Source: Agromyces sp. Root81 (GTDB taxonomy: Bacteria; Actinomycetota; Actinomycetes; Actinomycetales; Microbacteriaceae). From it: DNA of 64,000 nucleotides. Each line of letters opens with the position of its first letter. Positions within the stretch are counted from its first letter, which is position 1. The position numbers and the translations under genes were made by a program. The notes under the pieces are model-generated. The model was not told the origin of the DNA, ran no database searches, and saw only the letters and a program-made list of their open reading frames with translations. The stretch spans positions 270,875 through 334,874 of the forward strand of contig NZ_LMIR01000001.1 in NCBI RefSeq assembly GCF_001429165.1, given 5' to 3'. Shown piece after piece: positions 1 through 64,000 of this stretch.

Positions 1-1
1 C

Positions 2-394
2 CTGTTCACGGTCAACCTGCAGACCACCGAGTGGGTGCAGTACTCCGAGGACCGCACGTCCGACGTGTACCCGGCCTACCAGCTGGGCTGGTTCCCCGAC
101 TACTCGGACGCCGACAACTACGTCACGCCGTTCTTCCTGATCGAGAACTTCCTCGCGAACCACTACGTGAACCAGGAAGTCAACGACCTGATCATCGAGC
201 AGGCGTCGACGCTCGACCCGGCGGCCCGCACCGCACTCATCGAGGAGATCCAGCAGAAGGTGGCGGCCGACCTGTCGACCGTCCCGTACCTGCAGGGCGC
301 TCAGGTCGCAGTGACCGGCACCGACGTCGAGGGCACCGACCAGACGCTCGACGCGTCGTTCAAGTTCCGCTACGCGGCACTGTCGAAGGGCTGA
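2..394 (+). CDS. Peptide ABC transporter substrate-binding protein, C-terminal end (partial)
   Basis: The reading frame is open from the window edge to TGA at 392-394, giving the last 130 residues. It is the C-terminal part of a family 5 (DppA/OppA-like) extracellular solute-binding protein: it carries the typical stretch LGWFPDYSDADNY followed by an NDLI...AST segment and a DLSTVPYLQG segment, all usual near the end of this family. The mature protein would be a lipoprotein on the outer face of the membrane that hands peptides to the permeases encoded next. The start, signal peptide and most of the binding cleft lie outside the window. A strong hairpin follows before the permease genes, so this abundant component may be expressed above the rest of the operon. 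Confidence 0.85.
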   Translation: MFTVNLQTTEWVQYSEDRTSDVYPAYQLGWFPDYSDADNYVTPFFLIENFLANHYVNQEVNDLIIEQASTLDPAARTALIEEIQQKVAADLSTVPYLQGAQVAVTGTDVEGTDQTLDASFKFRYAALSKG

Positions 395-431
395 GTCGCC
401 TGAACGGCTAGAGTCTCTTCTACGCAAGGAA

Positions 432-463
432 CGGGTGGCCCGCTCTCCGGAGCGGGCCACCCG
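432..463 (+). terminator. Hairpin after the binding-protein gene
   Basis: A perfect 14-bp inverted repeat (432-445 with 450-463) closes a TCCG loop and is followed by a short CATTTCC stretch. It sits 37 bases after the stop codon of the substrate-binding protein and 30 bases before the permease start. In many binding-protein operons such a hairpin attenuates read-through or protects the 3' end of the first message. Here it could be a partial terminator. Confidence 0.7.
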
Positions 464-493
464 CATTTCCAGCCCACACCCGATTGGCGAACA

Positions 494-1585
494 TTGACCT
501 CAACGACGACGGCGCCCGCCAGTAGCGCGTCCCCCGAAAAACGGCGACCACCGAAGTCCTCAGGTGGCGGTCTCGGCCGCTACATCATCGTGCGGGCGCT
601 CCTCATCATCCCGACGGTGTTCATCCTCGTCACCCTGGTCTTCGTGCTCATGCGCTCGACCGGTGACCCGATCACCGCCAAGCTCGGCGGCCAGCTCCCG
701 GCCGACCAGCTCGCCGAGCGCATCCACGCCGCCGGCTACGACCGCCCGATCATCGTGCAGTACCTCGAGTACCTCGGCCAGATCGCGACCGGCAACTTCG
801 GCACCACGCTGACCGACAACCGTCCGGTCACCGAGATCCTGTTCACGTACGGCGCCGCGACCCTCGAGCTCGCGTTCTACTCGCTCCTCGTCGCCTTCGT
901 CATCGGCATCCCGTTCGGACTCATCGCGGCGTACTTCCGCGACAAGGGCCAGGATGCCTCGCTGCGCGTGTTCGCCATCCTCTGCTACGCGACCCCGGTC
1001 TTCTTCGCCGGCCTGCTGCTGAAGCTCGTCTTCTCGGTCTGGCTCGGCTGGCTGCCGGTCGCCGGACGCGCATCCGTCGGCGCACAACTCCAGATGGAGG
1101 TCCTGCCCAACAAGACGGGCCTGTACACGATCGACGCCATCATGACGGGCAACCCGGCGGTGCTCGGCGACGTGCTGGCCCACGCCGTGCTGCCGGCGAT
1201 CGCACTCGGCCTCCTCACCGCCGGCGTGTTCCTCCGGCTCGTGCGCACGAACGTCATCGGCACGCTCTCGACCGACTACGTCGATGCAGCCCGGTCGCGC
1301 GGCGTCAGCGAGTACCGACTCGTGCGCAAGCACGCCTACCGTCCCGCGCTCATCCCGATCATCACCGTCATCGGCCTGCAGATCGCGCTCCTCCTCGGCG
1401 GCGCGGTGCTCACTGAGACGACCTTCGAGTGGAAGGGCCTCGGCTTCATGCTCGCCGAGTATCTCCAGGCCCGCGACTTCGTCGCGGTGCAGGGCATCGT
1501 CGCCCTGCTCGCCGTGATCGTCGCGCTCACGAACTTCATCGTCGACATCATCGCGGCGCTCATCGACCCGAGGGTGAGGTACTGA
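494..1585 (+). CDS. Peptide ABC transporter permease, DppB type
   Basis: This 363-residue inner-membrane permease would form half of the translocation pore of a dipeptide/oligopeptide importer. After a Ser/Thr/Pro-rich N-terminus (residues 1-28) comes a first hydrophobic helix (about 30-52), a long external loop, and about five more helices. The conserved cytoplasmic coupling (EAA) loop is seen near residue 262 as DYVDAARSRG followed by RKHAYRPALIP. The C-terminus IDPRVRY is typical of the DppB branch. The chosen start is TTG at 494; no clear ribosome-binding site precedes it, so a later start is possible. One base separates it from the next permease gene. Confidence 0.88.
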   Translation: MTSTTTAPASSASPEKRRPPKSSGGGLGRYIIVRALLIIPTVFILVTLVFVLMRSTGDPITAKLGGQLPADQLAERIHAAGYDRPIIVQYLEYLGQIATGNFGTTLTDNRPVTEILFTYGAATLELAFYSLLVAFVIGIPFGLIAAYFRDKGQDASLRVFAILCYATPVFFAGLLLKLVFSVWLGWLPVAGRASVGAQLQMEVLPNKTGLYTIDAIMTGNPAVLGDVLAHAVLPAIALGLLTAGVFLRLVRTNVIGTLSTDYVDAARSRGVSEYRLVRKHAYRPALIPIITVIGLQIALLLGGAVLTETTFEWKGLGFMLAEYLQARDFVAVQGIVALLAVIVALTNFIVDIIAALIDPRVRY

Positions 1586-1586
1586 C

Positions 1587-2660
1587 ATGTCGACCGACAC
1601 CGTCATCCGCGCGCCGAAGCGGCGCCTCCGCGACCGCATTCCGGTCGTGCACCAGTTGCGCCAGAGCGTGGGCCTCCAGCGCGGAATGCTCATCGCGGGC
1701 CTCGTGCTCACCGGCATCTTCGTGTTCGTCGCGATCTTCGCTCCGCTCATCGCACCGTACGGCTTCGCACAGCTGCGTGACGCAGCGGGGCCCTTCGGCA
1801 GCCAGCAGCCGCCCTCGGCCGAACACCTCTTCGGTACGACCGTCGGCGGCTACGACGTGCTCTCCCGGGTGCTGTGGGGGGCGCAGACCGCCATTCTCGT
1901 CATCATCATCGCGGTCACCCTCTCGCTCTTCGCCGGCGTGCTGCTCGGTCTCGTCTCGGGGTACTTCGGCGGCTGGCTCGATCGCGTGCTCGTCGTGCTC
2001 TGCGACGCCATCTACGCGTTCCCGTCGCTGCTGCTCGCGATCGTCATGGCGATCGTCATCTCGGGCGGGCAGTCGAACCTGTGGGGCGGTGTCTTCGCCG
2101 CGGCGATCTCGATCACGGTCGTCTTCATCCCGCAGTACTTCCGGGTGATCCGCGCCGAGACGGTGCGCATCAAGGCCGAGGCCTATGTCGAGTCGGCCAA
2201 GGTGCTCGGCGCCTCCAACAGCCGTGTCATGTTCCGGCACGTGCTTCGCAACTCCACGCGCACGCTGCCGCTCATCTTCACGCTGAACTCGTCCGAGGCG
2301 ATCCTGACGCTGGCGGGCCTCGGCTTCCTCGGCTTCGGCATCGAGCCGACGGCGGCCGCGGAGTGGGGCTACGACCTCAACAAGGCACTGTCCGACGTCT
2401 CGAGCGGCATCTGGTGGACGGCGCTCTACCCGGGCCTCGCGATCGTGCTCGTGGTGCTCGGCATCACACTCGTCGGCGAGAGCCTGAACGACCTGGCCGA
2501 CCCGCGACTGCGCGGCCGTCGTCGCGTCGCGCAGGCCTCGGGCGAGGTCGCAGAGACGTCCGTCGTTCCCGGCGGCACGCTCGTCGCCGGCCCGGGTGGC
2601 CTCGCGGGACTCGAAGACGGCGAATCATTCGACGAACACGGAATCGGGGTGCGGTCATGA
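1587..2660 (+). CDS. Peptide ABC transporter permease, DppC type
   Basis: This 357-residue permease is the partner of the upstream DppB-like protein. It has a cytoplasmic N-terminus, a first helix at about residues 37-57, the family motif HLFGTT-GGYDVLSR near residues 78-92, and a coupling loop near residue 205 (AEAYVESAKVLGAS). The last helix is followed by LNDLADPRLRGRR, usual for the family, and then by an unusually long tail of roughly 45 residues rich in Gly, Val and acidic residues. It starts with ATG one base after the previous stop and overlaps the ATPase gene by ATGA, so translation is probably coupled. Confidence 0.9.
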   Translation: MSTDTVIRAPKRRLRDRIPVVHQLRQSVGLQRGMLIAGLVLTGIFVFVAIFAPLIAPYGFAQLRDAAGPFGSQQPPSAEHLFGTTVGGYDVLSRVLWGAQTAILVIIIAVTLSLFAGVLLGLVSGYFGGWLDRVLVVLCDAIYAFPSLLLAIVMAIVISGGQSNLWGGVFAAAISITVVFIPQYFRVIRAETVRIKAEAYVESAKVLGASNSRVMFRHVLRNSTRTLPLIFTLNSSEAILTLAGLGFLGFGIEPTAAAEWGYDLNKALSDVSSGIWWTALYPGLAIVLVVLGITLVGESLNDLADPRLRGRRRVAQASGEVAETSVVPGGTLVAGPGGLAGLEDGESFDEHGIGVRS

Positions 2661-4345
2661 GCACGGTCGTCAGCATCGAAGGGCTCGGCGTCTCGTTCGC
2701 GACCGACGCGGGCGCGGTGAAGGCCGTCGACGGCGTCTCGCTGAAGGTCGAACGCGGCGAGGTGCTCGCGATCGTCGGCGAGTCGGGCAGCGGCAAGACC
2801 GTCACGGCGAAGACCATCCTCGGCCTGCTGCCCGAAACGGCCACCACGAGCGGTGCCGTCCTCCTCTCGAACAAGGCGGGCACGTCTGAGAGCGATGTCG
2901 TTGCCCTCTCGAAGAAGCAGCTCCGCGAGGTCCGGGGCACGGACGTCGCGATGGTGTTCCAGGAGCCCTCCACGGCACTGAACCCCGTGTACACGGTCGG
3001 CTGGCAGATCATCGAGGGCCTCCGCGCCCATACGTCGATCTCGCAGAAGGACGCCCGGGCGAAGGCGATCGAGATCCTCGGCCGGGTCGGCATCCCCGAC
3101 CCGGAGCACCGCATCGACCACTACCCGCACCAGTTCTCCGGTGGTCAGAAGCAGCGCATCGTGATCGCGATGGCGCTCGTGCTCGACCCGGGCCTGATCG
3201 TCGCCGACGAGCCGACCACGGCGCTCGACGTGACCGTGCAGGCCGAGATCCTCGACCTGCTGCGCCGATGCCGTGACGAGTTCGGCATGGGCATCGTGCT
3301 GATCACCCACAACATGGGCGTCGTCGCCGACCTCGCCGACCGCGTGGCCGTGATGTACCAGGGCAAGGTCGTCGAGGAGGCCGACGCGAAGACGCTCTTC
3401 GCATCGCCGAAGGCGGAGTACACGAAGGCGCTCCTCGCCGCGGTTCCCTATGTCGGCACCGGCACGGCCAGTGCGATCGAGCGCGCGGCGCAGCGACCGG
3501 CCGACTGGGTCGAGCAGGCACCGGTCGTCGAGGCATCCGGGCTCGAGATCGTCTACCCCGGCCGCTTCGGGCGCCCGGGCTTCCAGGCCGTCGGCGGTGT
3601 CGACTTCGTGATCCGTCCAGGCGAAGTGCTCGGGCTCGTGGGGGAGTCGGGGTCGGGCAAGACCACCATCGGTCGTGCGATCGCCGGCCTGACGAAGGTC
3701 ACCGGCGGTTCGCTCCGCGTGCTCGGCCATGAGATGAACGGCGTGCGCGAGCGCGAATTCCGGCCGCTGCGCAGCCGAATCGGGTTCGTCTTCCAGGACC
3801 CGGCGTCGAGCTTCAACCCGCTGCTGACGATCGCCGAGTGCGTCGCCGAGCCGCTCGTCATCCACGGCAGGGCCTCGAACCCCGCCAAGGCGCGTGCGCG
3901 CGTCGACGAGCTGCTCGAGGCGGTGCAACTGCCGAAGGCCTACGGCGACCGGTACCCGCACGAACTCTCGGGCGGGCAGCGCCAGCGCGCGAGCCTCGCA
4001 CGGGCGCTCGCGCTCGAGCCCGAACTGCTGATCGCCGACGAGCCGACCTCGGCGCTCGACGTCTCGGTGCAGGCCCGCGTGCTCGAGCTCTTCGCCGAGC
4101 TGCAGCGCGAGTTCGGCTTCGCCTCGCTCTTCATCAGCCACGACCTGGCCGTCGTCGACATCCTCGCCGACCGCATCGCGGTGCTCTACCGCGGCGCCCT
4201 CGTCGAGGAGGGCACGGGTGCAGAGGTGCTCGGCGCGCCGAGCGACCCGTACACGCAGCGGCTGCTCGCATCGCTCCCCGTTCCCGACCCGGTCGCCCAG
4301 GCCGAACGGCGCGAAGAGCTCCGCCGTCTCCGGGAGGCCGTGTGA
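2657..4345 (+). CDS. Double-domain peptide ABC transporter ATPase
   Basis: This 562-residue protein carries two complete ABC ATPase domains in tandem, equivalent to DppD and DppF fused. The first domain has Walker A GESGSGKT at residues 41-48, signature FSGGQKQR and Walker B LIVADEPTTALD. The second has Walker A GESGSGKTT near residue 330, signature LSGGQRQR and Walker B LLIADEPTSALD. Both have the H-loop (THN and SHD) and the oligopeptide-type C-terminal extension after each domain. It energises the two permeases from the cytoplasmic face. The true start is the ATG at 2657, overlapping the preceding stop; the frame is open further upstream but that part is a shadow of the permease gene. Confidence 0.92.
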   Translation: MSTVVSIEGLGVSFATDAGAVKAVDGVSLKVERGEVLAIVGESGSGKTVTAKTILGLLPETATTSGAVLLSNKAGTSESDVVALSKKQLREVRGTDVAMVFQEPSTALNPVYTVGWQIIEGLRAHTSISQKDARAKAIEILGRVGIPDPEHRIDHYPHQFSGGQKQRIVIAMALVLDPGLIVADEPTTALDVTVQAEILDLLRRCRDEFGMGIVLITHNMGVVADLADRVAVMYQGKVVEEADAKTLFASPKAEYTKALLAAVPYVGTGTASAIERAAQRPADWVEQAPVVEASGLEIVYPGRFGRPGFQAVGGVDFVIRPGEVLGLVGESGSGKTTIGRAIAGLTKVTGGSLRVLGHEMNGVREREFRPLRSRIGFVFQDPASSFNPLLTIAECVAEPLVIHGRASNPAKARARVDELLEAVQLPKAYGDRYPHELSGGQRQRASLARALALEPELLIADEPTSALDVSVQARVLELFAELQREFGFASLFISHDLAVVDILADRIAVLYRGALVEEGTGAEVLGAPSDPYTQRLLASLPVPDPVAQAERREELRRLREAV

Positions 4346-5202
4346 TGCGTGGCGCAGCCCACGGCTACCCGATCGTGCTCGACGACCTGTCGGCCGAATA
4401 TCCGGCGAGAGGCCCGAGTCCGGCGCACGTCGCGCTGCACGGCCTGAGCCTCACGGTCGCGCCCGGGGAGGTGCTCGGCCTGCTCGGCAGTGCGGGCAGC
4501 GGCAAGAGCACCCTCGCGAAGCTGCTCTCGGGCATCGCGTTCGAGATGCGCCCGGCCGAGGGACGTCCGGTCATCACGGGCGGCGACGCCGCCGTGCTCG
4601 GCCAATCGCTGCGGGGCATCCCGAAGCGCAAGCTCCCCGAGTACCGGTTCCACGTCGGCTACCTTCCCCAAGACGCCGCCTCGACCCTGCCCGCCGACCG
4701 CACGGTCGCGGAGATCATCGGCGAGCCGATCCTCGAACGCGACCGCCGGTACAACGCGCGTGCGCTCGCGACCCGGGTCGCGACGATGCTCGACGGTGTG
4801 CGGCTCTCGCTCGGCAAGCTCGACAAGTACCCGTACGAGCTCTCGGGCGGGCAGCGGCAGCGGGTCGCGCTGGCGCGAGCGCTCGTGCTCGGACCGTCGG
4901 TGCTGATCGCCGACGAACCCACGGCGGGCATCGACCTCACGGTGCGCGACGTCGTCGCGCAGCTGATCGGCGAGCTCCGCCATGAGCACACCTTCTCGGC
5001 GGTCATCATCAGCCACGACCTGCCCGTGCTGCGCAGCACTGCGGAGCGCGTCGCGGTGCTCGATCGGGGCCGCCTCGTGGCCATCGGCACGATCGACGAG
5101 GTGCTCGACGACCCGAAGCATCCGTACGTGATGGCCCTGGCCGGTGCGCTCGACGCCGGTCACGCGGTGATCGACGACCTCGACCTGGGCCCTTCGGTAT
5201 GA
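4345..5202 (+). CDS. Additional peptide-type ABC ATPase
   Basis: This 285-residue single ABC ATPase has an intact Walker A (GSAGSGKST near residue 50), LSGGQRQR signature, Walker B LIADEPTAGID and SHD switch. It resembles the DppF/GsiA branch. It starts at ATG 4345 in a TGATG overlap with the double ATPase and itself overlaps the next gene by ATGA. The preceding gene already encodes two nucleotide-binding domains, so this is a third one in a single operon. It could replace one half of the fused protein, serve another permease pair, or form an alternative complex; the sequence does not decide. Confidence 0.88.
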   Translation: MRGAAHGYPIVLDDLSAEYPARGPSPAHVALHGLSLTVAPGEVLGLLGSAGSGKSTLAKLLSGIAFEMRPAEGRPVITGGDAAVLGQSLRGIPKRKLPEYRFHVGYLPQDAASTLPADRTVAEIIGEPILERDRRYNARALATRVATMLDGVRLSLGKLDKYPYELSGGQRQRVALARALVLGPSVLIADEPTAGIDLTVRDVVAQLIGELRHEHTFSAVIISHDLPVLRSTAERVAVLDRGRLVAIGTIDEVLDDPKHPYVMALAGALDAGHAVIDDLDLGPSV

Positions 5203-6215
5203 CGGATGCCGCGGCGTCCGCGCCGCGCGCACGACATCGCGTCGTGCACGGCGCATCGGGAGCGCATCGCGCCGGCCCCACGCCGGTCGAATCGGGGCCG
5301 ATCGCGATCCTGCCTTCGGCCGAGCCGGCGTTCGTCGACGCGGTCGAGCGGGCCGGGGGAACCGTCGCCCAGCTGACGGCGGCGACGCGCGGGCTCGTGT
5401 GGACCGCGGCATCCGGAAGCGACGAACTCACCCGGGTGATCGACGAGCACCCCTCGATCGGCTGGCTGCAGCTGCCGTGGGCGGGCGTCGACGCATTCGC
5501 CGAGCTGATCGAGCACGCCGCCGGCGACGGCCGGGTCTGGACCAGTGCGAAGGGCGCATATGCGCAGCCGGTCGCCGAGCACGCGCTCATGCTCGTGCTC
5601 GCGGTGCTCCGCGAGCTGCCGAGACGCGTCGAGGCGCGCGCGTGGCAGGCCGACGAACTCGGCCGCACGCTGTACGGCGCCGACGTCGTGATCGTCGGTG
5701 CCGGCGGCATCGCCGTCGAACTCATGCGTCTGCTCGAGCCGTTCGGCGCCCACGTGACCGTCGTACGGCGCAGCGCCGAGCCGGTCGCCGGCGCCGAACG
5801 GACCGTGCAGACGGCGCGGCTCGGCGAGGTGCTCGCCGACGCCGACGTGGTCCTGCTCGCGGCGGCGCTCACGGGCGACTCCCGCGGACTGATCGGCGAG
5901 GCGGAACTGCAGCGGATGCCCCGCGGCGCCGTGCTCGTGAACGTCGCACGCGGCGGCCTCGTCGACACCGACGCGCTCGTCGCCGCGCTCGAATCGGGCC
6001 ACCTCGGCGGGGCCGGGCTCGACGTGACCGATCCCGAACCGCTGCCGGCGGGGCATCCGCTCTGGCAGACGCCGAACTGCATCGTGACGCCGCACGTCGC
6101 CGACACCGAGGAGATGACGGTGCCGCTCTTCGCCGAGCGCATCTCCGCGAACGTGCGCGCGTTCCTCGACGACGGCGACTTCGAGGGCCGGATCGATCCC
6201 GTCGCGGGGTACTGA
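5199..6215 (+). CDS. D-isomer-specific 2-hydroxyacid dehydrogenase
   Basis: A 338-residue NAD(P)-dependent dehydrogenase of the D-2-hydroxyacid family. The Rossmann dinucleotide-binding loop is VGAGGIAVELMR. The catalytic Arg is in VLVNVARGGLVD, the Glu in DVTDPEPLPAGHP, and the catalytic His in NCIVTPHVAD. Length is normal for the family (about 310-340), although the first 30 residues are low-complexity. It overlaps the ATPase gene by ATGA and is the last gene of the transporter operon. A role in reducing or oxidising a 2-oxo/2-hydroxy acid linked to the imported substrate is inferred from context only. The true substrate cannot be read from sequence. Confidence 0.85.
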   Translation: MTDAAASAPRARHRVVHGASGAHRAGPTPVESGPIAILPSAEPAFVDAVERAGGTVAQLTAATRGLVWTAASGSDELTRVIDEHPSIGWLQLPWAGVDAFAELIEHAAGDGRVWTSAKGAYAQPVAEHALMLVLAVLRELPRRVEARAWQADELGRTLYGADVVIVGAGGIAVELMRLLEPFGAHVTVVRRSAEPVAGAERTVQTARLGEVLADADVVLLAAALTGDSRGLIGEAELQRMPRGAVLVNVARGGLVDTDALVAALESGHLGGAGLDVTDPEPLPAGHPLWQTPNCIVTPHVADTEEMTVPLFAERISANVRAFLDDGDFEGRIDPVAGY

Positions 6216-6256
6216 GCCGCGTGCACTCCTGCCGGCCAAGTCGAGGTGGCCTCGGA

Positions 6257-6286
6257 TTGGGAGTCGGGCGAACCTTTTGCTAGAGT
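6257..6286 (+). promoter_or_regulatory. Putative sigma-70 promoter of tRNA-Asn
   Basis: TTGGGA at 6257-6262 and TAGAGT at 6281-6286 are 18 bases apart, and the -10 element ends 20 bases before the first tRNA base. TAGAGT-like -10 elements are common in front of stable RNA genes in this bacterial group. Confidence 0.5.
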
Positions 6287-6306
6287 ATCCATCGCTGAAC
6301 AAGCGA

Positions 6307-6379
6307 TCCTCCATAGCTCAATTGGCAGAGCAATCGGCTGTTAACCGGTAGGTTCTTGGTTCGAGTCCAAGTGGGGGAG
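6307..6379 (+). tRNA. tRNA-Asn (anticodon GTT)
   Basis: A 73-base cloverleaf: acceptor TCCTCCA (6307-6313) pairs with TGGGGGA (6372-6378) with one G-U, the anticodon stem ATCGG/CCGGT encloses loop CTGTTAA with GTT at 6340-6342, and the T arm is CTTGG-TTCGAGT-CCAAG (6355-6371). The discriminator is G, and CCA is not encoded. A terminator follows 4 bases later. Confidence 0.96.
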
Positions 6380-6383
6380 CGAC

Positions 6384-6416
6384 AAGCCCCGCATTCCATG
6401 TGAATGCGGGGCTTTT
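6384..6416 (+). terminator. Rho-independent terminator after tRNA-Asn
   Basis: A 13-bp perfect stem (6384-6396 with 6402-6414) with a 5-base loop is followed by a short T run (TTTTCTG across the stem end). It is placed immediately after the tRNA. Confidence 0.85.
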
Positions 6417-6567
6417 CTGTTGCGTCACGGCGTTCAGGTGCCAGCAGGGTGCTCGCGGCGGGCCGGTGGTAACGATTTTGACGCGCGCTCGGCAAAGATG
6501 ATCTACTTCGCGGGATGGGTTTCCACCCAACGTGGTACACGCCGACCGTCGAAACCGTGGAGGAGCA

Positions 6568-7104
6568 ATGTCTGCAACCCGTCGCCCTTCGCGACGATGC
6601 TCTCCGGGGCATGAGCGCGGCCGCAGGATCTCGTCGGCGACACGCCCCGTGCTCTCGCGAATCCTCATGATCGCGCTGCCATTGCTCGTGCTCACGCCGG
6701 CCATCGACCTGCTCACCCGAGCCGAGCCGCTTCCGGAGACGATCGAGTTGCTCGCACTGATCATGGTCGCCGCATCCGCGGTCTTCATCTTCTTCTGGTT
6801 GACGGCTCGGGGCATGGTCGCACTGGTCTACGATGCCGGCGACGAGCTGCGTATCGGCATCCGCCAACGGCCCATCCCGTTGTCATCCATCACGAGCTAC
6901 ACGTACCACGCGCCGAGGAAAGCGCGGGACACGGTTCGGATCGAGGTCAGGACGAGGGCCCATCGCCGTGGTGGGTTCATCTACGTCGCGATCGACCAGC
7001 GCACAACGCTCACCGGTTCCCCGGTCCCGGAGACATTCACCCACTTGCACGCACGCATCCTGACCGCCCGCCGTGAGGCGCTTTCGCCTTCGCGACTCCA
7101 CTGA
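6568..7104 (+). CDS. Small membrane protein of unknown function
   Basis: 178 residues. The start is ATG 6568, preceded by a strong GGAGGAG ribosome-binding site 4 bases upstream. A basic N-terminus (about 30 residues) is followed by two hydrophobic helices (about 33-52 and 65-85) in a hairpin, then a roughly 90-residue soluble domain with alternating beta-strand-like segments. This architecture resembles bacterial PH-domain-like membrane proteins, but I see no diagnostic motif. It lies 8 bases upstream of the large TPR-like gene, so the two are probably co-transcribed. Function unknown. Confidence 0.7.
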   Translation: MSATRRPSRRCSPGHERGRRISSATRPVLSRILMIALPLLVLTPAIDLLTRAEPLPETIELLALIMVAASAVFIFFWLTARGMVALVYDAGDELRIGIRQRPIPLSSITSYTYHAPRKARDTVRIEVRTRAHRRGGFIYVAIDQRTTLTGSPVPETFTHLHARILTARREALSPSRLH

Positions 7105-7112
7105 GAGGTGAC

Positions 7113-9770
7113 ATGTTCGAGAGCAACATCATCGAGGCAGTGCACGCAGCCGACACCCTGATCGATGAGGGCGACCAGGGTGATGCGCAGGCGTTGCTGA
7201 CGCAGGCGCTGCTCGCGTGTCCTCCCGCCGGCAGCGAGGTGGAGGCGATCGCGATTGCGGAGGCGACCGGGTTGCTCATCGGTCTGGATGCGGGCCTGCT
7301 TCCGGGGGAGGTGCTCGATGCCCATGTCGAGCGGATGCGGCAGCTGACCGAGGACTTCGATGGTGCCGACGTCGTCGTGGCACGTGTCGAGGCTGAGCTG
7401 TGTCGGTTCGAGTGGGTGCATTCGCAGGACGGCGTCGATCCGATCGTCTTCGTCGATGTGCTCCGTGCCGCGTCCGAGTTCGCCGAGCGAGAGCAGGGTT
7501 CGGAGTACGAGCGTGTGCGGCGAGCGGCCGCCGAGGCGGCCTTCACTGCGCAGATGATCCGTGGATGGCTGAATCAGGATGCATCGTCGATCGCCGTGGC
7601 ACTGGAGTCGCTGGCGCTGGGGCTGACCCCCGAGAGCGACATGCGAATGCGCTGCATTCGCATCGATGCGCTGCACGCAGCGGCGCGGCTCCGCATCACG
7701 CAGGACATCGATGCCGACGACGCCGGCTATCTGCTCCGTGCCGTCATCTCGGAGGCCGCCGAATGCCCTCCGGCCCGCAACCGGTACTACTCGGCGACAC
7801 TCCTGCTCGCGGACCTGGCCCTCGCCGCCGACGTCGCCCCAGCGGAGGCCCTCATCGACGCGACCGCTGCGCTTCACAGCGACCTCGTCGACGATGCGGA
7901 CGGCGCGTGGCTTCGTTGCCGGCACCTCGAAGGGCTCCTCGACCGGGTTCCCCTTCAGGAACGCGGCCCGATGGCCGTTGCGGAGTGGAGCCGATTGATC
8001 GACCGCTACGCGACCCACACCGACCCACGAGTGCGCGCGACGATGCTCGCACAGGTCCGGTACCGTGGCGGCGACGTCGAAGCGCTCACCGCGGCAGACC
8101 TGCAGATCCTGCAGTACGCGGATGCCGCCGCGCTCCACGACGGGCACCCCGAGACTGCAGCAGCGCGGTTCCGAGTGGCAGCCCTCATCGTCGAGGTCCT
8201 CGGATACCCCGACGCTGGAACAGCCGCGTCCGCTACGGCGCCGCGCCGATCTCTCACCGCGGCGGTCCGATTCTCCGAGGACCTCGAACGACGCTTCCCC
8301 GGGGCGGAGACCGACCCGGAGTTGAGCGTTCCCATGGCGAGGCTGGTCGTCGATCGCGCCCTCCGCCTCTCAGATCTCGGTCGTCGCGAGGAAGCACTCT
8401 CGACACTCTCCGAGGTCCGCCCGAGGTTCGCCGACGCACCCGCGGACGAGGTGCGGCACATCTTCGCGCAAGCGGCGTACTGGGAGGGCCGTCTCAACAG
8501 GGAGGCCGGAAACGTCGCCGTAGCCCGCAGCGCCGTCGATGCCGTGGTCGCCGAGTTCTCCGGCGACCCCGACCCGGATGTTCGGGTGTGGGCGGCGAAC
8601 GCGCTCTTCTCCGCCTGGCGCGATCCTGCGCTCGACCCCACTGACGCAGACGTCGTCTTCGACAGGTTCGCCGAGATCTTCAGCAACGACGCGGACCCCC
8701 GCATTCGCCGGCACGACGCGTCAGGGCGCCTGAACCGAGCGGTGCGTGCGCACGGGAAAGGCGCAGCGGATCAGGCCGTCCAGGCGCTCCGCGGCCTCAT
8801 CGACGACTTCGCCGACGACAGCGACGCCGACATCGTCGACACGGTACGACTCGCGAGGGAGAACCTGACAGTCCTCACCTTGTCCTCTGCGAGCACGTCG
8901 CCCTCGACCAGCGAATCAGACGCGCGCGCTCGTGCCCTGCGCGACCGTCTCTACGCGGCGGACGATCTGTACGAATCCGGACGGACGGAGGAAGCCGCCC
9001 GGGAATGGCGAGCCCTCGTCGATGCCACGTCCGGCACGCATGATCACAACCTCGCCGTCCTGGGTCTTGCAGCGCTGGACATGTGGGGCGGGTACCTGAA
9101 CGACACGAAGCAGTGGTCGGAACTCGTCGACGTCGCGCGACGTGCGATGGTCTCACGCGAGCGGCTGGATTACCGGGCAGAGCGGATGCGCGCTCGCGCC
9201 TACCTCCGCTTCGGCATCGCGCACGGGCAGGTCGGCGACCCGCAGTCGGCTCTCGCCGCATACGAAGCACTCGACCAGCTGGTCGCCGCCGTCACGGACG
9301 ACGAGGTGATGACGACGAGGCAGCAGGCCGTGTACAACAGGGCCGTACTCATCGATGACATCGGCGACGCGGAGGCGGCGATCAACGCCTACGACCACGT
9401 GCTCGCCGTGCACGCGATCAGCCGCGATTCACCGTCACGCCGACTCCGACGCGTCAAGGCGCTCAGGAACCAGGCTCGACTCCTCGACGACCTCAACCGG
9501 ATCGCGGAAGCAGCCTCTGCGCATCGCCAAGTCCTCGACATCGCCTCGGGCAACCCCGCGCCGGATCTGAACGAGCGCGCCCGACTCTCGGCGTTCTCAC
9601 TCGCCGAATGCTACACACGCCTCGGCGAGCACGTCTCCGCAGCGCAGACCTACGCCTGGGTGCGCTCCCACACCAGCCTCGGATTCACGAAAGCGGACAT
9701 CCGAACGGCTGCGCGCGCCCAGAAGGCCGCCGAACGCGAGTCGCGACGTCAGCGAACGAAGCACCGCTGA
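7113..9770 (+). CDS. Large TPR-like repeat protein
   Basis: 885 residues, no signal peptide and no membrane segment, acidic and almost entirely helical in appearance. Repeated Ala/Leu/Tyr-rich helix pairs are clearest in the last third (about 640-860), for example GDPQSALAAYEALDQ, GDAEAAINAYDHVLAV and GEHVSAAQTYAWVRS, which match the tetratricopeptide pattern. The rest looks like degenerate TPR or alpha-solenoid. ATG 7113 has a GAGAGG ribosome-binding site and follows the small membrane protein by 8 bases. The pair may form a membrane-anchored scaffold. No enzyme motif is visible and the function is unknown. Confidence 0.75.
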   Translation: MFESNIIEAVHAADTLIDEGDQGDAQALLTQALLACPPAGSEVEAIAIAEATGLLIGLDAGLLPGEVLDAHVERMRQLTEDFDGADVVVARVEAELCRFEWVHSQDGVDPIVFVDVLRAASEFAEREQGSEYERVRRAAAEAAFTAQMIRGWLNQDASSIAVALESLALGLTPESDMRMRCIRIDALHAAARLRITQDIDADDAGYLLRAVISEAAECPPARNRYYSATLLLADLALAADVAPAEALIDATAALHSDLVDDADGAWLRCRHLEGLLDRVPLQERGPMAVAEWSRLIDRYATHTDPRVRATMLAQVRYRGGDVEALTAADLQILQYADAAALHDGHPETAAARFRVAALIVEVLGYPDAGTAASATAPRRSLTAAVRFSEDLERRFPGAETDPELSVPMARLVVDRALRLSDLGRREEALSTLSEVRPRFADAPADEVRHIFAQAAYWEGRLNREAGNVAVARSAVDAVVAEFSGDPDPDVRVWAANALFSAWRDPALDPTDADVVFDRFAEIFSNDADPRIRRHDASGRLNRAVRAHGKGAADQAVQALRGLIDDFADDSDADIVDTVRLARENLTVLTLSSASTSPSTSESDARARALRDRLYAADDLYESGRTEEAAREWRALVDATSGTHDHNLAVLGLAALDMWGGYLNDTKQWSELVDVARRAMVSRERLDYRAERMRARAYLRFGIAHGQVGDPQSALAAYEALDQLVAAVTDDEVMTTRQQAVYNRAVLIDDIGDAEAAINAYDHVLAVHAISRDSPSRRLRRVKALRNQARLLDDLNRIAEAASAHRQVLDIASGNPAPDLNERARLSAFSLAECYTRLGEHVSAAQTYAWVRSHTSLGFTKADIRTAARAQKAAERESRRQRTKHR

Positions 9771-9857
9771 CCTGAACGCAGTTCGGCCTCCGTTCCACGT
9801 CCGGCCAAGTCCCGTTCATGCTGCTGATGGACCATCTGCCTCCTACGAAGGAGCCTG

Positions 9858-11063
9858 ATGTCCACGCTTGCCGGCATTCGACGTGCCCTCATTCCGGTCG
9901 CCGCCCTCATGCTCACGGTCGTCGCCGTCGTCGCACCCGCGACCTCGGGCGCGGCGCACGGCTTCTCGACCGTCGTCTACGTCGACGCGAGCGCATCGGG
10001 CATCGACGGCGTCCGCACCGAGATCGGCCTCGAGTACGACCTGCTCGTCGCGACGGTCGCGAAGAGCGAAGACGCGCCTCAGTTCTTCGAGGACGGCATG
10101 GAGGCCTTTCGATCAGGCGACGAGGCTTCCGCGCTCAACGCCCATGCCGACGCGATCGTCGGGTACGTCAGCGACCGTTTCGACGTGAGCGCTGACGGAC
10201 GGGTGTGCGAACCAGAGCGGGTCGGCGCCCTCGATGTGATCGAACGGCAGGGTGTGCCGTATGCGCTCCTCACGCTCGACTTCGCATGCGCTGCGGCCAC
10301 GAGCCACGAGTTCCGCAGCACGCTCTTTCCCGATGAGGAAGGGTTCGTGCGGGCGGCCGTCACGATCGTCGAGTACGACCTCGACGGTCGCACGAGCACC
10401 GCGACGCTGAACCGCGAAGCGCCCGGTTTCGACACCGAGCAGCCGTTGCTCGAGCGCTTCTCGCAGTACTTCGTCCTCGGTGCCGAGCATCTGCTCTACG
10501 GCATCGATCACCTCCTCTTCCTGCTCGCGCTCATCGTCGGATCGCGGCGGCTTCGAGACGTCGTGCTGGCGGCGACGGCGTTCACGGTCGCGCATTCGGT
10601 CACGTTCACCTTCGCCGCGCTCGGCATCATCTCGGTTCCTGCGACCATCGTCGAGCCGGTCATCGCGCTGTCGATCGCCGTGGTCGCGTCGTGGTACCTC
10701 TGGCGTGCGCGTCGCGATCGGGCGGCGCCACTCGTCGTGCCGCCGGGCAAGTCGAGTCTCGACGCCGCCGATTGGGCTCGGCTCGCGGTCGTATTCGGTT
10801 TCGGGCTCATGCACGGGCTCGGGTTCGCCGGTGCACTCGGCATCGACGAGCCGTTCTCGTGGCCGCTCCTCTGGTCGTTGCTCGTGTTCAACCTGGGCAT
10901 CGAGGCCGTGCAGGTCGGGATCATCGTCGTGCTCTTCCCGCTGCTCATGCTGTGGCGCCGTCAGGCGCCGACGAGTTCGAGCGTCGGCGGGGCGGTCGTC
11001 GCGGCAGGGGTCGCGGTGACGGGTCTCGTGTGGTTCGTGCAGCGCGTGCTCGGCATCGGATGA
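9858..11063 (+). CDS. HupE/UreJ_2 family membrane protein
   Basis: 401 residues. ATG 9858 has an AAGGAG ribosome-binding site. An N-terminal signal-like helix (about 10-33, ending SGAAHG) is followed by an extracytoplasmic domain of about 170 residues and then by six or so membrane helices. The membrane part carries the family signature EHLLYGIDHLLFLLAL near residue 212 and GLMHGLGFAGALG near residue 317, with His residues typical of HupE/UreJ metal-related permeases. HupE and UreJ proteins are linked to nickel or cobalt supply in other bacteria. This two-domain form is common in genomes without hydrogenase, so its substrate is uncertain. The next gene begins with a similar secreted module. 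Confidence 0.8.
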   Translation: MSTLAGIRRALIPVAALMLTVVAVVAPATSGAAHGFSTVVYVDASASGIDGVRTEIGLEYDLLVATVAKSEDAPQFFEDGMEAFRSGDEASALNAHADAIVGYVSDRFDVSADGRVCEPERVGALDVIERQGVPYALLTLDFACAAATSHEFRSTLFPDEEGFVRAAVTIVEYDLDGRTSTATLNREAPGFDTEQPLLERFSQYFVLGAEHLLYGIDHLLFLLALIVGSRRLRDVVLAATAFTVAHSVTFTFAALGIISVPATIVEPVIALSIAVVASWYLWRARRDRAAPLVVPPGKSSLDAADWARLAVVFGFGLMHGLGFAGALGIDEPFSWPLLWSLLVFNLGIEAVQVGIIVVLFPLLMLWRRQAPTSSSVGGAVVAAGVAVTGLVWFVQRVLGIG

Positions 11064-11140
11064 GGATGAGCCGGTGAACTCCTGACGAACACTCAGTTCA
11101 CCCGGCCTGTGCGGTGCTCGAGGCCCCTACGCTCGCTGCT

Positions 11141-14100
11141 GTGAAAACCTCTGTGCGGCTCGCGGCCGTCTCCCTACTCGTTGCGCTCGCAACAGCACTC
11201 GTCCCGTTACCGGCCTCCGCTCACGTCGGTGAGCATCAAGGAGAACTCGTGGTTCGCACGGGCTCGACATCGATGGCGGTGCTGACGCTGCCCGAGGACA
11301 TCGCCGATGTCGACCTCGCTGCCGACTTCGTTGCGACCCGGATCACCGCCTCCTGTCCGACCGATGCCGAGGCCTTCCCGGGCTCGGAGGTCGGCGCGCC
11401 CGGCGGAGTCGTCGTCGAGCTCAACTGGGCGTGCCGCGTGTCAGCGCTCGACCTCTCGACGCTCGTCGACGCAGCGGGCCTGAACCGGGTGGTCACGGAC
11501 TTCGACGGCATGACCGTGAATGCCGAGCCCTCGACGCCTGTGGTGGACGCGAGAGGCGCCCATCCCGTTGCGCCGTCGATTCCATTCCTCCTGATCGTGT
11601 TCGCAGGCCTGCTGGCTGCGGCCGTCGTGGCATCGGTCGTGTTGTGGATGCGGTCTCGGAGGGTCCGAGTCGAGATGAGCACGCGTCGGAACGCCCTCAG
11701 GTCGACGGGCGGCGGCGCACTCCGCACTCCGCGGCTCCGCGGGGTCGCCGGTGTGCTGATCGGCGCGCTCGTGCTGGCGTTGGTGCCGGGGTATGCCGCG
11801 ACTGCGAACGAGGCGCCGGACCAACTGGTGCTCGTGACGCAGAATCCCAAGGCAGGCGATGCCCTGACGTTCGAGTACAAGACGGACACGCCATCGTCGA
11901 CGAACTGGGTCGGCCTCTACGGACCGACGGATGTCCCGGGTCCGGTGGCTTCACGTGTCTGGAAGTACACCCCCGGGCCGTCGGGCACGGTCAGCCTCGA
12001 CAGCGGCGCCCTCGGAGCCGGCACCTGGACGGCGCACTTCCTCGCCAATGACGGGTACGAGCCGATCGTCGCTCCCATCACCTTCACCCTCGCCCCGCCG
12101 GCGAACTCCGGCGCCAAGGTCACCGTCGGCGGAACCGTCTACACCGACCAGGACGCGGACGGCACCCGCGACGACGGAGAGCCCGGGATGGCCGGTCTCT
12201 CGGTGACGGACGGCGAAGTCTGGGCGACGACCGATGAGAACGGTCAGTACCAGATCGACATCGATCCCGCGCGCCGCGGAACCGACCTGGTGAGCGTCGT
12301 CTCGCCCGACGGCTTCACTCCCACCCTGCGCGACGACTTCGTGCCGCAGTTCTTCGCGAAGGTCGACACGAGCAGCCCTGCCGCTGACGGTGTCGACCTC
12401 GGTCTCGTCCCCGACGAGCACGCCGCCGACCCGACGGAGACGTGGTTGATGGTCTCCGACACCGAGGTGGTCGGCTTCACCGACGAGCGGGCGGCGGCAT
12501 CCCTCGCGGAATGGACCGCGCGGGTCCAAACGCTCTCCGAGGTCGACGACGCGAGCTTCACGATCACGACCGGTGACCTCACCGTGACCGACTACGCGGC
12601 GACGGATCGCCGACAGAAGGGCTACGACGTGCTGCGCGACGGGTTGCGCGCGGGGGGCCTCGGACACCCGTTCTATCCCGTCATGGGCAATCACGACGTC
12701 GGTGGTCCCGCCGGTTCTTCCGGATACAGCGGCGGTATGGAGTTCTGGCGGCAGAACATGGGCCCCGAGTGGTACTCGTTCGATCGCAACGGCCGCCATG
12801 TCGTGGTGCTCGAGGACAACTACGATGCACGCGGCCTCGCGCCTCAGCTCGCGTGGCTCAAGGAGGATCTCCAGCGTCACGCTGTCGGCAAGCAAGTGCT
12901 GGTCTTCGCGCATCGTTCCCTGTTCACGAAGTGGGGTCCGGGCGCCGGAATGCAGCCGATCGTCGATGAACTCGCACGGTACGACACCCGGCTGTTCGCT
13001 GCCGGGCACAATCAGCAGGCCGAGTACCGTCGCGGTGCGTTCGCCCGATCGGTCGAGATCAACAACCAGGGCACGTACGGAATCGATGGCGCCCGACCCG
13101 ACTACAAGATCATGGACTTCTCGGCCATCACCGATGACGAGTCGACGCCCGAGAACGAGGATCGGGGGTTGGTGTTCGGCACGCACCGGCAATTCGAGAT
13201 CGATGACGATGTCGCGCTCGTGAGCCCGGGAGACGGCGGCCGATTCGATGCGGGCCGTCCCGTTCCGGTGCAGGTCTACGCAGAGGACGACGGACGAACT
13301 CCGGCGGTCGCGACGGTCACGGTGCATGACGCCGCAGGACAGCTCGTCTGGACCGAGGACCTCGACTTCGGCGGGGACGCCGACACGATCGGTCTCGAGA
13401 ACTGCTACGCAGAGCCAGGCGGCGATGGGCTCGAACCATGCCCGCCCGCACGAATCTCCTGGACGCGGGCGGTGAGTGAGATCCCGGCACTCGGTTTCGG
13501 GGACTACACCGCCGCGGTATCGGTCGTCGGCACCGACGGGAACGGATGGCCCGAGCGGTCGACGTCGTTCAGCGTCACGGCGGCAGCCGACGAGGAACCT
13601 GCGTTCGACGGGGACTGGGTACGCCAGGGCGGTACCGAGGACGGACGGTCGTCGGCGGCGACGGATCCGGGCGCCGAACTCGACCTGCAGTGGGTCCAGA
13701 ACACGGGTGAACAGTTCAACCTCAATGGCTCGGTCATCGCCGACGGGCGGGTCATCGTCGCATCGCAGGCATTCGATTCGCCCTACAGCATGATGCTGGC
13801 CTACGACGCCCGCACCGGTGCCGAGGTCTGGCGCACCTACCTCGACGGCGATGCGGAGTCGGCACCGACCCTGCACGAGGGCAAGGTGTACATCACGACG
13901 TCGAACGCCCGGCTCTACGCGCTCGATGCCGCAACAGGAGCCGTCGCGTGGGAGACCATCGACGACGAGCATCGCCTCGACTCGTCCGTGCGTCGGTACG
14001 GACGCGCCGGTGGCCCGGTGAGCGTCTTCGACCTCCCTGCCGAGGGTCGCGCCGTCGCGGTGTACCAGGAGTGGAACCGCGTGATCTGTCGAGATGCGGC

Positions 14101-15133
14101 GGATGGCAGCATCCTGCCCGGTGGCTTCTCCGCTGGGGCGGCATGGGGCGAGTTCCACAGCACAGCGGTGAGAGTGCCCGGGAGCAACCGCGCCTGGATG
14201 CACAGCGGTTCGAGCGAGACGCTCATCGGGTTCGACGTGTCGACCTGTCAGCAGACCAGCTCCACGGCGACGAACGGAGGCCTGCAGAGCATGTCCTCAC
14301 CGGCGCTGACCGATCCCGAACAGGGCGAACCCAAGGTCGTGACCGTGACGAAGGACGGCGTCCGTGCGCACGATCCCGGCGACGGGCACGTGCTCTGGCG
14401 CGCGGCGCTCTCCGGCGAGAAGTGCGAGCCCGGCCCGCCGCCGGTCACGAGTCCGGCGATCCGCGGCGAGATCGCCTACGTCGCGGCGATCGACGGGGTC
14501 ATCAGGGCGTACGACACCGCATCGCAGACGCCGAGCACCCCGATCTGGGCGACAGAGGTCGGGTACCTGCCTGGTGAGGCGCCGTCGGACGACCCCGGAA
14601 GGGCCGGGTGCAGTTCGACCGCAGTCGGCTCTCCGGCGATGCATCCGCTCGTCACCGAGACCATGGTCTACGCCGGGACGTGGGACGGCCGGCTTCTCGC
14701 CCTCGACCGGGCGACCGGTTCGCTGATCTCGTCGTACGACCTCGGCGGAGGAGTCGCTTCCGCGCTCTCGGTGAGCGGTGACTGGCTGTACGCGCTGACC
14801 GACGACGGATCGATCCATGCGTTCACCGCGACGGCCGCGCGAGAGCTCGCCATGAACGTGACGGCTGAGAGTCGCTGCGCCGGTCCGAAGGCGAAGCTGT
14901 CCGTCAGGGTGGACAACGCTGAGGGTGTTCCGATCGACATCTCGATCGCGACCGAGTTCGGAAAGAAGTCCTTCGACGATGTCGCCCCCGGGAAGAAGGC
15001 GTTCCACCCGTTCTCGACTCGCCAGCGGGAACTGTCGAGCGGAGAAGTGACGGTCACGGCGTCCGCCGAGATCGACGGGGAGGAAGTGACCACCACCCGC
15101 GTCGTGGAGTACGAGCAGAGATCCTGCAGCTAG
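11141..15133 (+). CDS. Secreted metallophosphoesterase/PQQ-propeller protein, probable fusion
   Basis: 1330 residues from GTG 11141, where a signal peptide begins ([13 protein letters not shown]..., ending ASAHVG). Order of parts: a secreted domain (about 27-150), a membrane helix (about 151-172), a basic linker with an internal ATG at 11675, a second signal-like helix (about 200-222), an Ig-like domain, a SdrD-B/Metallophos_N-like module ([11 protein letters not shown] near 330), a calcineurin-like phosphoesterase domain (about 430-690), a further beta domain, a PQQ-type beta-propeller (about 830-1235, WRTYLDG and [12 protein letters not shown] repeats), and a C-terminal beta domain. The phosphoesterase has GNHD near 514 and GD near 470, but SDTE replaces the usual SDxH and GHNQ replaces GHxH. 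It may bind metals poorly. It is probably secreted or anchored, acting outside the cell. Confidence 0.8.
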
Positions 15134-15141
15134 CCCGCGTT

Positions 15142-15175
15142 CGGGGCGGTCGGCACCAGCGCGCCGACCGCCCCG
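15142..15175 (+). terminator. Hairpin terminator after the 1330-residue gene
   Basis: A 13-bp inverted repeat (15142-15154 with 15163-15175, CGGGGCGGTCGGC and its complement) starts 9 bases after the stop codon. There is no strong T run, as is common in high-GC actinobacteria. Confidence 0.7.
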
Positions 15176-15296
15176 CATCTCAGCTGACCGGCACGCACGC
15201 GAATCACTCGAATCGGATGATGCGCGCCGACGCTCGAGGCCATAGCCTCCGTTCAGTTGCGGTGGACAACGTCAAGCGAAACGAAAGGCCGTCGAT

Positions 15297-15689
15297 ATGA
15301 ACACCTTCTGGGACTTCCTGATCTGGCTCTTCTGGTTCTACGTGGTCATCGCGTGCATCTGGGTCTTCATCACGGTGATCATGGACATCTTCCGGGACCA
15401 CTCCCTGAACGGCTGGGGAAAGGCGCTCTGGGTCCTGTTCCTCGTCTTCGTCCCGTTCCTCGCGGCCTTCATCTACCTGATCGCGCGGGGCCAGGGCATG
15501 GCCGAACGGAACGCCGCCAGGGCGGCCCAGTCGCAGGCGGCGAGCGCCGACTACATCCGGACGGTCGCCGGTACCTCGTCGTCGTCGGCGGCGGCGGAGA
15601 TCGAGAAGAGCAAGCAACTCCTCGACACGGGTGCCATCACGCAGGCCGAGTACGACGCCCTCAAGGCGAAGGCGCTGCAGACCTCGTAG
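15297..15689 (+). CDS. SHOCT-domain membrane protein with PLDc_N-like helices
   Basis: 130 residues, with ATG 15297 behind a GAAAGG ribosome-binding site. Two membrane helices (about 8-30 and 44-64) with the aromatic pattern of phospholipase D-nuclease N-terminal (PLDc_N) segments are followed by a polar linker and a C-terminal SHOCT motif: EIEKSKQLLDTGAITQAEYD then ALKAKAL. SHOCT modules are short C-terminal helices of unknown, probably oligomerisation, function. The gene stands alone between two hairpins. Confidence 0.85.
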   Translation: MNTFWDFLIWLFWFYVVIACIWVFITVIMDIFRDHSLNGWGKALWVLFLVFVPFLAAFIYLIARGQGMAERNAARAAQSQAASADYIRTVAGTSSSSAAAEIEKSKQLLDTGAITQAEYDALKAKALQTS

Positions 15690-15704
15690 TCGTTCGACGA
15701 GCAG

Positions 15705-15739
15705 CAGAACCCCGTCCTTCTCCGAAGGGCGGGGTTCTG
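15705..15739 (+). terminator. Hairpin terminator between convergent genes
   Basis: A stem of about 15 bp (CAGAACCCCG at 15705-15714 with CGGGGTTCTG at 15730-15739, extended inward by TCCTT/AAGGG). It lies between the SHOCT gene and the convergent acetyltransferase gene and could act in both directions. Confidence 0.7.
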
Positions 15740-15804
15740 CCGTTCCCGTCGTCTGCTCGGGTCGTCGATTCGTCGGCGCCCACGTTCACCGCGACGGCCT
15801 CGGC

Positions 15805-16290
15805 TCACTCGGGCCCGACGAGATCCTTCACCATCCAGTGGTCCGCGTAGGGCGCGTCACTGAACGCCGGCACCTCGCGGTATCCCGCGCGGCGGTACAG
15901 GCGCTGCGCCTCGACCAGATCGCCGCGCACCTCGAGTCGGATGCGGGTCCGGCCGGCCTGCCGAGCGACGCGTTCGACCTCGCCGATCAGGGCTGCACCG
16001 ATTCCGCGGCCGCGCGCCTCCGAGGCGATGAACACACGGGTGAGCTCGCCGACCTCGGCATCCACGTACCGTACGCCGGCGCAACCGAGTACCTGCGCAC
16101 CATCGAGCGCGAGTACGAATGCTCCGGTCCCGCCCCGGAGATCGTCGCTCGGCTCATCGACGAGCGTCTCCTCGATCTCGGCGGCCGTCGAGGGACGACC
16201 GTAGTAGCGGCCGATGATGTCGTCGTAGTAGCGGCGGAGGACCAGGAGCGAGGCTTCGGTCGTCGGGTCGACCTGAACGAAGGAGAGCAC
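15805..16290 (-). CDS. GNAT family N-acetyltransferase
   Basis: 161 residues. The acetyl-CoA-binding motif A is complete near residue 92: VFIASEARGRGIGAALIGE (the R-x-x-G-x-G/A pattern), preceded by the beta-4 strand GELTRV and followed by the motif B segment RLEV...AQRLYRRAGY, typical of GNAT enzymes. Length is standard. The acceptor substrate cannot be predicted. It is transcribed toward the SHOCT gene and divergent from azlC. The end of the protein (residues 140-161) is ordinary. Confidence 0.88.
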   Translation of the reverse strand: MLSFVQVDPTTEASLLVLRRYYDDIIGRYYGRPSTAAEIEETLVDEPSDDLRGGTGAFVLALDGAQVLGCAGVRYVDAEVGELTRVFIASEARGRGIGAALIGEVERVARQAGRTRIRLEVRGDLVEAQRLYRRAGYREVPAFSDAPYADHWMVKDLVGPE

Positions 16291-16372
16291 TCGCTCACGC
16301 TAGTCGAGACCCGACGCGCGGACAGGCAGGGCGACAGCGTCCGGATATTCTGTCAAGGGAACAGGAGAGCCC

Positions 16373-17134
16373 GTGGACGAACGCACCGCTGCCGACGCGC
16401 CTGCCGCCGGCGAGGGCGATGGTGCCGCGTCCGAGCGTTCGACGGCGGTCCGCGATAGTCTCGCCGTCGGCATCGCGACCGCGATCTACGGCATCTCCTT
16501 CGGAGCCCTCGCGGTCGCCGCAGGGCTCGATGTCTGGCAGACGTGCTTCCTCAGCCTCGTGATGTTCACCGGCGGCTCGCAGTTCGCGCTCGTCGGGGTG
16601 CTCGCGAGCGGGGGAGTCGCGGCGGGCGGCTCGGCGATCGCGACCGCGGCGATGCTCGGCATCCGGAACGTCGTCTACGGCATGCGCATGAAGCCGATCG
16701 TCGACGATGTCGACCCGGTGACCGGGCGCGGCAGCATCTGGCTGCGGGTCGCCGCGGCCTGGGTCACCATCGACGAGTCGACGGCGGTGGCGCTCGCGCA
16801 GCCGAACGATCGCGCCGCCCGTGTGGGTTTCTGGGTGACGGGTATCACGATCTTCGTCGGCTGGAACCTGACGACCCTCGCCGGCGCACTCATCGGCGAT
16901 GCCATCGGCGACACGCGGGCGTGGGGGCTGGATGCCGCGGCAGCCGCGGCATTCCTCGGCCTCCTGTGGCCGCGTCTGAAGCGATTCCAGGCGGGTGCCG
17001 TGGCAGTGGCGGCCGCGGTCGTCGCGACACTCGCCACCCCGGTGCTCATGCCCGGACTCCCCGTGCTCGTCGCAGCGGTCGTCGCCGTCGTCGTCGGCTG
17101 GTTCAACCTCTTCGATCGGCGGCGCGCATCGTGA
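16373..17134 (+). CDS. azlC: AzlC family branched-chain amino acid exporter, large subunit
   Basis: 253 residues starting at GTG 16373, with an AGGAG ribosome-binding site 7 bases upstream. The polar N-terminus (about 25 residues) is followed by an AzlC domain with several membrane helices and the characteristic segments GISFGALAVAAG and MFTGGSQFALVG, then LGIRNVVYGMRM. AzlC and AzlD together export branched-chain amino acids or analogues in the bacteria where they were studied. The following azlD-like gene overlaps by GTGA, which supports an obligate pair. Confidence 0.92.
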   Translation: MDERTAADAPAAGEGDGAASERSTAVRDSLAVGIATAIYGISFGALAVAAGLDVWQTCFLSLVMFTGGSQFALVGVLASGGVAAGGSAIATAAMLGIRNVVYGMRMKPIVDDVDPVTGRGSIWLRVAAAWVTIDESTAVALAQPNDRAARVGFWVTGITIFVGWNLTTLAGALIGDAIGDTRAWGLDAAAAAAFLGLLWPRLKRFQAGAVAVAAAVVATLATPVLMPGLPVLVAAVVAVVVGWFNLFDRRRAS

Positions 17135-17436
17135 CCACCTGGCACATCATCCTCATCGCCAGTGCGGCGACGCTCGCGCTCAAGCTCGTGGGCCATCTCG
17201 TGCCCGCCGGATTCCTCGAGCGCGAGCGGCCGGCGCGGATCGCGGACCTCCTGACGGTGGCGCTGCTCGCCGCGCTCATCGCGGTGCAGACGCTCGGCGC
17301 CGGGCAGGAGATCGTGGTCGACGCACGGGTGCCCGCGCTGATCGTCGCCGCGGCGCTGTACGCGCTCAGGGTGCCGTTCATCGTGGTCGTCGCCGTCGCC
17401 GCATTGGTCGCCGCCGGCATCCGCGCACTCGGATGA
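17131..17436 (+). CDS. azlD: AzlD family branched-chain amino acid exporter, small subunit
   Basis: 101 residues and about four short membrane helices, the standard size for AzlD. The start is GTG 17131, overlapping the azlC stop codon. The segment ALKLVGHLVPAGFLE at residues 15-29 and the helix AALYALRVPFIVVV are family-like. The frame is open upstream, but that part is a shadow of azlC. Small AzlD subunits are needed together with AzlC for transport. Confidence 0.9.
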   Translation: MTTWHIILIASAATLALKLVGHLVPAGFLERERPARIADLLTVALLAALIAVQTLGAGQEIVVDARVPALIVAAALYALRVPFIVVVAVAALVAAGIRALG

Positions 17437-17472
17437 CTCGTCGCCGCGAGACATCCGTCGTCGTGCGCCTGC

Positions 17473-18039
17473 TCAGGCGTCGAGGTCGTCGACCCCGGGC
17501 ATCCACTGCTGGCCGGGCTTGCCCCAGCCGAGCTTGCGGATGATCTTCGCGAGGATGCGCTGATCGCGCTCACCGAGGCGGTCGGTGTAGAGCGTTCCGT
17601 CGAGGTGGTCGTACTCGTGCTGGAAGATGCGGGCGAGCCATCCCTCTGCCTCGATCTCGAAGCGTTCGCCGTCGAGATCGGTCGCACGGAGGATCGCACG
17701 GTCGGCCCGGCGGAGCCCGAAGCGCTCACCGGGGACCGAGAGGCACCCCTCGGACTCCTCGTCGAGATCGGGCTCGCCCGCCGGCGGCGGCGAGATCCAC
17801 AGCTCGGGGTTGATCGCGACTCCCCGCCAGCGAGTGCCGGCCTCGTCGACCCATCCGTAGGTGAACAGACGCAGCCCCACACCGACCTGCGGGCCGGCGA
17901 GACCGACGCCGGGCGCGGCATCCATCGTCTCGAACATGTCGGCCACGAGGGCGCGGATCTCGTCGTCGATCTGCTCGACGGGGAGGGCGGGGGAATGCAG
18001 CACCGGGTCGCCGGTGATTCGAATGGGGAGCACGGCCAT
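17473..18039 (-). CDS. def: Peptide deformylase
   Basis: 188 residues. It removes the N-terminal formyl group from nascent proteins. All three motifs are present: GVGLAGPQVG at residues 44-53, EGCLSVP at 97-103 (metal ligand Cys99) and QHEYDHLDG at 140-148 (metal ligands His141 and His145, catalytic Glu142). The start is ATG at 18039; the frame continues upstream but that stretch overlaps the divergent transporter gene. Forty bases separate the two divergent starts. A second def copy is often found elsewhere in such genomes; I cannot tell whether this is the main one. Confidence 0.95.
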   Translation of the reverse strand: MAVLPIRITGDPVLHSPALPVEQIDDEIRALVADMFETMDAAPGVGLAGPQVGVGLRLFTYGWVDEAGTRWRGVAINPELWISPPPAGEPDLDEESEGCLSVPGERFGLRRADRAILRATDLDGERFEIEAEGWLARIFQHEYDHLDGTLYTDRLGERDQRILAKIIRKLGWGKPGQQWMPGVDDLDA

Positions 18040-18079
18040 TCGGCAAGGATATCCGTCACGGAACGGGTAGGGTCGATGC

Positions 18080-18997
18080 GTGGAACCGGACCTGAGCGAC
18101 CTCACCGAGCAGATCGCACTCGACCCCACCCAGTTCATCGGGATCCCGCTGGCCCTCGTCGGCGCGGTGTTCCTCTCCCTCGGAGCGCAGTTCCAGCACC
18201 GGGGCGTGGTCAAGGTCGAGTCGCGCACCGTCGACAGTTTCGGCAAGGGGCTGAACTTCAAGCAGCTCACGCTGCTGCTGGCCCGGCCCTCGTGGGTCCT
18301 CGGCACCGTCATGCTGGGCCTCGCGATCGTCTTCCAGCTGTCGAGCCTCTACTTCGCCCCGCTGATCGTGGTGCAGCCGCTCGGGGCCATCGCGCTCGTC
18401 ATCACCTCGATCCTCAACTCGCGCATCAATCACGTGAAGCTGAATCGGAAGTCGATCACGGCGATCGTGATGTGCGTGGGCGGCGTGTTCCTCTTCGTCG
18501 GCGTCGCCGCATTCACGGCGGTCGACAAGCCGGTCACCGACCGGCAGCTCATCACGATCCTCATCATCCTCGCCGTCGTGCTCGCGGCCGCCGGTGTCAC
18601 GTTCGCGCTGTTCCGCCAGCACATCCGTGCGATCTACTACGTCATCATGGCCGGCGTGCTCTACGGCTTCGTGGCCACCCTCGCCAAGGTCGTGATCGGC
18701 CGGGTGGAGCAGGGGGAGTTCGAGTGGCTCACCGCCCTCTGCGTGATCGGACTGCTCGGCGCGGCCGCCCTCGGCGCGTACTTCGTGCAGAACGCGTACG
18801 CCTCGGGCCCGCCCGACCTGGTCATCGCCGGGCTGACGGTCGTCGACCCGATGGTCGCCGTCGCGATCGGCATCGCCGTGCTCGGCGAGGCCTCGCAGGC
18901 GCCCCTCTGGGCGATCGGCGTGTTCATCGTGGCCGGGGTCATCGCCGTGTGGGGCGTCTTCCAGCTCGCCCGCAACCACCCCCAGACGCGCCTGTGA
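18080..18997 (+). CDS. DMT superfamily (EamA/NIPA-like) transporter
   Basis: 305 residues with about nine to ten membrane helices and no signal peptide. The repeated pattern (SLGAQFQHRGVVKVESRT early on, then VQPLGAIALVITSILNSR) and the closing helices IAGLTVVDPMVAVAIGIAVLGE match drug/metabolite transporter family proteins of the kind also related to NIPA magnesium transporters. The GTG start at 18080 lies 40 bases from the divergent def gene. The substrate is unknown. Confidence 0.82.
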   Translation: MEPDLSDLTEQIALDPTQFIGIPLALVGAVFLSLGAQFQHRGVVKVESRTVDSFGKGLNFKQLTLLLARPSWVLGTVMLGLAIVFQLSSLYFAPLIVVQPLGAIALVITSILNSRINHVKLNRKSITAIVMCVGGVFLFVGVAAFTAVDKPVTDRQLITILIILAVVLAAAGVTFALFRQHIRAIYYVIMAGVLYGFVATLAKVVIGRVEQGEFEWLTALCVIGLLGAAALGAYFVQNAYASGPPDLVIAGLTVVDPMVAVAIGIAVLGEASQAPLWAIGVFIVAGVIAVWGVFQLARNHPQTRL

Positions 18998-19157
18998 GCT
19001 GAGCGAGCGCTGCTCCGGCGACATGCGAGTGCAGGGGAGGACCTCCTGCGCTGCGTAGACTATCGTCGGATTCAGTCCGCGCGCCGATCCGCCTGTCGCG
19101 GCGCCCCGACGAGGGCCGATCGCCCTCGATCCCTTGAATGGTGAGGAACAACCCCAC

Positions 19158-20411
19158 GTGTCTGACACCCCCGGTGCGAGTACCGCCGGCACCGCCGGAG
19201 CCGAGACCGAGCGACCGCTCACGGTCCTGATCGGCGCCGACACCTTCGCCCCCAACGTCAACGGCGCCGCACGGTTCGCCGAGCGCCTCGCCGCCGGACT
19301 CGCAGAGCGAGGTCACGACGTTCATGTCATGGCCCCGGCCGGCAACCGCAAGCACGGAACCTGGAAGGAGGTGCACGAGGGTCAGGAGATCACCGCGCAC
19401 CGCCTGCGCAGCTGGCGCTGGTATCCGCACGACTGGCTGCGGTTCGCGTTGCCGTGGCGCATCAGGCAGAACAGCGCCAGGGTCATCGACCAGGTCAAGC
19501 CCGACGTCGTGCACTTCCAGTCGCACATCATCACCGGTCGCGGTCTCTCGGTCGAAGCCGAGAAGCGCGGCATCCGCATCATCGGCACCAACCACTTCAT
19601 GCCCGAGAACATGCTCGAGTTCACCCTGCTGCCCTCGGCGTGGCAGGAGTGGGCGGTGGGACTTGCCTGGAAGGCCGCCGGTCGCACGTTCGGCCGCGCT
19701 GAGTCCGTCACGACGCCCACCCGCAAGGCCGCGCAATTCCTCGAGAAGCACACCGGCCTCGTCGGCGTGCACGCGATCTCGTGCGGCATCGATGCGCACA
19801 AGTACTCGCCGAACTGGGAGCCGCGCACCGAGAACCGCATCATCTTCGTCGGCCGGGTGACCGGCGAGAAGCAGATCGACGTGCTCCTGCGCGCGCTCAC
19901 CCTGCTGCCGAAGGAGCTCGACGCGAAGGTCGAGATCGTCGGCGGTGGTGACCAGAAGAAGCACCTCGAGCACATGGCGGTCGACCTCGGCATCGCCGAC
20001 CGGGTGACGTTCACCGGCTACGTGACCGACGAGCAGCTGCGTGAGGCGTACCACCGCGCGACGGTGCTCGCGATGCCGTCGATCGCGGAGCTGCAGAGCA
20101 TCGTCACCATGGAGGCCATGGCCTCGGCGCTGCCGGTCGTCGCGGCGAACGCGATGGCGCTCCCGCACCTCGTGCACGACGGCGAGAACGGCTACCTCTT
20201 CGAGCCCGGCAGCGCAGAAGACCTCGCCGCGAAGCTCCGCATCGTTCTCGAGGCGTCGCCCGCCGAGTACCGCGCCCTGAAGGAGGGCTCGATCCGGCTC
20301 ATCGCGGCACACGACATCCAGCGCACGATCTCCACCTTCGAGAGTCTGTATCGTGGGAAGCCGGTGACCGACCCGGTCACCGATGTCGCACCGGCCGTCG
20401 CTCCCGAGTGA
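19158..20411 (+). CDS. GT4 family glycosyltransferase
   Basis: 417 residues from GTG 19158; a TTG at 19134 in the same frame is an alternative start, but the GTGAGGA before 19158 looks like its ribosome-binding site. The protein has two Rossmann-like halves (GT-B fold): ADTFAPNVNGAARFAERLA near the N-terminus, a linker near residue 200, VGRVTGEKQIDVLL at the start of the second half, and the EX7E pattern as ELQSIVTME. It resembles actinobacterial alpha-mannosyltransferases that act on lipid or cell-wall acceptors; donor and acceptor are inferred only. The CAT tRNA begins 10 bases after its stop. Confidence 0.88.
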   Translation: MSDTPGASTAGTAGAETERPLTVLIGADTFAPNVNGAARFAERLAAGLAERGHDVHVMAPAGNRKHGTWKEVHEGQEITAHRLRSWRWYPHDWLRFALPWRIRQNSARVIDQVKPDVVHFQSHIITGRGLSVEAEKRGIRIIGTNHFMPENMLEFTLLPSAWQEWAVGLAWKAAGRTFGRAESVTTPTRKAAQFLEKHTGLVGVHAISCGIDAHKYSPNWEPRTENRIIFVGRVTGEKQIDVLLRALTLLPKELDAKVEIVGGGDQKKHLEHMAVDLGIADRVTFTGYVTDEQLREAYHRATVLAMPSIAELQSIVTMEAMASALPVVAANAMALPHLVHDGENGYLFEPGSAEDLAAKLRIVLEASPAEYRALKEGSIRLIAAHDIQRTISTFESLYRGKPVTDPVTDVAPAVAPE

Positions 20412-20421
20412 TCCGGCGCGT

Positions 20422-20495
20422 GGGGCGGTAGCTCAGCTGGTCAGAGCAGTGGACTCATAATCCATCGGTCACGGGTTCAAGTCCCGTCCGCCCTA
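20422..20495 (+). tRNA. tRNA with CAT anticodon (elongator Met or Ile2)
   Basis: A 74-base cloverleaf: acceptor GGGGCGG (20422-20428) pairs with CCGCCCT (20488-20494) with a G1-U72 wobble, the anticodon stem GTGGA/TCCAT encloses loop CTCATAA with CAT at 20456-20458, and the T arm is ACGGG-TTCAAGT-CCCGT. The discriminator is A. It is not the initiator, because the anticodon stem lacks the three G-C pairs. Elongator Met and TilS-modified Ile2 both have this loop, so the identity is left open. Its 3' end is the integration site of the island that follows. Confidence 0.94.
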
Positions 20496-20496
20496 C
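20462..20496 (+). repeat. attL: tRNA 3' end, left copy of a 35-bp direct repeat
   Basis: These 35 bases, from the 3' strand of the anticodon stem to one base past the discriminator of the CAT tRNA, recur without a mismatch at 37697-37731. The repeat begins CCATCGGTCACGGG and ends CCGCCCTAC. Duplication of a tRNA 3' end is the hallmark of site-specific integration by tyrosine recombinases. The tRNA gene itself stays intact at this side. Confidence 0.93.
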
Positions 20497-20801
20497 CGTA
20501 AATGGATGTGATCAGCCTTTCTTGCCTCCAGCGGAAGGCATTGACTGAGTTGCGCCTGAGTGACTCTTGAGTTCGTGTGTCGCTGGCTCTCCCCGCCGAT
20601 TCGGGATCACACGAATCAAGTGATGCGACCCATCGGAGTCAGGGCGACAGTGAAGCCCGAAGGTGGGTCGCGCAATCGGCTCCTCCCTCATGAGCTGCAG
20701 CGGGAGCGCCGATGTGTGGTCCCGAACAGCGAGCAGACGGTCGAGGTGCTTGAGCAGTCGACGGTCTCGCCCATTCGAATGCGTAAGTTACGAGGTATCC
20801 C
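20497..20801. other. Island left end, non-coding
   Basis: 305 bases between the tRNA and the YihY-like gene. No open frame is convincing on either strand. It contains one copy of an imperfect repeat (20509-20555) with a small hairpin TGCCT...AGGCA and probably the promoter of the YihY-like gene. Confidence 0.6.
20509..20555 (+). repeat. Imperfect repeat, copy 1 (see 39624-39669)
   Basis: Starts TGATCAGCCTTTCTTGCCT, carries a short hairpin and ends GTTGCGC. The first 32 bases match the copy at 39624 at 26 positions, and both end in GTTGCGC. It lies 13 bases past attL. Confidence 0.6.
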
Positions 20802-21671
20802 ATGGCTCAGTTGCCGGTGAACCGACTGGCGCGGGCGGGCGTGCGCTCGGCTGGCGGTCGCTTCGTGATGCGCGCTCTCCGAGACATCCGTGAGCTCGAA
20901 CTGTTCGATCGAGCGATGACGCTCGCTGCACAGGCGTTCACCTCCATCCTTCCGGTTCTGATCGTCGCTGGCTCGTTGCGGGGGAGCTTGAATCCAGAGG
21001 CGAATTCGTTGGTCGCCAACAATCTCGGCCTCGATGATCGCACCGCAGACCTGGTGCAGCAGTCCATGCCTCAGCAGGTCGAGGGCGTGACGCTCACGCA
21101 AGTCATCGCCGCACTGCTGCTCATCGTCGCCGCGACCTCCTTCGCCCGCGCGCTCGAGCGTTGCTTCCTGAGGATCTGGAAGACGCCGAAGGCCAGCATC
21201 CGCTTCGCGTGGCGTTGGGTCGCCGGGATCGTCGCGATCGTCATCGGATTGCTCGTCGTGGTCGCGACTCGCAACATCGTGCGCGGCACGGATGCCATCT
21301 CGGTGCTCGAGTTCATCCTCGAGGCGGCGATCTGGAGTGCGCTGTGGTGGATCGCGTCCTGGGTCGTGGTCAACCGCAGCATCAGCCTGCGGGCGCTTCT
21401 GCCGGGATCGGTGCTCGCCGGGCTCGGATTCGCCGTGGCCACGGTTGTGGGCCGCGCATATCTGCCGGGGGCGCTCGCTGCCTCCGCCGAGCAATTCGGC
21501 GTACTCGGACTCGCCTTCTCATACATCGGGTGGTTGTTCGTGCTGATGTCAGTGCTCCTTGTCGCGGTGACCATCGGTCGCGTCATTCACTTGGCCTTGA
21601 TCGGGCAGTTGTGGAGCCGCTCAGGCGAAGCGGCCGAAGCTCGCACATCGACAGACAGGGACCGGAAATGA
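20802..21671 (+). CDS. YihY/BrkB family inner-membrane protein
   Basis: 289 residues with about six membrane helices and the family pattern: an N-terminal amphipathic region RALRDIRELELFDRAMTLAAQ (interfacial), AAQAFTSILPVLI, a middle helix pair around residues 105-165, and the late segment LGLAFSYIGWLFVLMSVLLV. YihY/BrkB proteins are envelope proteins of unknown molecular function, once annotated as ribonuclease BN or virulence factor BrkB. The start is ATG 20802. It is the first gene of the island, reading away from the tRNA, and converges on the lipoprotein gene behind a GC hairpin. Confidence 0.85.
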   Translation: MAQLPVNRLARAGVRSAGGRFVMRALRDIRELELFDRAMTLAAQAFTSILPVLIVAGSLRGSLNPEANSLVANNLGLDDRTADLVQQSMPQQVEGVTLTQVIAALLLIVAATSFARALERCFLRIWKTPKASIRFAWRWVAGIVAIVIGLLVVVATRNIVRGTDAISVLEFILEAAIWSALWWIASWVVVNRSISLRALLPGSVLAGLGFAVATVVGRAYLPGALAASAEQFGVLGLAFSYIGWLFVLMSVLLVAVTIGRVIHLALIGQLWSRSGEAAEARTSTDRDRK

Positions 21672-21675
21672 GCCG

Positions 21676-21702
21676 CGCCCGCGAAGGCGATCCACGCGGG
21701 CG
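21676..21702 (+). terminator. GC-rich hairpin between convergent genes
   Basis: An 8-bp perfect stem (CGCCCGCG 21676-21683, CGCGGGCG 21695-21702) lies 5 bases after the YihY-like stop codon and in front of the 3' end of the convergent lipoprotein gene. No T run. Confidence 0.5.
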
Positions 21703-21731
21703 TGATACAGCGTCGCGACACGGCTCCGGAC

Positions 21732-22166
21732 TCAGCCTTCAGGCTGCTGAGTAGCGCACGCTGCGTTGATCTTCTCAACCGCCTCCCGGATCTCCGTCTG
21801 TTGCTCCGCCATCGCGTCGACGTCGAGTTCACCCTCTGGGTCGGTCGGTAGCGCGCCGACCGCCACCGCCGCCTCGCTGAGCGTCGCATCAAGCGCTTCC
21901 AGTGCGTTGGCGCTGTCGGGGTTGTCGGCCTTCTCGGCCAACGTTCCCGCGCGCTCGCCGTACCCCTCGAGGGTCGCCTGAATCTCGGCGGGGTCGTCGG
22001 CCGACGCGAGTGCGTTCTGCGCGCCGTTCGACAGGTCGCGCAGCGCATCCTGAATCGTCGCGCACGCGTCGGCGACCGACGTGGGAGCGGTGCCATCGGC
22101 GGCGCAGCCCGAGAGCACGAGTGCAGCTGCGAAGGCGAGTGCGGTGGTCGTGCTGGTTCCATTCAT
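21732..22166 (-). CDS. Small secreted lipoprotein of unknown function
   Basis: 144 residues. ATG at 22166 is preceded by GGGGAAG on the minus strand. The N-terminus is a lipoprotein signal peptide with lipobox LSGC (Cys at residue 21), so the mature protein would be anchored to the outer face of the membrane. The remainder is acidic, Ala-rich and probably all helical, with two further cysteines (ADACATI near residue 34 and NAACATQ near the C-terminus) that may pair. No family recognised. It reads in the same direction as the channel and DUF2252 genes upstream. Confidence 0.75.
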   Translation of the reverse strand: MNGTSTTTALAFAAALVLSGCAADGTAPTSVADACATIQDALRDLSNGAQNALASADDPAEIQATLEGYGERAGTLAEKADNPDSANALEALDATLSEAAVAVGALPTDPEGELDVDAMAEQQTEIREAVEKINAACATQQPEG

Positions 22167-22313
22167 GGTGACTTCCCCGATCCGGGTGCGCCCGGTTGGA
22201 GCACCCTCCGAATTTGGTGCGCCAGATGGTGGGCACCGAATGTGATCCACGCACGGAGTGCGTGATCCGATCAAGCAATTCGACCTGCAGTGGCTCCGGT
22301 CGCCGATGCGGGC

Positions 22314-22877
22314 TCATGATTCGTCCCCTTCGTCGGCATCAGTGTCCTTGGTCGCTCGACCCCGTTGGACCGCGGCGGTGAGCAGTCGGACGCCGGCGCC
22401 CAGGACGACCAGGTTCAAGATCATCTGGATCATGGCGAGGACACGCGCGGACTCGCTGGCCGGGCTGATGTCGCCGAAGCCGACCGTGGAGAACACGGTG
22501 ACAGTGAAGTACAGGGTGTCGACGCGGCTGAGGGGATCGGTGCTGAAGCTCGCGGGGTCGTCGCGTGCCATCAGGAAGTATGTGGCGGCGAACAGCAGGA
22601 GGTACAGGGGGACGATGACGGCGAGTGCCACGATCCCGCGACGTCCCGGTTGCGGCGACCGGAGGATCGCACGGATCTGCCACCACGATGCGGCGACCAA
22701 CACCAGCGGGGCCAGCACCAGAACGACGGAGATGGGCACTCCGTCGATCCAGGTGAGTGGGGCCAGAAAGTAGAGAGCCACGAGCATGACGGTCATGATG
22801 AGGGCCTGGAGCAACCCGCGCAGGATGAACCGACGGCGCTCGGCACGCGACATGTCTGATGTGATCGTCCCGGTCAT
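22314..22877 (-). CDS. Potassium channel family protein (Ion_trans_2)
   Basis: 187 residues from ATG 22877. Two N-terminal helices (about 22-42 and 48-66) precede the pore module: an outer helix (about 80-103), the pore loop VDTLYFTVTVFSTVGFGDI with selectivity filter TVGFG, and an inner helix MIQMILNLVVLGAGVRLL. The C-terminus is short and polar, with no RCK/TrkA-N regulatory domain. It would form a tetrameric K+-type channel without obvious ligand gating. Island neighbours are DUF2252 (52 bases upstream) and the small lipoprotein downstream. Confidence 0.88.
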   Translation of the reverse strand: MTGTITSDMSRAERRRFILRGLLQALIMTVMLVALYFLAPLTWIDGVPISVVLVLAPLVLVAASWWQIRAILRSPQPGRRGIVALAVIVPLYLLLFAATYFLMARDDPASFSTDPLSRVDTLYFTVTVFSTVGFGDISPASESARVLAMIQMILNLVVLGAGVRLLTAAVQRGRATKDTDADEGDES

Positions 22878-22929
22878 CTCGCCCTCCGCTCCCAGCTGTG
22901 CGTCGTCCCTGCGTCCTCGGCGAGCATGC

Positions 22930-24384
22930 TCACGCAGGGTCGGCTGCTTCGAGCCGCCCCGATGCCACTGCATCGGCGAAGGCCGAGTAGTCACGATCAT
23001 TCTGGTCGGCGTAGTCCCGAGCGAACGCAGCGATCGCATGGTCGAAGCGGTCGCTCCGGCCCAGATATGCGGCGATGGCGACACGGTCGCCTGCACGTGA
23101 ATGGGCGCGAGCGAGGGTCTCGCCGCAGATGTGTGCGTAGGCTTTGGCGGCCGCAGCATTCATGGTGTCGACGTCGGCGGAGCCCTTCCAGTCGTGCAGC
23201 TGCCGAATGTAGAAGTCGCGTTCGATTCCATCCACGCCTGGCTCGCGGCGCCAGCCGAGGAAGAGGTCGCTGGCCGCCTGCATCAGACGTTGCCCTCTGA
23301 CCACGCGTTCGCCGTGGTTCTCGTATCTGCTCGGCGGCAGGAATCGCTCCAGCACTGACGCCTCGGCTTGCTTGGCCTGCAGGAGGAGCGGGTCCTGATC
23401 GTCGCGACCGCGCAACAGGACGATCCACGCGCGTGTGCCGACGCTGCCGACGCCCACGACTTTACGAGCCATGTGCACGTACGAGAATTCACGCATCGGA
23501 TGATTCTGCTGATGCAGCGTCGACTGGTAGGTGGCCAGCACCTCCCGCATCCATTCCTCCTCCTGATCCCTCGTGCGGCCCTGTGGGAGGAGCTGCTCGA
23601 TCGGAACGATGAGCGGGGGATCAGCGGCGATCCGGAGCTCGCCATCGATCACCTCGACGAGCTTGGCGACGGCGCGAGTGCTGTCCTTCGTGCGTGCCTT
23701 CGCGAGTGCGGCGTCGGTGCGCTTCGCCAGCTTGTCAGCGGTGCGCTTGGACTGCCCGGCTGTGATCACATCGAGTATCCGGTCTGCGTCGAGCCGGTCG
23801 TACCAGGCGTCGAGTACTCGGTTCTCCGCCAGCTGCAGCATCCGCTCGCGATAGCCGCGCACGACGGTGAGGTTGATTTCTCGGCGCTGTTCGTCGGTGA
23901 AGTCACGACTCCGGCCGGCGACCTCGAAGCTCGCCGCGAGTCTCTTGACATCCCACTCCCACGGCCCGGGCAGCGTCTCGTCGAAATCGTTCATATCGAA
24001 TATGAGGGTGCGTTCGGGCGTGCCGAAGACGCCGAAGTTCGACAGGTGCGCGTCCCCGCAGATCTGGGTCGTGATTCCTGACACCGGTGTTCCCGCCAGA
24101 TCGGCCGCCATCAGCAGCGCCGCGCCGCGGTAGAACGTGAATGGCGACACGAGCATGCGCGCATGTCGGATCGGTACCAGTTCCGGCACGCGAGTCGTCG
24201 CCTGCTCCTCGAGCAGGGCGACCGGATCGGGCCGACCTGGCGGGGGCGTCCAGCCCTCGTGGGTGGAGCGAGGCGTGCGCCGCCGCGCTTCTCGGCCGTA
24301 CTCGACCCGAGCGGCGAAATCGCCGGCCATCGATGGAAGCTCGTTGGATGGTTCCTGATCAGCGATTGCGGTCTGCGTGGTCAT
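22930..24384 (-). CDS. DUF2252 domain protein
   Basis: 484 residues, no signal peptide, the usual length for DUF2252. The segment TQICGDAHLSNFGVF near residue 108, followed about 15 residues later by LIFDMNDFDE, resembles the catalytic-loop (GDxHxxN) and metal-binding (D-F) motifs of aminoglycoside phosphotransferase/HipA-like kinases. A kinase-like activity is therefore plausible but unproven for this family. Other conserved pieces are EWDVKRLAAS and REFSYVHMARKVVGVGSVG. It starts with ATG 24384 and is divergent from the AI-2E family gene. It probably heads a unit with the channel and lipoprotein genes. Confidence 0.85.
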   Translation of the reverse strand: MTTQTAIADQEPSNELPSMAGDFAARVEYGREARRRTPRSTHEGWTPPPGRPDPVALLEEQATTRVPELVPIRHARMLVSPFTFYRGAALLMAADLAGTPVSGITTQICGDAHLSNFGVFGTPERTLIFDMNDFDETLPGPWEWDVKRLAASFEVAGRSRDFTDEQRREINLTVVRGYRERMLQLAENRVLDAWYDRLDADRILDVITAGQSKRTADKLAKRTDAALAKARTKDSTRAVAKLVEVIDGELRIAADPPLIVPIEQLLPQGRTRDQEEEWMREVLATYQSTLHQQNHPMREFSYVHMARKVVGVGSVGTRAWIVLLRGRDDQDPLLLQAKQAEASVLERFLPPSRYENHGERVVRGQRLMQAASDLFLGWRREPGVDGIERDFYIRQLHDWKGSADVDTMNAAAAKAYAHICGETLARAHSRAGDRVAIAAYLGRSDRFDHAIAAFARDYADQNDRDYSAFADAVASGRLEAADPA

Positions 24385-24638
24385 TTCCGGAAGCTCCCAT
24401 CCGTCGGCGACTCCACGGCAACGGGCGGTTCGATCTCACGAGTCGCCGCTGTCGGAGCGCGTTCCTGCATGGCTGTAGGCCGCGATCAGTACATCCGGAG
24501 GGGCCACAAGCGGCATCACTCTCTTTAAGTGATTCGGACATTCGAAGCGGTGGCTACCGTCGTCGGCGAACGCGATGGGGCTTTGGTCAGGGACCGACTG
24601 CATCGTGAGCGGACCCATGAACCGAGATCGGAGACATC

Positions 24639-25901
24639 ATGCGGTGGAACAGGAAGCGATCGAAGGAAGCGCCGAGCGGGGGAGACCGGACTTACGCTCC
24701 GGCGCCTGCAGAGCCTCCGAATGCGCACCGCAACGCGTTCATCATGATGGGACTCGGAGGGGCGACCATCGCGGCCTTCGGCCTCGCGGCGATCGCCGGC
24801 GTCTTCGCCCCGTTCTTCCTCGGCGTCGTGCTGACGATCTGCGTGCACCCGCTCCGCGTGTGGCTCGAGAAGCACGGCGTCTCCCGCGGCATCGCGACCG
24901 GGGCCGTGATCATCACCGTCATCGGCCTGCTGCTCGCACTCGGGTACGCGATGCTGGTCGCGTTCGGGCAGTTCGGCGCCCTGCTGGCGGAGTTCAGCGA
25001 CCAGATCGCCGCGTTCGGGCAGGATGTCGCGGCCTGGCTGTCCTCGATCGGCGTCGCCGCCGGCGAGGTCGACGACCTCTCCGCGAGTTTCGACCCGTCG
25101 ACAGTGGTCGGGTTCGTCGGCGGTCTGATCGGCGGCATCACGGGCTTGACCTCGCTCCTCGTCATCGTGTTCACCATGCTGCTGCTCATGGGCATGGACG
25201 CCGCGTTCGTGCCGACGCTGCTCAAGCAGCTGTACCCGGCACGCCCGCTCGTCGTCGCCTCACTCGTGACCTACGGCGCGAACGTGCGTCGGTACATGGT
25301 CGCGACCACCGTGCTCGGGATCGCCCAGGGCGTGGTCGATTGGATCGCATTGGTCATCATCGGCGTGCCAGGCGCATTCATCTGGGGCCTGCTCGCGTTC
25401 GTCTGCTCGTTCATCCCGAACGTCGGGTACTTCCTTGCGCTCATTCCGCCGATCATCTTCGCCGCACTGGTCGGTGGGTGGCCGATGGTCATCGTCGTCA
25501 TCGTCGTGTATGCCGTCATCAACGGCGTCATCCAGTCGGTGATACAGCCGCGCGTCATCGGCAAGGCCGTCAACCTGAGCCAGACGATCACGTTCTTCTC
25601 GGTGCTGTTCTGGGCCGTCGTGATCGGCCCGATCGGCGCGATCCTCGCGATCCCGCTGACGCTCCTGGTACGCCTGATCCTCGTCGACTCGAACCCGCAG
25701 ATGAGCTGGATCCGCCCGCTGCTCGGCGAACTCGACGAGACGAAGGAGGCAATGGCGAGATTCGACGCCGAGGCCAAGGCTGAGCGCATGTCTCGAAGTG
25801 TCGTGAAGCCGAATGGAGTTCCGGAGGACGCGCCGCCCCGTCCGACCCCGCGCGAGGGGAGCGCGTCCTCGACTGACGCGTCTCGCCCGACCCATCGGTA
25901 G
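24639..25901 (+). CDS. AI-2E family transporter, island copy 1
   Basis: 420 residues with about eight membrane helices. Family traits: two N-terminal helices (about 30-75) joined by VLTICVHPLRVWLEK, a helical extramembrane segment, and the C-terminal core with GVPGAFIWGLLAFVCSFIPNVGY and VIQPRVIGKAVNLSQTITFFSVLFW. The family (UPF0118) was named after TqsA, but members have also been reported as Na+(Li+)/H+ antiporters, so the name does not fix the substrate. The N- and C-termini are long and polar. The start is ATG 24639. A CMD-like gene follows 15 bases later. Confidence 0.9.
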   Translation: MRWNRKRSKEAPSGGDRTYAPAPAEPPNAHRNAFIMMGLGGATIAAFGLAAIAGVFAPFFLGVVLTICVHPLRVWLEKHGVSRGIATGAVIITVIGLLLALGYAMLVAFGQFGALLAEFSDQIAAFGQDVAAWLSSIGVAAGEVDDLSASFDPSTVVGFVGGLIGGITGLTSLLVIVFTMLLLMGMDAAFVPTLLKQLYPARPLVVASLVTYGANVRRYMVATTVLGIAQGVVDWIALVIIGVPGAFIWGLLAFVCSFIPNVGYFLALIPPIIFAALVGGWPMVIVVIVVYAVINGVIQSVIQPRVIGKAVNLSQTITFFSVLFWAVVIGPIGAILAIPLTLLVRLILVDSNPQMSWIRPLLGELDETKEAMARFDAEAKAERMSRSVVKPNGVPEDAPPRPTPREGSASSTDASRPTHR

Positions 25902-25916
25902 CCGGGGAGGCAAATC

Positions 25917-26276
25917 GTGGACTACACCGAACGGCTGCGTCGCTTGGCGATCAACGCCGAGAGACTGGGAGAGACCAGCGCCGAAGGCGTCGGCACAGGT
26001 GATGCTTCTGTGCTCGATGCCAAAGCACTGGCTCTCGCCAGGATCGCGGCTCTCGTCGCAATGGGCGGCGCCGAGCCGTCGTTCGGATCATTGGCTGATG
26101 CGGCGGTGAGTGCTGGAGCCACGGCCGTTGAGATGGTGGATGTGCTCACCGGCATCATCGACATCGTGGGTGTTCCTCGAGCGGTCGTCGCCGCGCCTCA
26201 GCTGGCGATGGCGCTCGGCTACGACCTCGACGAGGGCGGCGACAGGGGAGGGGGTGCCGGCGTATGGCGGGGCTAA
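25917..26276 (+). CDS. CMD/AhpD-like protein without catalytic cysteines, copy 1
   Basis: 119 residues from GTG 25917, behind a GGGGAGG ribosome-binding site. The core LDAKALALARIAALVAMGG, then a helix AAVSAGATAVEMVDVLTGI and DIVGVPRAVVAAP, matches the carboxymuconolactone decarboxylase (CMD) fold. There is no cysteine anywhere in the protein, so an AhpD-type CxxC peroxidase reaction is impossible. A ligand-binding or structural role is more likely. It sits 15 bases after the AI-2E gene, probably in one unit, and overlaps the end of the convergent LuxR-type regulator by 4 bases. A paralogue lies at 32862-33218. Confidence 0.8.
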   Translation: MDYTERLRRLAINAERLGETSAEGVGTGDASVLDAKALALARIAALVAMGGAEPSFGSLADAAVSAGATAVEMVDVLTGIIDIVGVPRAVVAAPQLAMALGYDLDEGGDRGGGAGVWRG

Positions 26277-28519
26277 GCGCCGAGCAGGCCGGCCACTGTG
26301 GCGCGTTGTACCGCTTCAGCTCGCCTTGACACGTCGAACTTGCGGTAGATGCTGGCCAGCTCCGAGCTCACCGTGTTCCGCGAGACGTAGAGTCGCTCCG
26401 CTATCTCGCGGAGTGAGAGGTGGGTTTGGAGGTACGGGAGGAGTCGAAGCTCTGCCGGCGTCAATGGCGGACCGCCCTTCCAGCCGGACTGTTCACTCGA
26501 CGCGACCAGTCGTCGGAAATCCTCCACCTGATCGACGAGCGCGCCGAGTTGCGGTCGTCGAACCAGGATGTCCTCGACCTCTCGGAGCAGGTGGTGCGCG
26601 GCCGTGTGGTCATTGAGGGCCCAGTGCAGCTTCGCGAGTTGCAAGCGTGCACGCACTGAGACGTACGGCATCGCGAACGTGCACGCCGGGCGAGCCCGCA
26701 TGGCGCGAGCGATCAGCCGGTGCACAGCTGGCATGTCGCCTCGGTGGAGCGCGAACCGTGCGGCCATGGCGAATGCCATCACCGAGACGGAGTAGTCGTC
26801 CAACCCATGCTCGTCGATGGATTCCAGCGCGGTGTCGACATGCCCTGCTGCCTCGACCCATCGGCCGTCGTCCATGGTGATGAGCGCCAGCTCCGACTCG
26901 CTCAGTACGACACCGTCAGTATTGCCATGAGCCACCGCCACCGCTGTGCCCTCTCTGAAGGCGGCCTCCGCCTGGTCGAGGTCCCCGACGAGCAAATGAG
27001 CCTCACCAAGAAGGATGAGCGCCTGATCGCGCCACGGGCTCACACTCGATTCGGATGCGACGGCGAATCGGGCATCTGCCATCGCTTGGGCCGGCCCTGC
27101 CGCGCACATGAATGACCTGAGCATCGCCCGGTCGGAGTCGAACGATGCGGAGCCGTCGTCGGGCGGGAGGTCGTATGAGGCGTCAGCCAGCACGGCTGCC
27201 CATCGATCCGCGTCGTCCGCTTGGCCCACCAGCGCCGTGATCCACCCGGCGAACACCGCGAGTGGCGGGTACTCCTCGATCGCGCGGTCGCCGATCGTCT
27301 GGTACCAACGCTGAACCGTCGTGAGCAGCCCGAGCTGATAGACCTCGAGCGTGGTGGCGGCAACCAGGCGATTCGCTCGCTTCCGTTCGCTCGGAACTTC
27401 GAGCAGGTACTCGACAGCGACGGCGGGCGCCCGGTGCTCCTCGAACCACTCTGCGGCGCGAACTCTCAGCTCGGCTTCCATTTCAGGCTCCACGCGGGTC
27501 AGCTCGCCGAGCTGGAACTCCCGATAGAGATCGTGATACCGATACCACTCCCGCCGACGGTCGAGTGGAACGAGGAACACGTTGGATGCTGCCAGCTCGT
27601 GCAGGACGACCTGTGCGTCATCGCTGCCGAGAATCGCGTCGCACAGTGGGGCGGACAAGCGATGCAGCACCGCAGTTCGGCGAAGGAACCGCTGCTGGTG
27701 CTCGGGGAGGTTCATGAGCGATTCCTGGTACAGGTAGTCCGCGATGAAGCGATCGTCTCCTGAGACATCCAGAGTTCCGCCGTCGCGGGTGATCTCGGCG
27801 GCGAGGAAGACACCGACCGGCCACCCCTCGGTGCGCTCGACGAGATCTCCGGCCGCTTCGGGGCTCAGCGTCAGGTCTGCATCGGCGAAGATTGCGGCTG
27901 CGCCGACCGCATCGAGAGCGAGATCGGTCGCGGTGATCTCCAGCGAATCGCCGGACGCCCGCGCGTGGGTCAGATGCGGTTGCTCCGCTCTGCTCGCCGT
28001 CACGAGTTGTCGACCGGGCGCGATCCCAGCGATCACGACGGTCAGGACGTCGTGGCACGCGGGATCCCGCAGCTCCTGGAGGTCGTCGAGCATCAGCACG
28101 AACGGCGCCGGACTCGTTCGAAAGGCCGTGGCCACCAATGGCGCAGCACGGCCGAGGGCTGATCCGCGGTGTCTGCGTACGATATCTGCGAGGTGCTCCG
28201 TGCCAGGCGTGATCCGGTCGTAAGCCGACGCGAGCATGACGAGCAATGCGATCGGGTCGTCGTCGAAGCGGTCGAGCGACACCCATGCGACCGGACGGGT
28301 CTCGGTGTCCGCCCACTGCGCCAGGAGTGTCGACTTCCCATATCCGGCGGGCGCTGTGACGGCGACAACGCGCCGGTCTCCGGATCGCGCGGCGTCGATG
28401 ATGGCGGCGCGACTGACCGAACTCCGACGACCAGGTCGGGGAGCGGTGAGTTTCGCGTCGAGCAATTGACGTTCAAGCTCGACCTCCGACATGTGCAGCG
28501 CCGGGGCATCTTCAAGCAC
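26273..28519 (-). CDS. MalT-like LuxR family ATP-dependent transcription regulator
   Basis: 748 residues. A STAND-type nucleotide-binding domain begins with Walker A TAPAGYGKSTLL near residue 55 and Walker B-like VLMLDDLQEL near 140. It is followed by winged-helix and TPR-like helical repeats (about 300-650). A LuxR-type helix-turn-helix ends the protein: LTPAELRLLPYLQTHLS then LREIAERLYVSRNTVSSEL. Such regulators activate genes when ATP and an inducer bind. The start is GTG 28519 (ATG 28492 is possible). It is the only regulator in the island and so the best candidate to control it. The inducer is unknown. Confidence 0.88.
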   Translation of the reverse strand: MLEDAPALHMSEVELERQLLDAKLTAPRPGRRSSVSRAAIIDAARSGDRRVVAVTAPAGYGKSTLLAQWADTETRPVAWVSLDRFDDDPIALLVMLASAYDRITPGTEHLADIVRRHRGSALGRAAPLVATAFRTSPAPFVLMLDDLQELRDPACHDVLTVVIAGIAPGRQLVTASRAEQPHLTHARASGDSLEITATDLALDAVGAAAIFADADLTLSPEAAGDLVERTEGWPVGVFLAAEITRDGGTLDVSGDDRFIADYLYQESLMNLPEHQQRFLRRTAVLHRLSAPLCDAILGSDDAQVVLHELAASNVFLVPLDRRREWYRYHDLYREFQLGELTRVEPEMEAELRVRAAEWFEEHRAPAVAVEYLLEVPSERKRANRLVAATTLEVYQLGLLTTVQRWYQTIGDRAIEEYPPLAVFAGWITALVGQADDADRWAAVLADASYDLPPDDGSASFDSDRAMLRSFMCAAGPAQAMADARFAVASESSVSPWRDQALILLGEAHLLVGDLDQAEAAFREGTAVAVAHGNTDGVVLSESELALITMDDGRWVEAAGHVDTALESIDEHGLDDYSVSVMAFAMAARFALHRGDMPAVHRLIARAMRARPACTFAMPYVSVRARLQLAKLHWALNDHTAAHHLLREVEDILVRRPQLGALVDQVEDFRRLVASSEQSGWKGGPPLTPAELRLLPYLQTHLSLREIAERLYVSRNTVSSELASIYRKFDVSRRAEAVQRATVAGLLGA

Positions 28520-28606
28520 GATCGAAGCCTATTTGTTCGGGAGGGTGGCGCTCAATAGCCCTAAATGGGGGCCGTCCCTCCGTTTCAGAGCTCCCGGCCC
28601 GCGTCG

Positions 28607-29902
28607 TCACTCGCCACGGCCGAGGGTTTCCTGCCCGATCCCGCCGAGACCTTGACGATCCGCTCCGCTCGCGCGATCGAGATCGACCGAGGTGCGCCAG
28701 ACGCTCATGACGGTCGCGTCGAGGCGCCGGAGTTCTTCCTCGATCGCCGCCCGGTGCTCGGGCCGCACCGTTGCGAGGAGCTCCTCGAGCACTGCGCGGA
28801 GCCGTCGCATGACCTGTACCGACGTGGCACCGAACTCGCGGATCTCCGTGAGCCCGAGCATCACGAGGTCCTCCCAGCGGCGTGTCACGATGACGACCGC
28901 GGCGGTCACACCGGGTTCGGTGGTCTTCGTCCGCAACTCGAGGTCGGTCCGGCCGACCAATCCGAGAACGTCTCCGATGTGGTCGAGCACTTGCACGGCG
29001 GTCGTCGGATCGTTCACGGCCGGCGAGAGCGCCTTGTTGGCGATGTCGACCATCATCCGCAATGCGAACGTCGGATCCTGATCGAATGTGCGCTCGTCGC
29101 CCAAGGCAATCATCCCTTCGAGCTCGGCGGCTGCGCTGCTTCCGAACTCGCCTCCGAACACGAGCACGACCGGTTCGCCGGTGTGCACGAAATCACCGAC
29201 CGGATGAGGCAGCACGAGTTCGGAGCCATGCGTACGGGCCCATACGACCAGCCCGTCGGGGTCGATGGCCTGAATGGCGCCGCCACGGCTCGCCCCCACG
29301 ATGAGCACTGGATCCGCGCGCAACGAGGCGTACTCCCATCGGATGTCGGCCCGGTCGGCGAGGCGCACCGTCTGCATGAATGTCGCGCGAGCTGTGCGTG
29401 CGACGTCCGCGGCGACCGCTGCTGGCCTGAGTCGGCGGATGCAGCGATCGAAGAAGACGATGAAGACGAGGAGGCACAACGAGACCAGGACGCCCGACAA
29501 CGTGACCCCGAGGTTCGGCACGAAGTCGTCGCCGATCCGCGAGAGGACCGCGAATGAGAACGTGAGCGTGCCGACGAGGATCGCGAGCGTCGTCTTCAAC
29601 AAGGGGTCGCGGTACCAGAGGCGCATGATGCGAGCCGAGAACGTTCCGGTCGCCATCTGCACCACGAGCACCGTGACGGTGACGACGAAGCCGGTGAGCG
29701 CGGCCGTGGCACCCACGATCGAGGTCAGCACGGCGCTTGCCGTCGACGGCGAGTACTGCCACACGAACGGTGTCGTGAGGAGGTCGTCGACGATGGACAC
29801 GGCTGAGCCGAGCATCACCCCTGCGAGCGCTCCGAGAATGGGGATGGCCCAGAGGCCCTCGAGGATGTTCTCCCTTCGGCGGAAACGGGTGCGCCAGGTC
29901 AT
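28607..29902 (-). CDS. DUF2254 predicted membrane protein
   Basis: 431 residues from ATG 29902. Four membrane helices in the first 160 residues (about 18-38, 60-85, 105-125, 132-152) are followed by a soluble domain of about 260 residues. Family-like pieces are TGFVVTVTVLVVQMATGTFS, GASRGGAIQAIDPDGLV and RMMVDIANKALSPAVNDPTTA. The function of DUF2254 is not known. It is 10 bases downstream of the cardiolipin synthase gene on the same strand, and the regulator gene follows after 87 bases. Confidence 0.88.
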   Translation of the reverse strand: MTWRTRFRRRENILEGLWAIPILGALAGVMLGSAVSIVDDLLTTPFVWQYSPSTASAVLTSIVGATAALTGFVVTVTVLVVQMATGTFSARIMRLWYRDPLLKTTLAILVGTLTFSFAVLSRIGDDFVPNLGVTLSGVLVSLCLLVFIVFFDRCIRRLRPAAVAADVARTARATFMQTVRLADRADIRWEYASLRADPVLIVGASRGGAIQAIDPDGLVVWARTHGSELVLPHPVGDFVHTGEPVVLVFGGEFGSSAAAELEGMIALGDERTFDQDPTFALRMMVDIANKALSPAVNDPTTAVQVLDHIGDVLGLVGRTDLELRTKTTEPGVTAAVVIVTRRWEDLVMLGLTEIREFGATSVQVMRRLRAVLEELLATVRPEHRAAIEEELRRLDATVMSVWRTSVDLDRASGADRQGLGGIGQETLGRGE

Positions 29903-29912
29903 GGCCCTCCTC

Positions 29913-31382
29913 CTATTGCAGCGCGGAGGTGAGCCGGGCGACCCCGTCGAGGAACGTGGCCGACGCGGGCTCCTTCTCCCACTCCTCGAGCGTGAGACGG
30001 CGGCCGGCGTCGCGGTAGCCCTGCTCGACGGCGCGCATCTCCTCGACGAACGAACGACCCCGCACGAGCAGGGTCACCTCGGCGTTGAGCGCGAACGAGC
30101 GGATATCCATGTTGCTCGAGCCGATCACGGCGACCTCTTCGTCAATCGACAGATGCTTGGAATGAAGGATGAACGGCGCCGGGTAGAGCCAGATCTGCAC
30201 CCCCGCGCGCAGCAGCGGCTCGTAGTACGACCGCTGGGCGTGCCACACGGAACCCTGGTCGCCGATCTCCGAGACGAACAACTGCACGTCGAGGCCTCGC
30301 TTGCACGCCGACGTGATGGCATACATCATCGCCTCGTCGGGCACGAAATACGGACTCGTGATGATCACCTTCCGCTGTGCGGAGGTGACCAGGGTCAGGA
30401 AGTGGCGCAGGTTGTTCTCGTCGTCGTAGCCGGGACCGCTCGGCACGACCTGGCACACGAGCGTCCGATCGGATGTATCGGCAGGCACGTCGGCGGCGCG
30501 CAAGTGCGCCTCGTCGCCGAGGAGTTCGCCGGTCTCGGTGTACCAGTCGGAGAGGAAGACCCCGTTGATCGCCGGCACGATCGGGCCCGTGACCCGGGTC
30601 ACCAGTTCCTGCCACTTCAGTCCGCGCTTGAGGTTCTTCGGCGCGTTGTAGGTGCGGTCGATGAGGTTCTGCGAACCCATGAAGCCGACGTACCCGTCGA
30701 CCACGAGCAGCTTGCGGTGGTTGCGGAGGTCCGGTCGTTGGTACTGGCCCTTGAACGGTCTGACGGGCAGCATGTAACTCCACGGCACCCCGATCCGATC
30801 GAGTTCGGCCACGGTCTCCTCGTGCCCGGTCACGTTCCTCGATGCGATGAAGTCCATGAGGAGCCGGACCCGCACCCCACGCTGGACCGCGCGTTCCATG
30901 GCCCCGAAGAATCCCTTCGTCGTCGCGTCGAACGAGGCGATGTAGAACTCGACATTCACGAATCGCGTTGCGGTGTCGATCTCGTCCGCCATGGCATCGA
31001 TCGACGACTCGTAGTCGCCGATCAGCGTGGCGGTGTTGCCGCCGACGGCGGGCAGCGCCCCCAGATCCTGGTTCTGGCGCACGAGGGCGGAGAACCAGTC
31101 GGGCCAGGTCGATCGGTCGGTGACGAGCTCGACTCCCTCGGCCTTCTCCTTGATGATCCGGTTCAGCTCGTCCTGACGCTCTCTCCGCTTCTTCGGGAGC
31201 TTCGAGTTGCCGATGAGGAGGAAGAGGATGATGCCCACGAACGGGATCAGGAAGATCGCGAGCAGCCAGGCCATCGCCGCGGTCGGTTTCCGGCCGCGGG
31301 GCACGATGAAGAGCGCGGCGATGCGGATCGCGAAATCGAGCACCACCACGATTCCGGCGATGATGGGGAACTGCTCGCTCAT
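29913..31382 (-). CDS. cls: Cardiolipin synthase (phospholipase D family)
   Basis: 489 residues, the normal length for bacterial cardiolipin synthase. Two N-terminal membrane helices (about 7-27 and 38-60) are followed by two phospholipase D domains, each with an HKD motif: NHRKLLVVDG near residue 222 and LHSKHLSIDE near residue 405, each with a following G-S/Q-N (GSQNL and GSSNMD). It would join two phosphatidylglycerols into cardiolipin and glycerol at the inner membrane. The start is ATG 31382. It lies between the DUF1254 gene (58 bases upstream) and DUF2254 (10 bases downstream), probably one operon. Such genomes usually carry another core cls; this copy is island cargo. Confidence 0.93.
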   Translation of the reverse strand: MSEQFPIIAGIVVVLDFAIRIAALFIVPRGRKPTAAMAWLLAIFLIPFVGIILFLLIGNSKLPKKRRERQDELNRIIKEKAEGVELVTDRSTWPDWFSALVRQNQDLGALPAVGGNTATLIGDYESSIDAMADEIDTATRFVNVEFYIASFDATTKGFFGAMERAVQRGVRVRLLMDFIASRNVTGHEETVAELDRIGVPWSYMLPVRPFKGQYQRPDLRNHRKLLVVDGYVGFMGSQNLIDRTYNAPKNLKRGLKWQELVTRVTGPIVPAINGVFLSDWYTETGELLGDEAHLRAADVPADTSDRTLVCQVVPSGPGYDDENNLRHFLTLVTSAQRKVIITSPYFVPDEAMMYAITSACKRGLDVQLFVSEIGDQGSVWHAQRSYYEPLLRAGVQIWLYPAPFILHSKHLSIDEEVAVIGSSNMDIRSFALNAEVTLLVRGRSFVEEMRAVEQGYRDAGRRLTLEEWEKEPASATFLDGVARLTSALQ

Positions 31383-31440
31383 GAGTGCGTCCCCGGTGCC
31401 GAGGACGCTGTGCCGGTGAGAGTCACGGCTCGTCTCCGCG

Positions 31441-32865
31441 TCATGCCGGATCCACGTCGGGCAGTGCCCACGTGCCGTCGAACGCCGGTGCGGTCGGACT
31501 GTACAGGCGGAACATCGGGTAGAACCCCCGCCCCGGTACCGTTTGAATCCAGTTCGTCTCCGGCGAATCGGCCGGTTCGGGCGCGAGGAACAGGTCGAGC
31601 GAACCGTCCGCATTCACTGCGAGATCGTCATACCCGGAGCGTGCAGCATCGTTCGTGGCGTTCTGCACCATCGAGCGTGTCGCAGTGTCGTAGAGCGTGA
31701 GCGACCAGAACGCTGCGGCCGGGGGATTCGCCGGGATGTGCAGTCGATAGGACCTTCCCCCGTCGAAATGGTTGCCGTCCCGATCCTTGAACGCCTGGAT
31801 GTACGTCGCTCCAGGCCCCGGCTCCATCCGCCCGATTCCCGGGGAAAGATAGATTGCGCCATACGTGTACTGCAGGCGTTCGTCGAGCTGGCTGTAGTGC
31901 TCGGCTTCTTGATCGGGCCTGACGAGGATCACCCAGTCCCATTGCGTGCCCGGGAACGCCGTAGCTCCGCTGATGCGCGAGGAGTTCTCGTACATGACGT
32001 TGCGGGCCATGGCATCGCCGAGCTCCAAGGCCTCTTCCAGGATCCTCGTCTGACGGTCGTCGGGCCGGAACGGCTTGCCCTTCTCGATTCCGAGCGGCTT
32101 GAGCATCGCCATGTGGAACCGGTCGTGCTCCTGGACAGGGTTGTTGTCGATGACGCGCGACAGTCGTTTCCAGAACTCCATTCCGCCCGGAGGTCTCGTA
32201 TCGATGGGAGCGCCCGAGATCGAGACGAATCGGTTCGGCGTAGGGGCCTCGCGATCGCTCCATGGGTAGACCTTGACGTTCCGGATGCGCTGCACGGCGT
32301 CCGGAACGTCGCCGTCCACGATGATGCCGCGGACCAGCATGTTGTGGTCGTGCATGTGCGCACGCACCGTGTAGTACCCCTCGTGCACTTCGTCGCCCTC
32401 ATGGCCGGGCGGCAGCACGAGGAACTTTCCGCCGTCGCCGGCGTAAGGCCCGGGGAGGCCGACGTCGACGAGCGATTTCTGCCAGAAGTCATCGACGAGC
32501 CCGACGATGGCCCCGGGCGGGATCTCGATGACTACCGGTCCTCGTGAGACGTCGAAGTTGACGAAGGCGTAGATCGTGGTGTCGTTGGCGGTGAGCCACA
32601 GCGATTTCGGATCGACGAAGTTGTCCGCGATTCCGAGATCGAAGGCGTCGATCCCGAGGTCGTCCTTTGCGACCAAGCGGATGGACTCGAATGACACGGC
32701 CGGGTAGGCCCAGAGGTAGGCCTGCACGGCGCGCTGGAAGTCCATCTCGTCGAAGAGCCGCTGAGAGGTGTCGGGAGTCGGACACCCCACGTCGTAGTGC
32801 AGCGGGCCGATTCGAGAGTCCACCGTGTCCGGGAGGGCCGGGATCGTGCGGTCGGAGTGAATCAT
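31441..32865 (-). CDS. DUF1254/DUF1214 domain protein, island copy 1
   Basis: 474 residues. The N-terminal DUF1254 domain covers about residues 35-165 (YLWAYPAVSFESIR, LTANDTTIYAFVNFDVSRGPV, VDDFWQKSLVDVGLPGP), and the C-terminal DUF1214 domain about 350-460 (GGRSYRLHIPANPPAAAFWS, LTLYDTATRSMV, TNWIQTVPGRGFYPMFRLYSP). There is no signal peptide, so it is cytoplasmic, unlike many proteobacterial members. The enzymatic role of the family is not established. ATG 32865 overlaps the stop of the CMD-like gene by ATGA, which implies coupled translation. Downstream lie cls and DUF2254. Confidence 0.9.
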   Translation of the reverse strand: MIHSDRTIPALPDTVDSRIGPLHYDVGCPTPDTSQRLFDEMDFQRAVQAYLWAYPAVSFESIRLVAKDDLGIDAFDLGIADNFVDPKSLWLTANDTTIYAFVNFDVSRGPVVIEIPPGAIVGLVDDFWQKSLVDVGLPGPYAGDGGKFLVLPPGHEGDEVHEGYYTVRAHMHDHNMLVRGIIVDGDVPDAVQRIRNVKVYPWSDREAPTPNRFVSISGAPIDTRPPGGMEFWKRLSRVIDNNPVQEHDRFHMAMLKPLGIEKGKPFRPDDRQTRILEEALELGDAMARNVMYENSSRISGATAFPGTQWDWVILVRPDQEAEHYSQLDERLQYTYGAIYLSPGIGRMEPGPGATYIQAFKDRDGNHFDGGRSYRLHIPANPPAAAFWSLTLYDTATRSMVQNATNDAARSGYDDLAVNADGSLDLFLAPEPADSPETNWIQTVPGRGFYPMFRLYSPTAPAFDGTWALPDVDPA

Positions 32866-33218
32866 GACTGATCCCCTTGGGCCTCGTCCTCGAGCTCGGC
32901 GACTTCGAGCTCCTCCAGCGCGATCTCGGCCGCGAGAGCCTTGACGATGTTGCCCGTCGCCGCCGCGACTCGCGCCGTTCCGACGATGGGCGCGATCGCC
33001 GTGAGGACTCCACGGAGGCGCTCAGCATCGAGCCCGACTTCCCCCGCTGCCTCCAGGTTGAGTGCATAGGAAACCGGAGGGGCTCCGACGGCGACCAGCG
33101 CGGCAACGCGCACCAGAACGAGCGTCTGGACGTCGAGGCTGGAGGCTTCCAACGAGTCTTCGGTCATTCGTGCGAGCAGCTCGAGCACGGGAGCGTCGTC
33201 GTCAGTTGCGTCAGTCAT
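32862..33218 (-). CDS. CMD/AhpD-like protein without catalytic cysteines, copy 2
   Basis: 118 residues from ATG 33218, behind GAAGGAC on the minus strand. The CMD-like core is LDVQTLVLVRVAALVAVGAP, a helix EAAGEVGLDAERLRGVLTAI and PIVGTARVAAATGNIVKAL, ending in an acidic tail. No cysteine is present, as in copy 1 at 25917-26276. It heads the minus-strand unit CMD - DUF1254 - cls - DUF2254 and overlaps the DUF1254 start by ATGA. The close coupling suggests that the two proteins act together, but no partner is known. Confidence 0.82.
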   Translation of the reverse strand: MTDATDDDAPVLELLARMTEDSLEASSLDVQTLVLVRVAALVAVGAPPVSYALNLEAAGEVGLDAERLRGVLTAIAPIVGTARVAAATGNIVKALAAEIALEELEVAELEDEAQGDQS

Positions 33219-33538
33219 GATGGGTCCTTCCCCCTGTTTGATGTGCACTTGGAGCGTTGCAAGACTCCACGCGTCATTGGACGCCCCGGCATCCTGCGTC
33301 ACATCACTCACATCGAGTGAAACCCCGTGGCGTGCAGTGAGATGCGGTTCGAACCCTCGTACGGAGCCGGCGGTGACGGTGTCCCGAGCCGTATATCGCG
33401 GATCGTTCACATTGGGTGATCCGGCCTTCGGTCGGCGCGAAGAGACTTCGACCCTCATGCGCAATCAGCGGACAGATGTCCTCTCCGGCGACGAAGCACC
33501 TCGCCTCGACGGGTTGCGTACATAAGAAGGGAAAACCC
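33219..33538. promoter_or_regulatory. Divergent control region between CMD-like and DUF1254 genes
   Basis: 320 bases without a convincing gene, between two divergent units that each include a DUF1254 gene. It holds two inverted repeats of similar type: TCACTC-N5-GAGTGA at 33304-33320 and TCAC-N5-GTGA at 33407-33419. These are possible operator half-sites for a shared regulator. A ribosome-binding site AAGAAGGG precedes the plus-strand start. The assignment as operators is inference. Confidence 0.4.
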
Positions 33539-35101
33539 ATGGACGGCACGAGGCCCTTGGGGGGCATGGAGGATCTGACACCGTTTTCGACTCCCGACAC
33601 GGTGGACAGCAGAGTGGGCACGTTGGAGTTCCGCGACGGCGCCCCGGCGGACGCGACAGCGGCGCTGCTCTACGATCACCTCGACTTCCTGCACGGTGTG
33701 GAGGCATTCCTGGGGTCGCTGCGCGTCGCCTCTCTCGCCGCGGTACGCCGTGGTTTCCTGGGTGCCGGCGTCGAAGACGGCGAGTTCATGCTCTTTCCCG
33801 AGCTGATGGATTCGTCATCGCTGTTCCTGACGGCGAACTGCGACACGGTCTACTTCTGGGGCTTCATCGACCTCGGCAACGGACCCGTGGTCCTCGAGAT
33901 CCCTGCGCTTGGCGCTCCGAGCGGGATCCTCGGCACGATCGACGACATGTGGTTCCGATGGGTCACCGATGTCGGCCTTCCTGGTCCGGATCGCGGAGAA
34001 GGCGGACGCTACCTTCTCGTTGCTCCCGACTACGACGGTCCACTTCCCGACAGCGGCTTCCACGTGTTCCATTCCCGGACCCGACGGGTGACCCTCATCG
34101 GGCGGGCGTTCATGATCGACAACGATCCGGCGGTCCCGGTTCAGGTGATCCGGGAGGGGGTCAAGGTCTCGCCGTACGTGCCCGGAGCATTCGGCACGGC
34201 GGTCGCGAGCTTCCTCGATGGACGGGCGCCACTCGCCGCCGCTCGGCCCGCGCCGGAGACACGGTTCGTCGAGGCCACCGGAATACCGGTGAACACGCTC
34301 TTCCCGAACGATTTCGGCTACTGGGAGCTCGTGCACCAGGCGCTGCAGGACGACCCGCCCGATGCGGGAGACCCCGAACTCCTCGGTCTGCTCGCTTCGG
34401 TCGGCATCGCCCACGGCGAACCCTTCGTGCCCGACGCCCGGATGCGGAAGATCTTGGAAGACGCCGTGGAGGTCGGCAACGCCACCGCGCGGACGGTCAC
34501 CTTCGCCGCCCGACCGGAAGAGGGCTTTGCGTACTACCCCGACTCGCAATGGCAGAGCGCGCTCTTCGTGGGCGGCTACGAGTTCCTCGACCCGCCCCCC
34601 GCCATCACCCCCGAGGGGCCAGTGCCCGCCGTGCGCAGCGGAGCGCGCAAGCTCGACTCCGCGACCAACTTCTTCTACATGGCGACGGGCATCACCCCCG
34701 CCATGTGCATGCGGCTCACCGGCATCGGCTCCCAGTACATCTTCGCGATGCGAGACAGCCGGGGTGAATTCCTGGACGGCGGTCGGAGTTATCGACTGAC
34801 CCTGCCACGCGACATCCCCGAGTCTCGCTTCTGGTCGCTGCTGCTGTACGACAACCAGACCCGATCGATGCTGCGAACGGATCAGCAGTTCCCGCGTGTC
34901 GGAAGTCAGTCCGGCACGATCCAGTCGAACGCGGACGGCTCGACCGACATCTACTTCGGACCCACCGCGCCCACCGGCATGGAGAGCAACTGGCTCCAGA
35001 CCGTTCCCGGGAAGGGGTGGTGGACGATCCTCCGCCTGTACAACCCCCTCGAGTCGTTCTTCGACAAGACCTGGCAGCCCAGCGAGATCCAGCCGATCTA
35101 G
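33539..35101 (+). CDS. DUF1254/DUF1214 domain protein, island copy 2
   Basis: 520 residues from ATG 33539, preceded by AAGAAGGG. The N-terminal TPDTVDSRVG matches the PDTVDSRIG of island copy 1, followed by DUF1254 landmarks (LTANCDTVYFWGFIDLGNGPV, VTDVGLPGPDRGEGGRYL) and DUF1214 landmarks near the end (GGRSYRLTLPRDIPESRFWS, LLLYDNQTRSML, SNWLQTVPGKGWWTILRLY). It is longer than copy 1, with extra residues in the middle. No signal peptide. It reads away from copy 1 across the shared intergenic region, and a small membrane protein follows after 78 bases. Biochemical role unknown. Confidence 0.9.
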   Translation: MDGTRPLGGMEDLTPFSTPDTVDSRVGTLEFRDGAPADATAALLYDHLDFLHGVEAFLGSLRVASLAAVRRGFLGAGVEDGEFMLFPELMDSSSLFLTANCDTVYFWGFIDLGNGPVVLEIPALGAPSGILGTIDDMWFRWVTDVGLPGPDRGEGGRYLLVAPDYDGPLPDSGFHVFHSRTRRVTLIGRAFMIDNDPAVPVQVIREGVKVSPYVPGAFGTAVASFLDGRAPLAAARPAPETRFVEATGIPVNTLFPNDFGYWELVHQALQDDPPDAGDPELLGLLASVGIAHGEPFVPDARMRKILEDAVEVGNATARTVTFAARPEEGFAYYPDSQWQSALFVGGYEFLDPPPAITPEGPVPAVRSGARKLDSATNFFYMATGITPAMCMRLTGIGSQYIFAMRDSRGEFLDGGRSYRLTLPRDIPESRFWSLLLYDNQTRSMLRTDQQFPRVGSQSGTIQSNADGSTDIYFGPTAPTGMESNWLQTVPGKGWWTILRLYNPLESFFDKTWQPSEIQPI

Positions 35102-35179
35102 CACGGGGCGCTGGCACGCGATGTCGTGGTCGATGCGCCTGATCCGTTGCGATCGGATGCGGATGGGAGGGAACCCTCG

Positions 35180-35620
35180 ATGACCATCGAGGAAGGCGAC
35201 AAGCACGATGACGATCTGACATCGTGGCGTGAGGACACCTACGCCACGCGCCTGAGCCGGCTCAAGCAGCGCCGCCGCGACGTCCTGGCGGTGGGCGCGG
35301 CGCTCACCGCTTTCGTGGTCGCCGTCGCCGCGGGTGGCGCCGCCGCCGGCATCTACAACGAGGTACCGGGCTGGCTGCGCGCGATGATCTTCACGTTCAT
35401 CATCATCGCGGGCAGCGGCCTCGCGTTCGCCTGGATGCGCTTTCAGGAAGAGTCGGAGCGCATCGAGGAGGCCATCGAACGTCGCGGTGACCTGGCGACG
35501 ACACGGATCGGCAACCGTCGCCCGCCCCGGCACGCCGACGCATTCTGGGTCGTCGGGCTGGTCTGCACCGGTCTCGCTCCAATTGCGTTCCTGACCGCGG
35601 CCTGGTGGGCCGCGTTCTGA
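35180..35620 (+). CDS. Small three-helix membrane protein
   Basis: 146 residues from ATG 35180, with GGGAGGG upstream. A charged N-terminus (residues 1-32) is followed by membrane helices at about 35-58, 67-87 and 122-145, the last one ending the protein (AAWWAAF). The loop between helices 2 and 3 is rich in Arg and Glu. No family recognised. It probably shares a transcript with the upstream DUF1254 gene and meets the convergent AI-2E gene one base later. Confidence 0.75.
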   Translation: MTIEEGDKHDDDLTSWREDTYATRLSRLKQRRRDVLAVGAALTAFVVAVAAGGAAAGIYNEVPGWLRAMIFTFIIIAGSGLAFAWMRFQEESERIEEAIERRGDLATTRIGNRRPPRHADAFWVVGLVCTGLAPIAFLTAAWWAAF

Positions 35621-35621
35621 C

Positions 35622-36719
35622 TCATTCCACCGGTTCCGACTCCGGCTCGTCAACGGGGTCCGGCTTGCCGGAGATCAGGGGAAGGGCCCATCGGGTGCGG
35701 GGGTCCGCTTCGACCAGAAGCGCCCTGGTTAGCAGGGTGAGCGGCACGGCCAGGAGCGCGCCCAGCGGCCCGATGACCCAGGTCCAGAACACGAGTGAGA
35801 GAAACGTGATGGTCGTCGACAGGCCCACGGTGTCGCCGACTACGCGGGGCTTGATCACACTGTCGCTCAGGAAGTTGACCGCGGTGTAGACGACGATGAC
35901 CGCGATCATGAGCCCGGGGCCACCGTGCAACAGCGCGATGAGGGCGGGCGGGATCACTCCGATGATGAAGCCGACGTTGGGGATGAAGCTGGTGACGAAG
36001 GCGAGGACGGCCCACACGAATGCGCCGGGGACGCCCAGGATCAACAGGGCGACGCCGTCGACGACCGCGACGCCGAGTCCGAACACGGTGTTGACGCCCA
36101 TGTAGTTCCGCGTGCTGGCTGCGAAGTTATTGAGCGCGGCGACCGGGTTGGGAAACCGATTCCCCAAGGAACGCAGGACCTGTCGGGTGGCATCCGTATC
36201 GAACACCAGGAAGAACAGCACGGTGATGAGGAACACGAGGTTGGTCAACACGCCAAGTGTGCCGCTCAACAGGGACGTCGCGAGCGCCGCGATCTGCCCG
36301 GGGTCGATGGCGTCGACGACGGCGTGGATCTGATCCGGCTCGACTCCGAGCTGGCTGAGTGCGTTCCCCGCGTTCACGACGGCCTCGTCGAGCTGGTCGG
36401 TGTACTGGGGGAGCAACGCGGCGACCTGCGCGACGGAGACGATCAGCGCGAGGGTGAGGAGGAAGATCAGCAGGTAGGCGGCCACCAGCATCACGAGTGA
36501 GATGGCCCATTTCGGAAGGCGCGTCCCCTCTAGCCAGAGGCGGATCGGATGCAGGCTGATCGTGATGACCAGGGCCAAGAAGACCGGCCCGATGATGTCG
36601 GCGATGGCCCTGGTCCCGGTGACGGTGATGGTGAAGGCAGCTGCGCCGAACAGGAGCGTCAGGGCGAACGGTCGTGCCCGTTCGAAGGCGTCGCGTGTCG
36701 AGCCTGGTCTATTTGTCAT
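35622..36719 (-). CDS. AI-2E family transporter, island copy 2
   Basis: 365 residues from ATG 36719, behind AGGAGAAC. About eight membrane helices, with the family pieces LVITISLHPIRLWLEG near the N-terminus, LGVPGAFVWAVLAFVTSFIPN, VGFIIGVIPPALIALL and VIKPRVVGDTVGLSTTITFL in the core. It is shorter than copy 1 at its termini but aligns along the core by eye. The sequence does not tell whether it exports a signal or exchanges cations. It is the last clear gene of the island before the right attachment site. Confidence 0.9.
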   Translation of the reverse strand: MTNRPGSTRDAFERARPFALTLLFGAAAFTITVTGTRAIADIIGPVFLALVITISLHPIRLWLEGTRLPKWAISLVMLVAAYLLIFLLTLALIVSVAQVAALLPQYTDQLDEAVVNAGNALSQLGVEPDQIHAVVDAIDPGQIAALATSLLSGTLGVLTNLVFLITVLFFLVFDTDATRQVLRSLGNRFPNPVAALNNFAASTRNYMGVNTVFGLGVAVVDGVALLILGVPGAFVWAVLAFVTSFIPNVGFIIGVIPPALIALLHGGPGLMIAVIVVYTAVNFLSDSVIKPRVVGDTVGLSTTITFLSLVFWTWVIGPLGALLAVPLTLLTRALLVEADPRTRWALPLISGKPDPVDEPESEPVE

Positions 36720-37696
36720 GGCGTTCTCCTGTTTCGATGTGGGTCGGGCGCCGTTGGCTACCGCGCCGTTGCGGCCAGGCACTGCTGCGGCGACCGGTCT
36801 GCACGGTATTGCGACCGCGTGTGCCCGGCATCACACTCTTCATACGAAGCGTCCTTCGCGAACTGAGCCGGATGTCTCTTCTGCATCAGAGCGTGCGGGC
36901 CCCGGCCGCGGGCCCGGGTCCGGTGGCGGGTCTGATCCATGGGGATGAGAGTCATGGCAGCAACCGAGCAGTAATCGAGACGCCGCGGCGGACGACGACG
37001 CCGAGTGGGTGGTCCCGGTTAAGTGGGTCCGGACCGTCCCCCAGAAGGACGCGTACTGGGGGAGAAGGGACTGTTCGCGAAGCAGAACAGCGCTTGCAAG
37101 CTCCGACAGGAGTCCACGCTCGAACGACTCACTCAGCATTTCGATGTGCATAGCGACGGCGAGTGAAGGTCGCGGATTCACCGTCGAAGCGCCACTGCGG
37201 CGTTTGATCGCGAGTTGATCTTCCTCAACGCAACCGCGGGTGAGTCATCCGTACACCGATTTCGTGAGCCCAGTCGATGGTCCGACACATAAGCAATCGA
37301 GCGCGTGGAATTGGCCCGCGACTGCACCACCGTGTGTTCTCTTTTGGGTTCGCGGACGAATTCGAGCAGTCGGTCTGTGTTTGCTCCATGCGTGCGTGAG
37401 GCGAACTGAATCCGATACTTCGCTTGTCGTGTGACGCGAGCCTGGCGGCTCGTCGCGTCTCCTCGGCGGCAAGCGGGTGGTTCAGGTGAATTTCGGGCAG
37501 GCCTCGACGGATGCCGAGAGCGGAAGTCACTTGATGCGTGGACGGTTATTGGTCGTTTATCTACTCGATCTGGCTCGAGGGGAGCCGAGGTGTTTCGATA
37601 CACTCGATTCAGGTTCGACGAGAAGAACCTGATCAGGTCGAGATCTCTCGAGGTATCGCGAGACTTTCACGCCTGGAGAGTGGCTTCCGGCGTAAG
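36720..37696. other. Island right end, no convincing gene
   Basis: 977 bases, visibly richer in A/T than the rest, especially from 37200. Short frames exist (for example 36840-37181 on the minus strand) but have no ribosome-binding site, no GC third-position bias and no recognisable content. From 37561 to 37670 there are several short inverted repeats, the best being CAGGTTC-N8-GAACCTG at 37610-37631, next to attR. These could be recombinase arm sites. The remainder may be debris of older insertions. Confidence 0.5.
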
Positions 37697-37731
37697 CCAT
37701 CGGTCACGGGTTCAAGTCCCGTCCGCCCTAC
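37697..37731 (+). repeat. attR: right copy of the 35-bp tRNA-derived direct repeat
   Basis: Identical over 35 bases to 20462-20496, the 3' end of the CAT tRNA. Only the 3' third of a tRNA is present here (no acceptor 5' strand or D arm), so this is an attachment scar and not a second tRNA. Confidence 0.93.
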
Positions 37732-37818
37732 TCCCAGAAGTATCCGATCAAACGGGGATTTCCAGCGGACTGCTGATCGTCTCCCGCCGTAGCGATGTCA
37801 CGAGACGTGGCGAATCTG

Positions 37819-37998
37819 TCACCAACGCTCTGCGTAGACAGCGCCGAGAGCGTCAACGGCGGCTCCTGTGGTGTCGTCCTGAGCGTGTGCATACGTGCGC
37901 ACCGTGACGCTCGGATCGTGCCCGGCGATACGCGCGACGACCGGCACCGGCACGCCCTGTTCGAGGAGCAAGCTGAGGGCGGTACCCCAGGTCAGGAG
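37819..37998 (-). pseudogene. Tyrosine recombinase (integrase) C-terminal remnant
   Basis: On the minus strand, 59 codons read from 37998 to a TGA at 37819-37821. They match the C-terminal catalytic end of phage-type integrases: TWGTALSLLLEQGVPVPVV, then ARIAGHD (the conserved G-H), then VRTYAHAQDD with the nucleophilic Tyr. An in-frame TAG at 37999-38001 interrupts the frame upstream, and the R-H box is not found, so the gene is truncated at its 5' side. It lies 88 bases beyond attR, outside the island as bounded, and probably comes from a second element at the same tRNA. Confidence 0.75.
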
Positions 37999-38045
37999 CT
38001 ATTTCGATTCTCCTGTACTCACTATCTCGCAGGTGTCATACCCGA

Positions 38046-38411
38046 CTACGCAGCCCTGATCGCTTCGCCGATGACCGCGCGCGCGTCGGCCACGACGCCA
38101 TCCGTTTCGTACGGCTCCCAGCGTTCCAACTGAGACAGGGTCCAGTCCCAGTGCGAGCGCCGAAGGGTGATCGGCAACAGATGCTCGGACGGCGGCCAGC
38201 CGAACTGGTCACGGTCGCCCGAGTAGGCCGCCGACGCGCGCCAGCCCGCATCCCGAACACAGGATCCGGCGCTCACCGACTCCATGATTCCATCGACAAC
38301 ATCGACAGCCATCGAGTTATCCACGCAACCGTCCACGCGCTGCCACAAACGCACGGGCATCTCGATCGTCAGGTACTGCACGCCAGCATCTTGGCAGAAT
38401 CCCGCACCCAT
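38046..38411 (-). CDS. Hypothetical protein
   Basis: 121 residues if started at 38411; a GTG at 38381 (GTGCAGTACCTG) is an equally likely start and gives 111. The sequence looks coding: TIEMPVRLWQRVDGCVDNSM, then WPPSEHLLPITLRRSHWDW and LSQLERWEPYETDG, a Trp-rich compact protein with no membrane segment. Similar short hypothetical proteins occur widely in actinobacteria, by general impression only. It stands in the scrap region right of attR, so it may be a remnant of accessory cargo. Function unknown. Confidence 0.5.
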   Translation of the reverse strand: MGAGFCQDAGVQYLTIEMPVRLWQRVDGCVDNSMAVDVVDGIMESVSAGSCVRDAGWRASAAYSGDRDQFGWPPSEHLLPITLRRSHWDWTLSQLERWEPYETDGVVADARAVIGEAIRAA

Positions 38412-38505
38412 TCCAGCCCGAATTGTCAGACACGCCCTAGTTCTCCTCTTAGTCAGGGCGGGGTCGAACTCTTAGTTGGGAGGGGTCGAACGCACTCGGG
38501 CGGCG

Positions 38506-38727
38506 TCATTCGACTGCGTCCACGGGTTCATTTCCCCACCTGAATCCAAGTTCCAGCCTGTGCCATTGTTCGCCCGCCAGATGGACGATGCCCTCGGCGC
38601 TCTCAGCAGGTCTCCAGCCCGCGAGCAGCGCAGAGTAGCAATACTCCAGAACAACGACCTCGTATGTGAGTTCGCGCCGTACCACTTCGCGGTCTGGCAC
38701 GGGGTCTACCCGACCGGCTCGTACCAC
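38506..38727 (-). pseudogene. Possible small gene or gene fragment
   Basis: A minus-strand frame of 73 codons containing RRELTYEVVVLEYCYSALL and EQWHRLELGFRWGNEPVDAVE, which reads more like protein than the other frames here. No ribosome-binding site and no family recognised. It may be a small gene or a decayed fragment in the region right of the island. Confidence 0.3.
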
Positions 38728-38806
38728 GGGACCACATACTCCGTCCGGGCCGCTATCCGCGTCTCCCGCGCCTTCAATCTGTACACCTCGCCCCTGGACT
38801 CGACGA

Positions 38807-38950
38807 CTACCTAGCCTGGAGGCCGCCCCATTCGTCTTCCGTCACCGGCGCTTCTCGTCCGTCGAACGAATCTCCAACGAACCGCACGTATCGAATCCCC
38901 ATTTCGCCATCCTGCCCGAGTCTGCACGCGAAAGCGCCAGGCCCGTTGGG
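38807..38950 (-). pseudogene. Possible C-terminal gene fragment
   Basis: The minus-strand frame ending at 38807 reads GAFACRLGQDGEMGIRYVRF then VGDSFDGREAPVTEDEW, which looks coding. Directly upstream is a run of Gs and Cs (38948-38960) where a frameshift could have cut the gene off. No family recognised. Confidence 0.3.
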
Positions 38951-38963
38951 GGTGGGGGGGCTT

Positions 38964-38981
38964 GATCTCAAGCCTGAGATC
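38964..38981. terminator. Hairpin GATCTCA-N4-TGAGATC
   Basis: A perfect 7-bp stem (38964-38970, 38975-38981) lies 3 bases past the end of the minus-strand frameshifted gene. It could be its terminator. Confidence 0.4.
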
Positions 38982-38984
38982 TCG

Positions 38985-39433
38985 TCACTGGCCCTTCGGC
39001 TTCGCCTTCGTGTCGGTTCGAACGGGATAGTCGAAACGCCCGGGTGACGCATCGTCGAGCAACCAAGCAATCTCGTCGGGCTCGAGCACGCCAGCGAGCC
39101 CCTCACGGATGTTCATTGCTTCGAGGTGCGTCGAGTAGGCGCCGCTCAGCACCTTCACGAGCGGCTCCTTTCGCAACCCCGACGCGAGCACGATCCGGAG
39201 AGTGGGAGATCGTCGACCTTCGAACTCGGCGAGGAAATCTCCAAGTCCTCGACCACCACGCACCCGATGTACGGCTCCCATCCAGGTGGCGAGGTCTCGT
39301 AGAGGGCCTTGATGAGCCGGGGGACGAGATCGTGTCGCTCTCGGACGATGTGATCGACGCGTTCCCAGTCGTAGTCGCCGCCTTCGGCGTTCCACCATCG
39401 TCGGGCGATCGTCTTGAGCTTCCGGTTTCTCAT
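38985..39433 (-). pseudogene. Frameshifted hypothetical gene
   Basis: The minus strand starts with ATG at 39433 (MRNRKLKTIARRWWNAEGGD..., then VDHIVRERHDLVPRLIKALYE and WEPYIGCVVVED). Near 39240 the coding pattern jumps to the neighbouring frame, which continues GDFLAEFEGRR, PTLRIVLASGLRKEP and GLAGVLEPDEIAWLLDD to a stop at 38985. Joined, it would be about 149 residues of unknown function. A one-base change near GAGGACTTGGAGA would restore it, so it is either a real pseudogene or a sequencing error. No family recognised. Confidence 0.55.
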
Positions 39434-39775
39434 CGCTGCCAGATCCTACCGCTAGGCGCAACGCCCGACCGCGATCTCGGCGCGCCACCACTCGAGCGCG
39501 AAGACGGCCAGCGCGACGAGCACTGAACGTCGTTTCGATTCGGGAGGAGTGGGGTGTTCTTGTCACGGCGATGTCACAAACACTCGTGCCTGTGACACAC
39601 ACACGACTGCACACGCAGAGATCTGATCAGCGCTTCTTGCCTTCACTGAAAGGCAGAGGCGTGTTGCGCTCTCCACTTCTTCACCGTTCATTGCTGGGAT
39701 GCCGCGCGGTGTAGCCCTTCTTCGGGAAGGGTTACAAGAACGCCATCGACGACCAGACGTACCCGCTCAGATCGG
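39434..39775. other. Intergenic stretch without a gene
   Basis: 342 bases, relatively A/T-rich in the middle, with no believable frame. It includes the second copy of the imperfect repeat (39624-39669). The left border of normal chromosomal genes appears to be the reductase gene ending at 39776. Confidence 0.5.
39624..39669 (+). repeat. Imperfect repeat, copy 2 (see 20509-20555)
   Basis: Starts TGATCAGCGCTTCTTGCCT, with hairpin TGCCTT...AAGGCA and the end GTTGCGC in common with copy 1 just downstream of attL. Its position 1.9 kb past attR suggests the far edge of a second insertion or an old copy of the tRNA downstream flank. Confidence 0.55.
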
Positions 39776-40357
39776 TCAACGGCGCACCCGATAGCGCAGG
39801 TGAAGCACCCGGTCGCCCTGAATCACCACGTCAGGATCCTCCAGCAGATGCTGTGCGTGGACCGACCCGAAGTAGCGCTTGCCGGACCCGAACACGACGG
39901 GTGCGACGTCCATGCGCACCTCGTCGACCAGGCCCGCGGCAAGCATCTGGCCACCGACGTCACCAGCGGCGACCTCGACGATGCGGTCACCCGCAAGCTC
40001 TTGCGCCATGGCCATGGCTGCTTCGACGCCCTCGACGAAGTGGAACGGTGCCTCGCGGTCCCATCCCTCGGGCTGCTGCCGGTGCGTCACGACGACCACG
40101 TGGTCGATCCCGCTCGGAGGCTTCCCGTCCCAGCCGTCCGTCAGGTCGAAGACGTGACGGCCGGCGACTGTCACCCCGATCTGGTCCCAGTACGGACGGG
40201 TGTAGTCGTAGGACGTCTGCGATACCGTCAGAACGCCGCTGTCGTCCAACGGGACGTCACCGCTGGACAACCAGTCGAACAGCGGGCCGGGCTGGTCATT
40301 CTCATCCGCGATGAAGCCGTCCACCGACACCGAGCCGTACATGACCACCTTGCCCAC
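39776..40357 (-). CDS. RibD C-terminal/dihydrofolate reductase-like protein
   Basis: 193 residues, with start ATG at 40357. The beginning VVMYGSVSVDGFIADENDQP is typical of stand-alone RibD_C (dihydrofolate reductase-fold) proteins of actinobacteria, as are TVAGRHVFDLTDGWDG, VVVTH, the nucleotide-binding AAGDVGGQMLAAGLVDEVRM and VAPVVFGSGKRYFG. These are NAD(P)H-dependent reductases of largely unknown substrate, and are not the classical FolA. The gene follows the scrap region and appears to be ordinary chromosome. Confidence 0.87.
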   Translation of the reverse strand: MGKVVMYGSVSVDGFIADENDQPGPLFDWLSSGDVPLDDSGVLTVSQTSYDYTRPYWDQIGVTVAGRHVFDLTDGWDGKPPSGIDHVVVVTHRQQPEGWDREAPFHFVEGVEAAMAMAQELAGDRIVEVAAGDVGGQMLAAGLVDEVRMDVAPVVFGSGKRYFGSVHAQHLLEDPDVVIQGDRVLHLRYRVRR

Positions 40358-40521
40358 GGGGCTCTCCTTTGCTCTGGAGTGCCCGCAAGTTTAGCGTGTC
40401 GTGAGCTGTCGCTCTTGGAAATCGTGGCCGAAGTGGGCCGGGCGAAGTAGCCTGCTGCGGCACCGGCGAGGTCGCCTCAGCCACCGGCTGCCACGCTCAG
40501 GTCGCCGATCGCCACTCGGTG

Positions 40522-40959
40522 TCAGTCGTGAGGTGGGCGACGCAGTCGCTTGACGTCGGTGCGCCGCTTCTTCGCTTCCAAGCGCCGTTCCTTGGCACCG
40601 CGACTCGGCTTCGTCGGGCGTCGCGACGGTGACGGTGGCCGCAGAGCGTCGGCCACGACGGCGGCGAGCCGAGCGCGCGCAGCATCCCTGTTGCGCAGTT
40701 GCGCGCGGTGCTCGGATGCCGTGATCGTCAGTACTCCGTCGGCGACGCGACTGCTCAGGCGCTCGAGGAGTCGCTCTCGCTGGAGCGGAGAGAGGGCGGT
40801 CGAGCCGGCCATATCCCAGACGAGTTCCACTCGGGAGTCGGCAGTGTTGACGCCTTGCCCGCCGGGACCGGATGACCGCGAGAACCGCCAGGACAGCTCA
40901 GACTCGGGGATCGTGAGTCCTGAGTCGATCCGAAGACCGGGACGGTGGGATGCGGGCAT
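40522..40959 (-). CDS. arfB: Alternative ribosome-rescue factor / aminoacyl-tRNA hydrolase
   Basis: 145 residues from ATG 40959. The release-factor catalytic motif is present as SSGPGGQGVNTADSRVEL (GGQ near residue 30), and the C-terminus is a basic Lys/Arg-rich tail, as in ArfB (YaeJ), which uses it to probe the empty mRNA channel. It hydrolyses peptidyl-tRNA on stalled ribosomes. The frame is open upstream without a plausible start. Length is normal (about 140). Confidence 0.92.
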   Translation of the reverse strand: MPASHRPGLRIDSGLTIPESELSWRFSRSSGPGGQGVNTADSRVELVWDMAGSTALSPLQRERLLERLSSRVADGVLTITASEHRAQLRNRDAARARLAAVVADALRPPSPSRRPTKPSRGAKERRLEAKKRRTDVKRLRRPPHD

Positions 40960-41129
40960 GGATCCATCATCCTCGTTGCGCTCGAGATGCGCGTGCAGAC
41001 GGATCGGCCAACCTACTGCGACCCCGCCCAAGGCGATTTCGTCCGCTGCCACCCGCCCAGGGACATCCGGCCGAAGTGCTTGAATCGTGGCCGCGACCGG
41101 CGCACAGTGGAAGGAGAGAGGGAGGCCGA

Positions 41130-41828
41130 ATGCGCGACTGGATGGCTCACCCGGATGTCATGCCGATCCTGTCCCCGGGCCGGCACCGCTCGCCACGGCG
41201 TGGGGCCTGCTTCATGGAATTCGCGTCGTATCTCGCGGGGGAGCGTTGGAGCGACCATCCCGCATGCACGCACCGCACCCTTGCGCATCTCGCGAGGATG
41301 GTGAACGACCAAACGAGCGAGGCCGGCCGCGCCCGGCTCACGCCGCTCATCCCGACGGTCATCGGCCTGACGAGCGACGACCCGCTGCTCGACGTCCTGC
41401 TCGCCGTGCGAGCTGCCACTGCCGCCCTGCCGATCGCCGCTGAGGAGCGCCAGCATTCGCTGGCGGTGGGGGTGCGCGTCGCCCTCGAGGTCCTCGCGGA
41501 TCGCGACGACGAGCTCGCCGCGGAGTTGCGCGAGCTGGCGGAGGCTGCCCTCCGCGCCGCCCCTGCCGCCGATACCTGGGCAATCCGGTTCATCGAGGAA
41601 GTCGGTCCGGGCCGCCCGGGCATGACCGTGCGGCAGTGCTGGGCTCTCGTGACCGGCGCCGTCGATGGGATCTCCCGGGCGTGCGTCGGGGATCCCGACG
41701 ATCGTCTCGTCGCCCTGCTCACCGCCGCCGTGTCGGACACGGCGCGCTTCGTGGATGCGGATCGAGGTCGAACCGGCGACAGGTGCGCCCATGTCGCTGA
41801 GCCGGCCACGTCCATGCTCGACGCGTGA
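41130..41828 (+). CDS. Conserved hypothetical protein
   Basis: 232 residues from ATG 41130, preceded by GAGAGGGAGG. It begins MRDWMAHPDVMPILSPGRHR, then RRGACFMEFASYLAGERWSDHP and HRTLAHLARMVND, followed by helical segments rich in Ala and Leu. The opening looks like a conserved actinobacterial hypothetical family. No catalytic motif or membrane helix is visible, apart from Cys/His residues in the opening third. Function unknown. It converges on the epimerase-like gene 15 bases later. Confidence 0.75.
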   Translation: MRDWMAHPDVMPILSPGRHRSPRRGACFMEFASYLAGERWSDHPACTHRTLAHLARMVNDQTSEAGRARLTPLIPTVIGLTSDDPLLDVLLAVRAATAALPIAAEERQHSLAVGVRVALEVLADRDDELAAELRELAEAALRAAPAADTWAIRFIEEVGPGRPGMTVRQCWALVTGAVDGISRACVGDPDDRLVALLTAAVSDTARFVDADRGRTGDRCAHVAEPATSMLDA

Positions 41829-41843
41829 CGACGGCGGTGCGCC

Positions 41844-42800
41844 TCAACCCCGGGCTCGGGTTGCTCGCTCCGCCCAGGCGACGGCCGTGGCCTCGACGAG
41901 CGGCGCCCATGCGGAGGGCTCGATCCCGAATGCCGCCGTGGTGTCGGATGCATCGACGATGAACGGCCGCTCGAACTGGTAGAGCACGCCGGCGACCTCG
42001 CGCAGCAACGGAATCACCGTTCCTCCGGCGGTGAGCACCCAGCGAGGCACCGTGCGCAGCTGCGGTTCACCGGTGCCGGCGTGGGCGCCGAGCTGTCTCA
42101 GGACCTCGCGCACGCTCACCGGCGGATTCGACGGGACGAGCCACGCGCTGCCCCAGGCGCGTTCGTCGCCGCCCGCGGCGGCGAGCGTGCGCGCGATATC
42201 CTCGACCGCGGTCCAGGAGTGCGGCTGGTCGGGGTCGCCGAATACTGAGGCGGTTCGGCCCGCCAGCGTCGCCGCCGCGTACCGCGGCAGGAGACCGTTG
42301 GCAACGGGCGTGGTCGGTCCGATGTAGTCGGAGGCACGCACCTCGGTCGCCCGCACCAGACCGGCGTGATGTGCATCGAGCGCGCTCTGCCACATCCGCG
42401 CCCGCAGCACGCCCTTGTGGTCGGACGGCGCGAGTGGCCGGTCTCGCGTCATCGGGCCGTCGATCGGGCCATACCCGTAGAGGTTGCCGAGCGTCACGAG
42501 GACGGCTCCGGATGCCTCAGCGGCCGCGAGGATCGAGGCGGCGAGCGGCGGCCACAAACGTTCCCATTCGGTATACGCGCCGGGGTTGGCGCAGTTGTAG
42601 AGCACGGCAGCACCCTCGGACGCGCGCGTCAGGGCATCGCGGTCGGCAGCGTCGAGCGCGATCCGCTCGATCGACGGATCCTCGGGGCCGCGGCCCGACC
42701 GGGTCACCACGTGCACTGTGTGGCCGCCGCCGGCCAACTCGAGCGCGAGGGCCGTCCCGATCGGTCCGGCACCGACGACGACGTGGGGTTTCGAGCTCAT
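41844..42800 (-). CDS. NAD-dependent epimerase/dehydratase-like SDR protein
   Basis: 318 residues from ATG 42800, with GAGGAG upstream on the minus strand. The Rossmann loop is VVGAGPIGTALALELAGGGH, with the Gly pattern GxGxxG, followed by AAVLYNCANPGAYTEWE. The substrate part has GNLYGYGP and RASDYIGPTTP, close to atypical extended SDRs. The usual YxxxK catalytic pair is not evident, only a Tyr in the YGYGP segment, so the catalytic status is uncertain. It may modify a nucleotide sugar or act as an NAD(P)-binding regulator. Confidence 0.8.
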   Translation of the reverse strand: MSSKPHVVVGAGPIGTALALELAGGGHTVHVVTRSGRGPEDPSIERIALDAADRDALTRASEGAAVLYNCANPGAYTEWERLWPPLAASILAAAEASGAVLVTLGNLYGYGPIDGPMTRDRPLAPSDHKGVLRARMWQSALDAHHAGLVRATEVRASDYIGPTTPVANGLLPRYAAATLAGRTASVFGDPDQPHSWTAVEDIARTLAAAGGDERAWGSAWLVPSNPPVSVREVLRQLGAHAGTGEPQLRTVPRWVLTAGGTVIPLLREVAGVLYQFERPFIVDASDTTAAFGIEPSAWAPLVEATAVAWAERATRARG

Positions 42801-42907
42801 GCGTACCAGTCTCCTCGAAGCGAGTGGCCGGGCGGTGAACTCAGCGGATGTCGCGGTCGCGTCGACGTGAGCGCGGCTCGATCCGAACCCCATCCGTAGT
42901 GCAGGGT

Positions 42908-43246
42908 ATGTGTATGCGATCGATACTCCGTGCGTCTACCGAGTCGGGTGAGACGTGGGACGACCCATCCGAGGATCTCCTCTTCATTCTGCTCGAGGAC
43001 ATCGAGGGTGGGAGGGAGCAGTTCCTGATCCTGGAGCGACTGAGCGATGCGTCCCAGCAGACGTACATCCAGACCATTCGCAATGATGACGGCAGCTATT
43101 GCGTCGAGCGACGTGACGGTGGACCCGACAGTCACTGCACGACCAACGCGACGGACATGCGAACGGCGCACGCCGTGATCTCATCGTGGGCGTTCGACCT
43201 GCCTGCGATGGCGCCGCCGGTGGTATGGACGCCGCTGCGACTCTGA
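42908..43246 (+). CDS. Small hypothetical protein
   Basis: 112 residues from ATG 42908 (MCMRSILRAS). The sequence has clear coding character: WDDPSEDLLFILLEDIEGG, EQFLILERLSDASQQTYIQT and a C-terminal helix AHAVISSWAFDLP. It is acidic and soluble, and reminds me of small actinobacterial proteins placed near secreted-toxin immunity genes, but no toxin gene is adjacent. The frame is open 60 bases upstream with no ribosome-binding site there. Function unknown. Confidence 0.6.
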   Translation: MCMRSILRASTESGETWDDPSEDLLFILLEDIEGGREQFLILERLSDASQQTYIQTIRNDDGSYCVERRDGGPDSHCTTNATDMRTAHAVISSWAFDLPAMAPPVVWTPLRL

Positions 43247-43450
43247 CGACTGAAGTCGGAGCGAACGTCACACGCCGGCGAACGCGCCCGCAAGACTGAG
43301 CGGCGCCACCTCGTTCGTGCCGAGCGGTTGGAGCGCAGTAGGTCAGGGCGCTCCGTTCGGGACCAACCGTACTCTCGCGATCTCACGGCGTGGAACTGGT
43401 CGCCGATCCTCCGGATGACCGTGGTCGGACGTACGTCATAGGCTTGCCGC

Positions 43451-43873
43451 GTGGCCACTGTTGATGATCTCCGCCGCGCCGCTGCCGGTTTGCCCGGGAG
43501 CGAGGAGCGTGCGACGACAGGTGGTGCCGCGTGGTTCGTGCGCGGCAAGCTCTATGCGTGGGAGTGCCACCCATGGCCGAGCATCCCCGAAGACATGCGT
43601 GCGATCATCGCGGCCGAGCTCGTGGTCGGGGTGAAGGTCGCCGATCCCATCGACGCGCTCGCGCTCGTCGAGATGGCGCCCGACGTGTTCCTGCGAACGA
43701 CGACGGCCTGGGGCGAGCCGAAGGTCGCGTTCCGCATGGCCGGCATCGATGAGCAGCATCTCGCCGAGCTCGTGACCGAGGCGTGGAGAGTGCAGGCTCC
43801 GAAGTATCTGAGGAACGAGTTCGACACTCGCGAGGCGAGCAACGGCCGGCGCACAATGGCCGCATCCGAGTGA
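43451..43873 (+). CDS. MmcQ/YjbR family DNA-binding-like protein
   Basis: 140 residues from GTG 43451. The sequence follows the YjbR pattern: MATVDDLRRAAAGLPGSEER, then AWFVRGKLYAWECHP, KVADPIDALALVEMAPDVF, a WGEPKVAFRMAGID segment, and the final LAELVTEAWRVQAPKYLRNEF. The family has a CyaY/YjbR fold; a nucleic acid role has been suggested but not shown. It ends 10 bases before the 3' end of the convergent crotonase gene. Confidence 0.88.
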   Translation: MATVDDLRRAAAGLPGSEERATTGGAAWFVRGKLYAWECHPWPSIPEDMRAIIAAELVVGVKVADPIDALALVEMAPDVFLRTTTAWGEPKVAFRMAGIDEQHLAELVTEAWRVQAPKYLRNEFDTREASNGRRTMAASE

Positions 43874-43882
43874 GCGTGCCTG

Positions 43883-45055
43883 CTACGCCGCCTCCTCCTC
43901 CTCGGGGATGCCGAGACCGCGGGGGAACACGCTGTGGCGGAGCTGGGTCTCCATGGCCCCGACGATGTCTGCGATGTCGACGGCTGCAAGATCTGCAGGC
44001 CGCCAATCCGGCAAGACGTCCTGGTGGAGCGAGCCGGTGTTCTGCGCCACCAGCGCCTGCACCCCGGTGAACAGGTCGGGCTGCGTGGTGAACCAGCGTG
44101 CCAGGCGGAGCTCGCGCTCGAGCGCCTCGCGCAGCGTTTCGCCGTCGCGCGCGGCGCGCACGGAGCGCAAGGTCGCAGCGAGAGCCGTCGGCGAGAGCCG
44201 GAGCAGCATGTCGGCGGCCGCGGCCGCATTTCCGGCAGCCTCGGGGTCACTCGAATCGGCGGCGCGCAGTCCCGCGACCATTTCGCCGTTCGAGAACGCC
44301 CAGAGGTGCTCGAGGATCGCCTGGACCGTGTCGGCCGCATAGCAGGCGTCGATCCAGTCACGACGTGCGAGCACCGTCGAGGGGCCGGGGTCGACGGCGA
44401 ATCGCCGAACCTTCTCATCGGGTGCGGAGGCATCGTCGGCGTCCTCGAGCGCCGCGGTCATTTCGCCGACCCGCTCGGTCGGCACCATCACGTCGGCGAA
44501 GCCGAGAGCGACGGCGTCCGCCGCGGTCAGGTCGACGGAGTTCAGGGCCAGGTATGTGCCGACCTCACCCGGGGTGCGAGCGAGCCGCCAGGTGGCACCT
44601 CCGTCGGGAACGAAGCCGTAGCCGGTCTCCGGCTGGCCGAGCTTGACCCGGTCGGTCACCACCCGTGTGGAGACGTGCCCGGCGAGCGAGATGCCGCTGC
44701 CCATCGTCATTCCGTGCATGATCGACACGACCGGCTTGGGGTACTCGGCGAGCTTCGCGATCAGACGGTACTCGTCGCGGAAGAACACCGCGCCGATCGT
44801 CATGCCCTCGGCCGCACGCTCCAGGATCTCGCGGAAGTCGCCGCCCGCGCAGAATCCGAAGTCGCCGACTCCGTCCAGCAGGATCGCCGTGACGGCGGGA
44901 TCGACGGCCCACGCGTCGAGCGTCTCGGTCATGGCACGCATCATCTCGAGGTCGATCGCGTTGATCGACTCCGGACGGTTGAGACTCAGGTGGCCGAGTT
45001 GGCCGACGACGGCGGCGTTGACAGGCGTATGCACCTGCACAACGCTAACGGGCAT
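43883..45055 (-). CDS. Enoyl-CoA hydratase/3-hydroxyisobutyryl-CoA hydrolase family protein
   Basis: 390 residues from ATG 45055 (a frame continues upstream but overlaps the neighbour). The crotonase core is present: HLSLNRPESINAIDLEMM, the oxyanion loop DFGFCAGGDFREI, then GMTMGSGISLAGH and the HIBYL-CoA hydrolase-type segment PETGYGFVPDGGATWRLAR with catalytic Glu and Asp. The C-terminal half (about 240-390) is the helical cap of the hydrolase branch. It would act in valine breakdown, removing CoA from 3-hydroxyisobutyryl-CoA. Exact specificity is inference. Confidence 0.88.
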   Translation of the reverse strand: MPVSVVQVHTPVNAAVVGQLGHLSLNRPESINAIDLEMMRAMTETLDAWAVDPAVTAILLDGVGDFGFCAGGDFREILERAAEGMTIGAVFFRDEYRLIAKLAEYPKPVVSIMHGMTMGSGISLAGHVSTRVVTDRVKLGQPETGYGFVPDGGATWRLARTPGEVGTYLALNSVDLTAADAVALGFADVMVPTERVGEMTAALEDADDASAPDEKVRRFAVDPGPSTVLARRDWIDACYAADTVQAILEHLWAFSNGEMVAGLRAADSSDPEAAGNAAAAADMLLRLSPTALAATLRSVRAARDGETLREALERELRLARWFTTQPDLFTGVQALVAQNTGSLHQDVLPDWRPADLAAVDIADIVGAMETQLRHSVFPRGLGIPEEEEAA

Positions 45056-45110
45056 CCGCCAGTGGTGACGACTCGACGTGCGGGCTCGGGCGAGCCTCGC
45101 GCCGGTGCCC

Positions 45111-46547
45111 TCAGCCGAGCGGCTCGAACTCGTTGAGCCGCCAGGTCTGATCGAACCAGGGCTCGAGCGGGCCGTAGAGACGAATGAGCGGGAACCAGGA
45201 CTTTCCTGGCAGCGTCTCGACCCAGTTCGACTCCTTGCCGGCTGGTGCGGTCGGGCCGAAGTAGAGGTCGAACGAGCCGTCGTCGTTGGCCTGGAGCTTG
45301 CCGTCGTTGCTCGCGAGTGCGGGATACGGCGTCGACGGGATGACGAGCAGCGAGCGCGTCTGCGTGTCGTAGAGGTCGACGGCCCAGAAATTCTTCGCTG
45401 GGGGATTGGCGTCGACGCGCAGGCGGTAATTGCGTGCACCGTCGAGCAGCTGCCCTTCGGCGTCGTGCACCGTGTAGGCGTACGCCGAGCCCGCGCCGAC
45501 CTGTGCGTGCGCCATCGCCGGGGTGATCACGGTCGCGAGGTAGTGGAACTGCGTGCGGGCATCGAGCAGTCGCGCCCCGTTCCGCAGGAACTCGTAGTCG
45601 CCGCCGACGAAGGCGTTGCGCCACGAGCCGTACAGCACGGCCTCGGGATCGCGCGGTTCGTACGTGACCGACCGGGCGAGCCCGGCGGCGATCAGTGCCG
45701 CCTGCTCGAGAATGCCGCGAAGCCGCGCATCGGGCTCGAACGGCTGACCGTTCGCGATGCCGATCGCGGCGAGCTGACCGGCACGCTCCGCGTCGAGGGC
45801 CTCGACCGGCTCCTCCTGCACGAGCACGGCCACCTCTTCGTAGAACGAGAAGTCGTTCGCGTGCACGGTGTTGAACGGTGTCTCGGCGAGGTCGATGAAC
45901 TCGTTCGCCTCGGGGTTCGCGGCCTCGGCGAGCGGGTAGATGCGCGTCTGCTTCATCGCGGGCACGCCGCCGAGCGCGCGCAGCACGACGAAGTTCGTGT
46001 ACGTCGGCGTGCGGTAGACGAAGTACCCGTCGGGCACCTCGCCGTCGTAGCCAGGCGGCAGGAAGAGGTATTTGCCGCCTGCACCCTTGTCAGGTCCGGC
46101 GATGCCCATGTCGGCGACGTAGCGGAACCAGAAGTCGTCGACGACGCAGAGCGACTGCGGCGGCGCCTCGATGACGGTGGGTCCCCACGACTTCAGGTCG
46201 AGCATGGTCGTGCCGTACGTCGTCTCGGTGTTCGGCGTGAGGAACAGCCCCTTCGACGTCGCCCGTGGTTCGGTGATGCCGATCTGCCTGGCCGAGGTGA
46301 CACCTGCGACGCGGAGGCCCGCACGGAACGCCACGAGCGACGCGCCGGGGACGGCGTTCAGGAACACGTCGATGCCGCGGATCAAGTCGAGCGCGTTGTA
46401 CGCGGTCTCGACGGTCTCGGGCAACGGCACCCCGTCGAAGAATCGCAACTCGCCGAACGGCGATGACACGGAGTCCGGCGTGCTCAGTGAGGCGACGGCC
46501 TCCGCCATCTCGTCAGCGGTGAGTCCTGGGCGGCGTTCTACTGACAT
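45111..46547 (-). CDS. DUF1254/DUF1214 domain protein, chromosomal copy
   Basis: 478 residues from ATG 46547, with a strong GAGGGGGAAC site upstream. It carries the same domain pair as the two island proteins: LTPNTETTYGTTMLDLKSWGPTV and VVDDFWFRYVADMGIAGPDKG in DUF1254, then GARNYRLRVDANPPAKNFWA, VDLYDTQTRSLL and SNWVETLPGKSWFPLIRLYGP in DUF1214. No signal peptide. It lies outside the island, alone between the crotonase and aminopeptidase genes, so the chromosome has its own copy besides the imported ones. Function unknown. Confidence 0.9.
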   Translation of the reverse strand: MSVERRPGLTADEMAEAVASLSTPDSVSSPFGELRFFDGVPLPETVETAYNALDLIRGIDVFLNAVPGASLVAFRAGLRVAGVTSARQIGITEPRATSKGLFLTPNTETTYGTTMLDLKSWGPTVIEAPPQSLCVVDDFWFRYVADMGIAGPDKGAGGKYLFLPPGYDGEVPDGYFVYRTPTYTNFVVLRALGGVPAMKQTRIYPLAEAANPEANEFIDLAETPFNTVHANDFSFYEEVAVLVQEEPVEALDAERAGQLAAIGIANGQPFEPDARLRGILEQAALIAAGLARSVTYEPRDPEAVLYGSWRNAFVGGDYEFLRNGARLLDARTQFHYLATVITPAMAHAQVGAGSAYAYTVHDAEGQLLDGARNYRLRVDANPPAKNFWAVDLYDTQTRSLLVIPSTPYPALASNDGKLQANDDGSFDLYFGPTAPAGKESNWVETLPGKSWFPLIRLYGPLEPWFDQTWRLNEFEPLG

Positions 46548-46626
46548 GTTCCCCCTCGATCGAAATGCTGCTCTCACCTTGGCAGCGGCCCGGCCCGAAG
46601 ACAAATGACCGAGCCGGACATGCGGC

Positions 46627-48045
46627 TCATCTCAGGGCGGCGACCCATTTCTCGATTCCGGCGGCGTCGATCGGCAGCGCAGCCGAGAGCACCTCGTGGC
46701 CGGTCTCCGTCACGAGCAGGTCGTCCTCGATGCGAATGCCGATGCCGCGAAGCTCGGGCGGGACCGTGAGGTCGTTGGCGTGGAAGTAGAGGCCCGGCTC
46801 GACTGCGAGAACCGAGCCGGGGCGCAGCGGCTCATCGAGGTAGCGTTCGTCGCCGATCCGGGCGCAGTCGTGGACGTCCAATCCGATGTGGTGTCCGGTG
46901 CCGCACGGCAGGTAACGACGATGCTGCTGCCCGGTCGGGGACATCGCCTCGTCGACCGAGACGCGCAGGATCCCGAGCTCGTGCAGCGCGGTCGCGATCG
47001 ACTCGTAGGCGGTGCTTCGCATGTCGCGGAAGGATGCGCCGGGGCCGACTTTCGACATCGCGGCTCGATGCGCCCGCTCGACCAGCGCGTGCACCTCTCG
47101 CTGTGCGGGGGAGAACGTGCCGTCCACGGGAAGAGTGCGTGTGACGTCGGCCGTGTAGAGCGATCGCGCCTCGACGCCGGCATCCACGAGCACGACGTGG
47201 CCGGGAAGCACCGGGCCGTCGCAGCGCGTCCAGTGCAGGGTCGGGGCATGCGGCCCGCTGCCCACGACGGTCGAGTAGCCGACTCCGTTGCCGAAGGTCC
47301 TGGCATGGCGGTCGAAGGTCGCCTGCAACCAGCGTTCGCCTCCGAACTCCACGGCCGCCGGGAGCTCCGCGGCGACCGCGCGGAATCCGGCGACCGTGGC
47401 GTCGACCGCTGCGCGGAGCTGGGCGATCTCCCACACGTCCTTCACGAGCTTGGCTGCGGAGAGCGCGACGGCAAGGGCTGCGGATGCCTCGAGCCGACGC
47501 GGCAGTCGAGGCTCCGGTGCGCCCGCGACGAGGGCACCAGACGGGGCGGCCTCCAGCGCGGCGTCGAGGGCGTCGAGCGATCGCACCTCGAGGTCGAGGG
47601 CGCTCGACCAGTCGGCCAGGTCGGCGGCGGGGCCGATCCAGAGCTCGCCGCGCAGGGCATCGGCGTAGAACGCGTCCTGGCCGGGGCCCACGGGTTCCGG
47701 GAGGTAGAGGACGGCGTCGTGCCCTCCTGGGGCAGGGGTCATGACGAGTACGGCGCCCTCCGACTGGCAGGCCGTCAACCAGACGAAGTCGCTGTCGGCG
47801 CGGAAGCCGAACTCGGTGTCGTTCGAGCGCACGTGCGATCGCCCGGACGCCACGATGATCGTCCTCCCGGTGAACTGCGCGCTGATGAGCGAACGATGTC
47901 CATGCGCCGACGCGGGCGCTCCGGCGACGATATCGACGCGTCGATCGGCCGGGCCCCATCCCGACGCCATGTAGTCGCGAAAGGCCTGGGTCTCTGGGAG
48001 AGGCTGGGTACGTGGGTCGCGGAAGGTCTGAGGCTCTGGACGCAT
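46627..48045 (-). CDS. pepP: Aminopeptidase P family Xaa-Pro aminopeptidase
   Basis: 472 residues from ATG 48045; a TTG at 48081 is an alternative start. The N-terminal creatinase-like domain has TIIVASGRSHVRSNDTEFGF. The C-terminal pita-bread metallopeptidase shows all five metal ligands: LVDAGVEARSLYTADVTRTL (two Asp), GTGHHIGLDVHD (His), LAVEPGLYF (Glu) and GIRIEDDLLVTE (Glu). It removes N-terminal residues preceding proline in peptides in the cytoplasm. Peptide breakdown fits the two peptide importers in the window, although no operon joins them. Confidence 0.93.
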   Translation of the reverse strand: MRPEPQTFRDPRTQPLPETQAFRDYMASGWGPADRRVDIVAGAPASAHGHRSLISAQFTGRTIIVASGRSHVRSNDTEFGFRADSDFVWLTACQSEGAVLVMTPAPGGHDAVLYLPEPVGPGQDAFYADALRGELWIGPAADLADWSSALDLEVRSLDALDAALEAAPSGALVAGAPEPRLPRRLEASAALAVALSAAKLVKDVWEIAQLRAAVDATVAGFRAVAAELPAAVEFGGERWLQATFDRHARTFGNGVGYSTVVGSGPHAPTLHWTRCDGPVLPGHVVLVDAGVEARSLYTADVTRTLPVDGTFSPAQREVHALVERAHRAAMSKVGPGASFRDMRSTAYESIATALHELGILRVSVDEAMSPTGQQHRRYLPCGTGHHIGLDVHDCARIGDERYLDEPLRPGSVLAVEPGLYFHANDLTVPPELRGIGIRIEDDLLVTETGHEVLSAALPIDAAGIEKWVAALR

Positions 48046-48227
48046 GGTGACCAGTAAGCCATCGGGGCGAACGAGCGTCAAGAAGCGCGCAATCAGTCGA
48101 GCGAAACATCCGGTGGACTACGCGCATTGCAAACAGAATGTCTCAATGCACCTCGCCTGAATGGCACTTGACGGGACGGAATGCAGTTCGATTGACACCC
48201 GCTGCGGCGCCTCAACACAATGTGGAC

Positions 48228-48608
48228 ATGACCGGTACCAACCCCCAGCCCACCGCAGCAGCACTCGACATCGACCTGGATCGGCGGGTGTTCGACATGG
48301 TCTCCTCAACCGCGAGCGTCGTCGACACGACGGCGCCGACCCGCTTCGTCTACCGGGAGTCGGGCGGCGTGCTGTGGGGGGAGTACGTCGGCGACACGGT
48401 CGCGATCGGCCGGTTCTGCGGAGTGCGCACGCAGGGGCGTATCGACATCTCGTTCGTCCACCGCGGTCACGACGCCGGCACTACGACGGGAACGGCATCG
48501 TCGGTCATCTCGGTCGACGACGAGGGCGCGTTGCTGCTGACCGAGGAGTTCGTCGCGCCGGACGGGAACCTCCACACGAGCATCTGCCGCGAGGTGGTCA
48601 GCGCCTGA
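48228..48608 (+). CDS. Beta-rich hypothetical protein
   Basis: 126 residues from ATG 48228; the upstream in-frame region to 48138 has no ribosome-binding site. The sequence FVYRESGGVLWGEYVGDTVA, IGRFCGVRTQGRIDISFVHR, TGTASSVISVDDEGALLLTE has the alternating pattern of a small beta-barrel. Proteins like it are sometimes misnamed N-acetylglutamate synthase; it lacks any acetyltransferase motif. Its stop codon directly abuts that of the convergent Lrp-type regulator gene. Confidence 0.7.
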   Translation: MTGTNPQPTAAALDIDLDRRVFDMVSSTASVVDTTAPTRFVYRESGGVLWGEYVGDTVAIGRFCGVRTQGRIDISFVHRGHDAGTTTGTASSVISVDDEGALLLTEEFVAPDGNLHTSICREVVSA

Positions 48609-49181
48609 TCAGCGCCGACGTCGGTCCGGCACGCGCTCGACCCGGTCATCGCTCGTGCGAACGAACCGGGTCATGCCGAATCGTTCTCCGGAGTCCTCGA
48701 CCGAGGAGCGCTCGGTGCGCGGCATCCGCAGGGACACGTGAGCGCGTTCCTCGTCCATGAGGAAGACCGTCGTCGTCGCCTTGATCGACGGCCACTGGGC
48801 CAGGCGAGTGGCGACGAGCTCGTGGATCGCCGCCACGTCGGGGGCGCGCACGAGGAGCATCGCGTCGTGTTCGCCGGTCGTCACCGCGAAGTACTCGAGT
48901 TCGCTGACCGAGGAGAGGCGCGCCCGGAAATCCGCCCACTGGCTCTGCCGGAGCGTGATGAACACCATGGCCGCGACGCCGATGCCGACCGCTGCCGGGT
49001 CGATCTCAGCATGGACGCCGCGGATGATGCCCGCCCGAACGAGGGCCTCGTATCGCGTGTACGCGTTGGATCGAGAGATTCCGAGGTGCTCGGCGAGCGC
49101 AGCGACCGAAGTCCGGCCGTCCTCTCGCAGGAGTTCGAGCATCCGAATATGCGTGTCGTCGAGGTGCATCCGAGACTCCAT
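48609..49181 (-). CDS. Lrp/AsnC family transcriptional regulator
   Basis: 190 residues from ATG 49181 (ATG 49169 is also possible). The N-terminal helix-turn-helix is typical: DDTHIRMLELLREDGRTSVA, ALAEHLGISRSNAYTRYEAL, then VRAGIIRGVHAEIDPAAVGI. The C-terminal ligand-sensing RAM domain has SELEYFAVTTGEHDAMLLVR. About 40 extra basic residues follow the usual end. It is divergent from the peptide ABC transporter operon (161 bases between starts) and is the likely regulator of that operon and of itself, probably responding to an amino acid. Confidence 0.9.
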   Translation of the reverse strand: MESRMHLDDTHIRMLELLREDGRTSVAALAEHLGISRSNAYTRYEALVRAGIIRGVHAEIDPAAVGIGVAAMVFITLRQSQWADFRARLSSVSELEYFAVTTGEHDAMLLVRAPDVAAIHELVATRLAQWPSIKATTTVFLMDEERAHVSLRMPRTERSSVEDSGERFGMTRFVRTSDDRVERVPDRRRR

Positions 49182-49342
49182 CTGTCCAGTCACAGCTACG
49201 GGGAGGGCCAGTACTGGAGAGAATATGCCACGGGACGGAGCATTGCTAGACATATGTTCCTGATTGGTGGGTTCTCATTGACGAATGATCTGAATACGCA
49301 CTACTTTCTCACTCATCCCTCCAATCGATAAGGAGCACCACC
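49182..49342. promoter_or_regulatory. Divergent promoter region, Lrp regulator and peptide transporter
   Basis: 161 bases, clearly A/T-rich against the rest of the window, as expected for Lrp-type binding. It has a perfect palindrome ACATATGT at 49250-49257 and a possible promoter of the transporter with TTGACG at 49278-49283 and a weak -10 17-18 bases on (49301-49307). A good ribosome-binding site AAGGAG ends 7 bases before the TTG start at 49343. Binding by the Lrp protein is inference. Confidence 0.45.
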
Positions 49343-50926
49343 TTGTCACGATCGTTCCACCGCGCCGCTCGGCGTGGCACCACTGCGCTCGGCCTGGCCG
49401 TCGCGGCCGCGCTGACATTCAGTGCCTGCTCGGCGGGCGCGCCCGCCGCAGCGCCCGCAGGCGGCTCGCTCGTCGTCGATGCATCGTTCGACCTGAAGAC
49501 GGCCGACCCGAACCGCGAGTACGAGACGACCGGCTCGATCGTCGCGAAGGCGCTCTACGAGACGCTGCTCACCTTCGACGGCGACGACGTCACCGCGCCG
49601 ATCGACGGACTCGCGAGCTATGAGATCAACGCGGACAACACCGTCGTGACGCTCACCATGAAGCCCGGGCACAAGTTCTCCGACGGCACGGAGGTCACGG
49701 TCGACGACGCGGTGTTCTCGCTGCAGCGCGTGCAGGGAGTGAAGGGCAACCCCTCGTTCCTGCTCGACGGGGTGACGATCGAGAAGACCTCGGATACGAC
49801 GCTCACGTTGACGTCGGCGACACCGAACCCCGCCCTCCCGTTCATCCTGCCGAACCCGGCACTCGGCGTGGTCAACCAGGAGATCGTCGAGGAGAACGGC
49901 GGCAGCACGACCGCCGACGACTCCGCAGAGGCCTTCCTCAACTCGACGTCGGCGGGCTCGGGCCCGTACATGCTCGAGTCGTTCGATGCCGCTTCGCAGG
50001 TGGTCTTCACCGCGAACCCCGAGTACACGGGAGAGAAGCCCGCCTACGAGCGCGTCGTGCTCCGCAACGTGCAGGGGCCGACGCAGAAGCTGAACGTCGA
50101 GGCCGGCGACTCGCAGGTGGCGCTCGACCTCAATCCCGACCAGGTCGCCGAGCTCGACGCCTCCAAGGTCTCGATCATCGCGAACCCCTCGCGGTACATG
50201 ATCTTCCTCCTGCTCAACCAGGACGCCTCGGTCAGCGAGATCACCAGCAACCCGAAGTTCCTCGAAGCGGTCAAGCTCGGCATCGACTACGACAAGATCG
50301 TCGAGCTCGCCGGTGACGGCTCGGTCCGGCCGGGCGGCTTCATCCCGTCGATCTTCAACGGCGCACTCGACGCAGCGGACGGCAACCAGTTCGATGCCGA
50401 TGCCGCAGCGGCCGCGCTTGCCGAGTCGGGGTACGCCGGCGAGGAGGTCACGCTGAACTTCCCGAACGACATCACCGTGCAGGGCCTGTCATTGCAGAGC
50501 ATCGCGGAGTCGATCCAGGCGCAGCTGAAGTCGGTGGGCATCACCGTCACGCTCGCACCCGCGCCGGTCGCGACCGAACTCGACGCCTACCGCAACGGCA
50601 AGGAGACGGTCGGTCTCTGGTACTGGGGCCCCGACTTCCCGGACCCCTCGAACTACCTCGCCTTCACGCCGGGTGAGCTCGTGGGCCTGCGCGCAGGGTG
50701 GGCGGCCGGTGCCGACCCCACTGTCACCGACCTCGCTGCTGCCGCCGTCGCCGCGACCGACCCTGCTGCACGCGCAACCGCGTACGAAGAGCTGCAGAAG
50801 GCGCAGAACGCGAGCGGACCCTTCATCCCGCTCCTGCAGCCCGCGCAGAACGTCGTGACCGCGCCGAGCATCACGGTCGTGCCGTTGAACCCGACCTGGA
50901 CCGTCGATCTTGCCGGAATCAAGTAG
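49343..50926 (+). CDS. Peptide ABC transporter substrate-binding lipoprotein
   Basis: 527 residues from TTG 49343 with AAGGAG upstream. The N-terminus is a lipoprotein signal peptide ending in lipobox FSAC (Cys at residue 29). The rest is a family 5 solute-binding protein: TADPNREYETTGSIVAKALYE, the conserved YTFHLR-like VTLTMKPGHKFSDGTEVT, GSGPYMLESFD and GLWYWGPDFPDPSNYLAF near the end. It captures peptides (or nickel/other ligands in some members) outside the membrane. First gene of a complete five-gene importer operon. Confidence 0.93.
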   Translation: MSRSFHRAARRGTTALGLAVAAALTFSACSAGAPAAAPAGGSLVVDASFDLKTADPNREYETTGSIVAKALYETLLTFDGDDVTAPIDGLASYEINADNTVVTLTMKPGHKFSDGTEVTVDDAVFSLQRVQGVKGNPSFLLDGVTIEKTSDTTLTLTSATPNPALPFILPNPALGVVNQEIVEENGGSTTADDSAEAFLNSTSAGSGPYMLESFDAASQVVFTANPEYTGEKPAYERVVLRNVQGPTQKLNVEAGDSQVALDLNPDQVAELDASKVSIIANPSRYMIFLLLNQDASVSEITSNPKFLEAVKLGIDYDKIVELAGDGSVRPGGFIPSIFNGALDAADGNQFDADAAAAALAESGYAGEEVTLNFPNDITVQGLSLQSIAESIQAQLKSVGITVTLAPAPVATELDAYRNGKETVGLWYWGPDFPDPSNYLAFTPGELVGLRAGWAAGADPTVTDLAAAAVAATDPAARATAYEELQKAQNASGPFIPLLQPAQNVVTAPSITVVPLNPTWTVDLAGIK

Positions 50927-51983
50927 CACCGCTCCGAACGAGCGACGCGCGCGAGCGGGAGTCCACCCGCTCGCGCGCTACCTCGGCATCAGGGCAGGGC
51001 TGACCGTCCTCCTGCTGTTCGGCGTCACGCTCGTCACCTTCACGCTCACGAATCTCGTCCCGGCCGACCCCGTGCAGGCGGCGCTGGGGGAGCAGGCCGC
51101 GGCCGACCCCGAGATCGTGCAGAAGTTCCGCGAAGACGCCGGTCTCGACCAGCCGCTCCCGGTGCAGTACCTCACCTATCTCGGCAACCTGCTGCACGGC
51201 GACCTCGGGATGTCGCAGCAGACGCACGCCCCGGTCGCAGACGACCTCGGCACGGCGTTCCCAGCCACGGCAGAACTCGCGATCGCGGCCATCCTCATCT
51301 CGATCGTCCTCGGCGTCGGGCTCGGCATGTGGGCGGCGCTCCGCCGACACAAGGTCACGGATCAGGTGATCCGCGTCGTGAGCCTCATCGGCATCTCGGT
51401 GCCCTCATTCTGGCTCGCACTCGTGGTCTACTTCGTCTTCTTCTCCCAACTGCACTGGTTCCCCGGATCGGGCAGGCTCTCGCCGGCGGCGGTCCCGCCG
51501 CCCCAAGTCACCGGCATGTACACCGTCGACTCACTGCTCGCCGGCCAATGGGCGACGTTCGCCGATGCCGTGTCGCACCTGATCCTGCCCGCAGCCGTGC
51601 TCGCGCTCTACACGATCGGCCTGCTGACTCGTTTCGCGCGCTCCGCCATCCTGGAGGTGCTCGACCTCGACTACGTGCGCGCGGCCAGGGCGAAGGGCTT
51701 GCCCGGGCACATCGTGGTCAACCGCTACGTGCTGCGCGGCGCGCTCGTGCCGATCATCACGGTGCTCGGCGTCGCCTTCGGCTCGTTGCTCTCCGGAACG
51801 GTGCTGGTCGAGAAGGTCTACTCGTGGCACGGCCTCGGCGAATACGCATACTCGGCCGCGACGAAGCTCGACCTCCCGGCGATCATGGGCGTCGGGCTCG
51901 TGGTCGGGTTCGTCTACATCGGACTCAACTTCATCATCGACGTGCTGTACGGCGTCATCGACCCGAGAGTGAGGGTCGCATGA
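50910..51983 (+). CDS. Peptide ABC transporter permease, DppB type
   Basis: 357 residues from TTG 50910, overlapping the end of the binding-protein gene by 17 bases; no other start before the first helix is convincing. The first membrane helix (about 29-50) is followed by TNLVPADPVQAALGEQAA, a long external loop, about five more helices, and the coupling loop DLDYVRAARAKGLPGHIVV near residue 250. The C-terminus IDPRVRVA is typical. Partner of the next permease, with which it overlaps by ATGA. Confidence 0.9.
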   Translation: MPESSSTAPNERRARAGVHPLARYLGIRAGLTVLLLFGVTLVTFTLTNLVPADPVQAALGEQAAADPEIVQKFREDAGLDQPLPVQYLTYLGNLLHGDLGMSQQTHAPVADDLGTAFPATAELAIAAILISIVLGVGLGMWAALRRHKVTDQVIRVVSLIGISVPSFWLALVVYFVFFSQLHWFPGSGRLSPAAVPPPQVTGMYTVDSLLAGQWATFADAVSHLILPAAVLALYTIGLLTRFARSAILEVLDLDYVRAARAKGLPGHIVVNRYVLRGALVPIITVLGVAFGSLLSGTVLVEKVYSWHGLGEYAYSAATKLDLPAIMGVGLVVGFVYIGLNFIIDVLYGVIDPRVRVA

Positions 51984-52915
51984 CCGACGTCATCGAAGAG
52001 AACGAGGTCATCGCAGAACGGGACGTCATCGCCGGACGGGACGTCATCGCGGAGCAGACACGGCGGAAGGGCCGACTGCGCGTCTCCAAGCAGTTGCGCA
52101 CGCCGCTCGCCGTCACCGGCGCCGCGATCGTCGTGTTCTGGCTCCTCGTCGCCGTGTTCGCACAGTGGATCCGTCCGTACGACCCGCTCGCGCAGGACTT
52201 CCCGCGCCTGCTCGCGCCGAATGCGGAACACTGGTTCGGCACCGACCAGGTCGGTCGCGACGTGCTCTCCCGCGTGATCACGGGTGCGCAGGTCTCGATC
52301 CCGCTCGCGCTCATGCTCGTCGTGTTCGCGATGCTCATCGGCTCGCTGCTCGGAGCGATCGCGGGCTACTTCGGCAAGGCGATCGATGAAGTGATCATGC
52401 GGATCGCGGACCTCGTGTTCGCGTTTCCGACGATCATCCTCGCCATGGTCATCGCTGCGGCACTCGGCCCGAGCCTGACGAACGCGGTGATCGCGATGCT
52501 CATCGTGTCGTGGCCCGCGTACGCCCGAGTCAGCCGATCGCTCGTGCTCGGCGCACGCGACGCGGAGTACGTGGTGGCCGGTCGCCTGCTCGGCAACGGG
52601 CCCTTCACCTCGTTGCGCAAGGACATCCTGCCGAACGTGGTCTCGCCGGTCGTCGTGCTCGCCACGCTCGATGTCGGCACGGCCATCCTGCTCCTGTCCG
52701 GTCTGTCGTTCCTCGGGCTGGGAGCGATCCCGCCGACACCCGACTGGGGTGCGATGGTGGCCGAGGGCGTCCAGAACTTCTCGTCGTGGTGGATCTCGGT
52801 GTTCCCGGGCCTCGCCATCCTCACCGTCGTGCTCGCGTTCAACTTCCTCGGCGATGCGCTGCGGGACGCACTCGATCCCCGATCGCAGGAAGCCGTTCAG
52901 GGGCGATCGCTGTGA
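51980..52915 (+). CDS. Peptide ABC transporter permease, DppC type
   Basis: 311 residues from ATG 51980. The N-terminus has a short repetitive charged stretch with three similar units (EVIAERDVIAGRDVIAEQ), which is unusual. Then come the first helix (about 42-62), the family motif HWFGTDQVGRDVLSRVI, further helices, the coupling loop ARDAEYVVAGRLLGN and the end LGDALRDALDPRSQ. Forms the pore with the upstream protein. The next ATPase gene begins with a possible GTG overlapping this stop or, more likely, 20 bases later. Confidence 0.9.
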   Translation: MTDVIEENEVIAERDVIAGRDVIAEQTRRKGRLRVSKQLRTPLAVTGAAIVVFWLLVAVFAQWIRPYDPLAQDFPRLLAPNAEHWFGTDQVGRDVLSRVITGAQVSIPLALMLVVFAMLIGSLLGAIAGYFGKAIDEVIMRIADLVFAFPTIILAMVIAAALGPSLTNAVIAMLIVSWPAYARVSRSLVLGARDAEYVVAGRLLGNGPFTSLRKDILPNVVSPVVVLATLDVGTAILLLSGLSFLGLGAIPPTPDWGAMVAEGVQNFSSWWISVFPGLAILTVVLAFNFLGDALRDALDPRSQEAVQGRSL

Positions 52916-52935
52916 CGATCACGAAGGGAACCACC

Positions 52936-53784
52936 GTGACGGAGACGGCACCGACGACCGGAGGCGTCGCCATCTCGGGCCTCACGCTCGGCTTCGGGCG
53001 AGGCGAGGCGCGCAAGGAGATCCTCCGGGGCATCGATCTCGTGATCCCGGCCGGCGAGATCACGGGCCTCGCCGGCGAGTCGGGTTCGGGCAAGACCATG
53101 ACCGGGCTCGCGGTGTGCGGGCTCCTGCCAGCCGGGGCGGACCTCGGCGGCAGCATCCGGTTCGACGGAACCGAGCTCATCGGTCTCTCCCAGCGACGGA
53201 TGAATCGCTACCGCGGAGCGAAGATCGCCATGATCTTCCAGGACCCCACCGCGAGCCTGCATCCGATGCTCACGATCGAAGCGCAACTGATCGATCACTA
53301 CCGCTATCACCGAGGTGCCTCCAAGCGCGCCGCTCGAACGCGAGCGCTCGAGATGCTCGGTCTCGTCGCGGTGCCCGACCCCCGAGCGGCACTGCGGAAG
53401 TACCCGCACCAGTTCTCGGGCGGACAACTCCAGCGCATCGCGATCGCGAGCGCACTGATGTGCGAGCCGTCGGTGCTGATCGCCGATGAACCGACCACGG
53501 CACTCGACGTCACGGTGCAGGCCGGCATCCTCAGGCTGCTGCGCAGGCTCTGCGACGAGCTCGGCATCGCGATCGTCCTCGTGACGCACGACCTCGGCGT
53601 GATGTCGGCCCTGGCGGACACCATCGCGGTGATGCGGATGGGCGAGATCGTCGAGCACGGCGACCGCCATCAGGTCATCACCGCCCCGCAGCACCCCTAC
53701 ACGAAGTCCCTCATCGATGCCCTGCCTGAGACGGACACCGGTTCGCTCCTGCATGATGCGTCCGGAAGCGAGACGGCAGCATGA
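52936..53784 (+). CDS. Peptide ABC transporter ATPase, DppD type
   Basis: 282 residues from GTG 52936, chosen because AAGGGA lies 6 bases upstream; a GTG at 52912 overlapping the permease stop would add 8 residues. Walker A GESGSGKTM, Q-loop FQDPTASLHPML, signature FSGGQLQR, Walker B LIADEPTTALDV and H-loop THD are all intact. The C-terminus has the oligopeptide-type extension (PYTKSLIDALP). Works with the second ATPase, whose gene overlaps by ATGA. Confidence 0.92.
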   Translation: MTETAPTTGGVAISGLTLGFGRGEARKEILRGIDLVIPAGEITGLAGESGSGKTMTGLAVCGLLPAGADLGGSIRFDGTELIGLSQRRMNRYRGAKIAMIFQDPTASLHPMLTIEAQLIDHYRYHRGASKRAARTRALEMLGLVAVPDPRAALRKYPHQFSGGQLQRIAIASALMCEPSVLIADEPTTALDVTVQAGILRLLRRLCDELGIAIVLVTHDLGVMSALADTIAVMRMGEIVEHGDRHQVITAPQHPYTKSLIDALPETDTGSLLHDASGSETAA

Positions 53785-54563
53785 CCCTCCTCGAAGTCGA
53801 TGGACTCCAGGTCTCGTACAAGTTGCCGGGCCGGGGAACGCTGCGAGCCGTCGATGGTGTGAGCTTCGACCTCGAACCGCGCCAGGTGCTCGGGTTGGTC
53901 GGTGAGTCCGGGTGCGGCAAGTCCACACTGGCGAAGGCGGTCTGCGGGCTCGTGCCGACGTCGGGCGGGAGCATCGCCTTCAACGGCGCCCCGATCGGCA
54001 AGCTGGGTCTCCGCAAGCGCGATCCGCGGCTCATGCGCATCCAGATGGTCTTCCAGAATCCCTTCGCGTCGCTGAATCCGCGACGCACGATCGGGAGTCA
54101 GATCGAGGACGGACTTCGGGTGAACCCCGATCGCGACGCGTGGAACGTCGCCGATCTGCTCGAACACGTCGAGATGGATCCCGCCAGCCGCACGAGGTAC
54201 CCGCACCAGTTCTCGGGCGGTCAGCGGCAGCGCGTCGCGATCGCGCGTGCCATCGCAGCCGGTCCTGAACTCCTGATCGGCGACGAGCCGATCGCCTCGC
54301 TCGACGCGTCGCTGCAGGCGCGCATCGCGATCCTCATGCGCAACCTCGCCCTCGAGACCGGCGCTGCGCTGCTCTTCATCAGCCACGACCTCTCGGTCGT
54401 CCGGGTGATCGCCGACGATGTCGCGGTGATGAACGCCGGCCGGATCGTCGAACGCGGACCGGTCGACCGGGTGTGGACCGCTCCGCAGGAGCCGTACACC
54501 CAACGCCTGCTCGCGGCGATTCCGGTCGCCGACGGGATGGGAAGGCTCCCCGGAGCGGCCTGA
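53781..54563 (+). CDS. Peptide ABC transporter ATPase, DppF type
   Basis: 260 residues from ATG 53781. Walker A GESGCGKST, Q-loop FQNPFASLNPRRT, signature FSGGQRQR, Walker B LIGDEPIASLDA and H-loop SHD are all present; DEPIASLD is a mild variation on the usual DEPTSALD. It ends the five-gene importer operon, where two separate ATPases are used in contrast to the fused ATPase of the operon at 1-6.2 kb. It converges on the flotillin gene 22 bases later. Confidence 0.92.
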   Translation: MTLLEVDGLQVSYKLPGRGTLRAVDGVSFDLEPRQVLGLVGESGCGKSTLAKAVCGLVPTSGGSIAFNGAPIGKLGLRKRDPRLMRIQMVFQNPFASLNPRRTIGSQIEDGLRVNPDRDAWNVADLLEHVEMDPASRTRYPHQFSGGQRQRVAIARAIAAGPELLIGDEPIASLDASLQARIAILMRNLALETGAALLFISHDLSVVRVIADDVAVMNAGRIVERGPVDRVWTAPQEPYTQRLLAAIPVADGMGRLPGAA

Positions 54564-54585
54564 CGACCGCCCCGGGAAGCCGGGC

Positions 54586-56040
54586 TCACTCCGCCGGGGT
54601 GTCAGCCTTCACGAGCTGCCCGCCGGCGAGCCCGGCGAGGATCGAGCCGACATCGAGCCCGGTCAGCGACTTGACGACCTCGGTGCCCTCGCCGAGCACC
54701 TGGCCGACGGTCTTCGTGACCGCGCTCGCGCCGTCGGTCGAGACGACGGTCAGCGTCTTGATGTTCGAGATCGGCTCCGCCGCGGCCCGTACGATCTCGG
54801 GCAGGCGCGAGATGATCTCCTGCGCGAGGGCGGCCTCGCCGTACTTCTTCAGGGCCATGGCCTTCGCGTCGGTGGCGGCGGCCTCGGCGAGACCTTCGGC
54901 CTGGATCGCCGAGGCGCGGGCTTCACCGTCGGCGCGGATACCGGCGGCGAGCGCCACCTGGCGATCGCGCTCGGCCTCACCGGCGAAGCGCACGGAGGTC
55001 GCCGACGCCTCGGCGTCCTGCACCGCCGCGACCTTGTTGGCCTCGGCGATCTTCGTGCGCTTGTAGGCCTCGGCCTCGGTGCTCGCGTTGGCGGCGTCGC
55101 GGAGGGCGGTGGCGCGCTGCACCTCGGCGTACGCCTCGGCCTCGGCGGGCTTGCGGATCTCGATGTCGAGCCGCTCCTGCGTCACGAGCGCCTGTTCCGA
55201 GAGGGCGTCGCGCTCCTGCACGGCGACGAGCTTGTCCTGTTCGGCCTTCGCGAGCTGACCGGATGCCTCGGCCTCTGCGTTGGCCCGATCGGTCTCGGCC
55301 TTGATCGTGGCCTGCTTCAGGCTCAGCGCCTTCTGCCGCTCGGCGACCTGCTCGGCCGCTTCGATGCGCGCGAACTCGCTGACCCGCGCGGCTTCTGCCT
55401 CGCTCACCTCGGCGACCTGACGCGCGCGGGCGGCCTCGGCGCGACCGAGGTTCGCGAGGTACTCGCTGCCGGGCGTGGAGATGTCGGAGATGTTCAGCAG
55501 GTCGACTTGCAGGCCCTGCTCGACGAGGTCGGTCTTCGTCTCGGCGACGACCCGGTCGGAGAGGCTCTTGCGGTCGGAGATGATCTGCTCGATCGTCATG
55601 TCGCCGACGATCGAACGCAGCGAGCCCTCGAGGGATTCCTTGATGATCTCGGTGAGCAGGCTCTGCTGCGAGAGGAAGCGCTGGGCCGCTCGGCGCACGC
55701 CGTCTTCGGTGCCGCTGACCTTGAAGTTGATCGAGGCCTTGATCGCGATCTTGATGCGGTTCTTGTCGACGCCCTCGACGGTGATGCCGATCTGGCGCTG
55801 CTCGAGCGAGATCGCGAAGCCCTGCTGCAGGATCGGCCAGATGAAGGTGCGCCCGCCGATGACCACGCGCTGCGCGGACGACTGCTCGGGTGCCGCACGG
55901 CCGGCACCGCGGCCGACGATGACGAGCGCCTCGTTCGGCGGGACGCGCCGGATTCGGCGGGCGATGAACGTCAGGAGGGCGAGCAGCGCGACGACGATCG
56001 CGACGACGGAGATGACTTGGATCAGTATGGGGGAGAGCAT
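54586..56040 (-). CDS. Flotillin-like SPFH protein
   Basis: 484 residues from ATG 56040. One N-terminal membrane helix (about 5-27) is followed by a cytosol-facing SPFH/Band 7 domain (about 35-215: RVVIGGRTFIWPILQQGFAI, LEQRQIGITVEGVDKNRIKI, DLLNISDISTP) and a long Glu/Ala-rich coiled coil (about 215-430). This is the layout of flotillins (FloT/YuaG), which organise membrane microdomains. The NfeD-like gene lies 103 bases upstream on the same strand, the classic partner. Confidence 0.92.
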   Translation of the reverse strand: MLSPILIQVISVVAIVVALLALLTFIARRIRRVPPNEALVIVGRGAGRAAPEQSSAQRVVIGGRTFIWPILQQGFAISLEQRQIGITVEGVDKNRIKIAIKASINFKVSGTEDGVRRAAQRFLSQQSLLTEIIKESLEGSLRSIVGDMTIEQIISDRKSLSDRVVAETKTDLVEQGLQVDLLNISDISTPGSEYLANLGRAEAARARQVAEVSEAEAARVSEFARIEAAEQVAERQKALSLKQATIKAETDRANAEAEASGQLAKAEQDKLVAVQERDALSEQALVTQERLDIEIRKPAEAEAYAEVQRATALRDAANASTEAEAYKRTKIAEANKVAAVQDAEASATSVRFAGEAERDRQVALAAGIRADGEARASAIQAEGLAEAAATDAKAMALKKYGEAALAQEIISRLPEIVRAAAEPISNIKTLTVVSTDGASAVTKTVGQVLGEGTEVVKSLTGLDVGSILAGLAGGQLVKADTPAE

Positions 56041-56143
56041 TGGGTTCCTTTCGGGAGGAATCGCTGGGACGTGATGGTGCAGTGGTCGATCAGGGTTCGA
56101 GCGGGAAGAGACGGTGGGGCGGGAAGGAGCGCGATACGCGGGC

Positions 56144-56614
56144 TCAGCCCGCGACGACCTTCACCCGGCTGCCGGCGTGCTCGACGACGCGGATGCGGGC
56201 GCCTTCGGCGATCGGCTCATCGGAGTAGGCGAGCCGGCGTTCGACCTCGCCGGGGCCGTCGAGGCTCACCTCGCCACCGGCGGTGGTGACATCCGACTTC
56301 GCGACGCCCGAGAGTCCCACCGCCGAGGCGGGCACCCCGTCGGAGCTTCGGGTCAGGTTGCGGATCGCGAGCACGCACAGCACGTAGGCGACCGCGGCGA
56401 GCACGACCGACAGCACGTAGACCCAGACGAGTTCGAGTCCCATGCTCGCGACGAGCGCGCCGGATGCGCCGAAGACGACCATGCCGACGGCGAGCGCGGT
56501 GCCCGAGAGTGCGCCGTCGCCGATCTCGAGGTGGTCGAAGATATCGCCGAGCACAAGCGAGATGACGAGGAGGACGAGGCCGATGCCTCCGACGATGAGG
56601 AACGGAAGGAGCAT
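56144..56614 (-). CDS. NfeD-like membrane protein, flotillin partner
   Basis: 156 residues from ATG 56614. A first helix (about 3-22), then two closely spaced helices (about 41-85), and a C-terminal soluble beta domain (about 90-156: VGLSGVAKSDVTTAGGEVSL, GARIRVVEHAGSRVKV), the OB-fold of NfeD proteins. NfeD1b-type proteins are commonly encoded next to flotillin genes, as here, and are thought to act with them in the membrane. A frame continues upstream into the neighbour but has no start there. Confidence 0.88.
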   Translation of the reverse strand: MLLPFLIVGGIGLVLLVISLVLGDIFDHLEIGDGALSGTALAVGMVVFGASGALVASMGLELVWVYVLSVVLAAVAYVLCVLAIRNLTRSSDGVPASAVGLSGVAKSDVTTAGGEVSLDGPGEVERRLAYSDEPIAEGARIRVVEHAGSRVKVVAG

Positions 56615-56760
56615 CGACTGCCTCTCTGCGCGCGCGAAAGCCCGGGCGGGAGGTGTGCTCGGGTCGACCCACCCTATCGGGTGGACGAACACCGTGCAGC
56701 CTGGTCTCCACAGGGCAGTTGCGAGGAGCGGCGTCGAGCGCCGATCGTAGCGCCCGGGGC

Positions 56761-57522
56761 TCAGACCGCGTGCTGCTGCGGCACGAGCAGCGCGTCGACG
56801 GCGTCGACGCCGCGAATGGTTCGCATGAGCGAGACGATCTCGTCGACGACGGCGATCGTGAGCCCGCGGCAGACGATGCTGTAGGGGCCGAGGGCGTCGA
56901 GCCCGCCGGCCCGGATGCGGATGACCTCCCAACCGACCTCGCGCAGCGCCTCGTCCTTCTCGAGGTCGGAACCCGCCTTCAGTCCGAGATGGGCGCGCCT
57001 CGACCGCCCCGGATCGTCGTACTCGACGGCGATGCGCAGCTGCGGCACGAGGATGTCGGGCCACACCTCCTGCTTGCCGTAGAACATGCGGGCGATGCGC
57101 ACCGCGTTCACGCGATGGTGCAGGCGGATGCGCTCGCCGAGCAGCATGCGCAGACGCTGCTCGATCTGCGAGGTGCCGACCTTGAGTCCGGGCTTCATGA
57201 ACGCGACCCCGGCCTCGCGGCGGGCACCGGGTGCTGCGGCGTTCGCCCGGCATTTCGCACAACTCGGACCGGTCAGCACCTCGCCGACCGTCGCCGCGTA
57301 GCGATCGTGGCCGCGGGCGCACCGCCACTCGTAGCTCGCGCCGATGCGCGTCTCGCGGGCGAGCGCGGCGCGTTGCGGCGGGGCCACTCGACCGAGGAGC
57401 TCGGCGCGGGAGCGCTGGGTCTCGTGCAGCAGCATGCAGAGCGGGCACACCCGGGCGAGCTGCACCGAGCCGGAGGCCCCCGCCTCGGCGCCGTGCCCGC
57501 ACCGGAAGCTCACGGCGACCAT
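56761..57522 (-). CDS. Zinc-ribbon plus PD-(D/E)XK nuclease-like protein
   Basis: 253 residues from ATG 57522. The first 100 residues have cysteine/histidine pairs of zinc-binding type: FRCGHG, CPLC, then YEWRCARGHDRYAATVGEVL and GPSCAKC, the latter like the DUF4379 zinc-ribbon (W-x-C-x2-GH ... C-x2-C). The C-terminal half reads MLLGERIRLHHRVNAVRIAR, then WPDILVPQLRIAVEYDDPGR and EKDEALREVGWEVIRI, the pattern of Vsr/DUF559-like nuclease folds with the D-E-x-D/K residues. It may cut or bind DNA; no partner methylase is adjacent. It is divergent from the DNA polymerase gene. Confidence 0.75.
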   Translation of the reverse strand: MVAVSFRCGHGAEAGASGSVQLARVCPLCMLLHETQRSRAELLGRVAPPQRAALARETRIGASYEWRCARGHDRYAATVGEVLTGPSCAKCRANAAAPGARREAGVAFMKPGLKVGTSQIEQRLRMLLGERIRLHHRVNAVRIARMFYGKQEVWPDILVPQLRIAVEYDDPGRSRRAHLGLKAGSDLEKDEALREVGWEVIRIRAGGLDALGPYSIVCRGLTIAVVDEIVSLMRTIRGVDAVDALLVPQQHAV

Positions 57523-57616
57523 CGGTGCCGTTCGATCTCGTTCATGGTGAGATCATCGCCCGCGCCACCGACATGGAGACGATCGCGATGTCGGCTGCAC
57601 CGGCGAGAATGGGAGC

Positions 57617-59410
57617 ATGCGGATCGTGGTCGGTGCGATGGGGCCCGGCCGGGTCGCCCTCGTCGACCCCTCCGTCTCGAGCGATCCGTTCGACTCGGTG
57701 ACGATGCGGGAGTTCCCTGGTCTCGTGCAGGCACTCGAGTCGTCGCGTCGTCCGCGATGGATCTGGGCCGACACCCGGCGTTGGTACCCGCGACTCCTTG
57801 CCGAGGGGGTTCGCGTCGATCGCTGCCACGATCTCGTGCTCGCGGCAGCGATCCTCGACCAGTCCACCACCACCGCCGCCGCTCGCGGCGATGGGGTGAG
57901 AGCCCGCCCCGATTGGCTGCCCGCCGGGCCCGCCGAAGCCGGGCAGGCGGGTGTGGTCGTGCCCGCGGCATCCGCTGTGCATTCGCCCCTCTTCGAATTC
58001 GACGACTTCGACGGCGAGACGAATGCCTCCGAGCCCGTCGAGCCCGCAGGCCCGCGCGATGTGCTCGCGGTTCCGGTCGATGCCGTGCTCGCCGAGCACG
58101 CGCGGCAGCTCGCGCTCGTCGCGGCGTCGGAGCGGCCGGGCGCGCTGAGGCTCCTGATCGCGGCCGAGTCCGCCGGCGCCCTGATCGGCGCCGAACTGCA
58201 CGCAGCCGGGTTGCCGTGGCATCGCGGAGTGCATGAGGCCGTGCTCGCGACCGAGCTCGGTCCGAAGCCCGCGCCGGGCCGCAAGCCGGCCCGCATGGAG
58301 GAGCTCGCGACCGAGGTGCGCGCGCTGCTCGGCGCCCCCGCGGTGAACCTCGACTCGCAGGTCGACCTGCTGAAGGCGCTGCGCCGAGCCGGCATCCAGG
58401 TCGAGTCGACGAGCCGGTGGGAACTGCGCGAGCACGAGCACCCGGCGATCGAGCCGCTCGTCGCATACAAGAAGCTCGCCCGGCTGCTCAGCGCGAACGC
58501 GTGGTCGTGGCTCGACGAGTGGATCGTCGACGGCCGCTTCCGCCCCGACTACGTGCCGGGCGGCACGGCCACCGGCCGCTGGGCGACCGCGGGCGGCGGG
58601 GCGCTGCAACTGCCGAAGAACGTGCGCAGTGCCGTCGTCGCCGACCCCGGCTGGTCGCTCGTGGTCGCCGATGCGGCGCAACTCGAACCGCGGGTCCTCG
58701 CCGGTCTCGCGCACGACCAGGCGATGGCCGAGGCCGGGCGCGGGCGCGACTTCTACAGCGGCATCGTCGGCGCAGGGGTCGTCGAGACCCGCGACCAGGC
58801 GAAGGTGGCCATCCTCGGTGCGATGTACGGCGCGACGACCGGCGAGAGCGGTCGCCTCGTGCCGCGTCTGGCGCGGGCGTATCCGCGCGCGATGGCGCTC
58901 GTCGATCGGGCCGCGGCAGAGGGGGAGCGCGGGGCGAGCGTCACTACGCTGCTCGGGCGGTCGTCACCGCTGCCGGGCGTCGACTGGCGCGCGACGCAGT
59001 CACTGGCCTCGCAGCCCGAGGCGACGTCGGCCGACGAACGACGTGCGCGGTCGCGTGCACGCGACTGGGGCCGGTTCACGCGCAATTTCGTCGTGCAGGG
59101 CACCGCCGCCGAATGGGCGCTCTGCTGGATGGCGGGTCTCCGCTCCAAGCTCGGCGCCATCGCAGGTGCGTCCCCCGTGCCCGCCGTGGCTGCGCACCGT
59201 TCAGGCCCGGCCTTCGAGCGGATGCCGCACCTCGTCTACTACCTGCACGACGAGATCATCGTGCACACGCCCTCCGAGCTCGCCGACCAGGTCGCCGTCG
59301 CCGTCGCCGACGCGGCGACCGAGGCAGGGCGGCTGCTCTTCGGAGAGTTCCCCGTGGAGTTCCCGCTCGATCTCGCGGTCGTCGAGAGCTACGCGTCGGC
59401 CGACGCCTGA
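57617..59410 (+). CDS. Family A DNA polymerase homologue, stand-alone
   Basis: 597 residues from ATG 57617. The N-terminal half (about 1-190) resembles a degenerate 3'-5' exonuclease fold (MRIVVGAMGPGRVALVDP). The C-terminal half is a family A polymerase: DYVPGGTATGRWATAGGGAL near the start of the fingers, motif A as VVADAAQLEPRVLAGLAHD (usual DYSQIELR), motif B AKVAILGAMYGATTG, and motif C LHDEIIVH. The second catalytic Asp in motif C is present as DE. Length and the bifunctional exonuclease/polymerase layout match a set of actinobacterial proteins distinct from PolA. Activity is plausible, but the motif A substitutions deserve testing. Confidence 0.85.
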   Translation: MRIVVGAMGPGRVALVDPSVSSDPFDSVTMREFPGLVQALESSRRPRWIWADTRRWYPRLLAEGVRVDRCHDLVLAAAILDQSTTTAAARGDGVRARPDWLPAGPAEAGQAGVVVPAASAVHSPLFEFDDFDGETNASEPVEPAGPRDVLAVPVDAVLAEHARQLALVAASERPGALRLLIAAESAGALIGAELHAAGLPWHRGVHEAVLATELGPKPAPGRKPARMEELATEVRALLGAPAVNLDSQVDLLKALRRAGIQVESTSRWELREHEHPAIEPLVAYKKLARLLSANAWSWLDEWIVDGRFRPDYVPGGTATGRWATAGGGALQLPKNVRSAVVADPGWSLVVADAAQLEPRVLAGLAHDQAMAEAGRGRDFYSGIVGAGVVETRDQAKVAILGAMYGATTGESGRLVPRLARAYPRAMALVDRAAAEGERGASVTTLLGRSSPLPGVDWRATQSLASQPEATSADERRARSRARDWGRFTRNFVVQGTAAEWALCWMAGLRSKLGAIAGASPVPAVAAHRSGPAFERMPHLVYYLHDEIIVHTPSELADQVAVAVADAATEAGRLLFGEFPVEFPLDLAVVESYASADA

Positions 59411-60030
59411 GCGTCCTCCGCCGCGGGCGTCGACGCAGAGGGGCGACGTCCGCGCCGCGGTCGCTCCATACGCGGGGCGAAGGCGAGATCGTGCGCGCCG
59501 AGCTCCTGCTCCACCTCGTCGAGCCAGCGCAGCGCCGCGCTCGCCCGGGCCGACTCGGCCACGGCCGCGAGGCCGGCGAGCCGTGCGGAGGCACCGGTCT
59601 CAGTGGAGGACGGCTGCTCCGAAGCTCTCGTCGGACGTGAGCGAGCGGATGCCTCGCGCTCCCGCTCGCGCCAGCGCACGCGTTCCGCCGCGACGATCGG
59701 ACCGGCGTCGACGCCCGGGAGCGACGCGGCCACGAGGACCCGGTCGACGGTCTCGTCCCACGGGTCGCTGCCCGAGGCATCCGCGCCGGCGAACCAGGCC
59801 GACGTCGCCGCGGAACCCGCCGCCGTCGCCCGGTAGAGAGGGAGCCCGTCATCGGTGGCGCCGGCCGACTCCACGAGGCCCTGCTTGCCGAGCCGCTCGA
59901 GCGTGGCGTAGCTCTGGCCGACGTTCACGCTGCGCCGCCCTCCGGTGCGCTCGGCGAGGTCGCCGTGCAGCTGGAACCCGTATCCCGGGCCTGCGGAGAG
60001 CAGGGCGAGCAGTGCGTCGCGGACGGCCAT
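59389..60030 (-). CDS. PadR family transcriptional regulator
   Basis: 213 residues from ATG 60030. The N-terminal winged helix is clear: MAVRDALLALLSAGPGYGFQL, HGDLAERTGG, VNVGQSYATLERLGKQGLVES. The C-terminal half is a long helical dimerisation region, and a basic tail of about 25 residues with RRGRRPS ends the protein. It overlaps the 3' end of the polymerase gene on the other strand by 22 bases. The target is unknown; the divergent DUF3145 gene is a candidate. Confidence 0.88.
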   Translation of the reverse strand: MAVRDALLALLSAGPGYGFQLHGDLAERTGGRRSVNVGQSYATLERLGKQGLVESAGATDDGLPLYRATAAGSAATSAWFAGADASGSDPWDETVDRVLVAASLPGVDAGPIVAAERVRWREREREASARSRPTRASEQPSSTETGASARLAGLAAVAESARASAALRWLDEVEQELGAHDLAFAPRMERPRRGRRPSASTPAAEDAQASADA

Positions 60031-60200
60031 TCGAACTCCGATCGAAGTCAACGTTTCACCGAGTATATGGTTTCGAACCTTGTCAATGAGCCTGATGCGG
60101 GGCATAATCGGCGATGACGGCTCGCTCGTCGACAACCGAATACCGTCATCTGTCCGTCAGAGGTCGTTGGGGAAGACGCACCTCGAGAACGGAGTATGAG

Positions 60201-60722
60201 ATGACGAAGAATGCCACGCGGGCAGTGCGCACCGCGCGAGGCGTGCTGTTCGTGCACTCCTCGCCGAAGGCGCTGTGTCCGCATGTCGAGTGGGCGGCCG
60301 GCAGTGCGCTCGGTGTCGCCGTGAACTTCGACTGGAGCGAGCAGCCGGTGCTTCGCGGTGCCATGCGCGCGGAGTTCTACTGGGAGGGCGAGGCCGGGAG
60401 CGGCGCCAAGCTCGCCTCGGCGCTGCGCGGTTGGGAGCAGCTGCGCTTCGAGGTGAGTGAAGACCCCACCCCGGGCTCCGACGGCGCCCGGTGGATGCAC
60501 ACGCCCGAACTGGGCGTCTTCTTCGCGCAGACCGACACCGCCGGCAACACGGTGGTGCCCGAGGACCGCATCCGGTACGCGATGGCGGTCGGCGGCACCG
60601 ACCCGATCGAGCTGCACCGCGAACTGCGCCTCGCCCTCGGGCAGGCGTGGGACGACGAACTCGAACCGTTCCGTCACGCGAGCGACTTCGCCCCGGTCGT
60701 CTGGTTGCACCAGGTGGGCTGA
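60201..60722 (+). CDS. DUF3145 domain protein
   Basis: 173 residues from ATG 60201, preceded by GGAGTATGAG. The start MTKNATRAVRTARGVLFVHS and the segments SPKALCPHVEWAAGSALGVA, WEQLRFEVSEDPTPGSDGAR and DRIRYAMAVGG, ending FAPVVWLHQVG, match DUF3145, an actinobacterial family of unknown function. It is regularly found beside the fatty acid synthesis cluster, as here, which suggests a link to lipid metabolism. A hairpin separates it from the convergent fabF gene. Confidence 0.9.
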   Translation: MTKNATRAVRTARGVLFVHSSPKALCPHVEWAAGSALGVAVNFDWSEQPVLRGAMRAEFYWEGEAGSGAKLASALRGWEQLRFEVSEDPTPGSDGARWMHTPELGVFFAQTDTAGNTVVPEDRIRYAMAVGGTDPIELHRELRLALGQAWDDELEPFRHASDFAPVVWLHQVG

Positions 60723-60806
60723 GCGAACCTCGGTCCGCCGGCGGCGTGACGCGAGGTCGGATGACTCTTCCCGGCAGCGCACGAGCGAAACCCTCGGACC
60801 GTGCAC

Positions 60807-60846
60807 GAGAAGACCCCGGCGCAGGGACTGCGACCGGGGTCTTCTC
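60807..60846. terminator. Bidirectional hairpin between DUF3145 and fabF
   Basis: A perfect 13-bp stem (GAGAAGACCCCGG at 60807-60819 with its complement at 60834-60846) lies between the convergent 3' ends. The TTCTC end on the plus strand gives a partial T run. Confidence 0.8.
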
Positions 60847-60871
60847 ATGCGGGCGTGCGCCCAGGCGACGC

Positions 60872-62107
60872 CTACGGCGTGCGGATCGCGACGACGGCGT
60901 TGTGGCCGCCGAAGCCGAAGGAGTTGCTGATCGCGAGCTGCGGCCCGTCGCCGAGCGGCTGCGGTTCGCCGGAGACGAGCAGCGGGATCTCGGGGTCCTG
61001 AGTGGTGAGGTTGATCGTCGGCGGAGCGAGACGGTTCTGGATCGCGAGGATCGTGAACACCGCCTCGAGCGCACCGGTGCCGCCCAGCAGGTGGCCGGTC
61101 GACGCCTTGGTGGCCGAGACCGGGATCTCGTGCACGCGATCGCCGAAGACGCTGCGGAGCGCCGTGTACTCGGCGATGTCGCCGACCGGCGTGCTCGTCG
61201 CGTGCGCGTTGATGTGCGTCACGTCGTCGACCGACGCTCCGGCCTGCGCGAGTGCGTCGAGCACCGCTCGGCTCGCTCCGCGGCCCTCGGGGTCGTTCGC
61301 CGTGATGTGGTACGAGTCGGCGCTCACCGACCCGCCCGCGAGCTCGGCGTAGATGCGGGCGCCGCGTGCGAGGGCGTGCTCCTCGGTCTCGAGCACGAGG
61401 CTCGCGGCACCTTCGCCCATGACGAATCCGTCACGGTCGATGCTGTACGGACGCGAGGCGTGAGCCGGGTCGTCGTTGCGCCGGGAGAGGGCCTGCATCG
61501 ACGAGAACGAGGCGAGCGTGATCGGATGCACGGCGGATTCGGCGCCGCCGGCGATGACGACGTCGGCGAAGCCGAGCTGCAGGTGCTCGTAGGCGTTCGC
61601 GAGCGACTCGGTGCTCGAAGCGCAGGCCGAGGCGACGGTGCGCGCGAAGGCGCGTGCCCCGAAGTGCATCGAGATCGCCGCGGACGCGGCGTTCGGCATG
61701 AGCATCGGCACCGTCATCGGCAGCACGCGACGGGGGCCGCGTTCCCGCAGCGTGTCCCAGGCGTCGAGCAGGGTCCAGATGCCGCCGATGCCAGTCGCGT
61801 AGTCGACGCCGAGGCGTTCGGGAGCGACGTCGGGTGCGCCGGCGTCGGCCCACGCCTCCTTCGCCGAGATCAGGGCGAACTGGCTCGAGGGGTCGAGTCG
61901 CTTCGCGACGGGGCGGTCGAGCACCTCTTCGGGCCGCACCTTCGCCTCGGCGGCGAAGGTGACGGGCAGCTCGTATTCGGCGACCCAGTCGTGCTCGAGC
62001 GTGCGCGCGCCGGACTCACCGGCGAGCAGGGCGTTCCAGCTCTCAGAGGCGGTGCCGCCGAGCGGCGAGGTCGCACCGATGCCGGTGATGACGATCTTCT
62101 TGGTCAT
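60872..62107 (-). CDS. fabF: Beta-ketoacyl-ACP synthase II
   Basis: 411 residues from ATG 62107. KAS II catalytic residues are all seen: the nucleophile in VASACASSTESL (Cys162), and the two His in HINAHATSTPVGD and ASTGHLLGGTGALE. The N-terminal VVITGIGATSPLGG is the usual opening. It condenses malonyl-ACP with the growing acyl-ACP in type II fatty acid synthesis. It is the last gene of the minus-strand fabD-fabH-acpP-fabF cluster. Confidence 0.96.
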   Translation of the reverse strand: MTKKIVITGIGATSPLGGTASESWNALLAGESGARTLEHDWVAEYELPVTFAAEAKVRPEEVLDRPVAKRLDPSSQFALISAKEAWADAGAPDVAPERLGVDYATGIGGIWTLLDAWDTLRERGPRRVLPMTVPMLMPNAASAAISMHFGARAFARTVASACASSTESLANAYEHLQLGFADVVIAGGAESAVHPITLASFSSMQALSRRNDDPAHASRPYSIDRDGFVMGEGAASLVLETEEHALARGARIYAELAGGSVSADSYHITANDPEGRGASRAVLDALAQAGASVDDVTHINAHATSTPVGDIAEYTALRSVFGDRVHEIPVSATKASTGHLLGGTGALEAVFTILAIQNRLAPPTINLTTQDPEIPLLVSGEPQPLGDGPQLAISNSFGFGGHNAVVAIRTP

Positions 62108-62187
62108 TCGAGAAACACTCCGATGGAGAGAATGGTCACACTGATCGAGCGGGCCGGGCGTTGGCGCCGGCCCGCTCCACGCAGCTG

Positions 62188-62436
62188 TTAGGCCTGGGCC
62201 TTGACGATGAAGGTGACGGCGTCGCCGACGGTCTTCAGGTTCTTGACCTCTTCGTCGGGGATCTTCACGTCGAACTTCTCTTCGGCGTTGACGACGATCG
62301 TCATCATGGAGATCGAGTCGATGTCGAGGTCGTCGGTGAACGACTTGTCCAGCTCAACCGTGTCGGTCGCAATGCCGGTCTCGTCGTTGATGAGCTCGGC
62401 CAGGCCGGCAAGCACTTCTTCGGTGGACAATGCCAT
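62188..62436 (-). CDS. acpP: Acyl carrier protein
   Basis: 82 residues, strongly acidic, the standard length. The phosphopantetheine attachment site is DLDIDSISMM with Ser41, a variant of the usual DSL. Helices II and III follow (KFDVKIPDEEV, GDAVTFIVKAQA). It carries the growing acyl chain for the neighbouring FabH and FabF. Confidence 0.95.
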   Translation of the reverse strand: MALSTEEVLAGLAELINDETGIATDTVELDKSFTDDLDIDSISMMTIVVNAEEKFDVKIPDEEVKNLKTVGDAVTFIVKAQA

Positions 62437-62501
62437 TGTTCTTCTCCTTGGGGGTGTCTCGTTTGACCGAGAGACAGTCTAGATGGACAGGGGGAGGTGG
62501 T

Positions 62502-63506
62502 TCAGGGAAGAACCACCACTTGGGCGCCGAACACGAGTCCGGCGCCGAAGCCGATCTGGAGGGCGAGGCCTCCGGAAAGCTCGGGGTGCTCGGCGAGCAG
62601 ACGGTGCGTCGCGAGCGGGATCGAGGCGGCCGAGGTGTTGCCCGTCGTCGCGATGTCACGGGCGATGACGACCGTCTCGGGCAGCTTCAGCTGCTTGGCG
62701 AACTCGTCGATGATGCGCATGTTCGCCTGGTGGGGGATGAACGCGGCGAGGTCGTCGGCGGTCACGCCCGCGGCATCCAGCGCCTGCTTCGCGACCTTCG
62801 CCATGTCCCACACGGCCCAGCGGAAGACCGTCTGGCCCTCCTGGCGCAGCGTCGGCCACTCGGATGCCCCGTGGCGGAACTCGGTGAGGGTGTGGTTCAT
62901 GCCGACCGCGCCCGCCTTCGAGCCGTCGGAGCCCCAGATCGTACGTGCGATGCCGGGCGTGTCGCTCGGGCCGATCACGACGGCGCCTGCACCGTCGCCC
63001 AGGAGGAAGGAGATCGAGCGGTCGGTCGGGTCGACGACGTCGGAGAGCTTCTCTGCGCCGATGACGAGGGCGTACGTCGCAGCCCCCGAGCGGATGAGGG
63101 CGTCGGCCTGGGCGACCGCGTAGGCGTAGCCCGCGCAGGCGGCGTTCATGTCGTAGGCGGCGGCGGGGTTCGCGCCGACGCGGTCGGCGACGACGGCGGC
63201 CATCGACGGCGTCTGCTGCACGTTCGAGATCGTCGCGATGATGACGAGGTCGATGAGCGCGGGGTCGAGCCCCGACTTCTCGATCGCCTCACGTGCTGCG
63301 TTGGTCGCGAGGTCGGTCGCCGAGACCTCGGCGCCGGCACGAGTGCGGGTGATGATACCCGTGCGCTGCTGGATCCACTCGTCGGAGGAGTCGATCGGGC
63401 CGACCAGGTCGTCGTTCGGCACCGCGTTCTCGCCGCGAGCGGCGCCGACGGCGTAGATGCGCGTGAAGGCAGGCCCGTGCGACTGCTGGAGGGTGGGGTT
63501 CGTCAT
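62502..63506 (-). CDS. fabH: Beta-ketoacyl-ACP synthase III
   Basis: 334 residues from ATG 63506. Catalytic triad: Cys124 in DMNAACAGYAYA, His in AFIPHQANMRII and Asn in ATTGNTSAASIP. The opening part DDLVGPIDSSDEWIQQRTGI is the characteristic FabH active-site lid region. It starts chain building from an acyl-CoA primer and malonyl-ACP; actinobacterial FabH often prefers branched primers. The next gene upstream is fabD. Confidence 0.95.
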   Translation of the reverse strand: MTNPTLQQSHGPAFTRIYAVGAARGENAVPNDDLVGPIDSSDEWIQQRTGIITRTRAGAEVSATDLATNAAREAIEKSGLDPALIDLVIIATISNVQQTPSMAAVVADRVGANPAAAYDMNAACAGYAYAVAQADALIRSGAATYALVIGAEKLSDVVDPTDRSISFLLGDGAGAVVIGPSDTPGIARTIWGSDGSKAGAVGMNHTLTEFRHGASEWPTLRQEGQTVFRWAVWDMAKVAKQALDAAGVTADDLAAFIPHQANMRIIDEFAKQLKLPETVVIARDIATTGNTSAASIPLATHRLLAEHPELSGGLALQIGFGAGLVFGAQVVVLP

Positions 63507-63543
63507 GCTCGGCTTTCTCGTCTGCTTCGTCTGCTTCGTCGGC

Positions 63544-64000
63544 TCAGGCGTGCTGCTCGATGAGCTCGATCGCTGCCGACAGGTCTTCGGGAGTCTTGAC
63601 GGCGACGGTCGGCACGCCCTTGAGTGCGCGCTTCGCGAGACCGACGAGCGCGCCGGCGGGGGCGAGCTCGATGATGCCGGTGACTCCTGCCGCCTGGAAG
63701 GACTCCATGCAGCGATCCCAGCGTACGGGGGAGGAGACCTGGCCGACGAGCAGGTCGAGGAATGCGGCACCGGATGTCACGGGGCTGCCGTCGCGGTTCG
63801 TCCAGAGCGGGAGCGTCGGATCGGCGGGCGAGAGGCCGGCCGCGACGTCGGCGAGGCGGTCGACCGCCGGCCGCATGTACCGCGTGTGGAAGGCGCCCGC
63901 GACCTGCAGCGGGATGACCCGGGCTCCGGCGGGCGGCTCGGTCTTCAGCGCCTCGAGCGCGTCGAGTGCGCCGGCCACGACGATCTGGCCGCCGCCGTTG
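63544..64000 (-). CDS. fabD: Malonyl-CoA:ACP transacylase, C-terminal part (partial)
   Basis: The frame runs off the right edge; 151 residues are visible up to the stop at 63544. The segment NGGGQIVVAGALDALEAL, then LQVAGAFHTRYMRPA with the catalytic-region His, and SPVRWDRCMESFQAAGV, are typical of FabD. It loads malonyl groups onto AcpP and is the first gene of this cluster as far as visible. The N-terminus with the GHSLGE nucleophile lies outside the window. Confidence 0.92.
   Translation of the reverse strand, partial: NGGGQIVVAGALDALEALKTEPPAGARVIPLQVAGAFHTRYMRPAVDRLADVAAGLSPADPTLPLWTNRDGSPVTSGAAFLDLLVGQVSSPVRWDRCMESFQAAGVTGIIELAPAGALVGLAKRALKGVPTVAVKTPEDLSAAIELIEQHA

Follow-up and report, generated by a model that had tools for sequence, protein, structure and literature searches.

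Genetic content of the locus

In the window analysed here (a stretch of 64,000 nt from Agromyces sp. Root81), a tRNA-Met gene, which we take to be of the elongator type, is followed by the element E1 and by the remains of an older element, E2 (Table 1). E1 is one unit within a larger variable zone of ~34 kb, which extends to about 54.6 kb, and the core genome resumes at a flotillin-like gene at 54586. The sequence-only reading had placed an island at 20462–37731; as a repeat-bounded unit this was upheld, but the accessory zone runs on past 37731. The integrase remnant, the longer variable zone, and the termini common to tRNA-Met elements had been overlooked in that reading.

Table 1. Features of the E1 locus of Agromyces sp. 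Root81 (positions in the window).
Feature	Position	Strand	Basis
tRNA-Met (CAT anticodon), integration target, left whole	20422..20497	+	ARAGORN
Left att copy, 35 bp, 3' half of tRNA gene	20462..20496	+	
Element E1, 17.2 kb between both att copies	20497..37696		
Left-end arm motif TGATCAG...TTTCT, inverse of right-end core	20509..20522	+	score 5.7
Candidate operator upstream of YihY-like gene, ATCAC-N9-RTGAT dyad	20605..20627	+	
YihY/BrkB-like membrane protein	20802..21671	+	PF03631
Small putative lipoprotein (from sequence), no family	21732..22274	-	
Ion channel with two TM segments, resembling K+ channels; start codon not certain, frame runs into next gene	22314..23159	-	PF07885
DUF2252 protein	22930..24384	-	PF10009
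Candidate operator between DUF2252 and AI-2E genes	24514..24536	+	
AI-2E family transporter A	24639..25901	+	PF01594
Carboxymuconolactone decarboxylase (CMD)-like small protein	25917..26276	+	PF02627
MalT-like LuxR (LAL) regulator	26273..28519	-	PF17874 + PF00196; NF003420 below cut-off
DUF2254 membrane protein	28607..29902	-	PF10011
Cardiolipin synthase; start codon not certain, frame runs into next gene	29913..31613	-	PF13091; TIGR04265 above cut-off
DUF1254/DUF1214 protein a	31441..32865	-	
CMD-like protein b; start uncertain	32862..33464	-	PF02627
Candidate operator between CMD-b and DUF1254-b	33302..33324	+	
DUF1254/DUF1214 protein b; start uncertain, overlaps CMD-b	33416..35101	+	
Small membrane protein	35126..35620	+	no Pfam family above cut-off
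AI-2E family transporter B	35622..36782	-	PF01594
Weaker candidate operator upstream of AI-2E B; 2 mismatches, outside dyad pattern	36829..36851	+	
Right-end arm block AGAA-GAACCTGATCAG...TCGAGATC..CTCGAGG	37607..37658	+	matrix + pattern searches
Right att copy, 35 bp	37697..37731	+	
Tyrosine-integrase C-terminal remnant, left end of older E2	37822..37998	-	PF00589 E 0.009
Remaining variable zone (decayed E2 + other accessory genes)	37732..54585		A. mediolanus L036 + relatives

The cargo of E1 is a coherent cluster of 14 envelope/stress-type genes, a composition that suggests a function in envelope stress. Synteny was compared in selected gene contexts of three Agromyces genomes: the cluster is whole in G045, where it lies near tRNA-Ala(GGC), and partly present in G001 and G009. 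Of the other 59 genomes, G045 alone has a counterpart above 56% identity to the DUF1254/DUF1214 protein b, a relative of the solved VPA0735 (2p3y/3vb9); in G009 the value is 56%. No paper pairing DUF1254 with DUF2254, or with DUF1214, was found in a literature search. An anti-phage defence role was considered and rejected: for the 10 of 14 proteins run through PADLOC, the matches were confined to DrmC/Mko-type PLD on the cardiolipin synthase and CARF-HTH on the LuxR regulator.

Insertion site and relatives

The two att copies are identical at 35/35 bases and the tRNA is whole at the left one, as the sequence-only reading had described; ARAGORN called no tRNA at the right repeat. A tRNA-Met was called likewise in 28/28 relatives' loci scanned. 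The repeat is not widespread: only these two copies occur in the 4.16-Mb genome (≤3 mismatches; none for a reversed-pattern control), against about 4e-14 expected by chance. Within the window no third copy was found with up to 9 substitutions allowed, and to the right of 37731 none at ≤9 substitutions per 35 bp or ≤4 per 19 bp. E1 thus has the direct repeat of a tRNA 3' end at both borders that is looked for in genomic islands. Further tRNA 3'-end copies were present in at least 28/60 Agromyces genomes, that of Root81 included.

The empty site predicted earlier, with the tRNA joined to the sequence right of 37731, was found in one genome (G009), in which tRNA-Met adjoins directly sequence homologous to position 37732 onward (259/329 positions identical with the tRNA included; only about 72% outside it). 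For the zone as a whole the empty site was seen in A. mediolanus L036, with 0.5 kb between the tRNA and the 54.6-kb point. Relatives carrying the E1 genes at the same place without the second repeat would have spoken against an insertion; among 80 relatives' loci, which extend at most 10 kb beyond the tRNA, none had E1 proteins beside it. The nearest approach to such a counter-case is G009, in which 4/14 cargo families lie 35–42 kb right of tRNA-Met with no att copy nearby (YihY 78%, CMD-b 73%, DUF1254-b 55% and ion channel 58% identity). Part of the E1 cargo may therefore have local kin.

The remnant that marks the worn left end of E2 comprises 59 codons and lies 90 bp past the right repeat. 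Its PF00589 match (E 0.009) misses the family cut-off, and it is 84% identical to the end of an integrase beside tRNA-Met in G009. No match to the remnant region was found in plasmid records.

Ends shared with other tRNA-Met elements

As judged from sequence comparison, the termini of E1, a right-end block and an inverted left-end motif, are common to a family of tRNA-Met elements. For the comparison, 40 extra att copies were fetched from among the matches listed. The right-end block lay near a fixed offset before att in 33/41 other copies among the matches listed (leave-one-out) and was absent from the remaining 8/41. With a matrix that excluded E1, the E1 block scored 30.8 vs. 17.6 for the next best place (plus strand, 64 kb), and with a refined matrix, also excluding E1, 58.0 vs. 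3.5 (64 kb). A pattern search independent of att returned 23 places in 20/60 genomes and none for the reversed control; in 19 of the 23, a 3' end of tRNA-Met type came next, at an offset of 65–67, and the single match in the Root81 genome was E1.

In reverse complement, the right-end core was found within 35 bp right of att or tRNA in 27/54 flanks, at a threshold set to let through 1% of control stretches (8/702 passed). Of the 30 tRNA loci, the 11 on the plus strand contributed left-end flanks; that of G009 entered the set two times, one entry being displaced by 11 bases, and neither G009 row was a hit. The left-end motif of E1 itself scored 5.7, under the automatic threshold of 11.0. The first 30–50 bp of E1 resemble left ends at six other sites. 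This end is similar to the units of G003/G048, which have another integrase family than that of the remnant, and also to integrase-less units of G007 and G038. The right end shows 82% similarity to that of G026 and 78–85% to two of G024, and the tRNA-proximal units of both genomes have intact integrases.

Among the matches listed, 31 bounded units were counted in 21 genomes; intact integrases were present in seven, all tRNA-proximal, and in 0/10 distal, presumably older units. Four of 24 genomes (G004, G029, G041, G045) were excluded from this census, their copies being located on different contigs; Root81 itself was added. In G010 and G029, the tRNA-Met gene has a variant 3' half that is also present at element ends, and the 3' half appears to have been swapped in some strains.

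Absence of mobility genes and origin of E1

No integrase, phage or conjugation family was detected in the 14 E1 proteins with Pfam, and a whole-genome scan with PF00589 gave no match within E1 at E≤10. The earlier observation that such genes are missing holds inside E1 and has to be amended only by the integrase remnant that abuts the right repeat from outside. As E1 has no integrase gene, an integrase from outside the element probably mobilised it, or its own was lost. Both options had been anticipated, and the common termini and the scarcity of integrases in sibling units fit them; the common ends are compatible with either integrase loss or movement in trans. The closest paralogue of the tRNA-Met integrases in the Root81 genome is 43–47% identical and lies beside tRNA-Pro, on account of which it was rejected as the recogniser of att in its own genome.

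We consider it quite probable that E1 is an integrative element which inserted at tRNA-Met, was probably moved in trans, and carries a coherent gene cluster as cargo. The circular form of E1 would carry att, the 35-bp 3' half of the tRNA gene, between inverted arm sites, with the right-end block before att and the left-end motif after it. These sites would be read by a tyrosine integrase like those beside tRNA-Met in other Agromyces, and site-specific recombination would bring E1 into the tRNA-Met(CAT) gene. Integration would remake the tRNA with the 3' half of E1 and move the previous boundary, together with the older element's worn integrase, 17 kb downstream. The integrase was most likely supplied by the donor or the recipient; E1 may now be stranded, because no close integrase was found in its own genome.

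Alternatively, E1 may have integrated autonomously with its own tRNA-adjacent integrase and lost the gene, so that it now moves only with a neighbour, like a cis-mobilizable element (CIME). This is a real possibility, although we lean against it. Such decay is a route described for tandem tRNA islands in the part of the literature covered (PMC5704250), the distal units among the matches listed have no intact integrase, and the integrase adjoining E1 has itself decayed. Between the tRNA and the start of homology to G045 (20594) lie 97 bp without an assignment, and integrase loss after integration would give an identical picture. However, E1 is tRNA-proximal and thus presumably the youngest unit, yet no trace of an integrase was seen in it at E≤10. 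In the G045 relative, too, no integrase is present between YihY and the left att, which is of tRNA-Met type; the integrase in the neighbourhood is located beyond this att, towards tRNA-Ala. Furthermore, nine units of 1.3–5.2 kb have no PF00589 match, and the right-end block is present in 7/9.

It is improbable that E1 and the older remnant arrived together, the 17-kb stretch being no independent insertion. The remnant is only 90 bp away from the right repeat and composite transfer is known, according to the part of PMC5704250 covered, but in G009 the element to which the remnant belongs sits at the tRNA and E1 is missing, and E1 ends like units of the other integrase family (G003/G048 at the left, G024/G026 at the right), with the qualification that its left end also resembles integrase-less units. 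An origin in ordinary chromosomal DNA, with the repeat arising by segmental duplication or by chance, which would fit the GC content of E1 (63–67% in 2-kb steps, near that of the flanks) and the distant kin of four cargo genes in the same chromosome part of G009, is extremely unlikely given the empty site, the common ends, the cluster at a second location, and the unique repeat.

Candidate operator and regulator

The candidate operator precedes three E1 promoters, plus a fourth weakly. Genome-wide it was found at 16 distinct places with ≤2 mismatches, four of them in E1 (binomial P 5e-7), a statistic that is partly post hoc since the operator was first noticed in E1 and then extended. The LAL (MalT/LuxR) protein of E1 is probably the regulator of the cluster through this sequence. 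A family-wide LuxR search covered 398 genomes, excluding G045 and G001, with at most two candidates scored per genome. By binding the dyad before the cluster promoters, the regulator would control envelope genes, namely those for cardiolipin synthase, the AI-2E transporters, the ion channel, the DUF1254, DUF2252 and DUF2254 proteins, and YihY.

Relation to known elements

Tycheposons are linked to tRNA genes and carry their own tyrosine recombinase; no recombinase was found in E1, nor any replication or packaging family by Pfam. The likeness to tycheposons and other hitchers lies in their being cargo elements that may rely on helpers, as far as the part of the source covered goes (PMC11389934). 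With regard to other classes, the 14 proteins gave neither the integrase nor the conjugation or translocase genes of an ICE or AICE by Pfam, and no phage family above cut-off that would indicate a prophage or satellite; one weak holin match, below cut-off, was obtained for the small membrane protein (164 aa).

E1 resembles the CIME-like tandem tRNA islands already known. In the part of the source covered, CIMEs are defined as att-bounded and devoid of integration or transfer genes (PMC5704250), and like those accreted with ICEs or IMEs (e.g., ICESt1-related ones), in tandem at the 3' end of a gene, E1 has kept attL and attR and has no such genes. In contrast to CIMEs, E1 is tRNA-proximal and presumably younger than the adjoining integrase relic, and it has conserved arm sites common to units in many genomes. 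Nor was a functional partner element seen beside it in cis, since the neighbouring integrase is the remnant described above. In the Dehalococcoides ssrA islands (vcr-GI), as described in the part of the report covered, many islands lie in tandem at one RNA gene with 3'-end direct repeats, and an integration module is found at the left edge of some and is missing from others, as here; however, those islands target tmRNA and have a serine recombinase as integrase (PMC3146451), vs. tRNA-Met, tyrosine recombinases and conserved inverted arm sites in the present elements.

Implications for the tRNA-Met elements of Microbacteriaceae

Related elements were seen in Agromyces, Cryobacterium, and partly Mycetocola. 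Tentatively, and with slightly more doubt than belief, we propose that these may form a Microbacteriaceae family defined by its ends and not by an integrase, whose cargo units would have nothing but att and the inverted arm sites for mobility, and which would insert in tandem, rewrite the tRNA 3' half, and be moved in trans by the shared integrases of a minority of units; the cargo of E1 would then be a whole regulon that plugs into a host circuit. The host circuit in that proposal would be a regulator–operator circuit already elsewhere in the genome.

The att sequence together with the two arm motifs constitutes a concrete, testable definition for islands without a mobility gene. Integrase-less cargo can thereby be delimited exactly, and movement in trans becomes a question that can be asked. 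The apparently swapped 3' halves of the tRNA could allow the order of arrival and the donor to be traced. The candidate operator ties the cargo to chromosomal genes and would give a starting point for studying functionally uncharacterised proteins such as DUF1254, DUF2252, and DUF2254.

Insertion site and the variable zone

The 35 bp ending at position 20496, within the tRNA-Met(CAT) gene, recurred identically at the right end of the 17.2-kb element E1. With up to 3 mismatches allowed, these were the sole two copies in the 4.16-Mb genome, and the chance expectation for such a repeat was approximately 4e-14. The window occupies C1:270875-334874 of this genome (G000). This agreed with the perfect repeat and intact tRNA described in the sequence-only reading, and the tRNA gene was whole. 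The GC content of E1 showed a slight drop only. Agromyces species were the best relatives of the gene left of the tRNA, A. fucosus and A. cerinus both at 95%, and the genome is accordingly treated as Agromyces.

The empty site that the same reading had predicted, with the tRNA joined to sequence right of 37731, was present in the compared genome G009, where the tRNA directly abuts the homologue of window 37732 onward. A single alignment spanned tRNA and flank with 259/329 identical positions (approximately 72% outside the tRNA, by our own count). At its tRNA, G009 carries an integrase gene interrupted by a single in-frame stop codon. The end of this gene is 84% identical to the 59-codon C-terminal piece that remains of the integrase at the left end of the older, decayed element E2. 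Given this empty site and the matching integrase end, E1 inserted between the tRNA and the older element. The tRNA of A. mediolanus (L036) is separated by approximately 0.5 kb from the counterpart of window 54607 onward, and in a Cryobacterium (L089) the DNA-polymerase-family gene has its homologue starting 177 bp past the tRNA; the zone from 20497 to approximately 54.6 kb is therefore variable in this genome, and E1 forms its tRNA-proximal half. No E1 proteins were encoded beside the tRNA in the loci of 80 named relatives (reach up to 10 kb), and the close relatives G019 and G035 had different DNA adjoining it.

The sequence right of E1 encodes an ArfB-like RF-1 protein, an NAD epimerase, an enoyl-CoA hydratase, an M24 peptidase, an oligopeptide ABC transporter and a third DUF1254/1214 protein; some pieces are common to G009, G014, G019 and G035, otherwise arranged.

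Coordinates of the features discussed (window positions unless a contig or locus is named)
Feature	Location	Coordinates	Strand
tRNA-Met(CAT) gene	window	20422-20497	
att, left copy	window	20462-20496	
E1	window	20497-37696	
Right-end block of E1	window	37607-37658	
att, right copy	window	37697-37731	
Integrase remnant of E2	window	37822-37998	-
Sequence right of E1	window	37732-54585	
DNA-polymerase-family gene	window	57617	
Operator copy outside E1	window	15202-15224	
PLDc_N/SHOCT-like membrane-protein gene	window	15297-15689	
Second cargo-like cluster (L182, L183)	own genome	C4:360476-376278	
Operator copy, PLDc_N/sulfatase	own genome	C2:890780	
Operator place, inspected	own genome	C4:425220	
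14-gene cluster	G045	C23:283977-302714	
Shortened cargo kin	G009	C1:1460098-1466262 (40099-46263 of L240-L242 joined)	
Variant tRNA-Met (L334)	G010	C1:311025	
Variant tRNA-Met	G029	C25:158528 (L336)	
Extra tRNA-Met 3' end	Cryobacterium L060	16595	
Extra tRNA-Met 3' end	Cryobacterium L087	20921	
Extra tRNA-Met 3' end	Mycetocola L082	20478	

A family of tRNA-Met elements

The tRNA locus was strong in 59 of 60 Agromyces genomes, the exception being G050 (77% complete), and additional copies of the tRNA 3' end were found in at least 28 of the 60, our own included, some of them on other contigs. Comparison of 40 fetched att copies together with G009 and the window revealed a conserved 52-bp block upstream of att at 33 of the 41 non-window sites (8 were without it; leave-one-out matrices), at an offset of -89 to -91 everywhere but one site (-100). 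The window block scored 30.8 with a matrix built without the window site (runner-up 17.6 on the + strand, 13.2 on the - strand) and 58.0 vs. 3.5 with the refined matrix of 33 aligned sites. An att-independent pattern search returned 23 places in 20 of the 60 genomes and none for the reversed pattern; the right end of E1 was the only match in its own genome. At 19 places a tRNA-Met-type 3' half, differing at 0 to 9 positions, followed 65-67 bases on; it was missing at four (L319, L322, L328 and L331), of which L322 lies approximately 1 kb from tRNA-Met and L328 retains an att piece. The right end of E1 resembled the one in G026 (82%) and two in G024 (78-85%).

Of 54 flanks, 27 contained the right-end core in reverse complement no more than 35 bp to the right of att or the tRNA; the threshold was chosen to let through 1% of 702 control stretches (8 passed). 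Given this placement, the element ends would be inverted repeats flanking att in the circular form, as integrase arm sites would be. The left motif of E1 was in the expected position with a score of 5.7, under the threshold of 11.0, and the first 30-50 bases of E1 were similar to left ends at six other sites (best E 2.8e-6): four tRNA-adjacent, with an integrase (G003, G048) or none (G007, G038), and two at a distal copy (G037, G032). Judged by eye, extra tRNA-Met 3' ends in Cryobacterium have similar element ends, and one in Mycetocola has ends similar in part.

In G010 and G029, the 3' half of the tRNA-Met gene is divergent, with a compensated T-stem. This variant or a close one was found away from the tRNA in G002, G010, G024, G041, G044 and G045, coming after the right-end block in the first three, which is consistent with replacement of the tRNA 3' half by an incoming element; the G010 and G029 T-stem variants were apparently delivered by integrated elements.

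Relatives of the cargo

The complete 14-gene cluster, with its gene order preserved, is present in G045 (protein identities 72-88%), near tRNA-Ala(GGC) and with its own 44-bp repeat, at which the AI-2E B gene is truncated. On its YihY side lie a tRNA-Met-type att (5/35 differences) and a left-end-like motif, and an integrase sits between this att and tRNA-Ala. G001 has eight cargo genes at a different location, and the regulator and CMD core was found again in other genera.

The same genes at the same place without the repeat would have spoken against an island; G009 came closest, with kin of YihY (78%), CMD-b (73%, part), DUF1254-b (55%) and the ion channel (58%, part), but we read these as distant kin, not E1. 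G009 also has an operator-like site before YihY, and 57 kb searched with up to 10 substitutions held only the two known att copies (0 and 5.2 kb). The shortened G009 kin lie 35-42 kb right of tRNA-Met. A second LuxR/CMD/AI-2E/ion-channel cluster (50-86% identical) is present on contig C4 of our own genome; the 36 kb read there contained no tRNA.

Integrases and movement

Bounded units numbered 31 in 21 genomes, counts that are approximate, as diverged att copies may hide in long units. An intact PF00589 gene was present in 7, comprising 7/21 tRNA-proximal vs. 0/10 distal units. Nine units of 1.3-5.2 kb lacked a PF00589 match, and 7 of these had the right-end block. Integrases of one family, 60-95% identical, were found beside tRNA-Met in G003, G023, G024, G026, G041, G044 and G048 (in G024 and G026, within the proximal units) and at a contig end in G004; that of G001 is of a different kind. 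The best match in our own genome, 43-47% identical, lies beside tRNA-Pro(GGG), and no intact neighbouring element able to mobilise E1 was seen.

E1 may have lost its integrase or have moved in trans. Movement in trans seems slightly favoured, because E1, by inference the youngest element, is without an integrase trace, because its G045 relative has no integrase at the same boundary, and because short integrase-less units are common. E1 appears to work like a CIME, agreeing with the structural part of the definition (PMC5704250), or like the Dehalococcoides ssrA islands without an integration module (PMC3146451). No published description of the tRNA-Met element family was found among the open-access papers searched.

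Candidate operator and cargo function

The dyad ATCAC-N9-RTGAT gave five strand-hits at three places in E1 vs. 0.4 expected (before YihY and in the DUF2252/AI-2E A and CMD-b/DUF1254-b gaps), and one hit vs. 0.3 expected in the window outside E1. A fuller operator pattern (up to 2 mismatches) had 19 matches at 16 distinct places in the genome and none for the reversed control. Four of the 16 lay within E1 (binomial P 5e-7), the additional one upstream of AI-2E B, although the motif was first spotted in E1 and the enrichment statistics are partly post hoc. The C4 cluster contained three, and two preceded genes for PLDc_N-type membrane proteins; at the one inspected of the remaining seven, no related gene was seen. 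Of the two at PLDc_N-type genes, one is in the window but outside the island, upstream of a PLDc_N/SHOCT-like gene, and the other is located between PLDc_N and sulfatase genes. Seven of eight stretches of other genera contained the dyad at least once, some off-cluster (G122 had none). The LAL regulator would bind this candidate operator. The cardiolipin synthase passed the NCBIfam cut-off, and DUF1254-b matches the solved VPA0735 structure, recorded as uncharacterized. From gene content, our guess is that the cargo may have a role in envelope stress.
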